In this document: in pieces, positions 1-64,000 of the stretch
Layout of the letters: each line of letters begins with the position of its first letter
How positions within the stretch are numbered: the stretch's first letter is position 1
Origin: Spirochaetales bacterium
GTDB lineage: Bacteria; Spirochaetota; Spirochaetia; Treponematales; Treponemataceae
Assembly: GCA_003252395.1 (NCBI GenBank)
Contig: QKEL01000003.1
Coordinates: 62,001-126,000 of the forward strand
DNA: 64,000 nucleotides
Direction of reading: 5' to 3'
Made by a program: the position numbers and the translations under genes
Notes under the pieces: model-generated
The model's input: the letters and a program-made list of their open reading frames with translations, nothing else
Told to the model about the DNA's origin: nothing
Database searches by the model: none

Positions 1-93
1 GCCCCGAAGCATGGTCGATACGCGGTCGCTTCCCACGCAGCGCGCCCAGGGTTTCGTGAAGCGCGCGCCCTTTTCGTCGGTAGTTCGTTCCAT
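1..93 (-). CDS. Partial second GH39 glycosidase (N-terminus only)
   Basis: The reading frame opens at an ATG (93-91) three bases after the stop of the upstream GH39 gene and runs off the window. The 31 visible residues contain W-ARCVG-S-R-STMLR. This matches the start of the neighbouring GH39 enzyme (W-RVCVG-G-R-EALR), so I infer a tandem paralogue, probably another beta-xylosidase. The 3-bp spacing implies one operon. Only the N-terminus is visible, so catalytic residues cannot be checked. Confidence 0.6.
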   Translation of the reverse strand, partial: MERTTDEKGARFTKPWARCVGSDRVSTMLRG

Positions 94-96
94 CGT

Positions 97-1629
97 TTAT
101 TCCTTTTCCGCGGTGATTTCAATGAGGCTCACGCCGAAGGGTTCGACGGTCGCCGATACCCGGGCATTCCCGTCGGGCGCGGGAATCCGTTCGACCCGCA
201 CGTCCATTTCCATCCGCCGCCTCAGGACGGCAAGATCGGCCGGCAATATATGGGCGGGGGAACCCATCTCGGCCCAGGCATCGTACACGCTTCCGTGGTC
301 GCGGTCAAACCGCGTGATCTGCGCGCGCGCGACCCGGCCCGGCGCCGACACGGCCAGGTCGAACCGGATCGCCTTTTTGTCCCGGAAGAGCCCGTATATC
401 TCGGCGCCCTTGGCCGAGGCCAGGAGGCGGCTATCGTTGGCGTCGTCGCGGTAGTGGCAATAATTCCAGGCAAGGACCGCCACCGTCCCGTCCGCGCGGC
501 GGGTTACGATATGGGAGTCGCCCCGGGACAGCACCTCCCCGCCCAAGCGGGAAAGGAACCAGTAGCCGTGGTAGGAGGCCTTCTTCAGCCCCTGCGCGTT
601 GACGAGGCCGAAGCCCCCGTGGAAGGGAAGGTCCCCCAGGCGGCATTCCTCGAAGATATCGCTGACCACCCAAAACGACAGGGAATCCATGAGGCCGCTA
701 ACCTTCAGGTTGTTTTCCACGAGGAAGGCGGCCATGAAGGCGGTATCGTGAACCGGGTCCCGGGGGCTCGGGCTCGAGCTCCACTCGGTATAATGCCGTT
801 CCGCGCGGGGATAGGCCGAATCGCGGAGCAGGCTGTCGCAGCCCCGGCAATCCGTTTCCAGGCGGTCGGGGCCGTCCCAAACCATGTAGCCCTTCCCCTC
901 CGGGTCCACCGGATAAAGGGTAGGATAGGGATGGGCGGAGAAAAAGTCCACGGGCAGCTTTCGGCGCGCGCACTCGTCCAGGAACTCCCTGCCCCAGGGG
1001 GGAACGCCGCTCTTGTCGCCGAAGCCCGCGCTGGCCGGGCCGCCGACGCGAAGCGCCGGGTCAACGGCCTTCACGACGCGCGCCGTCCGCTCGTACAGTT
1101 CCATATAGGCGTCGAAGTCGGCGTCTTTCCAGAAGTCCTTCAGCGTGGGCTCGTTCCATACTTCGAAGTACCACGCGCGAACTTCGGCAATCCCGTAGCG
1201 CTCTATCACGTGGCGCAAAAAACGCTCTATCAGGGCCTCCCACCGCGCCCAATCCTTGGGAGGCGTCACGTTGCCCTTCCACCAGAATATGGTTTGGTCG
1301 GAACTGGCCAGATCGTAGGGCATGAAGCCGAATTCGACGAAGGGCCTGATCCCGAGGGAAAGCCAATGGTCGTATACCAGGTCGACGTACTGCCAATTGT
1401 AGATCGGCTGGCCGTTTTCCTCCCGGTAGACCATCATGTCCTCGTGAAAGAGGCCGTGCATGCGGATGTACGAGAAGGGGAAATCCCGCTGAACCATTTC
1501 AAGGTGCTTTTGGAAATCGGCGCGCAGGGCCTCGCCGACCCTCCCGCCGCCCACGCAGACGCGCCAGTAGGGAACCAGGGGCTCGCCCGGAGAGGCGGAA
1601 CAATCGATAGACACGGGAATAGTAGTCAT
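97..1629 (-). CDS. xynB: GH39 family beta-xylosidase
   Basis: A 510-residue protein without a signal peptide, so probably cytoplasmic. It should release xylose from the non-reducing end of imported xylo-oligosaccharides. The TIM-barrel part has the family pattern: an N-terminal VCVGGGRVGEALR segment, the FSYIRMHGLF strand, and the acid/base motif WNEPTLKDFW near residue 178. A later SSSPSPRDPVHDTA region lies near the expected nucleophile strand. A C-terminal beta-sandwich follows. Length is normal for GH39. The start lies 6 bases downstream of a TACACT -10-like box and has no Shine-Dalgarno site. An AraC regulator is divergent and a second GH39 gene follows. The family call is firm; the exact substrate is inferred. 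Confidence 0.88.
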   Translation of the reverse strand: MTTIPVSIDCSASPGEPLVPYWRVCVGGGRVGEALRADFQKHLEMVQRDFPFSYIRMHGLFHEDMMVYREENGQPIYNWQYVDLVYDHWLSLGIRPFVEFGFMPYDLASSDQTIFWWKGNVTPPKDWARWEALIERFLRHVIERYGIAEVRAWYFEVWNEPTLKDFWKDADFDAYMELYERTARVVKAVDPALRVGGPASAGFGDKSGVPPWGREFLDECARRKLPVDFFSAHPYPTLYPVDPEGKGYMVWDGPDRLETDCRGCDSLLRDSAYPRAERHYTEWSSSPSPRDPVHDTAFMAAFLVENNLKVSGLMDSLSFWVVSDIFEECRLGDLPFHGGFGLVNAQGLKKASYHGYWFLSRLGGEVLSRGDSHIVTRRADGTVAVLAWNYCHYRDDANDSRLLASAKGAEIYGLFRDKKAIRFDLAVSAPGRVARAQITRFDRDHGSVYDAWAEMGSPAHILPADLAVLRRRMEMDVRVERIPAPDGNARVSATVEPFGVSLIEITAEKE

Positions 1630-1635
1630 GTTTTG

Positions 1636-1641
1636 AGTGTA
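1636..1641 (-). promoter_or_regulatory. Candidate -10 box for the GH39 operon
   Basis: On the minus strand TACACT sits 6 nt before the ATG at 1629, and there is no Shine-Dalgarno sequence. No good -35 is visible at 17-18 nt, which would suit activation by the divergent AraC protein. This is one of the leaderless-type starts. Confidence 0.4.
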
Positions 1642-1684
1642 GCATCGGTTTTTTCGCAGGTTCTGGCCGTATTTTGGGAATTAG

Positions 1685-1714
1685 TGGACATTTTTTGCGT
1701 TTCCCGGGCATAAT
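1685..1714 (+). promoter_or_regulatory. Promoter of the AraC regulator gene, leaderless type
   Basis: TGGACA (1685-1690), an 18-nt spacer, and CATAAT (1709-1714) lie 5 nt before the ATG at 1720. There is no Shine-Dalgarno site between promoter and start, so the mRNA should begin at or beside the start codon. Confidence 0.5.
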
Positions 1715-1719
1715 TACCC

Positions 1720-2601
1720 ATGCGCGTCCATGCGTTCGCCGAACACCGAAAATACGCCGATGAAGACTTTCCGGTATCTTGCTGGGAAGGAAGCGATTTG
1801 CGGTACGTCGCCCATTGGCACGGGGAGGTGGAACTGCTCTTCGTGTCCCGGGGGCGCCTCCGCATGAGCATCAATCAACGCCGGGTGGAATTGGGCCCCG
1901 GAGACCTGGCGATAGTCGGCTCAAACGCGATCCATTATTACGAGGGGGCCGACGAGGCCTGCCGGTACCGGATCGTTATCTTTTCCCCCGAGCTGACGGG
2001 CCGCCCCGAGGGCTGGTCCCCGCGCGGCGCGGGGGCGCAAAGCGTCGTTCGCGGCGTTTCCGGCAGGGTGAACCCCCTCTGGGCCGATATTCCCCGCCTC
2101 ATGGGAACCGCCGTCCGGGAAGCCGCGGCCCGAGAAAAGGCGTGGCAGGCCATGGTCCACGCGGCCCTCTGGGAAATCACCGCCCGCCTGGATCGCCTGG
2201 GGCTCCCGGGAGAGGGCCCGCTTCCCGACGACCGGGGGGAATCGGCCCTCGACCGGATGCAAAAGGCGATTCGCTACCTCCACCGGAATTTCCTAAAACC
2301 CGTCGGCCTCGCCGAGGCGGCGCGGGCGGCGGCCTTGTGTCCCACGCATTTCTCGCGCCTCTTTTCGCGGTTCACCGGGCAAAACCTCAGCTCCTTCCTG
2401 AACGGGCTGCGGGTCGAGAAGGCGAAGGAACGGCTCGAGGGAACCGAGCGCATCGTGGATATCGCCCTCGCCTGCGGCTTTGAAAGCGTGCGGAGCTTCA
2501 ATCGCGCCTTTAAGGCCCATACCGGGCAAACGCCCCGCGACTACCGGCGAAACGGGGCCGGCGGCGTGGCTCTCGCGGCCGCGGAAGTCAATGCAGAATG
2601 A
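1720..2601 (+). CDS. AraC family regulator with cupin sensor domain
   Basis: A 293-residue DNA-binding regulator. The N-terminal part (about 1-140) has the cupin pattern of AraC sugar sensors: the WHGEVELLFV strand and LGPGDLAIVG. The C-terminal part (about 180-285) carries two helix-turn-helix units, AEAARAAALCPTHFSRLFSR and DIALACGFESVRSFNRAFK, followed by TGQTPRDYR. It is divergent from the GH39 operon and is its likely activator in response to xylose or xylo-oligosaccharide. That role is inferred from position. Its 3' end overlaps the convergent LysE gene by 14 bp. Confidence 0.88.
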   Translation: MRVHAFAEHRKYADEDFPVSCWEGSDLRYVAHWHGEVELLFVSRGRLRMSINQRRVELGPGDLAIVGSNAIHYYEGADEACRYRIVIFSPELTGRPEGWSPRGAGAQSVVRGVSGRVNPLWADIPRLMGTAVREAAAREKAWQAMVHAALWEITARLDRLGLPGEGPLPDDRGESALDRMQKAIRYLHRNFLKPVGLAEAARAAALCPTHFSRLFSRFTGQNLSSFLNGLRVEKAKERLEGTERIVDIALACGFESVRSFNRAFKAHTGQTPRDYRRNGAGGVALAAAEVNAE

Positions 2602-3184
2602 ACGCCGCCGAGCCCGCCGTAAGGAGTCCCAGGCCGTACCGTATTCTCTTCTGAGACCGGGGATTCTTCATCCAGCCGTTCAGCATAGAGCCGAATAGGG
2701 CCCACAAAGAAATCGATGCGAAGGCGATCACCGCGAAGGAAAGCGCGATGAAGGCCACCGACGGCAGGTAGCCGTCGCCGGCGAGGGGATACACCGTCAT
2801 GGCCGTTATGGTAATAACGTAGGCCTTGGGATTGAGGTACTGAAACCCGGCGCCCTCGAGCACGGAAAAGGGCCGGTCGGCGGTCGCGCGCTCCGTGCCC
2901 GGCCCCGCGGTAAAGGCGATCTTCCAGGCCAAATACAGGATATATGCCGTTCCGGCGATCTTTAATACGCCGTGTACCGCGGGAAAACGCTCGAATAACA
3001 AGCCCAGCCCCAAGGCGCTTAAGAGGAGCTGGCTGAGCATTCCCAAAACGACGCCCACGATGTGGGGCAGCGTGGCGCGGTAACCGAAACGCGCGCCCGA
3101 GGCGGTGAGCAGCATGTTGTTCGGGCCCGGCGTAATGGCCATGGTCAGCACGAATAGGGTTACCGGCAAGATAATCGATTCCAT
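2588..3184 (-). CDS. LysE/RhtB family amino-acid exporter
   Basis: A 198-residue inner-membrane protein with about six hydrophobic segments. The family signature ITPGPNNMLL lies near residue 16-25, and a YLAWKIA segment follows. These proteins export amino acids or related metabolites. I placed the start at 3184, not at the upstream in-frame ATG at 3256, because AGGAGG lies 5 bases upstream and the hydrophobic N-terminus begins there. The gene is divergent from a MocR regulator, a common arrangement in which MocR controls the exporter. Substrate unknown. Confidence 0.87.
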   Translation of the reverse strand: MESIILPVTLFVLTMAITPGPNNMLLTASGARFGYRATLPHIVGVVLGMLSQLLLSALGLGLLFERFPAVHGVLKIAGTAYILYLAWKIAFTAGPGTERATADRPFSVLEGAGFQYLNPKAYVITITAMTVYPLAGDGYLPSVAFIALSFAVIAFASISLWALFGSMLNGWMKNPRSQKRIRYGLGLLTAGSAAFILH

Positions 3185-3227
3185 AAAGCCTCCTGATGCG
3201 TGATGCCCCATACTGTCCCGTTTAGCG

Positions 3228-3263
3228 CAATCGTAACAGATACACGCAATTGACAATCGATAC
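3228..3263. promoter_or_regulatory. Direct repeat, candidate MocR operator
   Basis: CAATCGTAAC (3228-3237) and CAATCGATAC (3254-3263) are direct repeats 26 bp apart in the divergent spacer. The second overlaps the -35 and spacer of the mocR promoter. MocR dimers such as GabR are known to bind direct repeats. Binding by this protein is inferred. Confidence 0.4.
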
Positions 3264-3278
3264 GGTACAGTTTACCCT
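3250..3278 (+). promoter_or_regulatory. Consensus promoter of the MocR gene, leaderless type
   Basis: TTGACA (3250-3255), exactly 17 nt, then TACCCT (3273-3278), then six bases and the ATG at 3285. No ribosome binding site fits between the expected start of transcription and the start codon. Confidence 0.6.
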
Positions 3279-3284
3279 TCTGTT

Positions 3285-4718
3285 ATGGAAACGCAGGGGT
3301 TCAAATACGAGGCGATCGTAGAAAGCTACGCCAAGGCGCTGGAGAACGGGACCATTCCCGCCGGCTCGAAACTGCCATCCCTCCGGGCCACCCGCGCCCG
3401 CTTCGGCTGTTCACTTTCGGTGGCCCTGCAGGCCTTCGAGATCCTGGAAGCCCAGGGGAAAATTTACGGCATCGAAAAGACCGGCTACTTCGCCGAGGCG
3501 CCGCGGCGCGCTCCCCTGCCCTCCCCGGAGGCCCAGTACTTTTCCCTTCGGTCCCTGGAGGCGAAACCCTTCAGCGTATTGAGCCGCATCGTCGCGGCGA
3601 GCAATGACCCGTCGGTCGTCCCCCTGGGGGCAGGGCTTCCCGACTCGTCCTATATACCCCTTTCGGCCTTGCGCGCCGAGTACAACCGCCTGCTCCGCGA
3701 ACGGCCGGAAATTCTCAACGAATACGAGGAAGCCCTCGGCGACGGGGAACTGCGCTTCGAGATCAGGCGCGTCATGGAGGCCCGCGGGGTAACCGTCGAC
3801 GAGGGGGAGATCCTGCCGACCAACGGCTGCACGGAAGCCCTCGCCCTGGCGATCGAAACCTGCTCCGCCCCGGGAGACGTGATCGCCATAGAAAGCCCGG
3901 TGTTTTTGGGGATTATCCAGCTGCTCAAGCTCATGAGGCGGCGGATCGTCGCCGTTCCGACCTCACCCGTAACGGGCATGGATTTGGACCGCCTGGAAGA
4001 GGCCGTGGCGGGAGAGGGGGTGAAAGCGGTTATCATGACCGCCCTCTACCAAAATCCCTTGGGGTTCGTCATGAGCGAGGAAAACCGCGAGCGTGCGGTT
4101 GCCCTCGCGCGACGGTACGACATAACGCTGATAGAGGACGACATTTATCACGATTGCGGGTTTGAGGGTCCCGCGGAACGGTGCCTCAAGGCCTTCGACA
4201 CGGACGGGAGGGTCCTGTACTGCTCCTCGTTCTCGAAAACCCTCTCCCCGGGCATGAGGATCGGCTGGCTGGCGGGCGGGAAGCGCCACCGCGAGGCGGC
4301 GGAACTGAAAATGGCCCGGACCATGGGAAACGCGCGGCTCAACCAGCGGGTTATGGCCCGGTACCTCGCCACGGGCCGCCACGAGGCCCAGATTCTCCGG
4401 CTGCGCGCCGCCATGGGCAGGCAGGAAAAGGAAATGCGCGCCCTGCTCGCCGCCGAAATGCCCGAAGGCACGGCGATCTCGCGGCCGAGGGGCGGATACT
4501 ACCTGTGGGTGGAACTGCCCGAGGGGAACGATACCCTGGAACTCTTCGAACGGGCCCTTCGGGCCGGAATCGGCATCGTGCCGGGCCAAGCCTTCTCCGC
4601 GGAACGGCGGTACGGCAACTGCATGCGCATCAGCTTCGCGAGCCCCATCACCGACCGCGTCCGGTCGGGGGTCGCCAACCTCGCCCGCCTGCTGGAACGG
4701 CCCGGCGAGGTCCGGTAG
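3285..4718 (+). CDS. MocR family regulator (GntR helix-turn-helix plus aminotransferase domain)
   Basis: A 477-residue fusion. Residues about 1-75 form a GntR winged helix (AGSKLPSLRATRARFGCS). Residues about 95-470 form a fold-type I aminotransferase with PLP-site motifs PTNGCTEALALA, IEDDIYHDC and the Schiff-base lysine in SSFSKTLSPGMRIGW, and a late RISFASP arginine. Length matches the family. MocR proteins sense PLP adducts with amino acids or amines. It probably controls the divergent LysE exporter; this is inferred from position and from the direct repeats between them. Confidence 0.9.
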   Translation: METQGFKYEAIVESYAKALENGTIPAGSKLPSLRATRARFGCSLSVALQAFEILEAQGKIYGIEKTGYFAEAPRRAPLPSPEAQYFSLRSLEAKPFSVLSRIVAASNDPSVVPLGAGLPDSSYIPLSALRAEYNRLLRERPEILNEYEEALGDGELRFEIRRVMEARGVTVDEGEILPTNGCTEALALAIETCSAPGDVIAIESPVFLGIIQLLKLMRRRIVAVPTSPVTGMDLDRLEEAVAGEGVKAVIMTALYQNPLGFVMSEENRERAVALARRYDITLIEDDIYHDCGFEGPAERCLKAFDTDGRVLYCSSFSKTLSPGMRIGWLAGGKRHREAAELKMARTMGNARLNQRVMARYLATGRHEAQILRLRAAMGRQEKEMRALLAAEMPEGTAISRPRGGYYLWVELPEGNDTLELFERALRAGIGIVPGQAFSAERRYGNCMRISFASPITDRVRSGVANLARLLERPGEVR

Positions 4719-4744
4719 CGGGCCGGGTCAGGCAGCGGGCGAAG

Positions 4745-5224
4745 TCAAGCCAAGGGCGACTGGCCGGCCAAAGCGGCCGTCTTTTCCAGGGTGTACCCCG
4801 TCTTCTCGGCGATTGAGGCAAGGCTCATGCCGCCCGCCAGCATTCGCCGCACGCAATGGGCCATGTCCTCGCCGATTTCCAGAAAATGCCCGTCGGGGTC
4901 CCGGGCGCGAAACGCCAATTGTCCCCAGGGCTGTTCCCTGGTGGCGTGTATCAGCTCGGTGCCGGGAAAGGCGAGGAGGCGGGCCTCTACCGCCGAAACG
5001 TCCTCGTACTCGAAGTACAGGACCGCGGACTCGCCCTTCACCCGCTCGCAGGGAAGGTCGCTCAGTTCCCGGAAAAGCTCCCGCCGGTACAGGGCAAGGC
5101 CGCCGAGAAAGCCCACGTTGTATATCCCGTGGTCCGACTCGACCGCGAGGCCGAAAACGGTCTCGTAAAAGCGACGCGACGCGAGCACGTCGTCCACGAC
5201 GAGGATTGCCGACTTATAACCCAT
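4745..5224 (-). CDS. VOC (glyoxalase-like) protein with C-terminal helix-turn-helix-like tail
   Basis: A 159-residue protein. Residues about 1-115 form one glyoxalase/bleomycin-resistance unit (ILVVDDVLASRRFYETVFG, then FRARDPDGHFLEIGED). The last 40 residues, with GMSLASIAEKTGYTLEKTAA, look like a small helix-turn-helix and are not part of the VOC fold. I chose the ATG at 5224 because the VOC strand starts there. It overlaps the upstream nuclease gene by 11 bp, which suggests translational coupling. Function and substrate unknown. Confidence 0.75.
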   Translation of the reverse strand: MGYKSAILVVDDVLASRRFYETVFGLAVESDHGIYNVGFLGGLALYRRELFRELSDLPCERVKGESAVLYFEYEDVSAVEARLLAFPGTELIHATREQPWGQLAFRARDPDGHFLEIGEDMAHCVRRMLAGGMSLASIAEKTGYTLEKTAALAGQSPLA

Positions 5225-6089
5225 GAAAATCGCCCCTTCCGCCCAGTATTTCGTCCAGTTCACGCCGGAGCGCCTCCTTGCGGGACGTTCCCAGCCTCAG
5301 TTCCTCCGCGGCGCGGAGGTTTCGTTCCAGCAGGGAACAGGTCACGAGCCCGAGGGCGACCAGGCCTTCCCTTTCCCGCTGGTTCAGGGTTTGCAAAACG
5401 GTCACGGGATACAAACGGTCCCGGTCTATGATTTCACGCAGGCCCTCCCCCGCCGGGTAATCCCAGGAAAGGAGCTCTATGCCGTAATGGGCCGAAAAGC
5501 GCATTGAATCGTCGGAAAACCGCGTATTGGTCACCACCCAGCCCACGAACCGCAGGTCGGCGAATTCGGGCCGGTTCCGCCTGACCGCCACGATATCGTC
5601 CACCCGGCTCCGCACGTACATGGGAACCTGAATGCTCACGTGGCCGTCGCGGGACTGGCTGTACTTGCATTCCACCAGGTGTTGGCGGCCCGAACCGGTC
5701 GCGATCACGTCCATCTCGTGGGTAACGGCCGCGCCGTCCACGGTTACGGCCACCTCGGTCGCGTAGCCCTTGGCCCGAAAAATCTCGCCGGTAAACGCCT
5801 CGAAGGGGTGCCCCGTGGGGCCCAGTTCCATCAGCGCGTTTTTAACCCGGTACCGGGCGCCGGCGATCTTCTTCCGCCTGCCCAGCCGCGAGAGGGCCCG
5901 GGCGTATATTTTCCTCGTGCTCACCCCTTCGGTGAGCCACCCCGCGATATCCGCGAGAATCTCCGCCGCCATGGCCTCGTCGGCCCCCGCGGCCCGCAGC
6001 GATTGCTCCAGTTTCCCGCTATCGAAGGCCTCCAGCTCTCCCGAAGCCTTCCGAACGTGCACGGTCCTGCCGCTTCCAAAGTCTTGCAT
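5214..6089 (-). CDS. ATP-cone plus Mrr-like PD-(D/E)xK nuclease fusion
   Basis: A 291-residue protein. Residues about 8-95 match an ATP-cone, the nucleotide-binding module of NrdR and ribonucleotide reductases (VRKASGELEAFDSGKLEQSL, with VSTRKIYARAL later). Residues about 100-215 are Mrr-like: FEAFTGEIFRAKGY, then the active-site pattern HEMDVIA and HLVECKYSQ (D, then E-x-K). The C-terminus is helical. No methyltransferase is nearby, so it is probably not a classical restriction enzyme. The start at 6089 lies 7 bases after a TATACT box; the ATG at 6131 is upstream of that box. Role unknown, perhaps nucleotide-gated DNA cleavage. Confidence 0.75.
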   Translation of the reverse strand: MQDFGSGRTVHVRKASGELEAFDSGKLEQSLRAAGADEAMAAEILADIAGWLTEGVSTRKIYARALSRLGRRKKIAGARYRVKNALMELGPTGHPFEAFTGEIFRAKGYATEVAVTVDGAAVTHEMDVIATGSGRQHLVECKYSQSRDGHVSIQVPMYVRSRVDDIVAVRRNRPEFADLRFVGWVVTNTRFSDDSMRFSAHYGIELLSWDYPAGEGLREIIDRDRLYPVTVLQTLNQREREGLVALGLVTCSLLERNLRAAEELRLGTSRKEALRRELDEILGGRGDFHGL

Positions 6090-6096
6090 GGGTTTT

Positions 6097-6121
6097 AGTA
6101 TACACGATAATTCGCTATACT
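6097..6121. promoter_or_regulatory. Back-to-back -10 boxes for two divergent genes
   Basis: On the minus strand TATACT (6102-6097) lies 7 nt before the ATG at 6089. On the plus strand TATACT (6116-6121) lies 8 nt before the ATG at 6130. Neither start has a Shine-Dalgarno site and neither box has a strong -35. The two promoters share this short A/T-rich segment. Confidence 0.45.
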
Positions 6122-6129
6122 CGTCCATC

Positions 6130-6927
6130 ATGATTATCGACGTTCACGCCCACGCCTTTCCCGATTCCCTCGCGCCGAAAGCGATGGCTTCCCTGACGAA
6201 CGCCTCCGGGGACTACAAGCCCTTCGGCGACGGCACCGTGGCCTCGCTCCTCGCGGGGATGGACGCCGCGGGGATCGACCGGTCCTTCATCGCCAATATC
6301 GCCACGAAGCCCGCGCAGGCCGGCTCGATCCTCGAGTGGTCGCTCGCGGCGAGAAGCGACCGGATACTCCCCCTCGCCGCGATACACCCGGAAAGCCCGG
6401 CCTTCGCTGAGGAAATCGCCCGGTTTCGCGAGGCCGGATTCTCGGGGGTAAAGCTCCATCCCCAGTACCAGAATTTCAACCTGGACGACGCGCGCGTCCT
6501 CCCCTTCTTTCGCGAACTCGAAAAAAGCGGCATGTTCGTTTTATCGCACGCGGGCTTCGACATCGCCTATCCCGGCGCGGACAACGCGGCCCCGTATCGC
6601 ATGCGGGCCCTCCTCGACCGAGTGCCGGACCTTGAGGTAATAGCGGCCCACCTCGGCGGCTGGAACGACTGGGAGGCCGTCGATCGCGACCTCGCCGGTG
6701 CGCAGTGCCTCTTCGACACCTCCTTCATCGCCCACGTGGAACCGCGGCTCCGGGACCGGATCATCGACCGCCACGGCGCGGACCGGATCGTCTTCGGCAG
6801 CGACTTTCCCTGGCAGCCCCTCCGCCCCCAGCTCGACCTCGTGCGATCCCTCCCCCTCCCGGCGGCCGATATCGAAAAAATTCTCGGCGGCAACGCGGCG
6901 GCCCTTTTAAAGCGCCACGGAGATTGA
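6130..6927 (+). CDS. Amidohydrolase-2 family metal-dependent hydrolase
   Basis: A 265-residue TIM-barrel hydrolase, probably cytoplasmic. Metal ligands are visible in order: DVHAHAF (HxH) at residues 4-10, KLHPQYQNF, LSHAG, AAHLGG, and the late aspartate in FGSDFPW. Length is typical of the amidohydrolase-2 / ACMSD-like group, which contains decarboxylases and hydrolases of unrelated substrates. I started it at 6130 where the HxH strand begins; a longer frame reads back into the divergent nuclease gene and is spurious. The stop TGA lies inside the terminal sequence of repeat copy A. Confidence 0.82.
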   Translation: MIIDVHAHAFPDSLAPKAMASLTNASGDYKPFGDGTVASLLAGMDAAGIDRSFIANIATKPAQAGSILEWSLAARSDRILPLAAIHPESPAFAEEIARFREAGFSGVKLHPQYQNFNLDDARVLPFFRELEKSGMFVLSHAGFDIAYPGADNAAPYRMRALLDRVPDLEVIAAHLGGWNDWEAVDRDLAGAQCLFDTSFIAHVEPRLRDRIIDRHGADRIVFGSDFPWQPLRPQLDLVRSLPLPAADIEKILGGNAAALLKRHGD

Positions 6928-7078
6928 GGCAGAAGGCGCCACGGGGGCAGCCGCCGACGCCCGAAGGCGACGGCTTGTCGTCGCGCGGAGCCCCCGCGTT
7001 CGATCGCCCCTGCAGGGTCGCCCTCCCGCGCGGCCGCGCGCGGAGAACAACCGCCCCGCTTCCCGCCCGCTGCCTCGA
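6923..7078 (-). repeat. GC-rich intergenic repeat, copy A (with inverted ends)
   Basis: Fills the gap between two convergent genes. Read on the minus strand it opens with ATCGAGGCAG and closes with CTGCCTCAAT, a near-perfect terminal inverted repeat. Inside are the shared segments GGGGGCTCCGCG, GCCTTCGGGCGTCGGCGG and CCCCCGTGGCGCCTTCTGCC. Copy B shares the last two almost exactly. It resembles a MITE or REP-type element. No coding frame seen. Confidence 0.7.
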
Positions 7079-7082
7079 TTAT

Positions 7083-8306
7083 TTACCTTCTCCCCTTCTT
7101 AAGCTCCTTTTGGTACTTCGCGATCTTCTTCCATTTCTCGGTTTCTTCCCGGGCGGCGCGGGCGTCGCTCCGGCGCTCCACATACGCCTGTTCCCGCCGC
7201 AGGTTTTTCCACGCGGCGAACCGGGCCTCTTCCAGCTCGCCCGTTTCCAAGGCCTCGCGAACCGCGCACCCCGGCTCGTTGGCGTGCGAGCAGTCGGCGA
7301 ACCGGCAGCGACCGGCCAGTTCCGCGATCTCGGGGAACCCCTCGTCCAGCCCTTCCGCGTCGCCCCAAATTTTGAGCTCGCGGATACCGGGGCTATCGAT
7401 CATGAGGATGCCCGAATCCAGGCGGAAAAGGCGGCTCGACGTGGTGGTGTGCCGCCCCTGGCGGTCGTCTTCCCGGACCTGCCCTTCGCGGGCCAGCGCG
7501 GAACCAGCCCCGCCCGCCGCGTGCGCCGCGACATTGCCGACGCACGCGAGGGCGTTCACGAGGGCGGACTTCCCCACCCCGCTTTTCCCGAGCATGCCCA
7601 CCGTTTCGCCGGGGGAAAGGAGGGCGGAAATCCCCTCGATTCCCTCGCCGGTCTTCGCGCTCAAGGCGACCACCGGAACCGTCGGCGCGAGCCGCGCCGC
7701 CTCCGCGAGTGCCGCCGCCCGGGTTTCTTCCGTCGCGAGGTCGGCCTTGTTGAGCACGATGCAGGGCGCGGCCCCGGAATTCCGGGCGACGAAGAGGGAC
7801 CGCTCCAAAAGCCGCGCGAGGAAATTCCTTCCCCCGTCCAGGGCGAACACGAGAAAAAGGGTGTCTATGTTCGCCGCGAGCACCTGTTCCTCGGAAGTGG
7901 GCCCTGCCGCGGCGCGGCTTAAGGACGAGCGGCGGGCGAGCACCCCGTGCACGCGCAAGAGATCTTCCGCCGGGTCCACGAGCACCCAGTCGCCGGGGGC
8001 GGGAAAATCGGCGCGTTCCCGCGCCTCGTACTCGAACCGGCCGCTCACCCGAACGTCGCCGCGGAACCCCGGTTCCAGGCCGCCCGGCGCTGAGCCGCCC
8101 GGGGCGAAAAGGCTTTCAAAACCCGGCCGCCGGGAAAAGTCGGGAATGAGTATCTCGTAGCTATGGTGTTCCCGGCCGGTTACCCGGGCCGGAACCAGCG
8201 CGGAATTGCGGGAAGCCCAATCCGCGAAGAATTCCGGTTTCCAACCCCATGATTCGGGGGTGAGCGAAACTGATTGACTAATAATCGCGTCGTTCGCGTG
8301 TGACAT
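7083..8306 (-). CDS. rsgA: Ribosome small subunit-dependent GTPase RsgA
   Basis: A 407-residue circularly permuted GTPase that helps mature the 30S subunit. The N-terminal OB part (about 40-150) is followed by the permuted order of G motifs: G4 NKAD (near 203), G1 GKSGVGKSALV (near 260), G2 GRHTTTSSRLF and G3 DSPGIREL. A zinc knuckle CRFADCSHANEPGC follows. The C-terminal tail is Arg/Lys rich. The Shine-Dalgarno is poor (AAAGG 8 bases upstream). A 220-nt structured region and a strongly initiated 14-codon ORF lie upstream, so expression may be controlled by attenuation. Confidence 0.93.
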   Translation of the reverse strand: MSHANDAIISQSVSLTPESWGWKPEFFADWASRNSALVPARVTGREHHSYEILIPDFSRRPGFESLFAPGGSAPGGLEPGFRGDVRVSGRFEYEARERADFPAPGDWVLVDPAEDLLRVHGVLARRSSLSRAAAGPTSEEQVLAANIDTLFLVFALDGGRNFLARLLERSLFVARNSGAAPCIVLNKADLATEETRAAALAEAARLAPTVPVVALSAKTGEGIEGISALLSPGETVGMLGKSGVGKSALVNALACVGNVAAHAAGGAGSALAREGQVREDDRQGRHTTTSSRLFRLDSGILMIDSPGIRELKIWGDAEGLDEGFPEIAELAGRCRFADCSHANEPGCAVREALETGELEEARFAAWKNLRREQAYVERRSDARAAREETEKWKKIAKYQKELKKGRR

Positions 8307-8527
8307 ACCTTCTGCCTTTTAGGCTCGATAAGCGGGCGCAAAAAAATGGGTTCTTGGGCCCGAGGAGCCTTGTGTCGTTTGTTTAGAGAAATAAAGGGGT
8401 GATTAGACGAAGGGTTTTTAAGAAGCGGTTTGCGCGCGCGAGAGCCGCAAACGAAAAGGGGGAAGGAGGGGTAAGAGAACGGTTACCCGCGTACGGGTTA
8501 ACGCATAATCGCGGCGATAGCCGCGCC
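8307..8527 (-). promoter_or_regulatory. Structured leader between the 14-codon ORF and rsgA
   Basis: This 221-bp gap has no convincing coding frame but three hairpins. CGCGGC/GCCGCG around GATA lies at 8510-8525. GTTACCCG/CGGGTTAAC around CGTA lies at 8482-8502. GTTTGCG/CGCAAAC lies at 8428-8452. None is followed by a clean U-tract. The region would be transcribed from the promoter at 8613-8642 before rsgA. A regulatory leader is inferred. Confidence 0.4.
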
Positions 8528-8572
8528 TCACTCCCGGATAACACCCGCCGTCATCTGAATTACAATCTCCAT
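8528..8572 (-). CDS. 14-residue upstream ORF, possible leader peptide
   Basis: The frame encodes MEIVIQMTAGVIRE and a TGA stop. It has the strongest initiation context nearby: AAGGAGG five bases before the ATG. A near-consensus promoter (TTGACA, 18 nt, TAGGAT) lies 40-70 nt upstream. A hairpin begins three bases after the stop. I do not recognise the peptide. It may be a leader peptide controlling rsgA or a marker of a small RNA. Translation is inferred only from signals. Confidence 0.45.
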   Translation of the reverse strand: MEIVIQMTAGVIRE

Positions 8573-8612
8573 TACGTGCCTCCTTGGTATCGAATATGTA
8601 TGGCCTGCGTGT

Positions 8613-8642
8613 ATCCTACGCCCGGGGGAGCGCTGTTGTCAA
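8613..8642 (-). promoter_or_regulatory. Near-consensus promoter for the 14-codon ORF and rsgA leader
   Basis: On the minus strand: TTGACA (8642-8637), 18-nt spacer, TAGGAT (8618-8613). Expected transcription start is near 8606, giving a leader of about 34 nt before the AAGGAGG-preceded ATG at 8572. Confidence 0.6.
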
Positions 8643-8654
8643 CCGCGTAATTTT

Positions 8655-9239
8655 TTATCCCCGCATCGCCTCAAGGCAGAGCGACAGCGCGCGCTCCGCC
8701 TCGCGGGCCCAGAGGTCTTTCGGCGTGAGGCGGTACGATTCCAAAAGGTCGCTCAGTCTCGCGGAGAGCTCGCGGTTCAGGCGATGCCCCGGGGAAAGGC
8801 AGGCGGTGCCGTTCTCGGGGTTGAGCACGAACAGGCGCGAACGGCGGCCCGCGCGGCGCCAGCTTTCCTCGGCGGTGACGGTTTCGTGGAGGTATATGCC
8901 GCCGCGGTCAGAAAGGAGGAACCAGGAACCCGCCGCCTTCCCCAAGCCGCCGTTCCCGAGACGGCCCCCGTCGGCCAGGGAGGCCCGAACGAGGGCAAGG
9001 GCCGATTCCAGGTGAAGGTCGCCGTCGCGGCTCACGTAGCAGGCGAGGTAGCGGGTACGGGGAAAGACGCGGGAGAAGAGGCCGCGGGAGGCGGGAAGGA
9101 CGCGCAGGGCCAGGGTATAGTCGGCGCCGTCGCGGAGTACCTGCCCCGAGACGAGGCGGAGGGCGGCGCCCTCCAACGGCGAGGCGCCGGGCCGTTCGGG
9201 AATTCCTTCCATGGCGCCAGCGGTTGGCTCTCTTAGCAT
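8655..9239 (-). CDS. Hypothetical protein
   Basis: A 194-residue protein that I do not recognise. There is no signal peptide or membrane segment. It is Arg/Leu rich, with an alpha/beta N-terminal half (YTLALRVLPASRG, then TRYLACYVSRDGDLHLESAL) and a helical end (LNRELSARLSDLLESYRL). Base composition fits its neighbours. An alternative start at 9212 (MEGIPERP) is equally possible because neither has a clear ribosome binding site. A -10-like TATGCT overlaps the upstream ATG, which slightly favours 9212. It ends just before the rsgA leader promoter. Confidence 0.6.
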   Translation of the reverse strand: MLREPTAGAMEGIPERPGASPLEGAALRLVSGQVLRDGADYTLALRVLPASRGLFSRVFPRTRYLACYVSRDGDLHLESALALVRASLADGGRLGNGGLGKAAGSWFLLSDRGGIYLHETVTAEESWRRAGRRSRLFVLNPENGTACLSPGHRLNRELSARLSDLLESYRLTPKDLWAREAERALSLCLEAMRG

Positions 9240-9261
9240 AGCGACCCCCGAACGATCAGGA

Positions 9262-9356
9262 TCGACCGGCCGCGCCGGCTGCGCGCGAGGACGAGCCGCC
9301 GCCTTCGGGCGTCGGCGGGCTCCCCCCGTGGCGCCTCCTGCCTCGATCCCCTTCGC
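9262..9356 (+). repeat. GC-rich intergenic repeat, copy B
   Basis: Contains GCGCGCGAGGACGAGCC, then GCCTTCGGGCGTCGGCGGG, then CCCCCGTGGCGCCTCCTGCC and the terminal CTGCCTCGATC. These match copy A (reverse) and the right end of copy C. The conserved end points at the 3' end of the chemotaxis gene, about 25 bp away. The left end is degenerate. Confidence 0.7.
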
Positions 9357-9380
9357 GCGTTCCGGGACACGGGCACGCGG

Positions 9381-11447
9381 TCAAATCCTGAACCCGGAGA
9401 GTTCGTTTTCCAGTTCGGTTACCGCCTCTATGTTGCGGTCTACCTCGCGGCGGACGGCGAGAAAGGCTTCCTCGAGCCGGCCCATGGCCTCGGCCTGTTC
9501 GCCGGCGCGCACCGAGAGCGTGGCGAAGCGTTCGAGGGCCTCGCCGAAGCGGCCGGCCATTTGCTGCGTTTCGCGCTCCTGGGCGGATATGCGGTCGCGC
9601 ACGGAATGGGAGGTCTCCACCACCTGCTCCACGGAGTTGACCACCATCTGGGTTCCCTCGGACTGCTCGCGCATGGCGGCGGCGATTTCCCGCGCGATGC
9701 CGGCGGCCTCGCCGATACCCTCGGAGAGGGAGTCGAAGGATTGCGCGGTGGAGGTGGACGATTCCACGCCGCGCCGCACGCGGTCGCCCATTTCGGAGAC
9801 CAGGGTCTTGATGGTTTGGGTTTGCTTCGCGGCGCCGCTCGCGAGGGAGCGGACCTCGTCGGCGACCACGGCGAACCCGGCGCCGCTGTCCCCGGCGTGT
9901 GCCGCCTCGATGGCGGCGTTCATGGCCAGCAGGTTCGTGTCGCCCGCTATCTTCGAGAGGGAGCCGAGGACCTTGAGGACCTTCGCCGCCGATTTTTCAA
10001 TCTCGCCGATGGCCCCCGCCGTCTCCGCCACCAGGGAGGCGCCGGCGTGGCCGCGCGCGGAAAGGCTTTCGGCGACCTGGCCGGAACGGCTGGTCATGGT
10101 TTCCACTGAACGGATGTTCGCGGCCATCTCTTCCATGGCCGAGGCGGTATCGTCGGTGAACCGGCGCTGGGAGTCCACGGCCTCGGAAACGGCCACGCTG
10201 GCGGCCCGGAGCGCGTCCAGGGAGGCGGTGAGGCTTCGGGTCTCCCCGGCCTGCCGCTGAATGTCGGCGCTGAGGGCCGAGGCGGCGTCACGCGCGGCGA
10301 AGGTCACCGATTCCGATTCGCGCATTACCGTGTCGATGGAGACCGCCACGTCGCGCGTTTCGTCAGAGGCCCGTACGATCCGCTCCACCACGGAGCGGAA
10401 CCGCTCCAGGAGCCGGTTAACCGCCTCGCCCAACTCGCCGAATTCGTCGGTGTCCCTGAGGGAGAGCCGCTTGGTCAGGTCGCCCTCGCCGTCCACCACG
10501 TCGCGGATGCGGGCGATCAGGGCATAGATGGTGTCTTTCGACTCGAAGGACCGGGCCGCCTGGGCGAATACGCAGACCACGGCCAGGAAGAAGGCGCTCA
10601 GGAAAAAGACCGCCATTTCCCGGGACTCGAAGGACGCGCCCGCTTCCCAGGGCACGGGAAGGCTGTCGGCGCGAAAGCCGGGTCGGTCCAGCACGCCGGA
10701 AATGATGGCCGGGGCGCGTTCGCGGTAGAGCGCCGCGGCGGCCGGCCCGGTTCCGCCCGCCGAGACCACGGAGTCGAAGGTCAGGGTCCGCAGCTCGTAC
10801 AGGGGGTGCGCGTTGAACTGCATATAGGTCAGCACGTACACCGCCACCGCCGCGACCTGTCCGACCTGGCGGATGGAGCTTCGCATGGAACGGCGGCGCC
10901 GCCCGATCTCGGTCACGCCGAGCCGGTCGCGCAATTCGGCGAATACCACGCCGTGGAAGGCCGTTTGCGCGGAGGCGTACATGATCGCCCCGGTGCAGTT
11001 TGAAACCAGGATAATCATGTTATGGAGCGAGGCGAATCCCGCCAAACCCTCTACGGCGATAACGAATATTACGTAGCCCAGGGCGAAGCCCAATACGTTC
11101 AAGGCCAGTACCAGATAGGAAAACCGGAGCATCTTCAATCGTATCTTTTCGGTGGTCGCGGGGTCCAGCGCGTCTCCGGCGCGCAGGCGCGCGAGGGCCC
11201 GATCCAGCGGCCGCGCGTAAAAGTACATGATCAGGCCGAAGATGATCGAGGGGGGAATGACGTACATCGCGAGGAATTTGGCGACGTAGGCGGGCAGGTC
11301 CGAAAGGTCGGAAATGCCGAGAATGGCGTTGTCGCGGATATAGCCAAGGGTCTGCATGAACACGTAGATGATGAAAATCATCCCGATCGAAGCGAGGCTG
11401 GCGGTTCTGGCGATGTGGGGTTTCTTGGGGGCCGAGGTTTCGTTCAT
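9381..11447 (-). CDS. Methyl-accepting chemotaxis protein with six-segment membrane sensor
   Basis: A 688-residue receptor. Instead of two membrane helices around a periplasmic domain, the first 220 residues hold about five hydrophobic helices. A roughly 65-residue extracytoplasmic loop and a final helix ([17 protein letters not shown]) follow. A HAMP region (about 310-365, [20 protein letters not shown]) leads into the signalling domain. Its hairpin tip reads [20 protein letters not shown] with [10 protein letters not shown] after it. I chose the ATG at 11447 over the GTG at 11462: TTGACA and AAAAAT lie 18 nt apart and the ATG follows after 6 nt. Ligand unknown. Confidence 0.88.
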
Positions 11448-11453
11448 CCGTAC

Positions 11454-11483
11454 ATTTTTCACGGCTTATCAGGCCCCTGTCAA
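11454..11483 (-). promoter_or_regulatory. Promoter of the chemotaxis receptor, leaderless type
   Basis: On the minus strand: TTGACA (11483-11478), 18-nt spacer, AAAAAT (11459-11454), then six bases to the ATG at 11447. There is no Shine-Dalgarno site. It places the alternative GTG start (11462) upstream of transcription. Confidence 0.5.
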
Positions 11484-11502
11484 GCGCGTTTTTTATCGAT
11501 TG

Positions 11503-12753
11503 TCATGAAGAACGATTGCCGCACGGTACGGGAGGGGGCAGCGCGTCGGGTTCAAGGCCGAGATAGGCCGCGAAACGGGCGAATTCCAGCCGTAGGGCTT
11601 CCATGAAGGCGGCCCGGTCCGAACCGTCCAGCCAAGGCTCCAGCCACAGGTTCAAGACGGTCGCCCGGCCCCGTTCCTTGGATACCGCCGGCTCGATCCG
11701 GGCCGCCAGATCGTTCCCCCAGAGTACGGGCAGCACGTAATAGCCGTACGCGCGCTTTTCCTTGGGAAGGTAGACTTCCCAGGAGTACGCGAAGTCGAAT
11801 AGTTTCGCGATAAGCTCGCGCTCCCACAAAAGGTTATCGAGGGGCGCCAGTATCCGGGCCTCCTTCGCGTCGCGCTCCCGGCTTCCCCCCTTCGCCGCCG
11901 CTTCGTCCCGGGCCGACTCAAGGTCGGCGAACTCGTCAGCCGCCGCGTAGAGGGGCCGCGCGATCCCGTTCACCGTAAACGAGCGCAGGGCGCCCTCCGC
12001 CGTCAGGGAATCGAAGAGGGTCTGCCGATACGCGCCGTCGGATAGAACGGGGCCGATTCCCTGCCATAATACGCCGCCCTTGTTCCACAGCGCCCCCACC
12101 GCTCGCACCCGGCGCAGGACGAGCCATTTATGGTAGGCCTCGTCGCTCCCGAAGGGGTCCTTCTCCCGGAGGATATCCGCGGGCAAAAGGCGCTCGATGA
12201 GGTCGAAGGTTTTGCGGGTGCCGGTTTTCGCGCTCACCCCCACGGCGCCGGTGACGAAGAGGTATTCAAGCACGGCGCCAGCCGCGTTCCGGTGTCCCCA
12301 GCCCCCCGCCGGTACCTTTCCGAGGTCTATTTCGTCGCCCCGGAGCGGCCCGCGCTCCCGCAATTCCCGCAGGATCCAATCGGCCTTCTCGAGGGCCCCG
12401 ACGGAGCCGCGGCGCGTCATTACGGCGCGGTATTCCGTTTCCTTATCGGCGCGAAGGCGGGCGAACCGGGGCCAGTCCCGCGCGTGAATGAGGCTCATCA
12501 TTTTGTCCCAGCCGTCTATCAGCGTCCGCTGCCCGTACGTCTTGCCGTACAGGTCGCCCGCGCGGTACCCTTCTACGCGGGACTGAAGCACGAGATCGTG
12601 GTTTCGGCCCACCACGTTTAGGGGGTCGTACTGGATGCAGCCCAAGCGGTCAGGCAGGCGGGCGCACCACTCGTCCAGGGTAGCGCGCCGGTCAAAGCCC
12701 TGCCGGGCCACCAGAAACCGCCGAACGGCCCCTTTTTCGATTTGTTGTTGCAT
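11503..12753 (-). CDS. YcaQ/AlkZ-type DNA glycosylase
   Basis: A 416-residue member of the winged-helix HTH_42 family (COG3214). Known members AlkZ and YcaQ excise bulky alkyl adducts and unhook interstrand crosslinks. The catalytic Q-aromatic-D motif of the YcaQ branch is present as CIQYDPLNVV near residue 38. Later family segments include WDKMMSLIHARDWPRF, GPLRGDEIDLG and YAYSWEVYLPKEKRAYGYYV-like text near residue 340. I started it at 12753 where MQQQIEKG begins. It may protect against a secondary metabolite or environmental alkylator. Substrate not shown by sequence. Confidence 0.82.
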   Translation of the reverse strand: MQQQIEKGAVRRFLVARQGFDRRATLDEWCARLPDRLGCIQYDPLNVVGRNHDLVLQSRVEGYRAGDLYGKTYGQRTLIDGWDKMMSLIHARDWPRFARLRADKETEYRAVMTRRGSVGALEKADWILRELRERGPLRGDEIDLGKVPAGGWGHRNAAGAVLEYLFVTGAVGVSAKTGTRKTFDLIERLLPADILREKDPFGSDEAYHKWLVLRRVRAVGALWNKGGVLWQGIGPVLSDGAYRQTLFDSLTAEGALRSFTVNGIARPLYAAADEFADLESARDEAAAKGGSRERDAKEARILAPLDNLLWERELIAKLFDFAYSWEVYLPKEKRAYGYYVLPVLWGNDLAARIEPAVSKERGRATVLNLWLEPWLDGSDRAAFMEALRLEFARFAAYLGLEPDALPPPVPCGNRSS

Positions 12754-12791
12754 GGCGAACGCAGTATATACCGGAAACCATGACACCTACC

Positions 12792-12806
12792 GTCACCGAT
12801 AGTGAC
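12792..12806. promoter_or_regulatory. Inverted repeat in divergent spacer
   Basis: GTCAC-CGATA-GTGAC lies between the glycosylase start (12753) and the small membrane protein start (12851). A TACACT box follows about 20 bp downstream on the plus strand. It may be an operator; no regulator can be assigned. Confidence 0.3.
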
Positions 12807-12850
12807 AAACGGCGTTTTCTGGGGAGTTACACTAAAAAAGGAGTTTTTGT

Positions 12851-13384
12851 ATGGAAGAAAATCAGACGATTCGTCCGGACCGCAAGCCGCTTTCCGTGGC
12901 GGCCGGCGCCCTCTGCGTCATTCTCGGCGCCCTCTGGCTCGCCGATTCGGTGTTCGGATTCGGCATATTTACCATGGACCGACTGTGGCCCCTTTTCGTC
13001 CTGGTGCCGGGACTGACCTTCGAGTATTACCATTACCGCGTCGCCCGGGTTCCGGGATTCCTGGTGCCCGGCGGTATCCTCACGGTGATCGGGCTCCTTT
13101 TCTTCTTTGAGACCTTCACGTACTGGCGGTTCTCGCAATATACCTGGCCGGTATACATCCTCGCCGTGACCGCGGGACTCGCCCAGCTTTCCGCCGCCGT
13201 GGGCAACCCCCCGGGACTCCTGGGCGTGGTCGCGGCGTTGGGCCTCGTCTTCGCGATCAGCGCGATTTCGGTGCTCTCGTCCGCGCTATTCCGGGTCATT
13301 CCCTTCAAGATTATCCTGCCCCTGACCCTAATCGCCGCCGGGGCGTGGATTATCGTCGCGGGAAGCAAAAAGCCAAAACGGTAA
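12851..13384 (+). CDS. Small polytopic membrane protein, LiaF/DUF5668-like
   Basis: A 177-residue inner-membrane protein with about five or six hydrophobic helices and a basic C-terminus (SKKPKR). The GALWLADSVFGFGIF and MDRLWPLFVLVPGL pattern resembles LiaF-type TM regions (DUF5668), but the C-terminal soluble LiaF domain is absent. AAAGGAG lies 8 bases before the ATG, so the start is firm. Divergent from the glycosylase. Function unknown. Confidence 0.7.
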   Translation: MEENQTIRPDRKPLSVAAGALCVILGALWLADSVFGFGIFTMDRLWPLFVLVPGLTFEYYHYRVARVPGFLVPGGILTVIGLLFFFETFTYWRFSQYTWPVYILAVTAGLAQLSAAVGNPPGLLGVVAALGLVFAISAISVLSSALFRVIPFKIILPLTLIAAGAWIIVAGSKKPKR

Positions 13385-13414
13385 CGTTCAGCCGCGCCGC
13401 ATCCCGCCGCCGCG

Positions 13415-14395
13415 TCACGGGAATGCCGAAGCGCCGCTCACCGCGGCAAGCAGTGTTCCCAGGGCGATAAGGCCCCCGGCAAGGAAGAGATTGCCCACGG
13501 AAACGCCGAAGGGCACCGCGTCGGGGGAGGACTTGAGAAACCGGAGCGTGCCGCGGGCCGCCTGCGGGGCAGCGAGCAAGGCCGCGAGCGCGAAGGGCGG
13601 CAAACAGCCCAAGGCGACCGCGGCGAGCGTTACCAAAAAGGCGGAGGCCTGCAGGGCCGCGAAAAGCCTGAGCGCGGCGGGCCTGCCGACCGTCAGGGGA
13701 AGGGTAAGGCGGCCGGAAGCCCGGTCGGCTTCCATGTCCCTGATATTGTTGGCGAGCATAACCCCCGCGATCAAAATCGCGAAGGGCGCGCACGCGAGGA
13801 GTATCGAGGCCGTTTCGGCCAGGTTGACCGAAAGCGCGGCCAGGGGCCACCGAAGGTCCAAGGAAACGGGCGCGCCGCTACCGCCCGAAAACTGGACGTA
13901 CGTCGCCACGAACGGAATGCCCGCTCCCATGGTGACTCCCGAAAAGAGTTCCCCGAAGGGCGTCCGCGAGATCGGGAGCGGGCCCGCCGAATACGCGAGC
14001 GCCACGCCCACGGCCGCGACCCCGGCGACGAAGACCAAGGCGTCGGTCCGGAAGGCGAGCGAAAGCCCCGCGGCGATTCCCGCGCAAAAAAGAAGCGCCG
14101 TTACCGCAACGGCGGCCCGGAAGGAAAGGCCGGCCGGCCCCTCCCCCCGCCCGCCCGCGGAACGGGCGGCACGCCGCCAGTCCATGGCGTTGTTGAGCGC
14201 GGTGGTCGCCAAATCGACGGGAAGCAGGCTCGCGAAAAAAAGCGCGGTATTCCCGGGTGAGAAGGCGCGGTACCGCCACGCGGCCCAGGCCACGCCGAAG
14301 GCGAACGGCACGAGGCTCGCGGCCTTCGTGCGTGGTTCCGTCAGTTCGATCAGGGAGCGGATCGCGGACCGCTGCCGTTCGGTTTCGCGCGCCAT
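13415..14395 (-). CDS. UbiA family prenyltransferase, MenA-like
   Basis: A 326-residue membrane enzyme with about eight or nine hydrophobic helices. The two prenyl-diphosphate binding motifs are present in the MenA arrangement: NNAMDW near residue 67 and NNIRDMEADRASGR near residue 205. MenA joins a polyprenyl chain to 1,4-dihydroxy-2-naphthoate to make menaquinone. No other menaquinone gene is in the window, so the acceptor is uncertain and another quinone or lipid is possible. It starts one base after the phosphoribosyltransferase frame begins to close, in the same operon direction. Confidence 0.78.
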   Translation of the reverse strand: MARETERQRSAIRSLIELTEPRTKAASLVPFAFGVAWAAWRYRAFSPGNTALFFASLLPVDLATTALNNAMDWRRAARSAGGRGEGPAGLSFRAAVAVTALLFCAGIAAGLSLAFRTDALVFVAGVAAVGVALAYSAGPLPISRTPFGELFSGVTMGAGIPFVATYVQFSGGSGAPVSLDLRWPLAALSVNLAETASILLACAPFAILIAGVMLANNIRDMEADRASGRLTLPLTVGRPAALRLFAALQASAFLVTLAAVALGCLPPFALAALLAAPQAARGTLRFLKSSPDAVPFGVSVGNLFLAGGLIALGTLLAAVSGASAFP

Positions 14396-14396
14396 A

Positions 14397-14945
14397 TCAG
14401 GATTTAAAGACCGGAAGGCGCGCGAGATAGGCGATATCCCCGCCCGCGTACCCCCCCTCCTCCAGCAGCACCGCCGCCTTACCGACCACCTCGCACCGGG
14501 CCCGGCTTAAAAGGCGCTCTATCGCGGAAAGCGAGCCTCCCGTGGAAACCACGTCGTCCACCACGCACACCCGCTTTCCCGCCAGGCGCTTCCGTTCGGG
14601 CCCGTCAAGCACGAGGGTCTGGGTTCCTTGGGTGGTAATGGAGGTAACCGACTCCGCGATCGCGTCGCGCATATAGGCTTTCAAGTCCTTTCGCAACACC
14701 ACGTAATCGATTTGCAGCCGAACGGCCAGGGCATGGGTCAGGGGAATCGCCTTCGCCTCGGGACACACGAGCGCGTCTATCCTGTTTTTGGGAAACGCCG
14801 GATGCCGCAAAAGGTTCTCCGCGGCGTATTCCACCATTTCGGTATCGCCGAGCATCACGAAGCTGGCTATCGAAACGCCGTTTCCCAGGGGTATTACCGG
14901 CAATACCCGGGTTAGTTCGCCGATTTTCAGGGTATATGATTCCAT
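14397..14945 (-). CDS. Type I phosphoribosyltransferase (adenine/xanthine PRT-like)
   Basis: A 182-residue enzyme of purine salvage type. The PRPP loop VCVVDDVVSTGGS lies near residue 125-137 and an APRT-like N-terminal segment IDALVCPEAKAIPLTHALA near residue 50. It would transfer ribose phosphate from PRPP to a purine base. The base specificity cannot be read from sequence. Start chosen at 14945, seven bases after a TATCCT box with TTGGCA at 17 nt; the in-frame ATG at 14981 lies upstream of that promoter. The prenyltransferase lies one base downstream of... the opposite end of this operon, being read first, so the order is this gene last or first depending on the transcript; both share the minus strand. 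Confidence 0.78.
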   Translation of the reverse strand: MESYTLKIGELTRVLPVIPLGNGVSIASFVMLGDTEMVEYAAENLLRHPAFPKNRIDALVCPEAKAIPLTHALAVRLQIDYVVLRKDLKAYMRDAIAESVTSITTQGTQTLVLDGPERKRLAGKRVCVVDDVVSTGGSLSAIERLLSRARCEVVGKAAVLLEEGGYAGGDIAYLARLPVFKS

Positions 14946-14952
14946 ACTATGC

Positions 14953-14981
14953 AGGATACCGCGACGGCGAACGGATGCCAA
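14953..14981 (-). promoter_or_regulatory. Promoter of the phosphoribosyltransferase gene, leaderless type
   Basis: On the minus strand: TTGGCA (14981-14976), 17-nt spacer, TATCCT (14958-14953), seven bases, then the ATG at 14945. No Shine-Dalgarno site. The promoter is read first into the phosphoribosyltransferase and then into the prenyltransferase gene. Confidence 0.55.
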
Positions 14982-15017
14982 GGGAAATCGTTCGCGGGAA
15001 CGCGGCGGCGGCCGGCC

Positions 15018-15629
15018 TCATTCCCCGCGGATGAGGACGACGGCGATCCTGTCCCGGGGCCAGCACTTCTCCAAGATAGACCAGACGTTGCATATCCGGT
15101 CGGGGCTCGAGCAGTCCGAGCACGTTCCGGTCTTTTGGCAGGGGGTGCGCAAGTCGGCGTTGCGCCGGGCGTTCGCGGGGGCGATTTCCCGCTTGACCCG
15201 TTCCATGGCGGCCTCGCGGTCGGAAACGATCTTCCCCTCCCCCGCGAAGAGCGCGACCCTGCGGGGTCCGAACGCGATTCCGGTTACCCGGTTTCCCACC
15301 ATATCGAGATTAACGATCTTGCCGTCCTCGGTAACGGCGTTGGCGCCGGCCAGAAAGAGATCGGCCAGGAGTCCGCGCCGGGAGGTTTCCAGGCTCTCGT
15401 CGAAAACGTCGCCCGGGAAGGGATCGATGAACTCGATATCCGACCGGGAGCGCAGGCCCTCGATGATTCCGCACGAGCGGAGCGTCTCGGAATCGCCGTA
15501 CGACACGGAGGCGGGGGCGATGGAAGGCAGGAGCGTCCCGAAAAAGAGGTCGCGCGCGGCGTCCTTACCGTCCGCGATATACGGGTCAAAGCCGTTTTTC
15601 CGCAGCGCGTCCGCCACCCGCTCTATCAT
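15018..15629 (-). CDS. LUD domain protein (LutC/YkgG-like)
   Basis: A 203-residue protein of the LUD (DUF162) family, which includes LutC of lactate oxidation. Family text includes [14 protein letters not shown] (near 42), [20 protein letters not shown] (near 90) and [15 protein letters not shown]. The C-terminus has four cysteines in [17 protein letters not shown], a possible metal site found in stand-alone LUD proteins. LutA/LutB partners are absent, so lactate oxidation is not supported. Its ATG overlaps the sirtuin stop by 4 bp (ATGA). Confidence 0.82.
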
Positions 15630-16420
15630 TGATTGCCCCCTGTCGAAATGCCGAATTCGCGGGCCAACGCGTGGAAGGTTTCCGCGAGATCAGTAAAGCG
15701 CATTTCCGCGTACCGGTCCAGGTGGGTCGGCATATCGTTCACGATGACGATCTTGCCTCCCGCGTTGACGGTATACTCGGGAAGGAGCGACGCGGGCCTG
15801 ACTGCCAGCGAGGAGCCGAGCACGAGCATGAGGTCAGCCCGCCGCGCCTCGTCCACCGCGCGGGAAATCGCCGCCTCGGGTAGGTTTTCCCCGAAAAAGG
15901 TAATGCCGGGCTTCAAGGCGACGCCGCAATCGGGACAGGAGGGAACCGCGCCGGAGCGGACTATCGTCGCCGCCTCCGCGAAGGGTAGCGAGTAGCCGCA
16001 TCGCCCGCACCGGTGCCACTTCGGCGAACCGTGTATCTCTATCACGTTTTTGCTCCCCGCCTTTTCGTGGAGGAGGTCCACGTTCTGCGTTATCAGGGCC
16101 GCGAGGAAGCCCTGTTCCTCCAGCGCCGCAAGTACCGCGTGCACCAGCGAGGGCCGCTTTTCGTCCAGAGCGTAGATAAAGTCGCGGGATTGGGAATAAT
16201 ACACCGTGGGGTCTTCGCGGAACACGGCGAGATCGAACATTCGGTCCGCGTCCACGGTTTGGTATAGGCCGTTTTTACCCCGAAAATCCCGGATACCCGA
16301 GAGGGTGCTCACCCCGGCGCCCGTAAACGCCACGCAGCGGCGGGCGTTCCGTATATATTCGGCGAGCCGCGCGGCGTCGCCGCCTACACGGGCCTCGCCG
16401 GCCACCGGTCCGTCTCCCAT
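15626..16420 (-). CDS. cobB: SIR2 family NAD-dependent protein deacylase
   Basis: A 264-residue sirtuin that removes acyl groups from lysines using NAD. Visible motifs: [17 protein letters not shown] (near 33), [12 protein letters not shown] (near 115), the catalytic IEIHGS, and four zinc cysteines in CGRCG and [15 protein letters not shown] and [10 protein letters not shown] close the Rossmann fold. AAGGAG lies 7 bases before the ATG. It is translationally coupled to the LUD gene and begins 10 bases after the HD-GYP gene, so the three probably form one operon. Confidence 0.9.
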
Positions 16421-16430
16421 GCGACGCTCC

Positions 16431-18479
16431 TTAAAAGGTACCGGGGGTTTCTGCCAGGAACTCCCGGTACAGGGCGCAAAACGCGTCTTTATTGCGCTCG
16501 AAACAGGAGAAAATGTCGGGGTCGAAATGGCTGCCGGCCCCTTCCTTCATGAGCGCGAAGGATTCCTCGAAGCCGAAGGGCGCCTTATAGGGCCTTCTGG
16601 TGGTGAGCGCGTCGAGCACGTCGGCAACGGCGACGATACGGGCCGAAAGGGGAATGCGTTCGCCGGAGAGCCCGGCCGGATACCCCGAGCCGTCCCACCG
16701 TTCGTGGTGTGCGGCGGCGATCTCGATTCCCATCCCGAAAAATGCGCGGCCCTTGCGGGAGAGGGAATTCTCGGCCTCGCGCAGCACGTTCGCCCCGTAC
16801 GTGGCGTGGGTTTTCATGTGCTCCCACTCGTCGGGATCGAGTTTCCCCGGCTTCAAAAGCACGTCGTCGCGTATTCCCACCTTACCGATATCGTGCATGG
16901 GGCTGAACCGCCCCAATTCCCGGATATATTCCGCCGTTATCGATTCCGCGCGCACTCCCTCGGACTGCATGAGCCGGGCCAACAGCACCGTGTAGCGGCT
17001 CATTCGGTCCAGATGGTCGGCGGTGTCCTCGTCACGCGCCTCGGCCATCTTCGCGAGCGCGAGGGTACTCGCGTATACGAGCTCGTCCACGAAGATATCC
17101 TTCTCGAAGGCAAGGGCTATGGCGTTGCGGATATTCCGCAAAAAACTGAGATGCAGGTCGGTATAGCAATCCTTCGTGAGGCTCGAGAAAAAGATAAAGC
17201 CCAAGGGCGCGCCGTTGAGGGAAAGCGGCAGGGTAATGGACGCCCGGATACCCGACTCCAAAAGTATTTTTGTGTACTCCCGCGGCTCCTTGCCCGAAGA
17301 ATACGATTCGAGGTCGTTAATGACCCTCGGCGCGCCCGACTCGAGGATGGGCCCGAGGGAACTGCCCTCGAGGTCCCAATCCCGCTCTCCCAACCGCTTC
17401 GGGAGGGAGGGAAGCGCCCCGCCCGATTCCCCGTAGGCCGCGATCAGCCTCGTTCCCCGATTGCCGGCGAAGGTCGCCACGCCGATATAGTCGTAGGGAA
17501 CGTAGCTCCTGAACGTTTTAAAAATGATCGAAAGGGTTTCCTGAAACGAGGAACCCTGGCTTATCACGCCCACCAGCCCCACCATGTCCCGCAACGCGGC
17601 GAAAGACTGGGTGACTTCGCGGGTAAGCGCCGAATACCGGCGTTTTCGCCTGTCCCCGTCATGATTCTCGAAAACGCCGAGATTGCGTATTCCCTGGTAG
17701 AAAACCGAATAGGGTTCCATGAGGAACACGTAGGTTCCGTAGAGAAACCAGATGGCCAGGATAATCAGGGCGAAAACGGTTACCGAATACATGGTCTCGT
17801 TGCGGGTCCCCCGGGCGGAAAACCGGGCGAGGGCAATGCCGTTCAGCCGATCGGAGAGCTCGAGGAGGGTCGACTCGTTTTCGTTGACAAAGATTATCGC
17901 CGCGCGGAAGGCGGCGTCCTTTACCTCGCTTGCCGCCACGGTTTCCAGCCGCGGAAGGAAGGAAAGCCACAGGGAGCGAAGCTCGCCGATGGTCGAGGCG
18001 AACCGGGGATCGTCAAGGTCGAATAGCTCCAGCGGCTTGCCGGTTTCCGCGCCGACGGGAGAAACGGCCTTAACGACGTCTAAGGGAAGATACCCCGCGG
18101 ATACGTGGGAGAGGACGGAATCGAACGCGCTCGCGGCGGCGCGCAAGGAGGACCGCGTATCCGCGAGTTTGGCGCGAAGCGTGTCCGTATCCTGCAGCCG
18201 GGCGTCCGTCCCGAGGGCGTCCAGGAGCGAAGATATGCGGTTTACGTCCTTCGCGACCATTTGGGTTAACATGCGCTGACGGCCCAGGACGTTTAATATG
18301 CCGTTATGCTCCGCCTCGTGCGCGTCGAATAGGACGAACGAATAGGCGACCAGGCAGGCGATTACCGCGATCGTAACGGCCACGGCGATAAAGCGGTATT
18401 TAAAGAATTTGGTCAGGGAGGACTGCCGGGCATGGTCTTGGCCTTTCCGCCCCTTTTGAAGAAAATCTTTCGCGCTCAT
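16431..18479 (-). CDS. Membrane sensor with GAF and HD-GYP domains
   Basis: A 682-residue cyclic-di-GMP phosphodiesterase. A membrane helix (about 28-50) precedes a periplasmic PilJ-type helical sensor ([19 protein letters not shown], near 63). A second helix (about 230-250), a GAF domain (about 300-450) and HD-GYP (about 470-660) follow. All signature parts are intact: [21 protein letters not shown] and [12 protein letters not shown]. It should hydrolyse cyclic-di-GMP in the cytoplasm in response to a periplasmic signal. The PilJ-type sensor suggests nitrate or similar small ligands, without proof. Confidence 0.9.
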
Positions 18480-18574
18480 ATTCGTTTTAAGAGTCCGTCA
18501 AAAAGGATTACAAGTCAAGCGTACCGAGAAGCGATCGCCGGGGGAACGGTTCCCTCCCGTATGTTTTGAACCCC

Positions 18575-18793
18575 TTACCGACCGTGAACGTACCGCGCGT
18601 TGTATTCCCGGTTTACGTCGGCGATTTCCTTTTCGCCCTCGATGTACGGAAGGAACAGGTCCCAGGGATCCCCGCCGCCAAGGACCCCGCACGCCGAGCA
18701 GTTGTCGCAACCGCCGCCGCCGCAAGAAAGCGAACGCCTCACTATTTCTTCCCGCTCCTCGCGGGTCGTATTCGCTATCGAGAAAGGATTCAT
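18575..18793 (-). CDS. Small Cys-rich protein of the type annotated 'purine biosynthesis protein PurH'
   Basis: A 72-residue protein. It begins MNPFSIANTTREEREEIVRR, has five cysteines in SCGGGGCDNCSACG, and ends YIEGEKEIADVNREYNARYV. I recognise this layout from small spirochaete and clostridial proteins that databases label PurH although they lack AICAR transformylase domains, so that name should not be taken as function. AGGAGG lies 5 bases before the ATG. A metal-binding role is inferred from the cysteines. Confidence 0.78.
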   Translation of the reverse strand: MNPFSIANTTREEREEIVRRSLSCGGGGCDNCSACGVLGGGDPWDLFLPYIEGEKEIADVNREYNARYVHGR

Positions 18794-18851
18794 AAAACCT
18801 CCTCACCTTCGCCCTTTAAAGATAAGCTTGCCATGGGGAAAATACCAGAGT

Positions 18852-18880
18852 TTTATGATACTTTTAGTAGGGCTTATCAA
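18852..18880 (-). promoter_or_regulatory. Candidate promoter of the small Cys-rich protein gene
   Basis: On the minus strand: TTGATA (18880-18875), 17-nt spacer, CATAAA (18857-18852). It lies about 60 nt before the AGGAGG-preceded ATG at 18793. Confidence 0.45.
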
Positions 18881-19012
18881 GAAACCTAACGCGATGCTCG
18901 AAGGCAATCGTAGCCAACATAAACAAAATGGTTTTTAAAAATCCCATTATTCCAAATACCGTAACGGTCGGAACCCAAGGGCGGGCGTAGCGAGTCGCGT
19001 TCGGAGGGAACC

Positions 19013-19192
19013 GTGGTTGCCAACCGAAGGCCCGCCGACGGGGCTCTCGGCGTGATCTTCAGCTGTGACGGCCTGGTCAGCGCGGCAATAGACCGCGTGC
19101 AGGGAATAGACTTGAACGCCGATATCCAGAAATACCGAATTCCGACCGTGAGAAGCATCGTCGACCAGGAAGGCATTGCCCTATCCGCCTAA
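19013..19192 (+). CDS. Possible 59-residue ORF or gene remnant
   Basis: In the 540-bp gap between the Cys-rich gene and GAPDH, a GTG at 19013 with GGAGGG four bases upstream opens 59 codons. They include GALGVIFSCDGLVSAAIDRV and KYRIPTVRSIVDQEG. GC at third positions is high, as in real genes here. Another frame downstream (19201-19260) gives ARIYAYGYSPGLETHS, which hints at a frameshifted remnant. I do not recognise either part. The rest of the gap (18881-19012 and 19261-19331) shows nothing further. Confidence 0.35.
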   Translation: MVANRRPADGALGVIFSCDGLVSAAIDRVQGIDLNADIQKYRIPTVRSIVDQEGIALSA

Positions 19193-19331
19193 CGGACTCG
19201 GGCGCCAGGATCTACGCGTATGGCTATTCGCCGGGCCTCGAAACCCATTCTACCGGTTAGCGCTGCCCCATCTCCCAGGATATCGCGTAAACCCGTCGCG
19301 CCATTCGCGCATCCCGCCCAGGACGGACAGG

Positions 19332-20339
19332 TCAGAGACCCTTCCGATCGATCAGCGCAGCGAGATCGACGAGCCGGTTCGAGAAGCCCCATTCGTTGTC
19401 GTACCAGGAAAGCACCTTCACCATCCGCTTGCCGATTACGAGGGTCGAAAGGGCGTCCACCACTGAAGACCGCGGATCGCCCTGATAATCGGAAGAAACG
19501 AGCGGCTCCTCGGAATAGCCGAGAATGCCCCTCAGTTTTCCCTCCGAAGCCGCGCGGAAGGCCGCGTTAACCTCATCCACGGTCACGTCGCGGCTCAGCG
19601 TTACCGTCAGGTCCACGATCGACACGACCGGGACCGGCACGCGGAGCGAGTAGCCGGTGAGCTTTCCGTCCAGGGCCGGGATAACCCTGCCGATCGCCTT
19701 GGCGGCGCCGCTCGAGTACGGGACTATGGAAAGGGCCGCGGCCCTCGCGCCCCGCAGGTCCCTTTCCGGCCCGTCGTGCAGGACCTGGCTATTCGTGTAC
19801 GCATGGGTCGTGTTCATTAAGCCGTGCTCGATCCCGAAAGCCTCGTGAAGCACCAGGGCGACCGGCGCGAGTCCGTTCGTCGTGCAGGAACCGTTGCTAA
19901 TCACCGTATGCCTCGCGGGATCGTACAGGCCGTCGTTCACGCCCATCACGACGGTCAGGTCGTCGCCCTTGGCCGGGGCCGAGACGATCACCTTTTTTGC
20001 GCCCTTCGCGCCCAAATGCCTATCCGCGTCGGCCCGCGCGGTGAAGCGGCCGGTCGACTCGATCACCACGTCCGCCCCGACCTCGGCCCAGGGAATGTTA
20101 CCGGGATCGCGTTCGGCGAACACACGAATTCGTCGCGAATCGACCCTCAGCTCGCCCTCGCCGTATTCCACCGCGGGGCCGAACGTTCCGAGGAGGGAAT
20201 CGCGCTTCAGAAGATGGGCCAGGGTGCGGCTGTCGGTCAGGTCGTTTACGGCGACGACTCGAATGTCAGACCTGCCCCACGCGGCCCTCAGGAAATTGCG
20301 GCCGATGCGGCCAAAACCGTTAATACCGATGTTCAGCAT
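19332..20339 (-). CDS. gap: Glyceraldehyde-3-phosphate dehydrogenase, type I
   Basis: A 335-residue glycolytic enzyme that converts glyceraldehyde-3-phosphate and phosphate to 1,3-bisphosphoglycerate with NAD. NAD-binding GINGFGRIGRN is at residues 4-14. The catalytic cysteine sits in SNGSCTTNGLAP and the histidine in HAYTNSQ. Two normally conserved places differ: SNG for SNA before the cysteine, and VPYSSGAAKAIG where most type I enzymes have IPTSTGAAKAVG. AAGGAG lies 8 bases before the ATG. It may be a divergent paralogue with altered phosphate binding. Confidence 0.92.
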   Translation of the reverse strand: MLNIGINGFGRIGRNFLRAAWGRSDIRVVAVNDLTDSRTLAHLLKRDSLLGTFGPAVEYGEGELRVDSRRIRVFAERDPGNIPWAEVGADVVIESTGRFTARADADRHLGAKGAKKVIVSAPAKGDDLTVVMGVNDGLYDPARHTVISNGSCTTNGLAPVALVLHEAFGIEHGLMNTTHAYTNSQVLHDGPERDLRGARAAALSIVPYSSGAAKAIGRVIPALDGKLTGYSLRVPVPVVSIVDLTVTLSRDVTVDEVNAAFRAASEGKLRGILGYSEEPLVSSDYQGDPRSSVVDALSTLVIGKRMVKVLSWYDNEWGFSNRLVDLAALIDRKGL

Positions 20340-20423
20340 GGTTTATCTCCTTGCTACTTTTGCGTTCCTTCTTACAATCAAAGTATATACAAAGAGAAAC
20401 ATGGCATACATGACAACTTTATA

Positions 20424-21398
20424 TCATATACTGCCAAAACGTTCGCGATAATCGGTCGGTGAAATGCCGAGGTTTCGGTCGAAAAGACGACGGAGATTAA
20501 GGGCGGTCGATAGGCCGCAGGCGGAGGCTACTTCTTCCAGGGTTTCCCTCCCCTGCTCCAGGCGCTGCCGGGCGGCTTCCAGTCGGAGGTCCTCCACGAA
20601 GCGGGCGGGGGTCGTTCCGGTTTCATGGGCGAAAACCCGGCAAAAGTTCCTGAGGCTCATTGCGGCCCGGTCGGCCAGGCGCTCGACGCTCAAGTCCTCG
20701 TCGAGGTTCTCCAGCGCCCAGCTTTGCACCTTGCCGATCGGGGTTTCGGGGTCCGCCTGGCTCGCGAGGAAACGGCTGAACTGGGCTTGCCCCCCGGGGC
20801 GGCGGAGATAGAGAACCAACTCCCGGGCGACTTCCCGGGCCACGGCGGAGCCCAGGTCCTCGGCGACGAGGGCCAGGGTCAGGTCGAAGCCGGAACTCGC
20901 CCCGGCGGAGGTCCAAACCGGGCCGTCGCGCACGTATATCGAATCGCGGTCCACGGAGGTAGTCGGCGAGAGGCGTTCCAGGGTATCGAAAAACCGCCAG
21001 TGGGTGGTGGCCCGCCGGTTTTCGAGAAGGCCGGCCTGGGCGAGAAGTAGGGCGCCGCCGCAAACCGACACGGTCCGTCGCGCCTTGCCGGAGGCATTGC
21101 GCAGCCAGGGAACGGCCACGGCCTCCTGTTCGGCCGCAACGGCCCGGTTCGTGACCACGATGGTATCCCACGCCCGATCGGGATCGATTTCGGAAAGGCT
21201 ATAATCGGCGAGAAGATGCAGTCCCGAACGGCCAAGCACCGTCCGGTGGGCCTGGGGCGTCGCCGTCGTAACGCGATACGGCAGGTTGTCCGGCGAAAAA
21301 CGCCGGTTCGCCTGATCGAGAATGTCAACGACCCCGGTGGGCTCGAACAGCATGCCGCCGTCGGGTACGATAAGCAGGAATTCGCGGGTATGTGCCAT
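20424..21398 (-). CDS. GlxA family regulator (DJ-1/PfpI plus AraC helix-turn-helix)
   Basis: A 324-residue transcription factor. Residues about 5-180 form a class I glutamine amidotransferase-like DJ-1/PfpI domain (FLLIVPDGGMLFEPTGVVDI). The nucleophile-elbow segment VSVCGGALLLAQAG retains a cysteine. Residues about 215-320 form the AraC DNA-binding part (AMSLRNFCRVFAHETGTTPA, then STALNLRRLFDRNLGISPTD). Start chosen at 21398 because AATACT ends 7 bases upstream; the ATG at 21416 would be upstream of transcription. Target unknown; it might control the adjacent flavodoxin/barrel pair or gap. Confidence 0.87.
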   Translation of the reverse strand: MAHTREFLLIVPDGGMLFEPTGVVDILDQANRRFSPDNLPYRVTTATPQAHRTVLGRSGLHLLADYSLSEIDPDRAWDTIVVTNRAVAAEQEAVAVPWLRNASGKARRTVSVCGGALLLAQAGLLENRRATTHWRFFDTLERLSPTTSVDRDSIYVRDGPVWTSAGASSGFDLTLALVAEDLGSAVAREVARELVLYLRRPGGQAQFSRFLASQADPETPIGKVQSWALENLDEDLSVERLADRAAMSLRNFCRVFAHETGTTPARFVEDLRLEAARQRLEQGRETLEEVASACGLSTALNLRRLFDRNLGISPTDYRERFGSI

Positions 21399-21404
21399 AA
21401 GGCA

Positions 21405-21410
21405 AGTATT
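21405..21410 (-). promoter_or_regulatory. -10 box of the GlxA-type gene, leaderless type
   Basis: AATACT on the minus strand lies six bases before the ATG at 21398. ATGGCA, four of six matches to the -35 consensus, lies 18 nt further up. No Shine-Dalgarno site. Confidence 0.4.
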
Positions 21411-21461
21411 GCGCATTTAAGCATTTCTTGCCATATCTACTCCGACAAAAAACCAATAAAA

Positions 21462-22130
21462 TCACTCGTTTCCCACGAGGCTTCTCGCGAATTCCCCGGC
21501 TTTCGCGAGGTCTTCGGCGTTGGGTCGGCCCTTGTTTATGCCACCGAATAAAAATAAAAAGCTGTTTTTGTTGAAGCCCGCGGTATTGAACTCTCCGACA
21601 ACCTCGCAGCCCTTGCTCAGGAGTATAGTCCTGAGGGCTTCATGCGGATCCCCGAATCCGTGCTTCAGGTCAGTCGCCCGGGAAACCCCGCTCGTGGAGA
21701 AAATGAATGCCTTCTTGCCGCAATTCTCGGGAAGCCGTTCCGCCGCGGCGAGGAGAAGCCCATGGTGGCGCTGGTCGAAAATCCCCGAACCGAATCCGAT
21801 CAGCGCGTAATTCCGAAGGCTTTCGGCCGTCGCGGCTTCCGTCGAAAGGACGTCGGCGTTTAGGGCCAAGGCCATTTCGTCCGCTATTTTCTTCGTGCTT
21901 CCCGACGGCGCCGACAAAAGGACTATCGCGCGGCCGGTCCCGGCAACCGCTTCAGTGGAGCCCATACCGACTTCCAGCCCGGTAGCGGCGCTCGTTCCGT
22001 CCAGCCCGTTTCCGGTAGCCGCGCAGGAAGAAAGGGCGCCCCAAACCGCCAAACCGAAAAAGGCCCGAAGGCGCCCGCGCGCGCCAACCGTCGAAGAGCG
22101 GGGCAGGTCTCCCCTCGCAGGCAACCGCAT
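21462..22130 (-). CDS. Flavodoxin-fold lipoprotein
   Basis: A 222-residue protein with a signal sequence ending in a lipobox (WGALSSC, Cys near residue 36). A flavodoxin-like domain follows (AIVLLSAPSGSTKKIADEMA, YALIGFGSGIF, KKAFIFSTSGVS). It should be anchored in the envelope, which is unusual for a flavodoxin fold because flavodoxins are normally cytoplasmic. The start at 22130 overlaps the upstream stop as TGATG, so it is translationally coupled to the outer-membrane barrel gene. Electron transfer is inferred; FMN binding is not certain. Confidence 0.7.
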   Translation of the reverse strand: MRLPARGDLPRSSTVGARGRLRAFFGLAVWGALSSCAATGNGLDGTSAATGLEVGMGSTEAVAGTGRAIVLLSAPSGSTKKIADEMALALNADVLSTEAATAESLRNYALIGFGSGIFDQRHHGLLLAAAERLPENCGKKAFIFSTSGVSRATDLKHGFGDPHEALRTILLSKGCEVVGEFNTAGFNKNSFLFLFGGINKGRPNAEDLAKAGEFARSLVGNE

Positions 22131-22801
22131 CAGAACTTGATTCCAAGGTAGACATTCGGCTCGAACAGCACGTAGTTCTTGCTCCATGGGCTGTTTTCTA
22201 CCTGCCGGAACGATTCCGGAACCGCGGTCATTACGGGCCAGTAATTGAGGTGAACCTGCGGAGCGACGTAAAACCTTCCCCGCAAGAATTCAAACCGGTA
22301 ACCGACATGGTACGAGGTATACAGCCTAAACCCGTTCTTGATCGCGTCGCCGTCGGTATCGAGATAGGTTTGCGCCATCGGCATGATTTCCACCGCCCCG
22401 AAAAGGCCCTCCCAAAACCGACGCTGGTAACAAAGCCCCGCGCCGTACTCGAGCAATCTCCCCGGGTAATACGAGCTTTCCTTCATCAGATGGTCGGAAT
22501 CCCACAACTGGATGCCGAGGGGCTCGAACAGCTTCCAGGTCGCTATCTTTATCTCGACTTTATCCTTATCCGTGATTTGGTACCCGAAGTGGAATTCGTA
22601 CATCTGGATGTTCGTCGCTTCCTCCCCGAAGTTCATGAAGGAATGCCAGGTGGTCGCTACGGAAAATTTCCTGTCTTCGGATGAAAGGGCTCCCGCCGCG
22701 CAAAGGAACGCCAGCAGGCACGCAGCGATACGGGCCTTCAGGCCGGCCCGAAGCGGGCTTACGGTATCCGTCGCGCGGGTTCCGAAAAAACTCAATGTCA
22801 T
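22130..22801 (-). CDS. Outer-membrane beta-barrel protein
   Basis: A 223-residue exported protein. A cleavable signal peptide (AACLLAFLCAAGALS) is followed by alternating aromatic beta strands (MYEFHFGYQITDKDKVEIKI, GFRLYTSYHVGYRFEFL) and a C-terminal NVYLGIKF strand ending in Phe, as in barrel proteins recognised by BamA. GGAGG seven bases upstream fixes the start at 22801, not 22855. No specific family recognised. Coupled to the flavodoxin lipoprotein, so the two probably act together in the envelope. Confidence 0.75.
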   Translation of the reverse strand: MTLSFFGTRATDTVSPLRAGLKARIAACLLAFLCAAGALSSEDRKFSVATTWHSFMNFGEEATNIQMYEFHFGYQITDKDKVEIKIATWKLFEPLGIQLWDSDHLMKESSYYPGRLLEYGAGLCYQRRFWEGLFGAVEIMPMAQTYLDTDGDAIKNGFRLYTSYHVGYRFEFLRGRFYVAPQVHLNYWPVMTAVPESFRQVENSPWSKNYVLFEPNVYLGIKF

Positions 22802-22881
22802 GATAACCTCCGTTTTGCTTACGGAAAGGTTACCCTGACGCCGCGCGGATATCAATTGACGAAAGTCAAGAAAGAACGGGG

Positions 22882-23484
22882 TCAGCCCTTTTTCGAAATC
22901 CGTTTCCTGATCCGGCTTAAGGATTCGGGCTTAATCCCGAGGTAGCTTGCCAATTGATATTGGGGAACGCGCTGGACCAGGGCGTTCTCGTTCTTTACGA
23001 GGGCGAGGTACCGTTGCTCGGGCGACGACATTTTAAAGCCGTCAAAACGGTCCTTGTACCCGGCCATGATTTTTTCTCCCATGACGCGGGAGAGCTTTTC
23101 TAGCTGGGGATACTTCGCGTACAGTTCCGTTTCCATGTCGGGAGTGCCCACTACGGCCACGGTGGTTTCGAGGCATTCGAGATACAGTTCCGAAGGCTCT
23201 CCCGTGCCGTAACAGGAAGGGGAAACGACCTGTTCTTCCAGGTGGAAATCGGTGGTTACCTCTTCATCGTTTTTGAAGTAATACGTCCTTACGAGCCCCT
23301 CCAAGATGAAGTAGCACTCGTTGCAGGGCTGGCCCCGTTTCAGGAGGATCGTGCCTTTCGGATATTCCCGGATGAACATTCTCTCGGAAAGCGCCCGCTC
23401 CAGTTCTTCGCTGAGTTCGATATATTTCGAAAGGTACCGGGTTAATTCCCCTGCCCTGCCGGAATGGTTCCCGCTTTCTTCCAT
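22882..23484 (-). CDS. Crp/Fnr family transcription regulator
   Basis: A 200-residue regulator. Residues about 15-130 form a cNMP-binding fold (YPKGTILLKRGQPCNECYFI, LEGLVRTYYF). The C-terminal winged helix includes VPQYQLASYLGIKPESLSRI. The usual cAMP arginine/serine loop is not evident, so the ligand may be something else. It lies 80 bp upstream of the barrel gene on the same strand and may control that pair. Initiation signals are weak (GAGG 12 bases upstream). Confidence 0.87.
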   Translation of the reverse strand: MEESGNHSGRAGELTRYLSKYIELSEELERALSERMFIREYPKGTILLKRGQPCNECYFILEGLVRTYYFKNDEEVTTDFHLEEQVVSPSCYGTGEPSELYLECLETTVAVVGTPDMETELYAKYPQLEKLSRVMGEKIMAGYKDRFDGFKMSSPEQRYLALVKNENALVQRVPQYQLASYLGIKPESLSRIRKRISKKG

Positions 23485-23624
23485 GCTTTCTTCTATCCTC
23501 GATCCCGCGGCTTATATGCGTCGGGCACCGGGCGACCGGCGCCGGAAAACCCCTGTGAAAGTATAGCCGGTCAGGGTCGAAAAAGTCGAGCGAGTTCCTA
23601 ATGGCCGATTACGTCTAACGAGCG

Positions 23625-23642
23625 AAGGGGAAGTATCCCCTT
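23625..23642. terminator. Hairpin, possible terminator component
   Basis: AAGGGGA-AGTA-TCCCCTT is a perfect 7-bp stem with a 4-nt loop. It lies 16 bp from a larger hairpin. No U-tract follows on either strand. Confidence 0.3.
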
Positions 23643-23658
23643 GGCTCTGAAAGTTTCC

Positions 23659-23691
23659 GCCCGGCTATCCGCGTTCCGCGGATAGCCGGGC
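23659..23691 (-). terminator. Strong hairpin downstream of the oxidoreductase gene
   Basis: GCCCGGCTATCCGCG and CGCGGATAGCCGGGC form a perfect 15-bp stem around TTC. It begins 44 bp after the stop of the minus-strand oxidoreductase gene. The sequence after it on that strand has only a weak T-run (TTTC). I call it a terminator because of its place and stability. The rest of the 250-bp gap shows nothing else clear. Confidence 0.55.
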
Positions 23692-23734
23692 AAAAACGTT
23701 TCTCCGCCAACCCCTCGTGCGCATTTCTCGATCC

Positions 23735-24820
23735 TCAGCGCGCCCAAACCTGGGTCGCCGTGATCGCGGGGCTACCCGTCGCGATGGCCGTCCGCATCAT
23801 GATCGCGAGATAGGTGTCCTGCGAGGCTTCGGCGAGCGAATAAAAGTCCTTTCCCGTCTCGACGTACTCTTTCATGCGTAACAGGCAGCGGGCCTGGGCG
23901 ATTTCCTCGTCCGAAAGGCGGGCGGGAGCGGTTTCGTTCCTGAATAGCACGCGGTCCGCGAGGTTGACGCTTTTCAGGAAGTATCCTTCCATATTTCCCT
24001 CGCCGCCGGTTTGAACGCGTTCCATCTCCGCGTGGACGGGCGACAGAAAGTCTTTAAGGTAGCGTACCTTTCCGTCCGCGATTTCGCCCCGTTCTCCCCT
24101 GACCAGGATTCTTTGCGTACGTACCCAGGACCGGTGCTGGTTTGACTCGTAATCGAACAGCGCGCGCTTGCCGGCGAAATCGAACAAGGCGATCTGCTGC
24201 TCGGGATTGACGATCTCTTCCGCGGTTGGGTCCCCGCCCCGTCCGGGGCCGTCGATTACCGGCGCCGAAAACGACGAAGCCCGTATTTCGGCGTTTTCGA
24301 AGCCGATTCCCAGGTATTTGCGGATCAGGCTTACGTTATGGTAACTATGGTTCACGGATATATGCGCGTACGCCGGTTTCCCTATTTCGCCCGACGCGAT
24401 CAGGGCAAGCCGGGCCGAATGCATCGGCTGGAGGGCGTATTGTTCCGCGACCTGGATGCGCGCTCCCCCGTTCCGCGCCGCTTCGTTCAGGGCGAGGAGT
24501 TCTTCGACCGTGGACGCCGGCGGCGTCTCGACCAGTAGGGGAATGCCCAGCGGCATCAGGTCTTTAAGAACGCCCGTAACCGCGTTTCCCGGGACGGAGA
24601 CAAAAAGGAAATCGGCCCCGTTGCCGTCCGCGAGCTCGGCGGCCGTACGGAAAGCCTGAACGCCCCATTGGGCCGCAATCGCGGCCCGCGTTTCCTCGCT
24701 TCTGCTTACGACTCCCGTTACCGCGCACGTATCGCCCATCAGCGCCGCCGTTTTCAGGTAGCATGCGGACCGCCAACCGCTTCCGACGATGCCGAACCGT
24801 ATGCGTGACATTGTTCCCAT
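23735..24820 (-). CDS. Gfo/Idh/MocA family oxidoreductase
   Basis: A 361-residue NAD(P)-dependent dehydrogenase, usually acting on sugars or inositols. The N-terminal Rossmann motif is FGIVGSGWRSACYL (GxGxxx). The family segment VETPPASTVEELLAL stands where EKP is usual, and the following GARIQVAEQY contains the VxxQ pattern. The usual catalytic lysine of EKP is replaced here, since the text reads VETP. The substrate cannot be assigned and activity may differ from typical members. GGGAG six bases upstream supports the ATG at 24820. Monocistronic between a MATE gene and a terminator. Confidence 0.83.
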   Translation of the reverse strand: MGTMSRIRFGIVGSGWRSACYLKTAALMGDTCAVTGVVSRSEETRAAIAAQWGVQAFRTAAELADGNGADFLFVSVPGNAVTGVLKDLMPLGIPLLVETPPASTVEELLALNEAARNGGARIQVAEQYALQPMHSARLALIASGEIGKPAYAHISVNHSYHNVSLIRKYLGIGFENAEIRASSFSAPVIDGPGRGGDPTAEEIVNPEQQIALFDFAGKRALFDYESNQHRSWVRTQRILVRGERGEIADGKVRYLKDFLSPVHAEMERVQTGGEGNMEGYFLKSVNLADRVLFRNETAPARLSDEEIAQARCLLRMKEYVETGKDFYSLAEASQDTYLAIMMRTAIATGSPAITATQVWAR

Positions 24821-24909
24821 TGATATCTCCCTACCGGCTTACTGGCCGCTAAAATCGCCGAAGCGCGAAGACGGTTAACGTTTTTTTTTGGCACGGATCA
24901 ATCACGGCC

Positions 24910-26256
24910 TCAGGCCGGCCTCTCCCCGATAACCGAATTCGTTTTCCACTTGCCCTTTTGCCAGCGCCATATATTTATTCCCGCCCTGACGCACTCGTCG
25001 CCCAGCATGCAAAGCCAAAGGCCGATGATCCCGAATCCCGCCTTCGTGACAAGCCACATCACGGGCACGAGTCCCCACATGAAAATCATTCCCACGGTCA
25101 CCGAGAACTTTCCGTCGCCGACGGTTTTGAGGGCAACGCCGCCGAGGACATTGATAGAGCGGATTGGCTCCATAAAGAGGCAAATCATGAAGATCCAAAA
25201 GCCCATGTTAATGATGACGGGATCTGCCGTGAAGAACGAGAACAGGAACCGGTGAAAGGCGAGATACACGGCCATATTGACCGCCGCGAAAACGGTCGAG
25301 TACAGCGCGATCTTCCAGTAGGTCTTATGAACCTCGTCCGTCTTTCCGGCGCCAAGATAATGGCTCATGATGATTTGCCCGGCCGACGTGAGCGTCCATG
25401 ATACGGTCAGGTCGACGAAGATGAGCCTCGTCACGTAGGTATTGGCCCCCATGGCCTCAAACCCGAGGTTTATGATAAGGACGGAGACGATGAGCCCCTG
25501 GAACGTATAGCTTAACGGCTCGAGCGCCGAGGGAATGCCGATTTTGAGAATCGGCAGCAGAACCTCCCTCATTTGCGAGAATATCCCCTTCACGAAAAAG
25601 TCGATCCTGAGTTTCCAATGAACCAGGGGAAACAGGATAAGAAAGCCCGCCAGGTACGAAATAACGGTGGCAAGCGCGATGCCCCTGATTCCCAATGCGG
25701 GAAAAAACCAAAAGCCCGTGAGGAAGGCCCAGTTCAGGAAGATATTCAGCACGTTCGTGATTATCGTCGCGACCATGTTCCATTGCGTGAGGGTTCTTGC
25801 GGAAAGGATTGCCGCGTACGAAAAACGCATGCCGACGAGAACGAAGTTTACCGCGATCACTTCCAGATACCGTGAGGCGTACCCGTTTTGCGCCTGGGTC
25901 ATCCCAAGCCAAAGCCCGAGCCTTCCCGAAAGGAAAAAGTACGAAAGCGCCAGGAACAGCCCGCACAGGGAGCTTATTATTATGTTGCAAAAATACGTCG
26001 GGATTTCCCTGTCCCGGCGGCCGGCCCCTATATACTGCGAAGCGACGCTGGTTCCTGCCGTCGTGAACGACGGAAGCACCCAGTATCCTATCCAAAGGAC
26101 GGCGCCCAGCATTCCGACCGAGGAGGCGACCTCGTCGGAAATCTTGCTGAGAAAAAAAGTATCGGCCAGGGTTACGAGACCTCCGGTCAGTCCCTCGATA
26201 AACATGGGCCACGCGAGAGAAATCAGTTTTAGGTTAATTTCCGGTTCTTTTGACAT
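24910..26256 (-). CDS. MATE family efflux transporter
   Basis: A 448-residue inner-membrane pump with about twelve hydrophobic helices in two related halves. It exports drugs or cationic compounds using Na+ or H+. Family text: AWPMFIEGLTGGLVTLADTF at the first helix and VASQYIGAGRRDREIPTY after helix two; MSHYLGAGKTDEVHKTYW is the matching loop in the second half. I placed the start at 26256 (GGAG 8 bases upstream); the frame extends to 26364 but that part lies upstream of the promoter. Confidence 0.92.
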   Translation of the reverse strand: MSKEPEINLKLISLAWPMFIEGLTGGLVTLADTFFLSKISDEVASSVGMLGAVLWIGYWVLPSFTTAGTSVASQYIGAGRRDREIPTYFCNIIISSLCGLFLALSYFFLSGRLGLWLGMTQAQNGYASRYLEVIAVNFVLVGMRFSYAAILSARTLTQWNMVATIITNVLNIFLNWAFLTGFWFFPALGIRGIALATVISYLAGFLILFPLVHWKLRIDFFVKGIFSQMREVLLPILKIGIPSALEPLSYTFQGLIVSVLIINLGFEAMGANTYVTRLIFVDLTVSWTLTSAGQIIMSHYLGAGKTDEVHKTYWKIALYSTVFAAVNMAVYLAFHRFLFSFFTADPVIINMGFWIFMICLFMEPIRSINVLGGVALKTVGDGKFSVTVGMIFMWGLVPVMWLVTKAGFGIIGLWLCMLGDECVRAGINIWRWQKGKWKTNSVIGERPA

Positions 26257-26289
26257 AGGTAACGCTCCATTTACTGTACGGAAGCCCGA

Positions 26290-26318
26290 ATGATATTCCA
26301 GTAACGAACAACTATCAA
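26290..26318 (-). promoter_or_regulatory. Promoter of the MATE transporter gene
   Basis: On the minus strand: TTGATA (26318-26313), 17-nt spacer, TATCAT (26295-26290). About 27 nt of leader with GGAG precedes the ATG at 26256. Confidence 0.6.
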
Positions 26319-26416
26319 GAAGGCGGAAAACCCCTCGATACGGCAAGAATCGTAAAGATTTCAATACCGTGCATGGCTATGATATGAAACGTTTTTTTTG
26401 CCAGGGAGGAATTTAT

Positions 26417-26506
26417 ATGGAGCGTATTTCGGTTTTCACCTCGGGTAGCGTTCCTGCCGCCCGAACCATTCCGAATTATCGAATATGCGTTCCCCTTATG
26501 GATTGA
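26417..26506 (+). CDS. Possible 29-residue ORF
   Basis: GGGAGGA lies 7 bases before an ATG that opens 29 codons (MERISVFTSGSVP..., ending ICVPLMD). The T-run just upstream (26391-26399) and an A/T-rich stretch could hold a promoter. It overlaps the 3' end of the convergent membrane protein gene by 11 bp. I do not recognise it. It may be a real microprotein, or the 5' remnant of a regulator of the MATE pump. Confidence 0.35.
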   Translation: MERISVFTSGSVPAARTIPNYRICVPLMD

Positions 26507-26936
26507 TCCCGCGAGTACCCGATACTCTTTTCCTTTTCCCTTCCCGCGCGGCCGCGTCCTTTTTCTGATTCCGCTCGTGCATCTTGATGGCGCAGCCGCA
26601 GTAGCCGTGCGTGATCATGCAGAACCCGCCGCCGACGGTGAACAGGCCCCAGAAAAGGGGAAGGTCCAGGGTCTGAAGGATAGTCGGGGGGGCCGGCAGG
26701 AAGGGAAGCTGATAAAGCGAATACGCGGTTACGAGGCAGCCCGCGACAAAGGCGAAATGACCGAGTATCGCGGTGAAATTCCGGTGGCGCGTCCATCCGA
26801 TTTTCCAGCCGAAGACGGCGAAAAAGAGCCCTATCGCGATCCCGATGATTCTCGCCGGGTTTCCGGTCAATATCAGCTGTACGACGCTTAAAAGAAACAC
26901 GGCCACGCCGATAAAAAAAGTCCTGATCGCCCTCAT
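26496..26936 (-). CDS. Small membrane protein
   Basis: A 146-residue inner-membrane protein with four hydrophobic helices (first: TFFIGVAVFLLSVVQLIL). A cytoplasmic Lys/Arg-rich tail contains GYCGCAIKMHERN. GGAGG six bases upstream places the start at 26936 instead of 26948. Not recognised beyond this. Four-helix proteins with a charged tail are common and give no function. Confidence 0.65.
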   Translation of the reverse strand: MRAIRTFFIGVAVFLLSVVQLILTGNPARIIGIAIGLFFAVFGWKIGWTRHRNFTAILGHFAFVAGCLVTAYSLYQLPFLPAPPTILQTLDLPLFWGLFTVGGGFCMITHGYCGCAIKMHERNQKKDAAAREGKRKRVSGTRGINP

Positions 26937-27047
26937 GAGCCCCTCCAAAAACTATGCCTTACCTATTGCTATTCAACAGCGTTCGGCGTTTTTTTCGTCA
27001 CCTTGAGGAAGGTATGTATCGGCGGCGGGGAGGGATACGCCGGATAT

Positions 27048-27172
27048 GCCGTTTCCCTTCGATCGCGCCCCGCTTCGATCGCCCTCCCGCGGCGGCTCCG
27101 CGCGAGGAAGAGCCCGGGGCGGACGGAGTGCGCCCCGGGCGGTTTACCCCCGTGGCGCCTTCTGCCTCGATC
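27048..27172 (+). repeat. GC-rich intergenic repeat, copy C
   Basis: Shares CGGCTCCGCGCGAGGA-GAGCC in the middle and CCCCCGTGGCGCCTTCTGCC plus CTGCCTCGATCC at the right end with copies A and B. The loop region differs: it holds a separate strong hairpin, GCCCGGGGC with GCCCCGGGC (27111-27141). The right end lies 30 bp from the stop of the alpha-xylosidase gene. Confidence 0.7.
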
Positions 27173-27201
27173 CTGAAATTCTTGCCCCGCTCAAGCCCGA
27201 T

Positions 27202-29250
27202 TCAATCCACGTTCGCGCCTTTCTTCTTCCATACGGCAAGGCTCATGAAGTCGTAGGTCTCGCGGAGCCATTTTCCGCCCGTCTCCGTCCGGCCGTCTAT
27301 CAGGTGCACCCACTCCCCCGCGGGTAGCCAATACTCGACCGCGCCCTCGGCGCTCATCACCGGGGCGACGAGCACGTCGGGGCCCAGCATGTACTGTCGG
27401 TCGAGATAGGCACAGGTCGGGTCGTCCGGGAACTCGAGCAGCATGGCCCGCATTACCGGGATTCCCCGTTCGTGGGCCTCGCGGCCGCAGGCGAGGAGGT
27501 AGGGCATGAGCCCTTCCTTCAGTGCGGTAAAGCGCCGCGTTACCTCCACCGATTCCTCGTCCACGTTCCAGGGCACGCGGTACGAGTTGCTGCCGTGGAG
27601 CCGGCTATGGGAGGAAAGGAGGCCGAAGGCGAGCCAGCGCTTGAAAAGGTCGGCCCGAGGGGTGCCCTCGAAGCCGCCGATATCGTGGCTCCAAAAGCCG
27701 AAGCCCGAAAGGCCGAGGGAAAGCCCGCCCCGAAGGCTTTCGGCCATGGACTCGAAGGTAGACTCGCAGTCGCCGCCCCAGTGCACGGGGAAGCGCTGCC
27801 CGCCGGCGGTGGCCGAACGGGCGAACAGGCAGGCGTTGCCCGCGCCGAGCTTCCGTTCCAGCAACTCAAATACCGCGCGGTTATACGCCTGGGCGTAGTA
27901 GTTGTGCCACTTTTCCGGGTCCCCGCCGTCGTGCCAGGCGACGCCCTCCGCGGGAATGCGCTCGCCGAAATCGGTCTTGAAGGCGTCTACCCCCATATCG
28001 AGCAGGGCCTCGAGCTTTCCCGCGTACCAGGCACCCGCTTCCGGGTTCGAAAAGTCCACGATCCCCATCCCCGCCTGCCAAAGGTCGGTTTGCCACGCGC
28101 CGCCGTCGGCCTTCCGCAGAAGGTAGCCCTTCTCCGCTCCCTCCGCGAAAAGGCGGGAACGCTGGGCGATGTACGGGTTTATCCACACGCACACCCGCAC
28201 GCCCTTCTCCTTGATCCGCCTAATGAGCCCCGCCGGGTCGGGAAAGGTTTGCCCGTCCCACTCCAGGTCGCTCCAATGGAAGCCCTTCATCCAAAAACAG
28301 TCGAAATGGAATACCTTCAGGGGAATGCCCCGGTCGAGCATGCCGTCTATGAAGGACATTACGGTGTTCTCGTCGTAACCCGTCGTAAAGCTCGTGGTAA
28401 GCCAGAGGCCCCAGGACCAGTCCGGCGGCAAGGCCGGGCGGCCCGTCAGCGCGGTATACCGCTCGAGGATCTTCTTCGGGTCCGGCCCGTATATAACGAA
28501 GTACTCGAGGGTCTCTCCCGGAACGCTGAACTGCACCCGGGAAACCTTCTCGCTCGCCACCTCGAAGGAAACCCTGCCGGGATCGTTCACGAAAACGCCG
28601 TAGCCGCGGTTCGTCAGGTAAAAGGGAACGTTTTTATAGGTTTGCTCGCTCGCGGTGCCGCCGTCGGCGTTCCATATGTCCACGGCCTGGCCGTTCTTGG
28701 CGAAGGCGGTAAACCGCTCGCCGAGGCCATAGACCGTCTCGCCCACGCCCAGCGAGAACTCTTCCTTCATGAACGGCCCACGGTCTGAGTCGACCATGTA
28801 CCCCGCGGATTTGGGCGGGTTGGCCGTTAGGGGCTTCCCGTTTCCCCGCCACGAAACGTTCCAGCCTTCGTTCAGGTCTATCCGGGCCTCAAGGCCGCCC
28901 GACTTTATGCGGGCGAAGGAGGGGGCCATGCCCAGCCCGATTCCCGGGTCTACCATCGCGCCCAGCTCGATCTCCGGCTTCCAGCGCGGGTCCCCGGAAA
29001 GCTCGAAGGCGGGGCCCCGCCGCTCCGTGCCCTCGAAATGGGAAAGCCGCACCCGGATCACTCCCTCGGCCGGGCTCGAAAACCGCGCGGTGATCAGGGG
29101 GGCGTTCAGCGTATCGCCCCGCGATCTCGTCGGCCTTACCGCGGCGTATACCGCGAGCTCGTCGCCCCGCCGTTCGGCGTCCAGGGCTTGCGTCGCGAAA
29201 TGGGGCGTAATGCCGTCCCGTACGAGCCAGTATCCATTGGTAAATTTCAT
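27202..29250 (-). CDS. yicI: GH31 alpha-xylosidase (YicI type), lacking the last C-terminal domain
   Basis: A 682-residue cytoplasmic enzyme expected to release alpha-linked xylose from xyloglucan-type oligosaccharides. The nucleophile motif KTDFGERIP and the acid/base motif WGGDCESTFESMAESL match YicI. VYGLGERFTAF and FWMKGFHWSDLEWD support the same group. YicI is about 770 residues. Here the protein stops at SLAVWKKKGANVD, where others read S-x-PLFVREG and continue about 85 residues. It is the last gene of the transporter operon and ends 30 bp from repeat copy C. The missing domain may be natural or a truncation. Confidence 0.9.
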   Translation of the reverse strand: MKFTNGYWLVRDGITPHFATQALDAERRGDELAVYAAVRPTRSRGDTLNAPLITARFSSPAEGVIRVRLSHFEGTERRGPAFELSGDPRWKPEIELGAMVDPGIGLGMAPSFARIKSGGLEARIDLNEGWNVSWRGNGKPLTANPPKSAGYMVDSDRGPFMKEEFSLGVGETVYGLGERFTAFAKNGQAVDIWNADGGTASEQTYKNVPFYLTNRGYGVFVNDPGRVSFEVASEKVSRVQFSVPGETLEYFVIYGPDPKKILERYTALTGRPALPPDWSWGLWLTTSFTTGYDENTVMSFIDGMLDRGIPLKVFHFDCFWMKGFHWSDLEWDGQTFPDPAGLIRRIKEKGVRVCVWINPYIAQRSRLFAEGAEKGYLLRKADGGAWQTDLWQAGMGIVDFSNPEAGAWYAGKLEALLDMGVDAFKTDFGERIPAEGVAWHDGGDPEKWHNYYAQAYNRAVFELLERKLGAGNACLFARSATAGGQRFPVHWGGDCESTFESMAESLRGGLSLGLSGFGFWSHDIGGFEGTPRADLFKRWLAFGLLSSHSRLHGSNSYRVPWNVDEESVEVTRRFTALKEGLMPYLLACGREAHERGIPVMRAMLLEFPDDPTCAYLDRQYMLGPDVLVAPVMSAEGAVEYWLPAGEWVHLIDGRTETGGKWLRETYDFMSLAVWKKKGANVD

Positions 29251-29294
29251 CGTATCGATCCTCTCTCTTCCAGTATAGGTAAAAATTGCGGTTC

Positions 29295-29379
29295 GGGGAG
29301 GCAGAACGGGGGTTGGCGGTCGCGCGACCCCCGGGCGGAGCCCCCGCCCAGAAAGGGCGAGGCGGCGCGAAGGCGCGCC
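29295..29379 (-). repeat. GC-rich intergenic repeat, copy D (degenerate)
   Basis: Read on the minus strand it contains GGCGGGGGCTCCGCCC and ends GTTCTGCCTCC. This is the same core and end as copies A and E with internal deletions. It fills most of the 130-bp gap between the two GH31 genes and abuts the stop of the upstream one. Confidence 0.5.
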
Positions 29380-31482
29380 CTATTCTTCCCGGATCGGCAG
29401 CGTTGCGCCGTCCCGCAGGAAGAGGGGGATATGCTCCCAGGGCGCCTCGGCCCGCACGGTCCTGCCGCCCTCGTGAACCTCCCCGGTGTGGGCGTTCGTC
29501 CAGCGAGCTCCCGCGGGCAGATACACGTCCCGTTCCGTCGAGCCCGCCTCCAATATCGGGGCGACTAAAAGGTCGGGGCCGAACATATAGGCGCTCTCGT
29601 GCTCCCAGGCCTGGGCGTCGCCGGGAAAGTCGTAAAAGAGGGGGCGCATGATCGGCGCGCCGGTTTCGCTCGCGGCGCGGTGCAAGGAGCGCACGTACGG
29701 CCTCAGGCGCTCCCGGAGCCGTAGGTGCGCGCAGAGCACGGGATACGCCTTTTCGCCGAAAGACCAAATCTCGTTGTCGGAACCCGAGCCGAACCGCTGA
29801 ATGCCGTTCCGGATCGCCGGCTCGGGGGGCCGAAAGGGCAGCCGGTCGCCGTGCAGCCGGAATACCGGGCAGAAGGTACCCCATTGGAACCAGCGCACCA
29901 AGAGTTCCCGGAATTCCTCGCTGTCGGTACGGCCGGAATGGAAGCCGCCTATGTCGGTGGTCCACCAGGGTATGCCCGCCATGCCCATGGAAAGCCCGGC
30001 CGCGAGCTGTTCCCGCAGGGAACGGAAGCTCGAATGAATGTCGCCGCTCCACGCGAGCGCCCCGTACCGCTGGCTTCCGGCCCAGGCGGTGCGCACCAGG
30101 TTCAGGGGATTTTCCACCCCTTCCGCGCGCAAGCCGTCGTAAAAGGCCTTCAGGTACAGCATGGGGTACACGTTGGTCACCTTAAGCGCGGGACCGAGCC
30201 AATAGCGGAACAGGTCAAAGTCGTAAATCCCGAATTCCGGCTCGGCCTCGTCCAGCCAAAAGGTCTTAATGCCGTGCTTGAAGTAGTTTTCCCTCGCCTT
30301 TTCCCAGATAAAGGCGCGCGCGCCGGGGTTGGTCGCGTCGAAAAAGGCCGTCTCGCCCATCCAGTTCATGTTTATCCTATGGGAACGCTCCGCCTGTATC
30401 AGGTAGCCCGCCTCTTCCATGGCCGCCCGGTTTTCGCTTCTCGTGTCCACGGTCGGCCAGATCGAGACCATCAGCTCTATGCCGAGCGACTTAAGTTCCG
30501 CGACCATGCCCGGCACGTCGGGCCAATCCTCCTCGTCGAAGCGCCAGTCGCCCTGCACGGGCCAATGGAAAAAGTCCGCCACGATCATGTCCATGGGAAG
30601 GCCGCGCCGCTTGTGCTCGCGGGCGACTCCCATAAGTTCGGCCTGGTTCCGGTAACGCATGCGGCATTGGGTAAAGCCGAGGCCGTACTCGGGCATTTCG
30701 GGAACCCGGCCGGTAACCGCCGTGTATCGCTCGAGTATTTCCGCGGGGGTATCGGCGGCGCATATCCAGTAATCCGCCTGATCGGAAACCGACGCGGACC
30801 ATTGGGTCACGTTCCGCGCGAAGTCTACCCGGCCCACGGCGGGATTATTCCAGAGAAAACCGTACCCGAGGCTGGAAACGTAAAAGGGCACGGACGATTG
30901 GCCGTTTCGGTGGGCAAGCTCGAGGGTCGAGCCCTTCTTGTCTAGGTAGGGGTCCTGGTACTGCCCCAGGCCGTAGATCTTCTCCCCCTCGCGCGCCTCG
31001 AACCGGAAGCAAAGCCGCCAGGCGCCGCCCAGGTTCCCCTGGATTTCCCGGGCGTCCTGATTAAGCGGGCTCGTAAACCGGTCCAAACGCTTCCGGTTTC
31101 GCCAGAATTCCTCCAGCAAAACCGCGCCCCGGGCGTTGGTAAAGTTGATCCACCCCTCTTCGTTTATCGTTGCCGTTATGTTTCCGTTGGTAACCGTCGC
31201 GCCGCGGGCATGGTGACCGGAAGCGTCCTGTAGGCCGATAGATGCTGCCGATCGCGCGGGAGAGCCATTGCCGCGAACCGGGTCCCGTACGCCCGACTCC
31301 GCATGAGAATCCGGGAATGGCGTTTCGGGGCCGTTCAGCAAGGCCCAATTTTGGGAAAGGTCTATCTGGGGGTTTCGGGTAACGCGAACCCTCAGGCCGT
31401 CGCGGCCCCAGGGCTCAATGCGCAATAATTCGGCGTCGTCCCGGCGAAGGAGCGCTTCGCCGTCTCGGTGGTATAGGGCCAT
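29380..31482 (-). CDS. GH31 family glycosidase (alpha-xylosidase or alpha-glucosidase)
   Basis: A 700-residue enzyme. GH31 motifs: IYGLGQYQDPYLDKKG near residue 185, nucleophile WLDEAEPEFG near 390, acid/base AWSGDIHSSFRSLREQL near 470, and WWTTDIGGF. The WLDEAEPE form is seen in GH31 enzymes acting on plant-wall oligosaccharides, not the YicI branch. It ends at PLFLRDGATLPIREE, so it too lacks the usual distal beta-sandwich. The start at 31482 has GGAG nine bases upstream; the longer frame to 31572 has no ribosome site. Fourth gene of the transporter operon. Confidence 0.88.
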   Translation of the reverse strand: MALYHRDGEALLRRDDAELLRIEPWGRDGLRVRVTRNPQIDLSQNWALLNGPETPFPDSHAESGVRDPVRGNGSPARSAASIGLQDASGHHARGATVTNGNITATINEEGWINFTNARGAVLLEEFWRNRKRLDRFTSPLNQDAREIQGNLGGAWRLCFRFEAREGEKIYGLGQYQDPYLDKKGSTLELAHRNGQSSVPFYVSSLGYGFLWNNPAVGRVDFARNVTQWSASVSDQADYWICAADTPAEILERYTAVTGRVPEMPEYGLGFTQCRMRYRNQAELMGVAREHKRRGLPMDMIVADFFHWPVQGDWRFDEEDWPDVPGMVAELKSLGIELMVSIWPTVDTRSENRAAMEEAGYLIQAERSHRINMNWMGETAFFDATNPGARAFIWEKARENYFKHGIKTFWLDEAEPEFGIYDFDLFRYWLGPALKVTNVYPMLYLKAFYDGLRAEGVENPLNLVRTAWAGSQRYGALAWSGDIHSSFRSLREQLAAGLSMGMAGIPWWTTDIGGFHSGRTDSEEFRELLVRWFQWGTFCPVFRLHGDRLPFRPPEPAIRNGIQRFGSGSDNEIWSFGEKAYPVLCAHLRLRERLRPYVRSLHRAASETGAPIMRPLFYDFPGDAQAWEHESAYMFGPDLLVAPILEAGSTERDVYLPAGARWTNAHTGEVHEGGRTVRAEAPWEHIPLFLRDGATLPIREE

Positions 31483-31633
31483 TGTGGTAAGCTCCGCGTT
31501 TTCTGGTACATATGAACGGAAGCCAAACCCGGTCGAGCCGAAGCCCTCCGCGGATCGGACTTCCCATTGCAAGCCCAGAATACACGGAAGGCCGGAGGGC
31601 CGAAACCGGAAAAATTGCTGGTTTTTACCGCGA

Positions 31634-32539
31634 TTATTCCTTCACGCCGCCAACGTTCAAGCCGACCACGAAATAGCGCTGCATGAACGGGTAAATGAGG
31701 ATAATCGGCGCCGCCGCCACGACGGTAATCGCCGCGCGAATGCTCACCGGGGTTACGAGGTTCGACGTTTTGCTCATGGCCATGGCGCCAACGTCTGAGG
31801 AACCGCGGGCTTGGGCCTGGCTCGACTGGAGATACTCCATGAGCTTGTACTGCAGGGTGTGCAGGTACGACTTGCCGGAGGCGTAAATCAGGGTATCGAA
31901 CCAGGAGTTCCACGAGTTTACGGCGATGAAGAGCCCGATCGTCGCCAGGACGGGGAGCGAGAGGGGAAGCACGATCCTGAAAAAGATAATGAAGTCGCTG
32001 CCGCCGTCTATGCGGACCGACTCGATAATGCTTTCGGGAAGCGTCTTCATGAAAGTTCGGATGACGAGGAAGTTAAACGCGTTGACCATGCCGGGTATGA
32101 CGTATACCCAGAAGGTATTGATCATGTGGAGGTTCTTTATGAGGAAGTAGGTCGGGATTAAGCCCGCGTTCACGTACATGGACATGACCAAGATAATCGT
32201 AAAGGGCTTCCTGAAGATAAAATAGGGCCGGGAAAGCACGTAGGCGATCATCGCCGTGAGGAACACGCCGCTGACCATGTTTATCGCTGTTCGCGCCACC
32301 GAGATGAAGAAGGCGTTATAGATCGTTCCCGTGGCGAAGACCATGCGATAGTTTTCCAAGGTAAACCGGCGCGGGGCGAAGGTAATGCCGCCGCGTATCG
32401 TGTCCACGGCCTGGTTGAAGGAAATCGCGACGGTGTTCCAGAAGGGATATATCATAATGAGGGCAAAAGCCGTCATGAAAAGTCCGTTTAGCGTATTGAA
32501 AACAATGGGTTCGACCCTCGATCCAAATGAGCGTTTCAT
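31634..32539 (-). CDS. CUT1 sugar ABC transporter permease (LplC/YtcP type)
   Basis: A 301-residue inner-membrane permease with six helices. The EAA loop SIIESVRIDGGSDFIIFFRI, near residue 170, contacts the ATPase. The LplC/YtcP group imports complex oligosaccharides. The start overlaps the preceding permease stop by 4 bp (ATGA). No ATPase gene is in the operon; such systems use a shared MsiK-type ATPase encoded elsewhere, which is inferred here. Confidence 0.9.
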   Translation of the reverse strand: MKRSFGSRVEPIVFNTLNGLFMTAFALIMIYPFWNTVAISFNQAVDTIRGGITFAPRRFTLENYRMVFATGTIYNAFFISVARTAINMVSGVFLTAMIAYVLSRPYFIFRKPFTIILVMSMYVNAGLIPTYFLIKNLHMINTFWVYVIPGMVNAFNFLVIRTFMKTLPESIIESVRIDGGSDFIIFFRIVLPLSLPVLATIGLFIAVNSWNSWFDTLIYASGKSYLHTLQYKLMEYLQSSQAQARGSSDVGAMAMSKTSNLVTPVSIRAAITVVAAAPIILIYPFMQRYFVVGLNVGGVKE

Positions 32540-33477
32540 ATAAGTCGTTCCTCCCCGGCGCGTTTGGCGATCCAGTTTGCCATGAAAATAAGGGCGATAT
32601 TAACCACGTTCTTGAACAGTCCCGCCGCCGTGGCGAGAGAGAAGTTGGACCGCTGAAGGCCGAACAGAAGCACGTAAATATCTATGGTATCCGATACGTC
32701 TTGGACTAATCCGTTTCGCAGGAGGTACTGCATTTCGAAGCCGGCGTCGAGAATGTGCCCGACGCTCATGATCAGAAGGATAATGATCGTGGGCTTAATG
32801 CTGGTCAGGGTGATATGCAACATTTTTTGGTAGCGGTTGCATCCGTCGATCTCCGCCGCCTCGTAGTACGTGGGGTCAATGCCGGAAATCGCGGCAAGGT
32901 AGATGATCGTGTTCCAGCCGATTTCCTTCCATACGTAGGTTCCGCCGATCACGCCCCAGAAATACTTCGGCTCCGAGAGCCAGAGAATCGGCTCCTTAAT
33001 GACGTGTAAGGCCACCAAAATATTGTTGATCGCGCCGTCTTCCACCGAGAGCATCGTGGAAACGAGCCCGGTGACGATTACCCAGGAAAGAAAGTGCGGC
33101 AGGTACGAAATGGTCTGAATGGACCGTTTTAGGAACGTATGCCGCACTTCGTTGAGAAGCAGGGCAAACCCGATTGCGGTAACGAACCCGAGCGTCGTGT
33201 TTATGAAACTCATCGCCAGGGTATTACGCACCGTCTGGAGAAAGACCTTGTCCGAAAACAGGAAGGTAAACCAGCGAAGCCCCACCCATTCCTGGTTAAA
33301 GAAGGTCTTCGCCGGCTTGAAATTCTGAAAGGCCATGGTCCAGCCCCAGAGCGGCACGTACGAGAAGAGGATCACGTACAGAATAATCGGAACCGACATG
33401 ATCAATAATTGGCGCTGGTTGCTCAAGGTTTTCTTTAGGCGCCTTATACCGTCAGCGCGATTCGTTATAGTCTGCAT
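32536..33477 (-). CDS. CUT1 sugar ABC transporter permease (LplB type)
   Basis: A 313-residue partner permease with six hydrophobic helices. It has YVPLWGWTMAFQNFKPAK after the first helix and the EAA loop YYEAAEIDGCNRYQKMLHIT near residue 207. Paired with LplC it forms the channel. I start it at 33477 (MQTITNRAD), preceded by GAGGGGTGG; the frame begins at 33498. Second gene of the operon, 27 bp after the binding-protein gene. Confidence 0.9.
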   Translation of the reverse strand: MQTITNRADGIRRLKKTLSNQRQLLIMSVPIILYVILFSYVPLWGWTMAFQNFKPAKTFFNQEWVGLRWFTFLFSDKVFLQTVRNTLAMSFINTTLGFVTAIGFALLLNEVRHTFLKRSIQTISYLPHFLSWVIVTGLVSTMLSVEDGAINNILVALHVIKEPILWLSEPKYFWGVIGGTYVWKEIGWNTIIYLAAISGIDPTYYEAAEIDGCNRYQKMLHITLTSIKPTIIILLIMSVGHILDAGFEMQYLLRNGLVQDVSDTIDIYVLLFGLQRSNFSLATAAGLFKNVVNIALIFMANWIAKRAGEERLI

Positions 33478-33504
33478 TGATCCACCCCTCATGTTCATCG
33501 TAAC

Positions 33505-35157
33505 TTACTTCTTGCTCCAGGCCTTAACGCGGGCGCGAACCTGCTCGGTCATGTACGCTTCGTACTTGTCGATTCCGTTCGCTTTCATTTCCGCGACGTA
33601 TTCCGCCCACACCTTGTCGAAATCGGCGGGCGCGGCGAGAATCGCCTTCGGGAGGTACTTGCGCATGGTGGAATCGCAGCGCTGCAGGGCGATCTGACCG
33701 TCGGATCCGTCGGGAGGATTCGGGAGGTTCCAGGTGGGATACCAGATCGCGTTCGGCGGGGGATTCTTGTCCATGAGTTCCGCGTTGCTGGTCACGCCGT
33801 ACGCCTTCCACAGTTCCTTGTCCTCGGGGCGGGCCATGGCTTCGCGCTCGGGATAGTAGTTAACGAGGTCGGTGGGATAGTCGTCGGTGAACGAACCTTC
33901 CCAGGTGGGGAACACGTCGCGGACGAGGAGGGCGCGATTCTGTTCCTGCCAGGTCACGTTGTCCCAGTTGGCGCGCTGCTCGGGGGTGCGGTAGGGTTCG
34001 CCCTTGGCGTTCCGCTGCCAGTCTTCGCCTTCGATACCCCATTCCAGGGTGCGCTGCACGTCTTCGCTCATGAGGTCGTTGATGAACTGGATGATGCGGA
34101 CGGGATCCTTGGCCTTCACGCTGATACCGACGCCGCGTCCGAGGTTGGGCACGGGGAGGTCGCGGTAATGGGGCTTGATGTTCTTGTCGAACACGATCGG
34201 GAGCGGAGCCATGGTGCGGTTGTAGGAACCGGCGTCGCGGAGCGCGTCGTCGCCGTTGGCGAACTGCCAGCGCTGGTCGTGGATACCGAGAACGCGGCCG
34301 GAAGCGAGCTTCGCGATGTACTGGTCGTAGTTGTCGGTGAACGCGGCGCGGTCGATATAACCCTGGGCGTTGAGCTCGTTGAGCTTCTTGAACCAACGCT
34401 TGGAGGCGTCCAAGGTGAAGAAGGTCTTGTACTCATAGGTCTTGGGATCAACGACGCCGTTACCGTCGTTGGCGTTACCCATGAGGAAGTTCGGGGGATT
34501 CCACAGACAGAACGCGTGCCAGTCGTAGGTGAGAATGGTGAACGGAATGGTCTTCTGGCCGTTGATGGTGGGATGCTTCTTGGCGTAGTTGATCAGCAGG
34601 TCAAAGTACTGATCCATGGTCACGACCTTCGGGTAACCGGCTTCCTTGAGGACTTCCTTCTGGACCCACAGGGCGGAGGCGCCGTAGTAGGGGCTCTGGT
34701 CGCGGCCGCGGATGATACCCCAGTTGGTGAGGTAGTAGATGTGTCCGTCGGGAGAGCGCATCTTCTCGAGCTGGTCGCCGAAATGCGCCTTGATGTTCGG
34801 GCCGTATTTCTCGATGAGGTCCTCAAGGGGAATGAGGGCGCCCGCGTCGATAAACTGGGTTTCGTTCATTTCGATAAGGTCAGGATAGTCGCCGCCGGCG
34901 ATCATAACGCCGCGCTTCTGGGCGATTTCGCCTACGAGAATGTCCCAGTTAAAGGTAACGCCCAGTTTTTCCTGGAGATACTTGTACACCTTGTTGTTGG
35001 CGCTGGGCTGTTGCCGGGCCTGCTGGGTGAATACGGAAATAGTGATGGGCGCCTTTCCGCCCTGGGCCGCTGGCGCGGCTTCTTTTCCGCCGCCGGCGAA
35101 CGCGACCGTCGCGCCGCAAAGCATGACCGCCGCCATAACAGCTAATTTCTTCTGCAT
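33505..35157 (-). CDS. Extracellular solute-binding protein of the CUT1 sugar transporter
   Basis: A 550-residue secreted protein of the LplA/LipO-like group, first gene of the glycan operon. The signal peptide (LAVMAAVMLCGATVAFAG) is followed by the GGGKEAAPAAQ spacer seen in treponemal binding proteins. No lipobox cysteine directly follows the A-F-A-G cleavage site, so it may be soluble in the periplasm. The end, YEAYMTEQVRARVKAW, is typical of the family. AAGGAGG nine bases upstream fixes the start at 35157. It probably captures the oligosaccharides that the GH31 and GH39 enzymes degrade. Confidence 0.9.
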   Translation of the reverse strand: MQKKLAVMAAVMLCGATVAFAGGGKEAAPAAQGGKAPITISVFTQQARQQPSANNKVYKYLQEKLGVTFNWDILVGEIAQKRGVMIAGGDYPDLIEMNETQFIDAGALIPLEDLIEKYGPNIKAHFGDQLEKMRSPDGHIYYLTNWGIIRGRDQSPYYGASALWVQKEVLKEAGYPKVVTMDQYFDLLINYAKKHPTINGQKTIPFTILTYDWHAFCLWNPPNFLMGNANDGNGVVDPKTYEYKTFFTLDASKRWFKKLNELNAQGYIDRAAFTDNYDQYIAKLASGRVLGIHDQRWQFANGDDALRDAGSYNRTMAPLPIVFDKNIKPHYRDLPVPNLGRGVGISVKAKDPVRIIQFINDLMSEDVQRTLEWGIEGEDWQRNAKGEPYRTPEQRANWDNVTWQEQNRALLVRDVFPTWEGSFTDDYPTDLVNYYPEREAMARPEDKELWKAYGVTSNAELMDKNPPPNAIWYPTWNLPNPPDGSDGQIALQRCDSTMRKYLPKAILAAPADFDKVWAEYVAEMKANGIDKYEAYMTEQVRARVKAWSKK

Positions 35158-35302
35158 CAATTCCTCCTTATTACTCACGCCCCTGACGGGACGCGCCCCG
35201 ACCGATGAATTGCATAGGTAAACGAACCCGCGATGGGCCGCAGGCGCAACAAGTGCGTCCGGGCCCGCGCAAGCCGAATTCCAAAAGAAAACCAACAGCG
35301 AG

Positions 35303-35316
35303 GTTAATGATTAACT
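35303..35316. promoter_or_regulatory. A/T-rich palindrome upstream of the glycan operon
   Basis: GTTAA-TGA-TTAAC is a perfect inverted repeat about 145 bp upstream of the solute-binding protein start. It may be an operator. No clear -35/-10 pair stands out in this 253-bp gap. Confidence 0.3.
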
Positions 35317-35380
35317 CTATTTCAGGATTTTTAGGATTCGTATCAGGTTTTTTCCCTACAGTCGGTCGTAGCGCGCTTAC

Positions 35381-35410
35381 TTTACCGGTTAACCGAACCG
35401 ATTCGGTAAA
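35381..35410 (-). terminator. Inverted repeat after the HD-GYP gene
   Basis: TTTACCG and CGGTAAA frame a 16-nt middle that contains GGTTAACC. The repeat starts one base after the stop of the HD-GYP gene. It may end that transcript or serve as an operator for the glycan operon. There is no U-tract. Confidence 0.35.
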
Positions 35411-35411
35411 A

Positions 35412-37178
35412 TCACACCTCTTTGTACGCCTCGTATACTTCGAGAATTTCCGAAAGGCCCGACTCAAGACAGGAGAATACTTCGGGATCGAAATGGCCCG
35501 CCATGCCTTCCCGCATCCAGTCAAGCGCCGCAGGCACCGTCCAGGCCTCCTTATACGGGCGCTTCGACGTGAGGGCGTCGAAAACGTCGGCCACGGCCAC
35601 GATACGCCCGGAGAGGGGTATGTCGGCGCCCGACGTTTTGCGGGGGTATCCCGTACCGTCGAATTTTTCGTGGTGGGAAACGATGATTTCCAGGGCGGTA
35701 TGCAGGTTTTTCCGGGAAAGTATGGCGCTCAGGCGGGTATCCATAACGCTCATGACCCGTTCGCCGATCTCAACGTGCCGCTCCATGGCGCGGCGTTCAT
35801 CCGCCAGGAGCGGGCCGTTCTTGCGGAGGAGGGCGTCGGGTATGCCGATCTTGCCGATATCGTGCAGGGGCGAAAACCAGAGGATCTCCCTGATAAAGGA
35901 GGGATCGAGCTGGGCGATCCGCGCGGAATACTCCCGGGCGATGATGTACGAATAGTGGGACATGCGGGTTATGTGCAGGCTGGTCTCGTTGTCCTTTTCG
36001 CTCATGAGGGAAACGAAGGCGTTGGTGGTTTCGGCTATGGTGGCCTGTATCACGTATTCCGTATAGATCGTATGCCCCACCGCCGAGGCGATTCGGGCCA
36101 GTTCCCGGCCGTGGGACTCGGAGTAGGCGTGCGGCCGTTTGCTGGAAATGAAGATAAAGCCCACGCATTTGTCGCGGAAAAGGAGCGGCACGGTAAGGCT
36201 GGAACGGATACCTTCCCGCAGGAGAAGCCGCGTGGAAAGCGAGGAAGCGCGTTTGTCCGCGTACGCCGACAAATCTTCTATGACCCGGGGCTCGCGGGTC
36301 AGGGCGACCCGGGCGAGGCTGGAAGACTCCAGGGGCTCCGAATACCCGGGGGCGATGCCCAACGAGGAATAGTCGGTCAGGACGGCCTCGGCGGTAACGC
36401 GGGAATCGGACCCGATGAACGCGAGGGAGGCCCGGTCGCAGGGCATAAAGCCCTTCACCATATCGGACACTTGCCGCAAAAGGAGGTTCATGTTACCGGT
36501 GCCCGAGAGGGTACCCATGGAATGGTCCAGCTGAATGAGGGACGAAACGCGGCCGATCCGCGAAAAGAGGTCATCGAGCTCCATGATCGACGAGCCGGGA
36601 AACTCCGGAAGCTCCGCGGTCTTGTTCTGCATCAGCTCGTCCAGGGAGGCGATGCCCCGCTCAATGCCCGCCAGGTAGCGGCGAGTCACCCGCTGAGAGG
36701 ACCGTATGGCCGAAAGGAGCGCCAAAAGGCCGAGCGTTGAAAGCGTCAGCAAGGCAAGGTTCAGGTAGCTCGCCCCGCGCCGGATATTTTCCCGGTTTTC
36801 CCGTATGATCCCGGCGGCTTTCCGAATGGTCTCGCGGTACGCGAGAGCCGCCTCTTCGGTAACGAAGGTTGGCGAGCGCAATGCCACGCGGCGGGTAAGC
36901 ATAAAGGAACTTTCGCTCAGGGCGGAGCGCACGTAGCGGTAGGCCTCGGTCGCCTCGCCGTCGGCCAGGTCCGGGCTCGCCTGAATCGCGATGGCGAGGG
37001 CGTTTATCCTCCGCAGGATCTCGGATTCCTGAACGTCGATCTTTTCGAGGTAAATAAGGCTAACGGCGACCGTTATGAGGGTAGTCACCAAAAGGATCGA
37101 AACGATCACGCCCGTGCCATACAGGAAGTCGTTTAGGCGCCTGAGCGACGGCGCCTCTCGTGCGGAAGGGCTGGTCAT
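35412..37178 (-). CDS. Membrane-bound GAF/HD-GYP phosphodiesterase
   Basis: A 588-residue cyclic-di-GMP phosphodiesterase. One membrane helix (about 20-45), a short periplasmic sensor (about 45-175) and a second helix (about 180-200) precede a GAF domain (about 230-375) and HD-GYP (about 390-575). Signature residues are intact: SPLHDIGKIGIP, SHHEKFDGTGYP and [13 protein letters not shown] chose 37178 (MTSPSAREA): TATAAT ends 7 bases upstream, while the ATG at 37187 overlaps that box. Its promoter sits at the very end of the EAL gene upstream. Confidence 0.9.
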   Translation of the reverse strand: MTSPSAREAPSLRRLNDFLYGTGVIVSILLVTTLITVAVSLIYLEKIDVQESEILRRINALAIAIQASPDLADGEATEAYRYVRSALSESSFMLTRRVALRSPTFVTEEAALAYRETIRKAAGIIRENRENIRRGASYLNLALLTLSTLGLLALLSAIRSSQRVTRRYLAGIERGIASLDELMQNKTAELPEFPGSSIMELDDLFSRIGRVSSLIQLDHSMGTLSGTGNMNLLLRQVSDMVKGFMPCDRASLAFIGSDSRVTAEAVLTDYSSLGIAPGYSEPLESSSLARVALTREPRVIEDLSAYADKRASSLSTRLLLREGIRSSLTVPLLFRDKCVGFIFISSKRPHAYSESHGRELARIASAVGHTIYTEYVIQATIAETTNAFVSLMSEKDNETSLHITRMSHYSYIIAREYSARIAQLDPSFIREILWFSPLHDIGKIGIPDALLRKNGPLLADERRAMERHVEIGERVMSVMDTRLSAILSRKNLHTALEIIVSHHEKFDGTGYPRKTSGADIPLSGRIVAVADVFDALTSKRPYKEAWTVPAALDWMREGMAGHFDPEVFSCLESGLSEILEVYEAYKEV

Positions 37179-37185
37179 ACGGCCC

Positions 37186-37215
37186 ATTATAACCGTCGAT
37201 AGGGATAAAACTCAA
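37186..37215 (-). promoter_or_regulatory. Consensus promoter of the HD-GYP gene, leaderless type
   Basis: On the minus strand: TTGAGT (37215-37210), 18-nt spacer, a perfect TATAAT (37191-37186), seven bases, then the ATG at 37178. The -35 overlaps the stop region of the upstream EAL gene. Confidence 0.6.
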
Positions 37216-39137
37216 GAAAGCATGGGGGCGGGATCGCGCTGTTTTTCGTAAAAGGCGAGGGCGTCCTTCGCCGAAACCGGCCGGGAATACAGGAAACCCT
37301 GTATGTATTCGCACCCGTTATCCGCCAGGAAACGCTCCTGCTCCCTGTTTTCGACGCCCTCCACCACCGCGCGCATCGAGAAAACCCGGGCGAGGCCGAG
37401 CATGGCGCGGACCAAATTGCCGTCTTCCTCGTTCGCGGGCAGGTTTCCCACGAACCGCCGGTCGATCTTCAGGGTATCCGCCCGAAACCCCTGGAGATAG
37501 GCGATATTCGAGTATCCGGCGCCGAAATCGTCTATGGAAAAATGCACGCCTAGATCCCTGAGGCGCCTGAAATAATCCCGAATTTCCTCCGTCTCCCGCA
37601 AAAGGACCCCTTCGGTAATCTCGATTTCCAATTGCCGCGCTTCCGCCGTCGTTTCCAGCCGCCGGACGAGCGAGGACAAAAACGATTCGCTGACCAGGCG
37701 CGGGGAAAGATTGAAGGAAACCCGTACGTCGGAACCCCGGTAGGCGGCGTTCAACTGCCGAATGAAGCCGATGGTCTCGGCGATGATAAAGCCGGTCAGG
37801 GCCTCTATGGCCGGGGTCTCCTCCGCGATGGGTATGAATTCGTCCGGGGGAACCCGTCCCAGGCCCGGCGGATTCCAGCGAGCCAGGGCCTCGAACCCCA
37901 CGCACCGGCCGGAGGCGACGTGGACCTTCGGCTGAAACACCGCTTCCAGGTAGGCGACGAAATCCGGCCGCAAGAGGGCGCCCCGAAGCTCCACTTCCCG
38001 CAGATAGCGGGTATGCAGCACCGGGTCGAAAGGAACGATGGCATTGCGCGTCTCGCCGGTCACCCGGGTAAGGAGCCGGTACACGTTGCCGCGGAGCAGG
38101 GATACGCTATCGGCGTCGTCCGGATATACGGAAAAGGCGCCGAAAAAGCCCATTCCCGATTCCGATTCGTTGCGCAGAAAGGCCCCCTTAATGCGGGTTT
38201 GGAGATTCCGCACGCACCCGAGAAGGTCAAAGTCAGGATCGGCGATAACGGCGGGAGAGAGGAATACGTGCGTCTCCACCCGGTATACCCGGCGCGAGGT
38301 AAGGAAGCAGAGGCCCGGATAGGCGTTCTGCCACTGGTCCAGGACCGAGGAAATGGAGGCCGTAAGCTGCTCGAACCAGCGACTGGCGGCATCGTGGCCC
38401 ATCAAGCCGCTTAAATCGCCGAAACCGTCCAAACGGAGGCCGAAAAGCGCGATCCTGCTTTCGTCTTGCAGGGTAAGGGCGCGCTCGGCAAGGTCTTCGT
38501 CCAGGAGCTTACCGTTGGGAAGGCCGGTTTCCGAGTCGTACAGGGAGAGCCAGCGAAAATAGGACATAAGAATGCCCTCTTTCAGCCGATATACGAGGAC
38601 TGAGACCAACAGGGCGCCGAGAACGATCAGCCCCCAGACCGAGACCCTCGTTCCGTCATCGCCGACGGGGAGGGCTGTCACCGCGTGCCGCGCGGGATCG
38701 ACGAAGACCGCCACGATATAGCCGGCGATGATAAGCGAGGCCAGGATGATCTGGGGCAGCGTTCTCCCCGTGAATATCCCGCCGATGACCACGAAGGCGA
38801 CCATGGAAAGAAAGCTGAAAATGATGCCGACGAGGGAGAACGAAAACACCAGGGCGTCGGTAACGACGATGGCGAAATCGATCGAGACCAAAAGCAGGCC
38901 CAGCCTGCGCAAGACCGTCAGCGGTCTCTTGCGGAAGAGGCCGACGAGAATGACCGCCACGTTGACGGCGAAACCGAGGGCCAGCATGCCGTCGGAGAGC
39001 AAAAACGGCCTGACCTGATCGTGAAAAAAGGCGCGTTCCGACAAAAGCGTGGCGAAGGTCACCGACGCCAATGCCCCCAGGGCAACCAGGGTCCTGAGCA
39101 AAATGCGGGTTTCCAGCTGTTCGCGGTACACTTTCAT
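37212..39137 (-). CDS. EAL-domain phosphodiesterase with degenerate GGDEF domain
   Basis: A 641-residue membrane protein. About six hydrophobic helices occupy residues 15-185. A GGDEF-like domain (about 200-370) reads RVETH where the active site should be, so it cannot make cyclic-di-GMP. The EAL domain (about 380-635) keeps FEALARW, SFNLSP, LEIEITEG, SIDDFGAGYSN, LKID and VVEGVEN, so it should hydrolyse cyclic-di-GMP. I chose 39137 because a TTGACG/GATACT promoter lies upstream; the ATG at 39176 precedes transcription. AGGAG lies 12 bases before this ATG, slightly far. Confidence 0.9.
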   Translation of the reverse strand: MKVYREQLETRILLRTLVALGALASVTFATLLSERAFFHDQVRPFLLSDGMLALGFAVNVAVILVGLFRKRPLTVLRRLGLLLVSIDFAIVVTDALVFSFSLVGIIFSFLSMVAFVVIGGIFTGRTLPQIILASLIIAGYIVAVFVDPARHAVTALPVGDDGTRVSVWGLIVLGALLVSVLVYRLKEGILMSYFRWLSLYDSETGLPNGKLLDEDLAERALTLQDESRIALFGLRLDGFGDLSGLMGHDAASRWFEQLTASISSVLDQWQNAYPGLCFLTSRRVYRVETHVFLSPAVIADPDFDLLGCVRNLQTRIKGAFLRNESESGMGFFGAFSVYPDDADSVSLLRGNVYRLLTRVTGETRNAIVPFDPVLHTRYLREVELRGALLRPDFVAYLEAVFQPKVHVASGRCVGFEALARWNPPGLGRVPPDEFIPIAEETPAIEALTGFIIAETIGFIRQLNAAYRGSDVRVSFNLSPRLVSESFLSSLVRRLETTAEARQLEIEITEGVLLRETEEIRDYFRRLRDLGVHFSIDDFGAGYSNIAYLQGFRADTLKIDRRFVGNLPANEEDGNLVRAMLGLARVFSMRAVVEGVENREQERFLADNGCEYIQGFLYSRPVSAKDALAFYEKQRDPAPMLS

Positions 39138-39164
39138 TTCGGGGCGATACTCCTGCTGAGGTGA

Positions 39165-39193
39165 AGTATCATGCATCGCGCCCCGTCCGTCAA
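39165..39193 (-). promoter_or_regulatory. Candidate promoter of the EAL gene
   Basis: On the minus strand: TTGACG (39193-39188), 17-nt spacer, GATACT (39170-39165). Transcription would start near 39158, leaving AGGAG in a short leader before 39137. It lies at the edge of repeat copy E. Confidence 0.5.
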
Positions 39194-39275
39194 AGAGCGC
39201 GCCCCGGGAGCGACGGTCGCCCGCGGGGGCTCCGCGGTTCCCCCGCCCTCCCCGCGCGGCCCGTCCTGCCTCGGC
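39178..39275 (+). repeat. GC-rich intergenic repeat, copy E (degenerate)
   Basis: Contains CGCGGGGGCTCCGCGG and ends GTCCTGCCTCGG, matching the core and end of copies A and D. The end touches the stop codon of the membrane protein gene at 39276. The middle differs from the others. Confidence 0.5.
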
Positions 39276-39905
39276 TTAGATCCAGCGCAATATGCCGGCG
39301 AAAAGGACCAGCATCAGGGCGTCAAGACCGAAAAGGGAGCCGATGACGAGCCGCTGGGTCCGCGGTTTCCAGTCGTAGGCGAAGTTCGCCATGAGGAAGA
39401 AGGGCACGTAGACCGTGACGAATACGGGCACCGGCCCCCACCAGGGATACGCCCAATGGAAGGCCGGGGTTTTTGCGAGGAATATCTCGAAGGCCGAAAA
39501 GAAGGCGGCGTTCGCCACCGCGATCGCGATCCGGTTATTGACGCCGAGTATTTTCGCCTTCGGGTCCGCGGGGAGGACCTTGCTGAAGATAACCCCGGCG
39601 ACGGCGAACATCATGGAGAGTTCCCAGCCCACCCCCACCAGGAGAAGGAAAGAGGTTCCCGCCGGTACGGTCCAAAGGGCATGGCCGGAAAAATGGCAGA
39701 TTAGGGCGTTGAGAATCTCGAAAAACCAATGCGTGCCGTACAGGGCCAGCCCCGAGGCCACGGCCTTCCCGTTTTTTCGCTCGATTTCGGCAAAGTATAC
39801 GTAGACGACGAAGGCGAAAAGGGGAATGAAATACCACTGAAACGTTTCCCCCGATCGGAGGATGGAAAGGGCCTGCGCCGTCAGCTCAGGATGGTTTAGT
39901 TCCAT
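39276..39905 (-). CDS. Six-helix membrane protein
   Basis: A 209-residue inner-membrane protein with about six hydrophobic helices (for example LFAFVVYVYFAEI, FLLLVGVGWELSMMFAVAGV, ALMLVLFAGI). Histidines and aromatics are near the helices (GTHWFFEILNALICHFSGHA). I do not recognise the family. AAGGAG lies 7 bases before the ATG. It precedes repeat copy E and the EAL gene. Confidence 0.65.
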   Translation of the reverse strand: MELNHPELTAQALSILRSGETFQWYFIPLFAFVVYVYFAEIERKNGKAVASGLALYGTHWFFEILNALICHFSGHALWTVPAGTSFLLLVGVGWELSMMFAVAGVIFSKVLPADPKAKILGVNNRIAIAVANAAFFSAFEIFLAKTPAFHWAYPWWGPVPVFVTVYVPFFLMANFAYDWKPRTQRLVIGSLFGLDALMLVLFAGILRWI

Positions 39906-39953
39906 GACTCGCTCCTTTTTCCGGGAAGTATAGCACGGGATTTCCCCTTCGCC

Positions 39954-40796
39954 TCATTCCACCTCGAGTATCGCGCGCAGGAATAGGTGGTCCGACGGCA
40001 ATCGGTACCGTTCGGCCCGGTTTTGGGGCTCGCCGAAACCGATGGTAGCGGCGGCCGCCACCTCGATGTCGTGGGTGCAAAAAAGGTAGTCCAGCTGGGA
40101 GCCCCTGCCCGAGGCCCCGAAATACCAATGGGTACGCCGCTCGGCCGCCGGAACGCCCACGGCGGCGAGGACGTCGGTAAGGGGCAATTCGAGGAAGGGA
40201 TCGTACTCGAACTGGTTCATGCCCCGGATAAGGAGCCCGTTGAAGTCGCCCATTACGACCGCGCGCCTGCGGGGAACGAGGGCCGCGAGGCGGCGCACTT
40301 CGTCGACCCGGAACTCCAGGCCCCGGTCGTCGCCCCGCTGGCTTTTCAGGTGGGTCACGAAAACCGTCAGGTTCCCGCCCTTTTCCCCCAATTCCAGGCG
40401 CAGCAGGTTACGGGAAAATTCGCCCGGCACGTTAATCGCCCGTAGGCCGGGAAAGCGGCCCTTTTTCGCCAGGGCGCCCACGTAAATTCCCCGGCGCGAA
40501 TTTTCCTCGAAGAGGTGGCAGTCGTACCGCCCGCGCAGGTAGAGGGCGTTGAAGTTTTCCAGGGTTTCAAGGCCGCCGATCTCGCAGAGCCCGAGGAGGT
40601 CAAAGTCCTCCGCGAGGATTACCCGGGCGATGGCCGCGATCTTTTCCCGGTCCTTGTTCGGGTTCCAGATGGAGGGATTCATGGCGAGGTAGTCGGATTC
40701 CGAAAGGCCGTCCAGCTCCGCGCGGTTCAGGGGACGGTCAAAGAGAAGGGAAAAATTTTCGGCGTTAAAGGTAGCTATATGGAAGGAATTGCTCAC
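39954..40796 (-). CDS. Endonuclease/exonuclease/phosphatase family hydrolase
   Basis: A 280-residue metal-dependent phosphodiesterase of the EEP fold. Motifs: FHIATFNAENF at the N-terminus, LLGLCEIGG, VFVTHLKSQRG, VVMGDFNG, and the end LPSDHLFL with the catalytic Asp-His pair. Substrates in the family range from DNA to phospholipids, so the substrate is open. The start is a GTG at 40796 that overlaps the flavodoxin stop as GTGA; the frame further upstream lies inside the flavodoxin gene and is not coding. No signal peptide. Confidence 0.82.
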   Translation of the reverse strand: MSNSFHIATFNAENFSLLFDRPLNRAELDGLSESDYLAMNPSIWNPNKDREKIAAIARVILAEDFDLLGLCEIGGLETLENFNALYLRGRYDCHLFEENSRRGIYVGALAKKGRFPGLRAINVPGEFSRNLLRLELGEKGGNLTVFVTHLKSQRGDDRGLEFRVDEVRRLAALVPRRRAVVMGDFNGLLIRGMNQFEYDPFLELPLTDVLAAVGVPAAERRTHWYFGASGRGSQLDYLFCTHDIEVAAAATIGFGEPQNRAERYRLPSDHLFLRAILEVE

Positions 40797-41323
40797 GCGC
40801 GCAGGTTCCGGATAGCCTCCAGGGCGACGCGCGCGAGCCGGTCCAGGTCGCCCGGGTGCTCCGCGATGTGGTATTCGCCGGTGTCGCCCGCGGTGGGTTT
40901 GGGCGGTACCTCGCAATATTGCGCGATATTCAGGTCAAGGCAAAACGCCAGCTTCTTTCCCATGCGCCGCACGAGTTCCTTGGCGATGGGGGCGTTCGGG
41001 CCCAAGGCGCCGCCGGAAACCGAGATCCAGGCGTAGCGCTTGATATCCTGCCGGTTGCGCCTGAACACCGAACGGAAGGGAGAGGCCACGTGAAACATCC
41101 ACACCGGGCCGATAAAGATGACGATGTCGTAGGTTTCAAGCCCCTCCGGCAGCGATTCCAGGGGGGGACTCCTGCCGAACGCCATGTCCAGGATGGAGGC
41201 GCCGATGGTTCGCGGCTTGGTTTCCACCAGCCGGAACACGTCCGCGCCGAGTTCGGTGGAAAGACGGTTGGCCAATGCCGCGTTGTTTCCCGTATTTGAA
41301 TAGTAGACGATAATCGTTTTCAT
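40793..41323 (-). CDS. Flavodoxin family protein
   Basis: A 176-residue protein with the FMN-binding loop IIVYYSNTGNNAALA at the N-terminus and VIFIGPVWMFHVASPFR in the middle, where the flavin ring stacks. It is close to flavodoxin-like NAD(P)H oxidoreductases of about this size. It should be a cytoplasmic electron carrier or quinone reductase. AGGAG 9 bases before the ATG. It is read with the EEP gene through a GTGA overlap. Confidence 0.83.
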   Translation of the reverse strand: MKTIIVYYSNTGNNAALANRLSTELGADVFRLVETKPRTIGASILDMAFGRSPPLESLPEGLETYDIVIFIGPVWMFHVASPFRSVFRRNRQDIKRYAWISVSGGALGPNAPIAKELVRRMGKKLAFCLDLNIAQYCEVPPKPTAGDTGEYHIAEHPGDLDRLARVALEAIRNLRA

Positions 41324-41423
41324 GGACTTTTCTCCTGCGTGGACGGTACCCCTTCCCCTCGGGAATCGGTACCGCTTTTATACCCCAGAGTACCCCCTTT
41401 ATCCCAGTATACTACGGCGAAAC

Positions 41424-41480
41424 GCGAAAAAGCCCCCGCGACCCGGGAAATAGGAGGGTATTTCCCGAACCGCGGGGGCT
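41424..41480 (-). terminator. Rho-independent terminator of the lipid-export operon
   Basis: AGCCCCCGCG-CCCGGGAAATA and TATTTCCCG-CCGCGGGGGCT form a long hairpin (arms 41431-41452 and 41459-41480). On the minus strand a TTTTT run follows immediately. It is 28 bp after the stop of the porin gene, so it ends the RND/LolA/porin transcript. It is the only classical U-tract terminator I see here. Confidence 0.85.
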
Positions 41481-41507
41481 GCCGTTGGTCAAAAGCGTTT
41501 CTTCAGG

Positions 41508-43172
41508 TCAGAATTCGTATTTCGCCGAAATTTGGGCGTAGTTGTTTTCCTCGTAAGGAGCGAACTCGCCCGTGTCAGTGCGGATAAAATAGCCGCCCGA
41601 GGCGATTACCGAGAAGCCGTCCTTGAGGGTAACCGCGAGCTTGGGCTGGAGGTAGATATCCTTCCGCTCGATACCCCACACGCAGGCAATCTCGGGCTTT
41701 ACCTTGTCGTGGTTCCAGCTGTCCGAGAGGAGCACCACGAGCTTGTTGTTGGTCCACTTTTCGTCGGCGTTCCAGTCCGCGTCCGCGCTCGATTCGATGC
41801 CGTCGGAGCCGTAAAGCCACGAGCCGATCTCCTGCACGTTGAGGGTCACGTTGCTCACGGGCACGGGAATGTCGAAACCCGCGAGCCACTGGAGGCTGTT
41901 GTTATGCACCGCGGGATCGTCGCCCGTGACGTCGTCGGTGAGGTACCAGGCTATCTCGCCCCTGAGGTTGAGGAAGCCTACGGCCGCCGCCGCGTCGGCG
42001 CCGAGGATCTGGAGCCGGTCGTAGTCGAGCGCGAGCGCCGTGACGGCGGTCTCGCCGAGGGCGTTGGTCCCGTAGGTCACCGTGGCGGAGGGGGTCTTGT
42101 AATGGCCGTAGTAGTACTCCGCCCCGAGGTCCGCGGGGCCCAACGTGCCCGTGAGGCGAAGGCCGTATTGGCCGTACTTCAGGGTATTCGTGTCGGGCAG
42201 GAGGGCGTCCACGGAGCCGTAGTTCATAAGCACGTTCTGGGCGGCTTCCAGGCCCTTGGCGCTGGCGGCGCCGGTGGCGTTCCCGATTATCTCGGCGTTG
42301 TGGTCGCTCACGTAGGTAGCTACCGCGGCGTCGGCGATGCCGGCGGCAGTGGCGGCGTCGGCCCCGCCCGTGACGGCGGCGGCGTAGGCCTGCTGGTATA
42401 CGGCGGCCTTAGTCTGGGTCCACACGGCTTCGTAAGTCTCGCTATAGGCCGCGGCGTAGGCCACGCCTGAAAGGTAGGTCACGTACCCCGTGCCCGCCTC
42501 GGTCAGGGCCGTAGCCTGGGCCGGCGTCCAGCGGCCGCCCATGTCGAGGCGGTCAGGGGTCATGGTCGGGGTCCACACGGCTTCGGCCCGGAATCCGGCG
42601 GGGCCGTTCCAGGTAAGGCGGGCCATGGGCTCGGCCAGGCGGCGATCGATATAGTCGGGCACTATGAAGTCGGTGTAGTCGTTGGCGTTGAAGGGGTCAA
42701 GCACGTGGAGCTTGTCGCCCCGGCCCCAGACGACTTTCATCTTTCCCGCCTCGAGGACAAAGTCGCCGAGGAAGGCCCGGGCGGTAACCTCTTCGAGGAG
42801 GTCCGCGGGATTGTTTTTAACCGCGTCTTCGTCGAAGGCGAGCTTTCCCTCAAGCTCCGAGTTGGCCCCCTTCCAGGTAAAGCCGAGCTTGACCGAGGGA
42901 GTCGCGGAAACGGCGTTGGTTTCGTCCGCGGGGTCGGTGCCGAGCCAGGCGCGGGCGCTTACCGCTGCGTCGCCGTGGAACTCCAGCTCGGGCGCGGCCG
43001 TCCCGGCGGAACCGGAGCCCCCGTCGGGGGCTGCGGAAGCGAAGATGTCGTCGAAACTAAAGGAGTCGGATACGGCGCTTGGGTCGGAGGCGTCCTGAGC
43101 GGCGAGGGCTCCCCCCGCCACGAGCGCGGCGGCGGCCGCCGCGCCCAGAATTTTCTTGCTGAGCGATTTCAT
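41508..43172 (-). CDS. Outer-membrane porin-like protein of the lipid-export operon
   Basis: A 554-residue exported protein, last gene of the RND operon. A signal peptide (LGAAAAAALVAGGALAAQ) is followed by an acidic FSFDDIFASAAPDGG stretch. Beta strands include KLGFTWKGANSELEGKLAF and KLHVLDPFNANDYTDFIVPD. The C-terminal YAQISAKYEF ends in Phe. The DPFNANDY region resembles DUF1302-type barrels that accompany MMPL pumps. Unusual is an Ala-rich helical insertion at about residues 215-325, unlike barrel strands. Probable role: outer-membrane channel for the pump's substrate. Confidence 0.8.
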   Translation of the reverse strand: MKSLSKKILGAAAAAALVAGGALAAQDASDPSAVSDSFSFDDIFASAAPDGGSGSAGTAAPELEFHGDAAVSARAWLGTDPADETNAVSATPSVKLGFTWKGANSELEGKLAFDEDAVKNNPADLLEEVTARAFLGDFVLEAGKMKVVWGRGDKLHVLDPFNANDYTDFIVPDYIDRRLAEPMARLTWNGPAGFRAEAVWTPTMTPDRLDMGGRWTPAQATALTEAGTGYVTYLSGVAYAAAYSETYEAVWTQTKAAVYQQAYAAAVTGGADAATAAGIADAAVATYVSDHNAEIIGNATGAASAKGLEAAQNVLMNYGSVDALLPDTNTLKYGQYGLRLTGTLGPADLGAEYYYGHYKTPSATVTYGTNALGETAVTALALDYDRLQILGADAAAAVGFLNLRGEIAWYLTDDVTGDDPAVHNNSLQWLAGFDIPVPVSNVTLNVQEIGSWLYGSDGIESSADADWNADEKWTNNKLVVLLSDSWNHDKVKPEIACVWGIERKDIYLQPKLAVTLKDGFSVIASGGYFIRTDTGEFAPYEENNYAQISAKYEF

Positions 43173-43182
43173 TCCTATCTCC

Positions 43183-43959
43183 TTACAGCCGGCCGGTGTT
43201 GAGGAAGTTGGTGGAAAAGAGCTTGTCCGAGAGGGGCTTGTCGATCTCGATCTGCATGATCTCCAGGCGGGTGGAATGCCCGGTCTGGACGTTCTTGAGG
43301 TAGTTGTTCATGGGAATCCAGTAGCCGCCCTTTTGCTCGAGCTTCTCCACGGTGAGCACTTTCAGGAGCGCGCCTTTCTTGTCGTACATTTCGGCCTTTA
43401 CGGGCACGAAGCTCGCCTTGTCCACCCAGGAAACGCGGTAACCGTACTGGCTATCGGCGGGATTCTTGGCGGAGCTTTTCACCTTGTAGCAGTCGTACGA
43501 ACCGACCTTCTCCTCGCCGAGGAGCTCATGGCTGTCCAGGGAAACCTCGCGGGTTTCCATGTCGTCGTAGGTGGCGTCGGTGCCCATAAAGGACTTGTCG
43601 CCCTCGGAGGAGGCGACCCGGCGGGTGGTTCGGAGGGCGGGAAGGTAGATCCACTTATCGTTGGCCCGACCCTCGTTTTCCACCTGGAGGAAGCGGGTGT
43701 CCTTCACGGCGGCGGGGCTGCGGAAGGCCATGACCACGGACTTCAGCCCGTTTTGATCCCGGCCCCATTCTTCCACCATGCGGCTCTCGGTGGTTCCGTC
43801 GGCCTCGATAAGGTCCATCCGGACGGCGGAGTGGGTAAACGCGGGTTCCTTCACGTCGTACGCCTTTTGCATGATCTCGGTGCCGTCGAGGGCGAAGGCG
43901 GGGATCCCGGCGATGAGGGCCGCCGCGATGGCGGCGCCGAAGGCAATGTGCTTTTTCAT
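43183..43959 (-). CDS. Outer-membrane lipoprotein-sorting (LolA-like) protein
   Basis: A 258-residue periplasmic protein with a signal peptide (HIAFGAAIAAALIAGIPAFA). The LolA-like fold includes MVEEWGRDQNGLKSVVMAFR and DKWIYLPALRTTRRVASSEG. These carriers bind lipid acyl chains in a hydrophobic half-barrel. The same gene pairs with MMPL pumps and DUF1302-like barrels in other bacteria. AGGAG lies 7 bases before the ATG at 43959 but only 1 base before the ATG at 43965, so I chose 43959. The function proposed here is shuttling lipid from pump to outer membrane. Confidence 0.85.
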   Translation of the reverse strand: MKKHIAFGAAIAAALIAGIPAFALDGTEIMQKAYDVKEPAFTHSAVRMDLIEADGTTESRMVEEWGRDQNGLKSVVMAFRSPAAVKDTRFLQVENEGRANDKWIYLPALRTTRRVASSEGDKSFMGTDATYDDMETREVSLDSHELLGEEKVGSYDCYKVKSSAKNPADSQYGYRVSWVDKASFVPVKAEMYDKKGALLKVLTVEKLEQKGGYWIPMNNYLKNVQTGHSTRLEIMQIEIDKPLSDKLFSTNFLNTGRL

Positions 43960-44027
43960 GTGCATTCTCCTAACAGGTTATTCAGTATGCGCCCGCCGTA
44001 CGCGGGCATCGCTTCCCGGCCGCTTCC

Positions 44028-46754
44028 TTACAGCGGCTTGGAAATGAACTTTGGCTTGAAAACGTTCAGCATTACCGGCAATACGGTCATGGCGGTCACG
44101 GAGCTGGTAAGCATAACCACCGCCACGAGGAAGCCGATGTAGCGGAGCACCACGAACTGGGAAAGGCAGAGCACCAGGAAGCCGAGGCCCACGGATACCG
44201 CGTTTACCACGATGGCCTTGCCCGACACCTTAAGGGTATTCATGGTCACCTCGTCGAGGTTGTCGCTCTTCAGGCGCTCGCCGTGGTAGTTGTTCATGAA
44301 GTGGATGGTGTAGTCCACGCCGATACCGATGGCGATGGAGCCGATAAGGCTCGTTATCATGTCCAGATTGATTCCCGTAAGGCCCATGATCCCGAAGTTG
44401 ATCAGGATGGCGAGCCCCAGGGGAATGGAGCCGATGAGCCCCGCAACGGGCGACTTGAAGTAGATGGACAGGATGACGAAAACGATGGCGATCGCGAGGC
44501 CGAGGCTCGAGAGCTGGCTTCCGGTGATCATGTCCGTCAGCGATACCTCCATTTCCGCGATTCCCGTGGCCTCGATGGAGTATCCCTCGGGGAATCGGTC
44601 GGCGGCGTACTGTTTCGCGTCGGCGATCACGGCGGCCACCACGGAGGTCTTGTGGGTGCGCAGCTGCACCTGCATGCGGGCGGCCTTGGGGGCCAGGGGA
44701 TCGTCGGCGAACTGGTCGAGTGAACCGGAATACAGCAACAGGTACTGGGACACCAGGTTTTTCAGTTCCGCCTCGGTCGCGACGGGGTACTTGGCCACGT
44801 CCGACGGGATTTCGTTGTACGCCGCGCCGCCGTAATTGAGCTCCTCTTCCAGGGCGGCGAGGAGTTCGCCGGCGGAGAGGTCTCCGCCGCCGGCCCGGGC
44901 GTACGCGCGGTTGAATAGATCGATTACCTCGCGGACGTTCGGGGTCGATTCGAGGGTTTCGGCGTTCGCCGCCGATGCCGCAAGGGCAGAGTCCGACGGG
45001 ATAGCGGCCGCTTCTTCCTCTACTGCGGGCTCGTCGCCGAAGAAGCTGGAGAAATCGTCGCCGGAGGACGCGTCGGACGCCGAGTCGTCGGCGAAGAAGC
45101 TCGAAACCTCGGCGCCGCTTGCCGAGGCGTCATTCGGGGCGGCGACCGCCGGGTCCTCCGCCGGTGCGGAGTGCATCACCTTGTTCATGCGCTTGATAAA
45201 GTCCGAGAAGGACACGATCTTGCCGATCTCGGGGTGCCGCTCCTGGAGATAGACGGCAAGCCCGTCCATTTCCTTAAGGATCGCCGGGTCGGCCAGGTCG
45301 CCCTTCTCCTGCCCCGTGATCACGAAGCTGAACAGGTTGGTGCCCGCGAATTTATCGTCGATGGCGGCGGCGTCGCGTCGCATCTGCGAGTCCTCGGGGA
45401 AGTACTCGATCAGGGAGGATTCCACGTTGAGCCGGGAAAGGCCCCAGAAGGAAAGGCCTAAGATCGCGGCCACGGCGATTACGGCGCGGCCGCGGCGCTT
45501 GTTCAGGTAGCCGTAAATCTGGCCCACCGCGGTGTCCTTCCAGCCCGGGTCGCCGGCCTTCGCGTCGCCTGCCGCGGCCGGTGCGCTTTTGCCCTTCTTG
45601 GCGGCCTTGGCGGCGAGTTGCCGGTTCACCGACTTGACGGGCTTCACGCTCAGTAGCGCCGGGATAAGGACCAGGGAAAGCACCAAGGCGATGGTCACGC
45701 CCACGGCGCTGAATATGGCGAAGGTCTTTAAGGGAACGATGGGGCTCGTCACGGTGGAAATGAAACCCGCGATGGTGGTGACTCCCGCCAGGGCCACGGG
45801 CGCGATCATTTTCTTCACGGAGAGCGCGATAAGGTCCCGGTGCGTTTCCGCGGTGAGCTCGCCGGTCACCGAGCGAAGGTCCTCGTAGTAGTGGTTGACC
45901 ACGTGGATTCCGTAGGCGGAACCCACCGCGATAAGGAGAACCGGCAGGGTACTGGAGACGATGGTGAAGTGGGTCCCCGTGAGGGCCATGAGCCCGACGG
46001 TCCACACCGTGCTAATCACCACCGTGATGAGGGGAAGCAGGGTTCCCTCCAGGTTTCCGAAGGAAAGGAAGAGGATAATGAGCACCACGAGGCTCACCAG
46101 GGGAATCAGCGCGACGAGGTCCGTGTGCATGTATTCCTTGGCGCGCTCGGAAAGAACCGGGTCGCCGGCGAGCCGCATGGTCAGGTTGTCGTTCCCGTAC
46201 TTGTCCACGATGGCGCTCGTGGCCTTATAGAGCTCGCTCATCTGGGCGGCCGAGATAGTATGGTCCACGTTAATGATGATCTGGCTTCCCTTGAAGTCGT
46301 CAGACACCACCACGCGGCCGTACATTTCCTCCCAGTCGACGATACGCTGCCGAAGCGTCTCCAGCTCCGCCTGAGAGCCCGTGAAGCCCTCGGGAACCAG
46401 CCGTTCCGCGGACATGCCCCCGTCTATCGCGGCGATGTAGTCGATGTTGGATAGGGACTGGATTCTCTCGATGTGGTCGAGCCCTTCGAGGTCAGCCGTG
46501 ATCGCGCCGATGGTCTTCAACGTATCGGCGGTAAGGATCGTGCCCCGCTTCGCCTCGATGGCGATATCCATGAGGATCTGGCTCCCGTAGGTATCGTCCA
46601 GATTCCGTACCCGAACGTACGAGGGATGGTCATAGGGGAAAAAGGCCTTTACCTCGTTATCCAGGATAATCCGGGGTATCATTGCCCCGAATAGCGCCGT
46701 GACCGCCAGGGTGACGGCGATGACGATCCATGATTTCCGTATTCTTTTGTCCAT
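44028..46754 (-). CDS. RND superfamily exporter, MMPL type
   Basis: A 908-residue inner-membrane pump with about twelve helices in two halves (first GTHFTIVSSTLPVLLIAVGS, second IGSIAIGIGVDYTIHFMNNY). A proton-relay-type GIGVDYT segment lies in the second half. The large periplasmic loop carries an acidic, Ser/Ala-rich stretch (about 45010-45175) with two copies of SSFF-D. MMPL pumps export lipids or hopanoids. GAGAGG at 8 bases supports the start at 46754, not 46850. First gene of the operon; transcription is probably repressed by the divergent TetR protein. Confidence 0.9.
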   Translation of the reverse strand: MDKRIRKSWIVIAVTLAVTALFGAMIPRIILDNEVKAFFPYDHPSYVRVRNLDDTYGSQILMDIAIEAKRGTILTADTLKTIGAITADLEGLDHIERIQSLSNIDYIAAIDGGMSAERLVPEGFTGSQAELETLRQRIVDWEEMYGRVVVSDDFKGSQIIINVDHTISAAQMSELYKATSAIVDKYGNDNLTMRLAGDPVLSERAKEYMHTDLVALIPLVSLVVLIILFLSFGNLEGTLLPLITVVISTVWTVGLMALTGTHFTIVSSTLPVLLIAVGSAYGIHVVNHYYEDLRSVTGELTAETHRDLIALSVKKMIAPVALAGVTTIAGFISTVTSPIVPLKTFAIFSAVGVTIALVLSLVLIPALLSVKPVKSVNRQLAAKAAKKGKSAPAAAGDAKAGDPGWKDTAVGQIYGYLNKRRGRAVIAVAAILGLSFWGLSRLNVESSLIEYFPEDSQMRRDAAAIDDKFAGTNLFSFVITGQEKGDLADPAILKEMDGLAVYLQERHPEIGKIVSFSDFIKRMNKVMHSAPAEDPAVAAPNDASASGAEVSSFFADDSASDASSGDDFSSFFGDEPAVEEEAAAIPSDSALAASAANAETLESTPNVREVIDLFNRAYARAGGGDLSAGELLAALEEELNYGGAAYNEIPSDVAKYPVATEAELKNLVSQYLLLYSGSLDQFADDPLAPKAARMQVQLRTHKTSVVAAVIADAKQYAADRFPEGYSIEATGIAEMEVSLTDMITGSQLSSLGLAIAIVFVILSIYFKSPVAGLIGSIPLGLAILINFGIMGLTGINLDMITSLIGSIAIGIGVDYTIHFMNNYHGERLKSDNLDEVTMNTLKVSGKAIVVNAVSVGLGFLVLCLSQFVVLRYIGFLVAVVMLTSSVTAMTVLPVMLNVFKPKFISKPL

Positions 46755-46806
46755 GCGTTTACCTCTCTGCATTGGATATGTATACAATGTACTTTCTGTG
46801 TCTTTA

Positions 46807-46850
46807 TTGCACACTATGTGTAATCTAAGCACGCAAAGAGTCTTGGTCAA
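46807..46850 (-). promoter_or_regulatory. RND operon promoter with TetR-type operator
   Basis: On the minus strand: TTGACC (46850-46845), 17-nt spacer, TAGATT (46827-46822). The inverted repeat TTACACA-TAG-TGTGCAA (46823-46807) overlaps the end of the -10 and the transcription start. A second imperfect palindrome centred on GTATAC lies near 46780-46795. Position is ideal for repression by the divergent TetR protein; binding is inferred. Confidence 0.65.
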
Positions 46851-46916
46851 GAGAATTTTAGGTCGTCATGAGCGCTTTTTATTCGGTTTTTTTCCGGAGG
46901 TTCGTTCGGCCCTCGC

Positions 46917-47552
46917 TTAGGCCTTCACGTAGAGGTTGAAGATCTCAAAAGTCTTGGAAAGAAAATCCTCGGAGGTTCTATGAGTGGCGAGCCGCACGAC
47001 GTCGGTTTCTAAAACGGCGTTCTGGACGGCCCCGTGAACGAGGCTCACCAAGGCCGCCGCGGTCCGCTCGGGGTCATTCATCGGCCGAACGGTCCCGTCA
47101 GCGGCTCCCTCCGTGATGAAGTTCGCCACGATAGAAACGATTTGGTCGATATGCTTAAAACAGTCGCGGGCAAGCTCGTTGTCCACCCCCAGGGAGCGGA
47201 TGCTGTCGGAGAAATTGACGATGAACTGGAAGCCCCCCGGATCGGTTTGGTACATGCGGCGGTACATATCGAAGGTAAGTTCCATGCGCTCGATGCCCGT
47301 CTTGCCCCGACTATGGATATCCTCGATCTGTTCCAGAAGGCGGGAAAGCGTATCCGCCGCCGCCGCGAGGGAAACTTCTTCCTTGCTCCGAAAGTAATGG
47401 TATATCGTACGACGGCTTAGGTCCGAGTTATCGGCGATGTCGTTCATCGTCGTTCCGGAGAATCCCTTGGAAAGAAAAATCGCCTTCGCGGCGGTGATTA
47501 TCTCGCCGATACGCCGTTGACGATCCCTGTGCCGCCGTTGTTCTATGCCCAT
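46917..47552 (-). CDS. TetR family repressor
   Basis: A 211-residue regulator. The N-terminal helix-turn-helix is GFSGTTMNDIADNSDLSRRTIYHYFRSK (positions about 30-57, here cited by range); the ligand-binding helical domain follows. Start chosen at 47552 because TATCAT ends 8 bases upstream; the longer frame to 47774 reads through the FemAB gene. It is divergent from FemAB, and its C-terminus faces the RND operon. The operator in the RND promoter makes it the likely repressor of lipid export. Ligand unknown. Confidence 0.9.
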   Translation of the reverse strand: MGIEQRRHRDRQRRIGEIITAAKAIFLSKGFSGTTMNDIADNSDLSRRTIYHYFRSKEEVSLAAAADTLSRLLEQIEDIHSRGKTGIERMELTFDMYRRMYQTDPGGFQFIVNFSDSIRSLGVDNELARDCFKHIDQIVSIVANFITEGAADGTVRPMNDPERTAAALVSLVHGAVQNAVLETDVVRLATHRTSEDFLSKTFEIFNLYVKA

Positions 47553-47560
47553 AAATGCCC

Positions 47561-47589
47561 ATGATACGGGTGATGGGGCGATTTTGCAA
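47561..47589 (-). promoter_or_regulatory. Consensus promoter of the TetR gene, leaderless type
   Basis: On the minus strand: TTGCAA (47589-47584), 17-nt spacer, TATCAT (47566-47561), eight bases, then the ATG at 47552. No Shine-Dalgarno site. Confidence 0.55.
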
Positions 47590-47616
47590 GCATAATGCCC
47601 GAAGCTTCGCCTTGGG

Positions 47617-47645
47617 TTGTGCCTGTCGCGGATACCCGGTATGCT
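47617..47645 (+). promoter_or_regulatory. Promoter of the FemAB gene, leaderless type
   Basis: TTGTGC (47617-47622), 17-nt spacer, TATGCT (47640-47645), six bases, then the ATG at 47652. No Shine-Dalgarno site. It sits back to back with the TetR promoter. Confidence 0.5.
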
Positions 47646-47651
47646 TGGGGC

Positions 47652-48716
47652 ATGACGCTCTACCCGGTCAGGCACGGCGAGGTGCCCGGCTCCGACAACC
47701 TTTTCCAGAGCGGCTTTTGGGCGCGGTTCAAGGAAGCCGCCGGTCAGGAGTCGCTCAGTTTTACCGTACGCCACGGCGAAGCGGTCTTTCCCCTGATAGC
47801 GATTTTACGAAAGGGCCCGAACGGCAACCGCTACGCCTATGTCCCGCGGGGACCCGTCCACGATCCCGGGGAGGGAAGCCGCGGCCGCTTTTTGGAAGAA
47901 CTCTCGGCGGTTCTCGCGCCCTATCTCCCCGCGGATACCGCCTGCGTTCGCTACGATACCGTTTTCCCCTCCCCCTTCACCGGCCCGGAGTTCTACTCCC
48001 CGAACGGGCAATGGAAAGGCGCGCCGAGAGCGGGCGTTCGCGAGCTCAGGATGAATTGGGGAACCGAGCGGCATGCCCTCCGAAAGGCGCCCTTCGATCA
48101 TCTGAGCCCCGATACGGTCGTGATCGACCTACGCCCGAGCGAAGGGGAAATTCTCGCCCGGATGAGGCAAACGACCCGGAACAGCGTCAGGAGGGCATGG
48201 CGTTCCGGAGCGGAGTTTCGGCTACGGGACCGTTCATGGCTTGGGGAATGGTACCGAATTTACGCGGATACGGCGGACCGAAAGGGATTTTACCGCGAAG
48301 CGTTCCCCTATTTTGAAACCCTCGTCTCCCTGGGAGAGCGGGAAACCGCCGACAGGGGACCGAAATTCCTTATCATGTCCGCCGAAAAGGACGGCCGGGC
48401 GATCGCCGGGATTATCGTGGCCCTATACGGAAGGCAGGCGTACTATCTCTACGCGGGGTCTACCTTGGAAATGCGGGAATGCATGCCGAACTACGGCCTT
48501 CAATGGGCCGCGATCGAGACGGCGAAGGCGGCGGGTTGCGAACGGTACGATTTACTCGGCGTACCGCCCAACAACGATCCGAGGCATTCCTTGTACGGCC
48601 TGTATACCTTTAAAACCGGGATGGGCGGGCAGATTGCGCATTGGAGCGGGTGCTGGGATTATCCGTACGACGAGGATGCCTACGAACGGCTCATTAACGC
48701 GGAAAATTTGGCTTAA
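47652..48716 (+). CDS. FemA/FemB-type peptidoglycan aminoacyltransferase
   Basis: A 354-residue GNAT-fold enzyme that adds amino acids to the peptidoglycan stem using aminoacyl-tRNA. Family text: LFQSGFWARFKEAAGQ near the N-terminus, YVPRGPV, the first GNAT core MRQTTRNSVRRAWRSG, and the second half DRKGFYREAFPYF, YLYAGSTLEMR, LQWAAIETAKAAGCERYDLLG. I placed the start at 47652, six bases after TATGCT, and not at the ATG at 47595. An alternative role is in aminoacylation of lipids. Divergent from TetR. Confidence 0.85.
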   Translation: MTLYPVRHGEVPGSDNLFQSGFWARFKEAAGQESLSFTVRHGEAVFPLIAILRKGPNGNRYAYVPRGPVHDPGEGSRGRFLEELSAVLAPYLPADTACVRYDTVFPSPFTGPEFYSPNGQWKGAPRAGVRELRMNWGTERHALRKAPFDHLSPDTVVIDLRPSEGEILARMRQTTRNSVRRAWRSGAEFRLRDRSWLGEWYRIYADTADRKGFYREAFPYFETLVSLGERETADRGPKFLIMSAEKDGRAIAGIIVALYGRQAYYLYAGSTLEMRECMPNYGLQWAAIETAKAAGCERYDLLGVPPNNDPRHSLYGLYTFKTGMGGQIAHWSGCWDYPYDEDAYERLINAENLA

Positions 48717-48726
48717 AAGGACGCGT

Positions 48727-48781
48727 CCTACCGACCTACCTACCGACCTACCTACCGACCTACCTACCGACCGGTAGGTAG
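48727..48781. repeat. 12-bp tandem repeat ending in a palindrome
   Basis: CCTACCGACCTA is repeated 3.8 times (48727-48772). The last copy forms a 10-bp stem with GGTAGGTAG (to 48781). A related inverted copy, CCTACCGGTCGGTA, lies near 48855-48868. This lies between convergent genes and could be a bidirectional terminator, a protein-binding array or a slippage-prone locus. The rest of this 163-bp gap holds nothing clear. Confidence 0.7.
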
Positions 48782-48879
48782 ATGAACCACAAAAATATGC
48801 AGGCAGATTGCGAGATTCGCAGCCAGTGATCGATCTACCTTTCCGACTGACCTACCTACCGGTCGGTAACCCGGGGAAG

Positions 48880-49866
48880 TCAGCGGCGAAGCAGCTCGTC
48901 AACGCACATCGAATACTCCTCAAGCCCCCGAACCCTGGCCAACCGAGCCATATACCGCTTACCGTCGGGCAACCAATAGGAAAGATACGTCCAAATCTCC
49001 TTCATTTTATCCAGCACATGGGCCGGACCGAAGAGCACCGAACGGTAGCGGTTGAATACATCGTCATGAAAGGGCGCGATTCCCGCCAACCAGGCCACGC
49101 TCCCCGGTTTTGGGAAGTCGACGCGCGATAGAGCGCCGTCAAGTCCCCTGTCCAGATACGCGCGGATTCGAGACGGGAGATAGGGGTCGTATAAGGCGCC
49201 GCGGCCGAGCATCCACCCGGACGCGTTCGGGAAGGCGGTTTGCGTCGCGCGGAAGGACGGAAGGTCGAAGACGTCCCCGTTGCCAATCACCGGATGGGCG
49301 CACGAGGCGGCTGCCTCGGCGTATTCGGCGAGATGGACGGAACCGCGGTACATTTGCGTTCCCACGCGACCGTGGATGGTCACCGAGGCGAGCGGATACC
49401 GGTTCAAGACCGGCATAAAAGACCGCCACTCCTCAACGTCCGCGCGTCCAAGGCGAATCTTGACCGAGACTGCCGGCACGTCCCCAGCGCGGAAGACGGT
49501 ATCCAAAAAGCGGTCTATCCGGTCAGGATGGGGAAGGAGTCCCGAGCCGCGGTATTTCTTGGCGACCATGGGATACGGGCACCCAAGATTCCAGTTGACC
49601 TCGCCGTATCCGGCATCGCGCAGTACCCGGGCGGAATCCGCGAAACTGGCGCCCTCGTTGCCCAAAATTTGCGGAACCAAGGGAATCGGGAGCTCGGGCT
49701 GGGGGATGACGTCCTTGAAATGGGTTTTCCGGACAGAAGACCCGGGGACGGCGAGGATAAACGGAGCCATGGCCGAGTCGAAACCGCCGAAATGAGCGAA
49801 CCACGCGGCCCGAAAGTGCCGGTTTGTTACCCCGTGAAGGGGCGCGAGCTGTACTGTGAAGGGCAT
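48880..49866 (-). CDS. dus: tRNA-dihydrouridine synthase
   Basis: A 328-residue FMN enzyme that reduces uridines in tRNA. The TIM-barrel start is LAPLHGVTNRHFR. The active-site loop NLGCPYPMVAKKYRGSGLL carries the catalytic cysteine. FMN-binding strands VKIRLG, TIHGRVG, VIGNGDVF and MLGRGALYDP follow. Length fits. It lies 11 bp after the YwlG-type gene on the same strand and likely shares its promoter. No Shine-Dalgarno site is visible. Which tRNA position it modifies cannot be read from the sequence. Confidence 0.9.
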   Translation of the reverse strand: MPFTVQLAPLHGVTNRHFRAAWFAHFGGFDSAMAPFILAVPGSSVRKTHFKDVIPQPELPIPLVPQILGNEGASFADSARVLRDAGYGEVNWNLGCPYPMVAKKYRGSGLLPHPDRIDRFLDTVFRAGDVPAVSVKIRLGRADVEEWRSFMPVLNRYPLASVTIHGRVGTQMYRGSVHLAEYAEAAASCAHPVIGNGDVFDLPSFRATQTAFPNASGWMLGRGALYDPYLPSRIRAYLDRGLDGALSRVDFPKPGSVAWLAGIAPFHDDVFNRYRSVLFGPAHVLDKMKEIWTYLSYWLPDGKRYMARLARVRGLEEYSMCVDELLRR

Positions 49867-49877
49867 GAAGGCTACGC

Positions 49878-50429
49878 TTACCCGAGATCCGGGTCGTACA
49901 CCGCCCGCTCGCCGCCGACGTACGGAGGCCTCGTGCGGGCGAGCACTAAGGGCGCCTCCCCGATCCGCGACACCGAGACCCGAACCGGTACCGCGACCCG
50001 GTCCAAGTGCATTCCGATTAGCGTGTTTCCGATATCCACGCCGAGGGAAGCCTTGACCGATTCCACCAAGACGGGGTGGTCCATACCTTCATACGCCGCC
50101 GTCGCGAAAGACCCTCCGGCGGTGGGCTGCGGCACCGCGTTCACCCGGCGGAGCCCATACGGGCGAACGGCCTCCCGTTCCACCACGAGGGACCGATTCA
50201 GGTGCTCGCAGGTTTGGGCCGCGAGAAACAGGGCATGGTCGCGGCAAAATTCCGAAAGGGTCTCGAAAATCACCAGGGCGATTTCCGGGCTCCCCCCGGT
50301 CCCGATGCGCCGGCCGGCGACTTCGCTGGTACTGCATCCGGCGACGAATAGTGACCCTTCCTCGACCCGTGCCGCCTTCCATAAGTCCGCTAGAGCGGCC
50401 CTCAAGTCGTTCCGAATCGCCTCGATCAT
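49878..50429 (-). CDS. ywlG: YwlG/DUF436 (UPF0340) family protein
   Basis: A 183-residue protein of the TIGR01440 family. Conserved segments: VAGCSTSEVAGRRIGTGGS, QTCEHLNRSLVVERE, AVPQPTAGGSFATAAY and VDIGNTLIGMHLDRVAVPVR. The CSTSEV and TCEHLNR cysteines are the invariant ones of the family. Biochemical function is unknown. AGGAGG lies 7 bases before the ATG. First gene of a pair with dus. Confidence 0.88.
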   Translation of the reverse strand: MIEAIRNDLRAALADLWKAARVEEGSLFVAGCSTSEVAGRRIGTGGSPEIALVIFETLSEFCRDHALFLAAQTCEHLNRSLVVEREAVRPYGLRRVNAVPQPTAGGSFATAAYEGMDHPVLVESVKASLGVDIGNTLIGMHLDRVAVPVRVSVSRIGEAPLVLARTRPPYVGGERAVYDPDLG

Positions 50430-50509
50430 GCGTTATCCTCCTGAGCGCGGGTTGTCCGGTCAAAACAAAACTACCCCCACGATTCGCGTTCGTCAAGGCG
50501 GCGTACCCG

Positions 50510-50539
50510 TCGACGCGATGCCGGGGCGGCGGGTATACT
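50510..50539 (+). promoter_or_regulatory. Promoter of the acidic hypothetical gene, leaderless type
   Basis: TCGACG (50510-50515), 18-nt spacer, TATACT (50534-50539), six bases, then the ATG at 50546. No Shine-Dalgarno site. Confidence 0.5.
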
Positions 50540-50545
50540 CAAGCC

Positions 50546-51526
50546 ATGCTATATCTCAACCCCACGAAACGGCGCCTCGGAGTCGAAACGGTGGGCGCCG
50601 AAGAGGAAATCATGGACCTCTACGACGCCCTTTTGGAATTGATCGAATGTGCGGACGGTATCGATGACGAGGGGGTAGTCAATCTCACGGATACCAATGC
50701 CCACTTATTCGACTTTCTCGATTTGCTTCGGCATCCGGAACCGATTCCCGAAGAATACCTTGCCCCCGCAGAAACGCCCTCCAAGAGGGGCAAACCCTCC
50801 GCGACGCCCGAAAGCGAAACAGATGAGCCGGGAAGGCCAAAGGTCTTGGCCTTCCCGGGCGTAACCCTGGACGAAGTCGGAAAGGAAGCTGATGAGGAAG
50901 AAACGGACGTTGACGACGACGTTGACGACCTTGACATAGACGGCTTTATCAAAAACGCCGATTTACCCGATGACATCATCGCGGCGCTGGAGGAATTCCG
51001 CGCGACCGGCAAGCTCAGCGACGCCCTTGACGGCGACGACGAAAGCCTTTTTGTGGACGACGACCTGATGGTTCGCATGATCTGGCCCGAAGCGGTGCAT
51101 TTGGCCTTTACCCTCAACGAATACCTCGGTTGGAGCGCTTCCGCGCGCGACGCGGCCTGGGCCCGGGAGATCCGCTGGAGGCCGGCTTACGGAACGGTGC
51201 TTCGGTATCAGGCCCAGCTGATCGACTGCATTTGCGACGCCCTCCCGGAGAAACAAGCCGACCAGGCACGGGAATTGCTCGAAAGCCCGAAGGTATCGGT
51301 TAAGGACATCTGCTTTCAGTATATAGACTTGCTCAACGAGGAATTCGTCCTTGCCACCGCAAAGCGGAGAAAGGCCATGCTCGGTCCCGTCATCGCCGAA
51401 ATAGCGAAGAGCGGTCCCCGGAACGAGAAAATCCGCAAGGAAGCCGAGGCGAAAGCCCGGGAATTGGACTGCCCGGTCGAGGAAATTTCCTTTACCGGGG
51501 AAATGCCGGCCGACCTGGAATGGTAA
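50546..51526 (+). CDS. Acidic hypothetical protein
   Basis: A 326-residue protein that I do not recognise. Residues about 10-70 are helical, about 75-130 are a low-complexity spacer (PAETPSKRGKPSA, then EEETDVDDDVDDLDID), and about 175-320 are a helical domain with many conserved-looking tryptophans (WPEAVHLAFTLNEYLGWSA, AWAREIRWRP). No signal peptide or membrane helix. Start set at 50546, six bases after TATACT; the longer frame is upstream. Its stop overlaps the next start by 7 bp, so it is co-transcribed with a methyltransferase. Possible scaffold or adaptor. Confidence 0.75.
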   Translation: MLYLNPTKRRLGVETVGAEEEIMDLYDALLELIECADGIDDEGVVNLTDTNAHLFDFLDLLRHPEPIPEEYLAPAETPSKRGKPSATPESETDEPGRPKVLAFPGVTLDEVGKEADEEETDVDDDVDDLDIDGFIKNADLPDDIIAALEEFRATGKLSDALDGDDESLFVDDDLMVRMIWPEAVHLAFTLNEYLGWSASARDAAWAREIRWRPAYGTVLRYQAQLIDCICDALPEKQADQARELLESPKVSVKDICFQYIDLLNEEFVLATAKRRKAMLGPVIAEIAKSGPRNEKIRKEAEAKARELDCPVEEISFTGEMPADLEW

Positions 51527-52326
51527 GGAGGGAGGGCCCGGCGAGGGATTCCACGAAACGCTTTTCGGACCGGGTTGAGAACTACGTTCGGTACCGGCCC
51601 TCCTACCCCGACTCGCTCTTTCGGTTTCTCGCCGATTCGGGGCTGATCGCGCCGAACGGCGGGCAATTCTCCGCCGCCGACGTGGGCGCGGGAACGGGAA
51701 TCTTCACCGCCCTCCTCGCGCGCCGGCTCGCCCCCCTCGGCGGCGCGGTTTTCGCCGTCGAACCCAACGACGATATGCGCGACGCGGGCATTCGCCACTG
51801 CGAAGCGCTGCCGAACGTCGCCTTCCTTCCCGGAACCGCGGAGAATACCGGACTCCCGCCCTCTTCGCAGGATCTCGTTACCGTCGCCCAAGCCTTCCAT
51901 TGGTTCAATCCCGAGCGCTCGGTCGCCGAGTTTTCAAGGATTCTGAGGCCACGGGGAAAGCTTGCCCTCGTTTGGAACAATCGGCTCAGCGACACCCCGT
52001 TCCAGGCGGAATACGACCGCCTCGTTTCGACGTACGCCCCGGAATACCATGAGGTAACGCACCGCAACGTGGAACCGGAGAGCCTCAAACCCCTGTTCGC
52101 CGGGGATTGGGCATGCGGGGAATTCGAATATGAACAGCGCTTTGATCTTTCGGGCGCGCAAGGCCGCGCGCTATCGTCTTCCTACTGCCCGAAGGAAGGG
52201 GAAAAAGGCCACAAAGAAATTATGGAGGGCATTGAGGCAGCCTTAGGCCGATTCGGCGAAGGCGGCCTCGTTTCCTTTCATTACCGCACGATACTGCACT
52301 ACGGCACCCCGAAGCGCGGTTTTTAA
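51520..52326 (+). CDS. Class I SAM-dependent methyltransferase
   Basis: A 268-residue methyltransferase. The first motif is FSAADVGAGTGIFTALLAR (SAM-binding), followed by VFAVEPNDDMRDA and the motif DLVTVAQAFHWFNPERSVAEF. The N-terminal RFSDRVENYVRYRPSYP is the characteristic start of the UbiE/COQ5-like or 'YRPxYP' group. Substrate not determinable. The ATG overlaps the preceding gene's stop by 7 bp, which couples it to the acidic protein. Confidence 0.85.
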   Translation: MVRREGPARDSTKRFSDRVENYVRYRPSYPDSLFRFLADSGLIAPNGGQFSAADVGAGTGIFTALLARRLAPLGGAVFAVEPNDDMRDAGIRHCEALPNVAFLPGTAENTGLPPSSQDLVTVAQAFHWFNPERSVAEFSRILRPRGKLALVWNNRLSDTPFQAEYDRLVSTYAPEYHEVTHRNVEPESLKPLFAGDWACGEFEYEQRFDLSGAQGRALSSSYCPKEGEKGHKEIMEGIEAALGRFGEGGLVSFHYRTILHYGTPKRGF

Positions 52327-52388
52327 AGCCCCCTAAACCGTGGAAAACCGCGAACCGATACGCAATACTCTGTATCGGGGGTAGTGTT

Positions 52389-53453
52389 ATGACGGATTCT
52401 CAAATCGATACCTTCGGGCTCCATATCCTTTGCATCGACGACAGCAAGACCCAACTTGTCCTGTACCGATCCCAGCTGGAAGGGCTGTACCGGGTTACCG
52501 CGGCCGTCTCATACCAGGAAGCCATCGCCTGCCTGTCGGCGACAAAGCCGGATTTGATTCTCCTGGACATGGAGATGCCCCAGGTAAACGGCTTGGAATT
52601 CCTGGACATTCTTCGCTATACCCCGAATTACGCCGGCATTCCGGTCATTATCGTTTCGGGCGACGACAAGAGCGAGGACATAAAGGCCGCCTTCGTGCGC
52701 GGCGCCGCCGATTACGTGCGAAAGCCCTACGACGAAGAAGAACTGCGCCTCAGGATAGCCCGGCTTTTCCGTCTCGTTCTGGGACCCAAAAAGGGAGAAG
52801 AGGAGGATTCGGGATCGCTGTCGGGGGCCCAGGAACTCCTCGTAAAGTCGCTGGCCGATCTCGCCTCCGCCCGGGACAACGAGGGAACCCGGCACCTCGA
52901 ACGGATCGGGCCGTATGCCGCGGTAATCGCGCGAAACGCCGCGAAGCTCGCCAAGTACCGCATTTCCATCAACGGCGATTTCGTGGATAAAATCGGACAA
53001 ATGGCGAAGCTGCACGATATCGGCAAGGTGAACGTGCCGGATTACGTCCTCCACAGCCCGGAAGCCCTGCGCGACAAGGAATTCGAGCTGATCAAAAAGC
53101 ACGTAACCGACGGGGCGAGAACCGTCGACATGATCCGCCTATCCTTCCCGGATTACGGCTTTCTCGATTTCGCGCACGATATCATACTCTACCATCACGA
53201 AAACTGGGACGGGCAAGGCTATCCCGAGGGACTATCCGGCAACGCGATACCGGTTTCCGCGCGGATTACCGCCCTCGCGGACCTCTTCGACGCGGTAACG
53301 ACGAAACGGGCCTTTCGTGAGGCGCGGACCTTCGAGGAAGGGGTTGCCGTGGCGGAAAGCGAGAGCGGCAAGCGGCTCGATCCCGATTTGGTGGAAGTGT
53401 TCCGCTTGAGCCTGAACGAGATACGCGAGGTCTACGATCGATACGCGGACTAA
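52389..53453 (+). CDS. Response regulator with HD-GYP output domain
   Basis: A 354-residue cytoplasmic protein. The receiver (about 10-130) has the acidic pair in CIDDSKTQ, phosphoacceptor LDMEMPQ and lysine RKPYDEEEL. The HD-GYP domain (about 150-350) is intact: LHDIGKVNVP, YHHENWDGQGYPEGLSG and RITALADLFDAV. Phosphorylation should switch cyclic-di-GMP breakdown. No histidine kinase lies next to it. Initiation: GGGGGTAG about 7 bases upstream. Downstream gene is convergent and almost touches it. Confidence 0.9.
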   Translation: MTDSQIDTFGLHILCIDDSKTQLVLYRSQLEGLYRVTAAVSYQEAIACLSATKPDLILLDMEMPQVNGLEFLDILRYTPNYAGIPVIIVSGDDKSEDIKAAFVRGAADYVRKPYDEEELRLRIARLFRLVLGPKKGEEEDSGSLSGAQELLVKSLADLASARDNEGTRHLERIGPYAAVIARNAAKLAKYRISINGDFVDKIGQMAKLHDIGKVNVPDYVLHSPEALRDKEFELIKKHVTDGARTVDMIRLSFPDYGFLDFAHDIILYHHENWDGQGYPEGLSGNAIPVSARITALADLFDAVTTKRAFREARTFEEGVAVAESESGKRLDPDLVEVFRLSLNEIREVYDRYAD

Positions 53454-53459
53454 GGCCGG

Positions 53460-54344
53460 TCAGGCTTTCGCGCGGTGTATGAGAAGCACCGCAGCCACGC
53501 TCACCGCGCCGCCGGCTACGCTGGTCCACGCGGGAATTTCGCCTAAAAGGACGAAGGCGATCGCCAGGGCCGAGACCGGCACCAAAAAGGCGAAACTGGA
53601 GGCACGGGCGGCCCCGATTCTCCTCGTCGCCTCGAAATAAAGGGTGGTGCCGAAGGTTCCCGCCGCGAGGCCGAGGTACGCGGCGTCCAGCCAAAAGCCG
53701 GGACCGAGACGCGCGAAATCGAAGGGGCCCTTCGTCCAGGCAAAGGGCAGGAGCATGAGCGCGCACAGGACGGAAGTCCAAAAGCCGTACCGCAATACCC
53801 CCACCCCCTTTTGCGCCTTCGCGCTGGCGTGGGTTAACAGGGCATAGGTGGCGGCCGCCGCCACGAGAATCACGTTTTCAGGCCGGGTAAAGGCCGCGGG
53901 GGAAAACTCCGGGCCGATTATTTGCAGTACGCCGCCGGCCAAACCGAAGGCCAGCCCGACAAGCGTAAGTCCGATAATTCTGTGTCGAGCGAACAGGGCC
54001 GCGAAAAGAAAGCTGAAAAGCGGGTTCAGGGTCGGCACGAGCACGCCGCCGTAACCGCCGCTCCCATGCTTCATGGCGGTAAGAAACAGCATGTTATAGA
54101 GCGCGAGGGCCGCCGCGGACAGGAAGGTCCAAAGCCGCGCCCCTTTCGGAAGGGAAAGGGGTTCCCGCAAAACCAGCAAGACGGGCAGGAACGATACCGC
54201 GTTGATCGCGAAACGCCAAAACGCCGTGAGCTCCGCGGGATACCCCGCGGCCCATTTCGCCACCGTCCAGGAACCGCCCCAGCTGATCATCGCGAGCGCC
54301 ATAAGCGCGTAAAAGAGCGGTTTACGCCCGTGTTGTCCGTCCAT
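53460..54344 (-). CDS. EamA/DMT family transporter
   Basis: A 294-residue inner-membrane permease with about ten hydrophobic helices in two EamA units (ALMALAMISWGGSWTVAKWA at the first helix, GAARASSFAFLVPVSALAIA at helix eight). These export small metabolites or amino acids. I start it at 54344, seven bases after TATGAT; the ATG at 54356 lies above that box. Its stop lies 6 bp from the convergent HD-GYP stop. Substrate unknown. Confidence 0.86.
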   Translation of the reverse strand: MDGQHGRKPLFYALMALAMISWGGSWTVAKWAAGYPAELTAFWRFAINAVSFLPVLLVLREPLSLPKGARLWTFLSAAALALYNMLFLTAMKHGSGGYGGVLVPTLNPLFSFLFAALFARHRIIGLTLVGLAFGLAGGVLQIIGPEFSPAAFTRPENVILVAAAATYALLTHASAKAQKGVGVLRYGFWTSVLCALMLLPFAWTKGPFDFARLGPGFWLDAAYLGLAAGTFGTTLYFEATRRIGAARASSFAFLVPVSALAIAFVLLGEIPAWTSVAGGAVSVAAVLLIHRAKA

Positions 54345-54351
54345 GGGGCGC

Positions 54352-54357
54352 ATCATA
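54352..54357 (-). promoter_or_regulatory. -10 box of the EamA gene, leaderless type
   Basis: TATGAT on the minus strand lies seven bases before the ATG at 54344. No convincing -35 at 17-18 nt. No Shine-Dalgarno site. Confidence 0.4.
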
Positions 54358-54365
54358 GCACGGGC

Positions 54366-54950
54366 TTACGACGGAAGGAACCCCCGGCGAACCGCGTCTT
54401 CCACCACTTCCTCCACGAAGGCCCACACCTCGGGGGCGCCCTCGGCGATGTGGCGGTTCGCGGCGAGCACCATATCCCGGCTGACCCCGTTTTCCTTCCA
54501 GGTCGAGCCCTCGTTCACGTAGTTTTGGTACAGGGGTTCCAGCCGGTCAAACACCGCGGCGTATTTCGCCTCGGGGGTTTCCCGGGCCTCGAACTCTTCC
54601 CACAGCCCGCGGAAAAGGTCCCGGTGTCCGCCGTCCAACAGGCCGAATATCCGCTCGGCCGCCTTTCTCTCCCGCTCGGCGGCCCCGTCGCGGGCGCTGG
54701 AGTACAGAAACGTATCGCCGGCGTCCACCTCCACCACGTCGTGCAGGAGAAGCATCAGGAGTACCCGTTCGAGGTTCACGGGCACGGGCGAAAATTCCCT
54801 GAAAAGGGCCGCCATAACGCAAATGGTCCAGGAATGCTCCGCGTCGTTTTCGTACCTGCTTTTGTCGAAGATGCGCGATTTTCGATAAATCGATTTTACC
54901 TTGTCGATCTCGACCATAAAGTCGAGGTATCGCTTGATGGTCGCGTTCAT
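54366..54950 (-). CDS. HD domain phosphohydrolase (HDDC2/YfbR-like)
   Basis: A 194-residue HD hydrolase. Metal ligands: ENDAEHSW (His), LLLHDVVEVDAGDTFL (His-Asp, then Glu/Asp) and a later YAAVFDRLEPLY aspartate. The HDDC2/YfbR group acts on deoxyribonucleoside monophosphates. I placed the start at 54950, preceded by a GGGGGG Shine-Dalgarno; a longer frame upstream is not needed. The ATG overlaps the preceding stop by 4 bp (ATGA), so it is coupled to the NAD(P)H oxidoreductase. Confidence 0.84.
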   Translation of the reverse strand: MNATIKRYLDFMVEIDKVKSIYRKSRIFDKSRYENDAEHSWTICVMAALFREFSPVPVNLERVLLMLLLHDVVEVDAGDTFLYSSARDGAAERERKAAERIFGLLDGGHRDLFRGLWEEFEARETPEAKYAAVFDRLEPLYQNYVNEGSTWKENGVSRDMVLAANRHIAEGAPEVWAFVEEVVEDAVRRGFLPS

Positions 54951-55591
54951 GTCGCCCCCCCTTCCCCGCCATACGGAACGGCAGACTCGGCAAGGCTTTC
55001 GAGCGCGAGGGTGCGGGCCTCGTCCAGCCATCGCGCGCGCTCTTCGGCAGAGCTTTTCGAAACGATCCGGAACAGGCGCCGCCGCGAGCGCTCGAGGCCG
55101 CAAAAACCGAATACGCACCGGATCCATTCCCATTCCAGGGGATCGTGAAAATAGCCGTCTTCCTTTTCGGCGTCGGTATTGGAGGTGTTGAACACCAGGG
55201 CGACCTTGCCCCCCAGGCGCCCCACGGCAGGAAGGTCGGGGCGGGCCGGGTCGAAATCGTAGGCCAGGGGCGGCCGGAACACCCGGTCAAGATACCCCGT
55301 AAGGATGGCGGGCGGCTGCCCCCACCAGTTCGGGTGCACGAAGACGAGCAAATCGGACTCCGCGAGTTCCCCCATATACCGCACAACCAGGGGGTCCGAA
55401 GCGGGCTTTTTCCCGAGTTCTTCCGCCGTTAATACGGGATCGAAGCCCTCGGCATAAAGGTCGTGGGCATGCACGACGGCGCCTGAGTCCTTCAGGGCGC
55501 CGACTACCGCGCTGAATATCGCGTGATTGAAGCTTTCGCCCCAGGGATGGGCCATAATGACCGAGGCGACCGGTATCTTTCGGTTACGCAT
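54947..55591 (-). CDS. Flavodoxin-2 fold NAD(P)H oxidoreductase
   Basis: A 214-residue KefF/MdaB-type quinone reductase. Family text: VIMAHPWGESFNHAIFS at the N-terminus, then VVRYMGELAESDLLVFVHPNWWGQPPAILTGYLDRVF (residues about 68-104, given as a range) and VFNTSNTDAEKE. It should reduce quinones using NAD(P)H with bound FMN or FAD. The start lies 12 bases after the PhzF stop, with no Shine-Dalgarno. Same operon as the HD hydrolase. Confidence 0.85.
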   Translation of the reverse strand: MRNRKIPVASVIMAHPWGESFNHAIFSAVVGALKDSGAVVHAHDLYAEGFDPVLTAEELGKKPASDPLVVRYMGELAESDLLVFVHPNWWGQPPAILTGYLDRVFRPPLAYDFDPARPDLPAVGRLGGKVALVFNTSNTDAEKEDGYFHDPLEWEWIRCVFGFCGLERSRRRLFRIVSKSSAEERARWLDEARTLALESLAESAVPYGGEGGAT

Positions 55592-55603
55592 GGGTTCGCG
55601 GGC

Positions 55604-56470
55604 TTACCGAAGGGTGCCGTCGGCCACGGGAAAAACCCGCCCGCCGATCTCGATGTTGAACGAGGCGCCTTCTGGCTTTGAGCGCAGGTACAGGATCGAT
55701 TTTCGCCCGATCTCGAAGCCCTGCTCCACGCTGATATCCACCGTGTCTCCGCCGAAATAGCGGTGTTGGGAAAGGTAGGCCGAGAGGCAACCGTTCGCGC
55801 TTCCGGTGGCCGGATCCTCGAAGGCGCCGTGCACGTCGTCGAACATGCGGCAATTCAGGGTATTTTCCCTCTCGTAGGTTTCCGGGCAGAACAGGAGGAG
55901 GGGCTTTCGGTCCCGCGTATTGAAATGGCGCCGGTATTCGTGCGGATCGATGGCGGCGTCCTTCATCGCGCGCAGCGACGCTACCGGAACGATGATAAAA
56001 TCGAGGCCGGTCGAGACGTTCTGGATCGGGTAGCGGGAATCGATATCGGCGGTATCCAAACTGACGATGGGGGCGATAAGCGCGCGGTCGTGTTCCTCGC
56101 CGAACACCGGTTCCATTTGGCGCATCCACACGAGGCCGTCGGAATCGAACCAGACCGGCACGGGGCCCGCCTCGAGCTCGAGGAGCACTTCCTCCGCCCC
56201 GCCGCCGAGAATTTCGTCGCGGATAACCTGGGCCGTACCCAGGGTCGGGTGCCCGGCGAAGGGAATTTCCCCCGCGGGGGTAAAAATGTATACCCTGAAG
56301 CGGTTGCCCTCCGATTCGTCCAGGGCGATAAACGTGGTCTCCGAGAAGTGGAATTCCGTGGCGATGCGCTGCATCGCCTCCTTGTCCATCGGTTCGTGGA
56401 GCAGCACCACCGCGAGCTGGTTACCGGAATAGCGCTCGCGGGCAAAAACGTCGACTATGTAATATTTCAC
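55604..56470 (-). CDS. PhzF family isomerase-like protein
   Basis: A 288-residue protein of the PhzF/diaminopimelate epimerase-like fold. YIVDVFARERYSGNQLAVV at the N-terminus and FSETTFIAL, with the catalytic glutamate, are present. EDPATGSANGCLSAYL is the C-terminal signature. In phenazine-producing bacteria PhzF isomerises DHHA; here no phenazine genes are present, so the substrate is unknown. The start is a GTG at 56470, with GGGAGG 6 bases upstream; the longer frame is not coding. Confidence 0.87.
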   Translation of the reverse strand: MKYYIVDVFARERYSGNQLAVVLLHEPMDKEAMQRIATEFHFSETTFIALDESEGNRFRVYIFTPAGEIPFAGHPTLGTAQVIRDEILGGGAEEVLLELEAGPVPVWFDSDGLVWMRQMEPVFGEEHDRALIAPIVSLDTADIDSRYPIQNVSTGLDFIIVPVASLRAMKDAAIDPHEYRRHFNTRDRKPLLLFCPETYERENTLNCRMFDDVHGAFEDPATGSANGCLSAYLSQHRYFGGDTVDISVEQGFEIGRKSILYLRSKPEGASFNIEIGGRVFPVADGTLR

Positions 56471-56480
56471 GAAACCTCCC

Positions 56481-57041
56481 TCAATACTCCCCCGTCTCGA
56501 TTTCCATAAGCGGGGCAAGCTCGTCCAAACGGGACGCGACAAGCTTCAGGTCCGCGGGATTCACCGCGCCCTTCATGGCCTCCAGGTTTTTTTTCGATTC
56601 CTCGAAATACTCCATCATCTGCTCGTTGTCCGCGTATTGGGCGGCGTAGAGGTCAAAGGAGCTTTCCATGGCCGCGATGCCGATGCAATACGAGATAACC
56701 ACGAATTTCTCGAAACCGTTATTGCCAAGGCCGTTTTTCTTGAGGATCGCGGCGATCTCCGCGGGCGGCTTGAGCGAACGAAGGCGGCGGAACGAGGCGG
56801 AAAGATCGGCGTTCTCGTCCTCGACGTCGAAGGCGTCGGGGAAATAGTCGTCGTATTTATCGCCCAAGGCGTCCATCTCGTCCTGAATCGCGTTGAAATT
56901 GGAAACGTACGCGCTCACGTCGGCGGGGCCGAGAACCTTGGCGGGGGCGGCTTGCGCCAGGGCCGGGGCCGCGGCGAAAGAGAGGAGGAAGGCGGCTAAA
57001 AGGGCGAAGGGGACGAAACGCCCCCGTAAACGATTATTCAT
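56481..57041 (-). CDS. Hypothetical secreted protein
   Basis: A 186-residue protein with a signal peptide (FVPFALLAAFLLSFAAAPALA, cited by length; cleavage after ALA-QA). The mature part is helical and acidic, with VSNFNAIQDEMDALGDKYDD and QMMEYFEESKKNLEAMKGAV. AAGGAG 7 bases before the ATG. No family recognised. Probably periplasmic. It precedes the glycogen phosphorylase end and sits on the same strand, 60 bp downstream of it. Confidence 0.68.
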   Translation of the reverse strand: MNNRLRGRFVPFALLAAFLLSFAAAPALAQAAPAKVLGPADVSAYVSNFNAIQDEMDALGDKYDDYFPDAFDVEDENADLSASFRRLRSLKPPAEIAAILKKNGLGNNGFEKFVVISYCIGIAAMESSFDLYAAQYADNEQMMEYFEESKKNLEAMKGAVNPADLKLVASRLDELAPLMEIETGEY

Positions 57042-57101
57042 GATTGGCTCCTTGTATGGGCCGGCATGGCCCCCGATGGGTTTCCATGCCGACCGAAGAA
57101 C

Positions 57102-59552
57102 CTATTTTACCACGACTTTCTTCAGTTTCCAAATGTCGCGCACGTACTCCTCGATCGTACGGTCGGAACTGAACTTGCCGGAGCGGGCGACGTTGAGGAA
57201 CGCCATCTTCGCCCAGCGTTTCTCGTCTCGGTACGCCTGCTCGAGCCGCTCGTGCGCCGCGGCGTACGCGTCGAAATCGGCGAGTACGTAATACACGTCC
57301 GGCCGCTGGCCCTCGATGCCGTACACGAGCGATTCGTACAGTTCGCGGAACAGCCCGTCGGTCTGCGCGCCGAAGGTTCCGTCCACGAGCTGGTTGACCA
57401 CGGCGGCGAGCCGGGGATTCCGCGCTAGGTATTCCTGGGGGCTATAGTTGTGCCCGGTCTCGATATTCTGGATTTCGTCGGCGGTTAGCCCGAAAATAAA
57501 GGCGTTCTCGGCTCCGGCCTCTTCCACGATCTCGATATTCGCCCCGTCGAGGGTACCGATGGTGACCGCCCCGTTCAGCATGAACTTCATGTTTCCGGTT
57601 CCCGAGGCTTCCTTGCCGGCGGTGGAAATCTGCTCGGACACGTCGGCGGCGGGAAAGAGCTTTTCCGCCAGCGACACCCGGTAGTTCTCCACGAACACGA
57701 CCCGAAGCCGGCCCTTCACCCGGTGATCGTTGTTCACCCGGTCCGCCACGGAGTTAATCAGCTTAATGATGCTCTTCGCCCGCCGATAGCCCGACGCGGC
57801 CTTGGCCCCGAAGAGGAAGGTGCGCGGGGCGGGATCGTAGGAGGGATCTTCCACGATGCGCTGATACAGGTACATCACGTGGAGAACGTTCAGGAGCTGC
57901 CGCTTGTACTCGTGCAGCCGCTTGATCTGAACGTCGAAGATCGAATCGGGATCGATGAATACGTTTTGAGTTTCCTTGAGATAGCGGGCAAGCTCCACCT
58001 TGTTCGCGGCCTTGATCGCCATGAACTCGTCGAGGGTCGCCTCGTCGTCCGCGAATTTTTCGAGCTTTTTAAGCAACGAAAGGTCTTTTTCCCACCCATG
58101 GCCGATCTTCTTCGTGATGAAGGCCGAAAGGTCCCGGTTGGCGCTGGCCAGCCATCGGCGCTGGGTCACGCCGTTGGTCTTGTTGTTGAATTTGCCGGGG
58201 TACAGGTCGTACCAGTCCCGCAGCTCGGAGTTCTTCAGTATGTCGGTATGCAGGGCGGCCACGCCGTTCACCGAGAAGGCCGCGTGTATCGCGAGCCACG
58301 CCATATGGATTTTCCCTTCGGAGATGATGGACATGCGGTTTTGGCGCTGCCAGTCCTCGGGGAACTTTTCCCTGAGCTGCGCGACGAACCGGCGATTGAT
58401 CTCCTCGACGATTTGGTACACCCGGGGAAGCAATCCCTGGAAGATATCGAGGGGCCACTTTTCGAGGGCTTCCGCGAGGATGGTATGGTTGGTATAGGCG
58501 AACGTCTTCGTCACGATGGCCCAGGCGTCGTCCCAGCCCAGCTCGTGCTCGTCGATCAACAGCCGCATGAGCTCGGGAATCGCGACCACGGGATGGGTAT
58601 CGTTCAGCTGAATCACGTTATAGTCGGCGAATTTAGAGAAGTCCGAGCCGTGGTCGCGGCGGTATTTCGCCAAGAGGTCCTGCAGGCTCGCTGAGGAAAA
58701 GAAATACTGCTGCTTCAGCCGGAGCGCCTTCCCGGAAGGGCCCGAATCGTTGGGGTACAGCACGCGGGAGATATTCTCGGCGGAGTTCTGGCGCTCCACG
58801 GCGCGGTTATAGTGCATGTCGTTAAAGAGCTGGAGATCGAAACCGTTCTCGCTCGCGGCCTCCCACAGGCGAAGCCGGTTCACGGTCTTGGTGTCGAATC
58901 CGACGATGGGAACGTCGTAGGGAATGGCGGTGACCTCTTCCCCGCCCTCGATCCGGAAGGCGATATGGCCGTTGGCCCGGGCTTCGGGCACGGGCTTGCC
59001 GCCGAAGGTAACCTTCACGGCGAGATCGGAGCGCTTCACTTCCCAGGGGTCGCGGTGCTTAAGCCAGTTGTCGGGATACTCCACCTGGTAGCCGTTTTCG
59101 ATTCGCTGCTCGAACATGCCGTACTCATAGCGGATTCCGTATCCGTGGCCCGGATAGTCCAAAGTCGCCAGGGAGTCGAGAAAGCAGGCGGCGAGGCGGC
59201 CCAAGCCCCCGTTGCCAAGGCCGGCGTCGGGTTCTTCTTCCTCGATGGAGGTATAGTCGAAATCGAGCTCGTCCAACACGTCCTTAACCGACTCCATAAT
59301 GCCGAAGTTGATCAGGTTATTGCTCAGGGCGCGCCCCATGAGGAATTCGGCGGAAAGGTAGTACATCTGTCGAACCGCGCCGTCCTCGTATTTTTTTCGG
59401 GTCGCCATCCAGTTGGTTTGGACGTATTCCATGACCGAGGCCGAAACCGCATCGTATATATCGTGCTTGTTCGCCTCTTCCAGATGCTTTCCGTAATTCC
59501 GCTTGAGCCTAGTACGAATCGAGTCTTTAAAGCTTTCCTTATCGAAATTCAT
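57102..59552 (-). CDS. glgP: Glycogen/starch/maltodextrin phosphorylase
   Basis: An 816-residue PLP enzyme that releases glucose-1-phosphate from alpha-1,4-glucans. Conserved text: PDAGLGNGGLGRLAACFLDS near 105, and the PLP site EASGTGNMKFMLNGA near 640 with the Schiff-base lysine. Length is normal. I start it at 59552 (MNFDKESFKD) with AAGGGG 8 bases upstream. It follows glgX by 182 bp on the same strand; together they degrade glycogen. The gap holds ACCGTA...TACGGT (59633-59654), a possible operator. Confidence 0.96.
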   Translation of the reverse strand: MNFDKESFKDSIRTRLKRNYGKHLEEANKHDIYDAVSASVMEYVQTNWMATRKKYEDGAVRQMYYLSAEFLMGRALSNNLINFGIMESVKDVLDELDFDYTSIEEEEPDAGLGNGGLGRLAACFLDSLATLDYPGHGYGIRYEYGMFEQRIENGYQVEYPDNWLKHRDPWEVKRSDLAVKVTFGGKPVPEARANGHIAFRIEGGEEVTAIPYDVPIVGFDTKTVNRLRLWEAASENGFDLQLFNDMHYNRAVERQNSAENISRVLYPNDSGPSGKALRLKQQYFFSSASLQDLLAKYRRDHGSDFSKFADYNVIQLNDTHPVVAIPELMRLLIDEHELGWDDAWAIVTKTFAYTNHTILAEALEKWPLDIFQGLLPRVYQIVEEINRRFVAQLREKFPEDWQRQNRMSIISEGKIHMAWLAIHAAFSVNGVAALHTDILKNSELRDWYDLYPGKFNNKTNGVTQRRWLASANRDLSAFITKKIGHGWEKDLSLLKKLEKFADDEATLDEFMAIKAANKVELARYLKETQNVFIDPDSIFDVQIKRLHEYKRQLLNVLHVMYLYQRIVEDPSYDPAPRTFLFGAKAASGYRRAKSIIKLINSVADRVNNDHRVKGRLRVVFVENYRVSLAEKLFPAADVSEQISTAGKEASGTGNMKFMLNGAVTIGTLDGANIEIVEEAGAENAFIFGLTADEIQNIETGHNYSPQEYLARNPRLAAVVNQLVDGTFGAQTDGLFRELYESLVYGIEGQRPDVYYVLADFDAYAAAHERLEQAYRDEKRWAKMAFLNVARSGKFSSDRTIEEYVRDIWKLKKVVVK

Positions 59553-59734
59553 GTTCTGTCCCCTTGCTGCTTCGGGAATCTCGGGATGCCGCGCGGGGAA
59601 TCCTCCGATCCTCAAAATATGGCTGTATGGACCGTACGGGAAAACCTACGGTTCAAAAACTCAGGACCGCATTGCCCCAAGTCGTCTCGGAATACCAATC
59701 GTAAACTGAAGGTAAACCGGTTTATAAAGGCATA

Positions 59735-61885
59735 TTACACCATCTTCGAGATGAGCACAACACCGCTTCGTCCGGCAACCCGGTATTTAGACTGGTTTTG
59801 AAGCTTTTCTTCCGATCCCGGCGGCAGAATATCCCGGGGCGAGGGCACGCTCGTGTCGATCACGCGTTCCCAGGTTTTCCCAGGGGGAGGCGGGCAGAGG
59901 GTCACGGTCAAATCCGAGACGGACGCGTTAAACATGACGCAAAAATCGTTCTCGTCGCAGTCCCGGGCCACGGTCGCGCGGCTGCCCAGAAGGCGGTAGG
60001 CGATGAATTTATCGAGACGTCCCCAGTTCGCGCCCTTTCCGTCGGGACCGAACCAGGAAACGTCGGGCATGGTATGGGAAGAAAGCTGCGCCCCGGTGAG
60101 AAATTCCGGCCGAAGGAAGGTTTGATGCCGCTTGCGGAAGGCGATCAACTCGGACACGAACCGCAAAATATCGGCGTGCGCGTCCATCCGGGACCAGTCG
60201 AGCCAGGAAAGATCGTTGTCCTGGCAATAGGCGTTGTTGTTGCCCTGCTGGGTCCGGCGCACCTCGTCGCCCATTAGGATCATCGGGGTGCCGAGGGAGA
60301 CCAGCATGGTCAGGAACAGGTTCTTTATTTGCCGGTCCCGGACCCGCTCTATGGAGGCGTTCGGGCTGGGGCCTTCCATGCCGTAGTTATAGCTTACGTT
60401 GTGGTTACCGCCGTCCCGGTTGTCCTCCCCGTTGGCCTCGTTGTGCTTGCCGTTGTAGGAAACCAGGTCGTTTAGGGTAAAGCCGTCGTGGCTGGTGAGG
60501 AAATTGATAGAGTGGAACGGCTTTCTGCCGTCCCGCAGGTAAAGGTCGGACGAACCGGTAACCCGGGTGGCCAAATGGCTGACGAGCCCGTCGTCTCCCC
60601 GCCAAAAGGCGCGCACGTCGTCCCGGAAACGGTCGTTCCATTCGGCCCAGCGCCCCCCGGGAAACCAGCCCACCTGATAGGCGCCGCCGGCGTCCCAGGC
60701 CTCGGCGATGATCTTCGTGTCCCGCAGGACCGGGTCTTCGGCGATGCGCTCGATCATGGGCGGGTTCTCGAGGAGGTTGCCCTTCTGGTCGCGGCCCAGG
60801 ATGGACCCCAGGTCAAAGCGGAAACCGTCCACGTGCATTTCGGTAACCCAGTAGCGCAGGCAGTCCAGGATAAAGGTCCGCACCACCGGATGGTTACAGT
60901 TGACCGTATTCCCGCAGCCCGAATAGTTTCGGTAATAGCGGCGGTTGTCCTCGAGCATGTAGTACACCGGATTGTCGAAGCCGCGGAAGCACATGGTAAC
61001 GCCCCGCTCGTTCCCCTCGGCGGTGTGGTTGAACACGATGTCCAGGATCACCTCGATCCCCGCCCGGTGCAGGGCCTTAACCATCTCCTTGAACTCGCGG
61101 ACCGGGCCGTCGCCGACGCGATCGGAGGAAAAGGACGATTTTGGGGAGAAAAAGGCGATGGTGCTGTAGCCCCAGTAATTCTTGAGCCGCTCCCCCGTTT
61201 CCGGGTTGGCGCGCGCGTTTTCCCACTCGTCGAATTCCTGGACGGGAAGGAGCTCTATTCCGGTAATGCCGAGGCCCTTCAGATACGGGATCGACTCGAT
61301 CACGCCGCGATAGGTGCCGGGATGCTCGACGGGGGAAGAGGGATGTACCGTCAGCCCCCGAACGTGGGCCTCGTAAAGGACGCTCTTGCGAAGGGCGTAA
61401 TTGAGCGGGCGATCGCCTTCCCAATCGAAGTCGTCGTCGTCCACCACCACGCATTTGGGAAAGTGCTCGGCGCTATGGCGGGTGGAATAGGCGAGATCTG
61501 GGTCGCTATGATGGGGATGGGAGGAGCGCTTTTCCAGGCCCTGGAAGACCGATTGCTGGGTGAGGGCCTTCGCGTACGGGTCGAGCAGGTATTCGTTAAC
61601 GTTGAACCGAAGACCCTCGAAGGGCCTGAAGGGACCGTCGACCCGGTACAGGTAGAGGGCCCCGGCGGAAAGCCCCTCGACGAACACGTGCCAAATATCG
61701 CCCGTTCGGTTAACCCGCGAATCGAGGACGAAGGAGGCGCTGGGGGCGGCGTCGTCGGGCGCCTCGAATAATTCCAGGATTACCGAGGTACCGTGCCGCG
61801 AAAAAACGCTGAAATTTACGCCGCCGGCAAAAACCGTCGCGCCGGAGGGCAGCGGCTTTCCGGGCAAAAGGTTCATTTTTTCCAT
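59735..61885 (-). CDS. glgX: Glycogen debranching enzyme GlgX
   Basis: A 716-residue GH13 enzyme that hydrolyses alpha-1,6 branch points left by phosphorylase. An N-terminal CBM48 region (about 10-110) is followed by the TIM-barrel with VDGFRFDLGSILG (nucleophile Asp), TKIIAEAWDAGG (acid/base Glu) and FLTSHDGFTLNDLVSY (third Asp). Start at 61885, with TATACT about 11 bases upstream, so the leader is only a few nucleotides. Divergent from the cNMP/HATPase gene. Confidence 0.95.
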   Translation of the reverse strand: MEKMNLLPGKPLPSGATVFAGGVNFSVFSRHGTSVILELFEAPDDAAPSASFVLDSRVNRTGDIWHVFVEGLSAGALYLYRVDGPFRPFEGLRFNVNEYLLDPYAKALTQQSVFQGLEKRSSHPHHSDPDLAYSTRHSAEHFPKCVVVDDDDFDWEGDRPLNYALRKSVLYEAHVRGLTVHPSSPVEHPGTYRGVIESIPYLKGLGITGIELLPVQEFDEWENARANPETGERLKNYWGYSTIAFFSPKSSFSSDRVGDGPVREFKEMVKALHRAGIEVILDIVFNHTAEGNERGVTMCFRGFDNPVYYMLEDNRRYYRNYSGCGNTVNCNHPVVRTFILDCLRYWVTEMHVDGFRFDLGSILGRDQKGNLLENPPMIERIAEDPVLRDTKIIAEAWDAGGAYQVGWFPGGRWAEWNDRFRDDVRAFWRGDDGLVSHLATRVTGSSDLYLRDGRKPFHSINFLTSHDGFTLNDLVSYNGKHNEANGEDNRDGGNHNVSYNYGMEGPSPNASIERVRDRQIKNLFLTMLVSLGTPMILMGDEVRRTQQGNNNAYCQDNDLSWLDWSRMDAHADILRFVSELIAFRKRHQTFLRPEFLTGAQLSSHTMPDVSWFGPDGKGANWGRLDKFIAYRLLGSRATVARDCDENDFCVMFNASVSDLTVTLCPPPPGKTWERVIDTSVPSPRDILPPGSEEKLQNQSKYRVAGRSGVVLISKMV

Positions 61886-61946
61886 CTATACCGGCAAGTA
61901 TAGTGCGGGGAACGGTTTTATGCTAGAATAACTATCCGGAGTGTTT

Positions 61947-63275
61947 ATGAAAAGTATACCCGTGGTAAGTAAAACGCAGAGCACGATTCACGCCTTCCAA
62001 AAGGCATGCGACGCCTCTTCCGGCGCCTTCGTCCCCGTTATTCTCGGAACTCACGAGGAAACCATCGCGTATTTTAACTATGAACTTCCGGAAATCAAGA
62101 TCATCGACTTCGGGGATTCGCTTATCGACGCCCAAGCGTTAATGGATTCCGTTCATGATGACCCCTGGCTCCTGTTCGGCGGCATTATCGCGATCGTAAA
62201 CGATCACGGGAGCAAGGTGGCCCTGGAAAAGCAGCGCGATCCGAATATCGCCCTGGTGCTCATGAGAAAGGAATTCGAGGCCAACGCGGCCCGGGTACTG
62301 CGCATCCTTTCGCGGAACGCCCAGTTCCTGTTCAACCGCGGCATGCAGCAGCAGATGAACACCAACGAAACGGGGACCTTCACGAGCGACAACGACCCCA
62401 CGGACATCCTGTTTTACTGCAATCTCATCACGTCCTACCTCTATAACACGAACCGCATCAACGAGGACGGCCGCAGCGCGGTACAGGGCGCCCTGATGGA
62501 ATTGCTCCTAAACGCGCTGGAGCACGGCAACTGCAAAATATCCTACGAGGAAAAAACCGCATGGCTTTCGAAGGGCAAGAATATGCTCGACCTCATAGCC
62601 ATAAAGGCCAGCCAGAGCGAGGTGAGTAGGCGCAAGGTGTATATCTCCTACGACATAAGCAATGCCCGTACCCGCATATCGGTCCGCGACGACGGCGAAG
62701 GCTTCGACTGGCGGGAACGGATGGAAGGGGAACTGAAGCCCGGGCTGCACGGCATGGGAATAAAGCTCGCCGAATCCTTCGTGAGCAAAATCGCGTACAA
62801 CGAAAAGGGAAACGAGGCTTCCTTCGAGATCCCGAACCTGCGCAACGTCACCAATTCCATCCCGGCAATCATGAAGGAACAGCCCATCCTTACCTTCGAG
62901 GACAAGCAGCTCGTGTGCCGGGAGAACGAGCCGACGAACCATCTCTTCTATATCCGTTCGGGGAAATTCGCGGTATACGTGCAGCGAAAGCTCGTTACCG
63001 TGCTCACGCCGAACGATATCTTCATCGGGGAAATGTCGTTTCTCCTGAACGACCGCCGTTCGGCCACGATCATCTCCATCGGGCCCGGAACCCTCGTTAA
63101 AATCCCGAAGATGGAGTTTATCGCGCTCATCCGCGCGTATCCCCACTACGGGGTATTCCTATCGCGGCTCCTGGCCCAGCGCCTGGCGCGGCAATCCACG
63201 CAAACCGTGCAGATTCGCAACGAGTTTACCAAGGTGAAGGAAGAGCTCGAAAGCATTCGCGCCCCGGGGCTCTGA
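61947..63275 (+). CDS. Regulator with receiver-like, HATPase and cNMP-binding domains
   Basis: A 442-residue three-part protein. Residues about 1-135 look like a degenerate receiver (PEIKIIDFGDSLIDA, then ALVLMRKEF). Residues about 160-300 form a HATPase_c domain of anti-sigma/RsbW type (LMELLLNALEHGN N-box, VRDDGEGFDWRERM G1 box, GLHGMGIKLAESF). Residues about 315-430 form a cNMP-binding domain (TNHLFYIRSGKFAVYVQRKL). Treponema species have proteins like this. Start at ATG 61947 with GGAG 5 bases upstream; the GTG at 61941 is less likely. Signal-integration role inferred. Confidence 0.8.
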   Translation: MKSIPVVSKTQSTIHAFQKACDASSGAFVPVILGTHEETIAYFNYELPEIKIIDFGDSLIDAQALMDSVHDDPWLLFGGIIAIVNDHGSKVALEKQRDPNIALVLMRKEFEANAARVLRILSRNAQFLFNRGMQQQMNTNETGTFTSDNDPTDILFYCNLITSYLYNTNRINEDGRSAVQGALMELLLNALEHGNCKISYEEKTAWLSKGKNMLDLIAIKASQSEVSRRKVYISYDISNARTRISVRDDGEGFDWRERMEGELKPGLHGMGIKLAESFVSKIAYNEKGNEASFEIPNLRNVTNSIPAIMKEQPILTFEDKQLVCRENEPTNHLFYIRSGKFAVYVQRKLVTVLTPNDIFIGEMSFLLNDRRSATIISIGPGTLVKIPKMEFIALIRAYPHYGVFLSRLLAQRLARQSTQTVQIRNEFTKVKEELESIRAPGL

Positions 63276-63280
63276 ACGCG

Positions 63281-64000
63281 GTGCGGAACCCGGTTGAAAG
63301 CCTAATACGCGATTACGGGGGCGAACCGAAAACGGTTTTCGTCTTTCCCTCAGACATTGCCGCATCCCTCTGGCGGGAAGAGGCCCTGGGCATACTGGGC
63401 GTCGGGACCGTCGAGGCCCGGCGATTCATCGCCTGGGACCGGTTCAAGGCCGAGGCGATCCGCTCCGTCGTGGGAAACCGGCAGCCCGTAACCGCCCCGT
63501 TGCGCGGCCTGTACGCGCGCGATCTCGCGCGGCGAAACGCCCAGGCCGAGCCCCGCCTGTTCCGTTCCCTCATACCCGAGTCCTTCGCCGCCGAAAGCGC
63601 CCCGTTCGCGCCCTGGATCGGCCGGCTATTGCCCCAACTCGCCCTGTGGGGCGAAAAGCGGAGGCGGGCGAGCGACATGCCCCTGTTCCCGGTGCCCGCG
63701 GACGAGGAAGACGACGATCTCGAATTCCTGAAAGAGGATTATCGCCGCTTCCTCGACCGTCACGAACTGTATGAACCTTCCTGGGAGCGCCCTCCCCTCA
63801 GGGAAACGGGTTTTTTCTACGTAATCCTCTTTATCGAGGCCATAGAGGACTGGAACGAATTCGCGCCCATTCTGGGAAAGGCGCCCTTCGTCCGTCCGGT
63901 TTCCTGCCTGGATTTGCCCGCCCTCTCGGGCGAAGCGCCGGAAGCCCGCGTCTTCGAGTCTACCCGGGACGAATTCAAGGCCTGCGCGCTGGCCATAGAG
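63281..64000 (+). CDS. AddB-like PD-(D/E)xK nuclease, 5' part
   Basis: An open frame from a GTG at 63281 to the window end gives 240 residues. The N-terminus contains TVFVFPSDIAASLWREEALG and RRFIAWDRFKAEAIR, which resemble the start of AddB/RexB-type recombination nucleases in treponemes. These combine inactivated helicase and C-terminal nuclease parts. Only the first fifth is visible. It begins 5 bp after the cNMP/HATPase gene stop. The name is a resemblance, not certain. Confidence 0.65.
   Translation, partial: MRNPVESLIRDYGGEPKTVFVFPSDIAASLWREEALGILGVGTVEARRFIAWDRFKAEAIRSVVGNRQPVTAPLRGLYARDLARRNAQAEPRLFRSLIPESFAAESAPFAPWIGRLLPQLALWGEKRRRASDMPLFPVPADEEDDDLEFLKEDYRRFLDRHELYEPSWERPPLRETGFFYVILFIEAIEDWNEFAPILGKAPFVRPVSCLDLPALSGEAPEARVFESTRDEFKACALAIE

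Follow-up and report, generated by a model that had tools for sequence, protein, structure and literature searches.

Predicted leaderless genes with promoter-like boxes next to the start codon in a Spirochaetales bacterium

Introduction

Leaderless genes have been reported in spirochaetes before. Zheng et al. (2011, PMC3160421) predicted them in 6 of 18 spirochaete genomes in their Table 2, with a spirochaete maximum of 6.9% of genes. In Leptospira interrogans, dRNA-seq found 430-450 genes with their primary transcription start site (TSS) no farther than 10 nt from the start (Zhukova et al., 2017, PMC5243855); the abstract of that study states that no motifs were identified apart from sigma-54. 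The original prediction for the DNA studied here knew of no such description in spirochaetes, and both reports supply one. The six Spirochaetes in the data of Nakagawa et al. (2017, PMC5397173) have a mean below zero on the axis interpreted as leaderless or S1 signal, which counts against a phylum-wide feature. Symmetric -10 elements that act as bidirectional promoters are described by Warman et al. (NAR 2026, PMC12825309), who do not use the term leaderless there.

Here we analyzed a 64,000-nt stretch (the window; contig QKEL01000003.1, positions 62,001 to 126,000) of a Spirochaetales bacterium (GCA_003252395.1), together with further sequence of its genome and genus. Many genes of this bacterium are very probably leaderless, with a predicted transcription start at the start codon and no ribosome-binding site. 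Because such genes have already been predicted and mapped in spirochaetes (Zheng 2011; Zhukova 2017), the kind of gene is a known one, and the organism represents a new lineage that uses it heavily.

Results

A -10-like motif at the starts of transcription units

Upstream sequences were analyzed with a two-motif EM model trained on 613 genus genes, all outside the window; it was used instead of an earlier one-motif EM, which drifted to the Shine-Dalgarno (SD) motif. The learned TA motif was TATAAT/TATACT, 6-9 nt before the start. Four shuffled sets gave a fitted fraction of 0.00-0.01 for it, and both 3803 internal ATGs and 73 E. coli genes processed alike gave 0.00, while D. radiodurans plasmid MP1, a small and weak positive control, yielded 0.06 of 35 genes (CI 0-0.19) and 0.27 of 8 divergent starts. 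In the bacterium's own genome outside the window, ∼66% of genes were SD-led and ∼15% TA-led (264 genes; CI 11-21%), with a TA fraction of 52% at 54 divergent starts; the two classes thus coexist, as had been proposed from the window. Per-sample counts excluded starts that had <50 or 60 nt upstream, lacked a called neighbour or had N among the 60 nt before them. Higher fractions were found in G034 (20% of genes) and G140 (26%), and low ones in G057 (0.06, n=59), G037 (0.04, n=121), G045 (0.07, n=49), G062 (0.05, n=52), G042 (0.05, n=45), G134 and G146 together (0.00, n=111), G043 (0.00, n=34), G147 (0.00, n=22) and G079 (0.00, n=71).

The class was confined to the starts of transcription units: the TA fraction was 0.03 among 248 operon-internal genes, as against 0.69 at divergent gaps of ≤100 nt (n=58) and 0.24 at gaps >150 nt (n=68). 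All 94 called TA starts in the genus, window genes included, were ATG, compared with 354 of 391 SD starts (p=0.0004). A -35 hexamer with at least 4/6 matches stood at a spacer of 17 nt in 30 of these 94 and of 18 nt in 10, and at each other spacer from 10 to 27 in 1-6. This TTGACA-like element at the proper spacing suggests that the box would act as a promoter.

Counts of the strict box (TANNNT ending 5-8 nt upstream of the start) were compared with dinucleotide shuffles of upstream sequence, a comparison of the kind that the original prediction had proposed and that bore it out: the box preceded 46 of 140 divergent genus starts outside the window, against 11.6 ± 3.3 (maximum 22). Within the window it was present at 6 of 14 divergent starts (300 shuffles: mean 1.1, maximum 5) and at 8 of all 52 starts (mean 3.0, maximum 8). 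There was no excess at co-directional starts with gaps ≥100 nt (3/95, control 8.9), nor in the all-gene count of 75 rpoD loci, mostly Treponema, where most genes lie within one operon-rich region (61/686, control 78.8); the same type of count at the divergent starts of these loci gave 16/66 versus 10.7. The A+T content was higher before starts than in coding DNA.

The starts of the window

Thirteen ATGs of the window had been proposed to follow a box. Every one of these boxes was present, eight of them on the minus strand, and the SD posterior was ≤0.24 at all thirteen. The model called 11 of the 13 (posterior 0.78-0.99), including AATACT at 21398, which is not a strict TANNNT; the -10s of 1720 and 11447 proved weak, both with a good -35. 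Whereas a -35 had been claimed at nine starts, we counted at least 4/6 matches at 16-18 nt at eight. One further start, 12753, had been missed. The elements are as follows.

1636..1641, minus strand: -10 TACACT, 6 nt before ATG 1629 (GH39); posterior 0.99
1709..1714, plus strand: weak -10 CATAAT, 5 nt before ATG 1720 (AraC family); posterior 0.29
1685-1690, plus strand: -35 TGGACA of 1720; spacer 18, 5/6 matches
3273..3278, plus strand: -10 TACCCT, 6 nt before ATG 3285 (MocR-like); posterior 0.95
3250-3255, plus strand: -35 TTGACA of 3285; spacer 17
6097..6102, minus strand: -10 TATACT, 7 nt before ATG 6089 (Mrr-like); posterior 0.99; box in 4/5 orthologues
6116..6121, plus strand: -10 TATACT, 8 nt before ATG 6130 (amidohydrolase); posterior 0.99; box in 2/3 orthologues (0.99, 0.77)
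11454..11459, minus strand: weak -10 AAAAAT, 6 nt before ATG 11447 (chemotaxis receptor); posterior 0.41
11478-11483, minus strand: -35 TTGACA of 11447; spacer 18, 6/6 matches
12763..12768, minus strand: -10 TATACT, 9 nt before ATG 12753 (AlkZ-like); posterior 0.99
14953..14958, minus strand: -10 TATCCT, 7 nt before ATG 14945 (phosphoribosyltransferase); posterior 0.96; box in G003, SD in G002
14976-14981, minus strand: -35 TTGGCA of 14945; spacer 17
21405..21410, minus strand: -10 AATACT, 6 nt before ATG 21398 (DJ-1/PfpI plus AraC HTH); posterior 0.86; box in G006
21429-21434, minus strand: -35 ATGGCA of 21398; spacer 18
37186..37191, minus strand: -10 TATAAT, 7 nt before ATG 37178 (GAF-HD); posterior 0.99; the G008 box precedes a neighbouring ATG
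37210-37215, minus strand: -35 TTGAGT of 37178; spacer 18
47561..47566, minus strand: -10 TATCAT, 8 nt before ATG 47552 (TetR); posterior 0.92
47584-47589, minus strand: -35 TTGCAA of 47552; spacer 17
47640..47645, plus strand: -10 TATGCT, 6 nt before ATG 47652 (FemAB-like); posterior 0.91; box in G003
50534..50539, plus strand: -10 TATACT, 6 nt before ATG 50546 (DUF6904); posterior 0.99; box in G003
Plus strand: -35 TCGACG of 50546; spacer 18
54352..54357, minus strand: -10 TATGAT, 7 nt before ATG 54344 (EamA); posterior 0.78; 0.90 in G003, 0.54 in G002

Six genes put forward for comparison (3184, 18793, 20339, 22801, 43172 and 50429) indeed carry strong SD sites, all with an SD posterior of 0.99-1.00. 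The model also called 14395, which is operon-internal (0.64), and 43965, where AGGAG is present (0.73); both calls are probably false.

A gene finder that scores only coding sequence and start codon, and never uses upstream motifs, chose 11 of the 13 starts. At 47552 and 54344 its scores were almost equal to those of downstream ATGs (39.8 versus 40.3 and 57.0 versus 57.2). Since the TetR_N match of the 47552 protein begins at residue 18, the ATG 35 codons downstream would truncate this domain.

Regulators had been thought to be over-represented in the leaderless class, and they account for four of the thirteen starts (1720, 3285, 21398 and 47552). This enrichment was not reproduced outside the window, where single scans of own-genome divergent genes found one regulator among 23 TA-led and none among 17 SD-led genes. 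In pooled Pfam counts, no HTH family with at least two members was among the best 25 of 139 families listed for 64 TA-led genus divergent proteins; two AsnC-type proteins were among the best 25 of 150 families listed for 68 SD-led ones. In these counts the TetR gene was reassigned manually from SD-led to TA-led, since its start had been miscalled by the gene finder.

Conservation in related genomes

Conservation of the box, a further proposed check, was complete in the sister genome G003 (6/6 orthologous starts, posterior 0.83-0.99) and only partial more widely. At five of these six starts the region from -50 to -18 aligned with that of the own genome no better than shuffled sequence. Over nine genomes, 12 of 23 orthologous starts were TA (≥0.77), three of them at an ATG 1 or 5 codons off the aligned start; one scored 0.54 and ten were not TA, eight of the latter with an SD posterior ≥0.78. 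The FemAB-like gene carries the box in two genomes, its own and G003, and is TA in none of the seven others. Codons directly after the ATG are conserved, as in the amidohydrolase (MIIDVHAH/MIIDVHGH). Among the cultured relatives in the RpoD list, Brucepastera parasyntrophica comes closest (88%). The single close genus match of 3285 is in G003, where it lies at a contig edge and is aligned only from residue 167 on; 1629 has one 40% relative plus a paralogue, and no relatives of the TetR protein were found in the 20 stretches searched.

Overlapping -10 elements in divergent gaps

At the most compact divergent loci the opposite-strand -10 elements overlap: L147 and L149 contain AGTATACT, and the boxes of L013 overlap by 2 nt. 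The -10 boxes of the window pair 6089/6130 do not overlap and lie 13 nt apart. The palindrome is not in overall excess in the genus sample (11 versus 9.5 expected); nine of its 11 copies lie outside called genes. We tentatively suggest, from sequence, that leaderless initiation may be a main mode in several Spirochaetia lineages (in the best samples 15-26% of genes, and roughly every second divergent start), and that in the tightest arrangements, with gaps of 24-28 nt, a single overlapping or palindromic -10 (AGTATACT) may serve two divergent genes that are both leaderless or almost so. If so, a single 8-10 bp element and two ATGs would hold every start signal of both genes.

Discussion

As a prediction, leaderless transcription is well supported by the position and spacing of the box, the -35 at 17 nt, the absence of SD sites, the exclusive use of ATG, the restriction to transcription-unit starts and sister-genome conservation. 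From these features we infer that transcription starts at the ATG and that the resulting mRNA is translated. Because the boxes resemble sigma-70 promoters, the predicted transcription start coincides with the A of the ATG or adjoins it. The housekeeping sigma factor would bind the TATAAT/TATACT -10, in many cases along with a TTGACA-like -35 at 17 nt, and RNA polymerase would then initiate on, or a few nucleotides from, this A. The resulting mRNA would begin 5'-AUG and be translated by the SD-independent leaderless route, which uses 70S ribosomes or IF2 and initiator tRNA. The leaderless class would serve transcription-unit starts, mainly at short divergent gaps, and SD sites operon-internal genes.

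The boxes could be real promoters and translation could nevertheless begin at a downstream SD-led start, or the main mRNA could be leadered and come from other upstream promoters, with a minor leaderless one. Five of the 13 listed starts do have a second, SD-like start in frame within 40 codons, but similar ones occur in 43 of 190 SD-led genes. Protein identity among orthologues extends to the ATG, the TetR domain of 47552 would be cut, and gaps of 24-40 nt leave scant room for another promoter and leader; we therefore regard this explanation as unlikely. The higher A+T content before starts would also suit boxes that arise by chance, or an unstructured A+T-rich stretch that aids ribosome (S1) binding. 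Against this stand the excess over dinucleotide shuffles, the second hexamer at 17 nt, the confinement to the first genes of units and the absence of the class from E. coli under the same treatment. The -35 spacing refutes this highly improbable second account for the class as a whole, although individual sites, 1720 or 11447 for example, may be chance.

With the leaderless reading, abundant leaderless initiation is strongly predicted from sequence for a treponeme-related lineage as well, and for samples of other Spirochaetia. It affects annotation, because start finders that seek SD sites can misplace leaderless starts, and it offers a testable rule, namely that short divergent gaps go with leaderless starts. 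Orthologues in which box and SD replace each other, FemAB for example, form a natural series for studying changes of initiation mode.

In mycobacteria GTG is also used at leaderless starts, whereas only ATG was found here. Actinobacteria and Deinococcus-Thermus likewise have TANNNT just before the start, and SD and leaderless classes together (Zheng 2011, PMC3160421). The TA-led genes of that study match ours in a TANNNT ∼12 bp upstream of the start, the lack of SD and the use of a shuffling test; the levels predicted here (own genome 15%, CI 11-21%; samples of G034 20% and of G140 26%) exceed its 6.9% spirochaete maximum, but since the methods differ the percentages are not strictly comparable. 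In Leptospira interrogans (PMC5243855), another spirochaete, hundreds of genes have a TSS no more than 10 nt from the start; there the TSSs were measured and, according to the abstract, only a sigma-54 motif was identified, whereas here they are predicted and both -10 and -35 are clear. Finally, the overlapping opposite -10s of L147, L149 and L013 resemble the symmetric elements between divergent genes of Warman et al. (PMC12825309), with the difference that the TSSs predicted here would fall at, or a few nucleotides from, both start codons.

Predicted leaderless starts in the window

The original prediction named thirteen starts (1629, 1720, 3285, 6089, 6130, 11447, 14945, 21398, 37178, 47552, 47652, 50546 and 54344) at which a -10 box would end 5-8 nt before the ATG and no Shine-Dalgarno (SD) site would fit. 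All thirteen ATGs and boxes were in place, eight of them on the minus strand. Eleven were picked by a gene finder without any upstream-motif input; at the remaining two (47552 and 54344) the gene-finder score was level with downstream ATGs, and the choice at 47552 was settled by the TetR domain.

To classify starts, we used a mixture model of one SD motif, one -10-like motif (denoted TA) and background. Its training set was 613 genes of the genus, none from the window, and the two motifs converged on AGGAG and TATAAT/TATACT, respectively. Eleven of the thirteen starts yielded TA posteriors of 0.78-0.99, the boxes at 1720 (AraC family) and 11447 (chemotaxis receptor) being weak. None of the thirteen carried an SD site, which was present in all six genes put forward as a coexisting SD class. 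A -35 element (at least 4/6 matches, 16-18 nt) was found at eight starts instead of the nine claimed. One candidate had been missed:

ATG 12753, AlkZ-like gene, TATACT 9 nt before the ATG

Of 140 divergent genus starts outside the window, 46 had a strict TANNNT box at 5-8 nt, compared with 11.6 ± 3.3 in shuffled upstream sequence. The TA fraction was 0.00-0.01 when fitted to shuffled sequence, and 0.00 both at 3803 internal ATGs and in an E. coli control (73 genes). Independently of the way in which the box was found, a TTGACA-like hexamer lay 17 nt upstream in 30 and 18 nt upstream in 10 of 94 TA starts; other spacings from 10 to 27 nt occurred in only 1-6 each. ATG was the start codon at 94/94 TA starts versus 354/391 SD starts (p=0.0004), GTG and TTG carrying an equal gene-finder penalty in the two sets. 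The positive control, 50 kb of D. radiodurans plasmid, was weak (TA fraction 0.06 for 35 genes and 0.27 for 8 divergent starts; strict boxes 3/8 versus 0.3 expected). The observation of boxes at ATGs is sound, and TA-led starts are very likely leaderless, as predicted from sequence.

Gene context

In the genome of the window, 264 genes outside the window gave a TA fraction of 0.15 (0.11-0.21) and an SD fraction of 0.66; at 54 divergent starts the TA fraction was 0.52 (0.40-0.66).

TA fraction in the genus by gene context
Operon-internal: 0.03 (n=248)
Co-directional, gap 30-100 nt: 0.22 (n=97)
Co-directional, gap at least 100 nt: 0.09 (n=110)
Divergent, gap up to 100 nt: 0.69 (n=58)
Divergent, gap 100-150 nt: 0.42 (n=32)
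Divergent, gap above 150 nt: 0.24 (n=68)

Strict boxes, counted in a smaller genus sample that includes the window, followed the same trend (divergent gaps of 0-100 nt, 36/58; 100-150 nt, 11/28; above, 13/62). Because a leader needs room, the link of the TA class with short divergent gaps may be simple geometry and not necessarily a regulatory device. The proposed over-representation of regulators in the leaderless class was not supported; the class takes in non-accessory genes too, DNA polymerase III alpha and MurB among them.

Both starts were called TA in 7/19 divergent pairs of the genus sample at gaps up to 60 nt, in 4/32 at 61-150 nt and in 2/35 above. In the window, 6089 (Mrr-like) and 6130 (amidohydrolase) lie 40 nt apart with their -10 boxes separated by 13 nt, so that the predicted promoters overlap each other.

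Divergent pairs outside the window
L013:17507-17530 (genome of the window), 24-nt gap, MFS/HEAT protein / M3 peptidase
L147:14429-15808 (G004), metallophosphoesterase / 194-aa protein
L149:9377-10799 (G011), metallophosphoesterase / 194-aa protein
L221:16362-17830 (G037), metallophosphoesterase / 194-aa protein

The opposite -10 boxes in the L013 gap share 2 nt. The pairs of genomes G004 and G011 are orthologous (metallophosphoesterase 37.6% identical; 194-aa protein, which had no Pfam match, 54.9%). Mid-gap between their ATGs (gaps of 27 and 28 nt) lies the palindrome AGTATACT, which gives TATACT on either strand, 9-11 nt from each ATG, so that a leader of a few nucleotides is possible. The orthologous pair of G037 has the palindrome in a 56-nt gap, at distances of 14 and 34 nt to the two ATGs and hence not in a leaderless position. 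The AGTATACT gap is a candidate bidirectional promoter, which would be nearly leaderless in G004 and G011. Symmetric -10 promoters are already known in E. coli (PMC12825309); among the literature matches listed, the one paper that mentions them together with leaderless genes concerns an archaeon.

Conservation and distribution

The window is contig 4, positions 62001-126000, of a 3.41-Mb genome in 15 contigs. Among the best 80 RpoD loci, the nearest relatives were the MAG SZUA-416 (97%), SZUA-377 (90%) and Brucepastera parasyntrophica (88%), many Treponema RpoD being more distant than these; RpoD places the host as a Treponema relative. A second GH39 gene (contig 4, 60903-62060, mostly beyond the window) adjoins the one at window 97-1629, the two proteins being 44% identical across residues 18-403.

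Eleven further genomes served for comparison within the genus. In the sister genome G003 the box was conserved at 6/6 orthologous starts, at 6-9 nt and with posteriors of 0.83-0.99 (protein identity 64-82%). The stretch from -50 to -18 was 9-45% identical ungapped, and with gaps allowed it failed to outscore shuffled sequence at five of the six starts; for DUF6904 the score was reached by 12/200 shuffles. Over nine genomes conservation was partial.

Classification of 23 orthologous starts
TA, posterior at least 0.77 (12): six in G003; Mrr-like in G005, G008 and G009; amidohydrolase in G001; GAF-HD in G008; GlxA-like in G006
Intermediate, posterior 0.54 (1): EamA in G002
Not TA (10): FemAB-like in seven genomes; phosphoribosyltransferase in G002; Mrr-like in G004; amidohydrolase in G008

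In 3/12 TA orthologues (Mrr-like in G005 and G009, GAF-HD in G008) the box serves an ATG 1 or 5 codons off the aligned start. Eight of the ten non-TA orthologues had SD posteriors of at least 0.78. With the box at 6/6 starts in G003 but 12/23 over nine genomes, this mode of initiation persists in the closest sister genome and undergoes turnover across the genus. The FemAB-like gene (window 47652; orthologues L274-L281) has the box in its own genome and G003; seven other genus members lack it and mostly have an SD-like site. This gene would be a case of initiation-mode switching.

TA fraction over all genes
Genome of the window: 0.15
G008: 0.18 (n=181)
Other genus members: 0.22 (n=168)
G014: 0.16 (n=131)
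G124: 0.24 (n=43)
G034: 0.20 (n=117)
G027/G030: 0.12 (n=118)
G140 (different family, same class): 0.26 (0.18-0.35; n=114)

Nine further samples gave at most 0.07 each, and 75 rpoD loci revealed no box excess over all genes. Since the training genes all came from the genus, absence elsewhere is less certain than presence. With high and low samples side by side, the feature therefore occurs patchily across Spirochaetia and extends beyond the genus. G079 (L209-L210, L231-L234; 71 genes) had the SD motif at 3% and the TA motif at 0%; G043 and G147 were mostly without either.

Comparison with known leaderless genes

Leaderless genes had been taken as new for spirochaetes, which they are not. Zheng et al. 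2011 (PMC3160421) report Spirochaetes as positive in 6/18 genomes (average 3.9%, maximum 6.9%), and Zhukova et al. 2017 (PMC5243855) map transcription starts at most 10 nt from the start for 430-450 genes of L. interrogans. In the literature searched, mostly open-access papers, we found no reports of leaderless genes in the lineage of the window. All sequence features of the bacterial leaderless class that were examined are found at these predicted starts. This lineage is a well-supported addition to an already known leaderless class.
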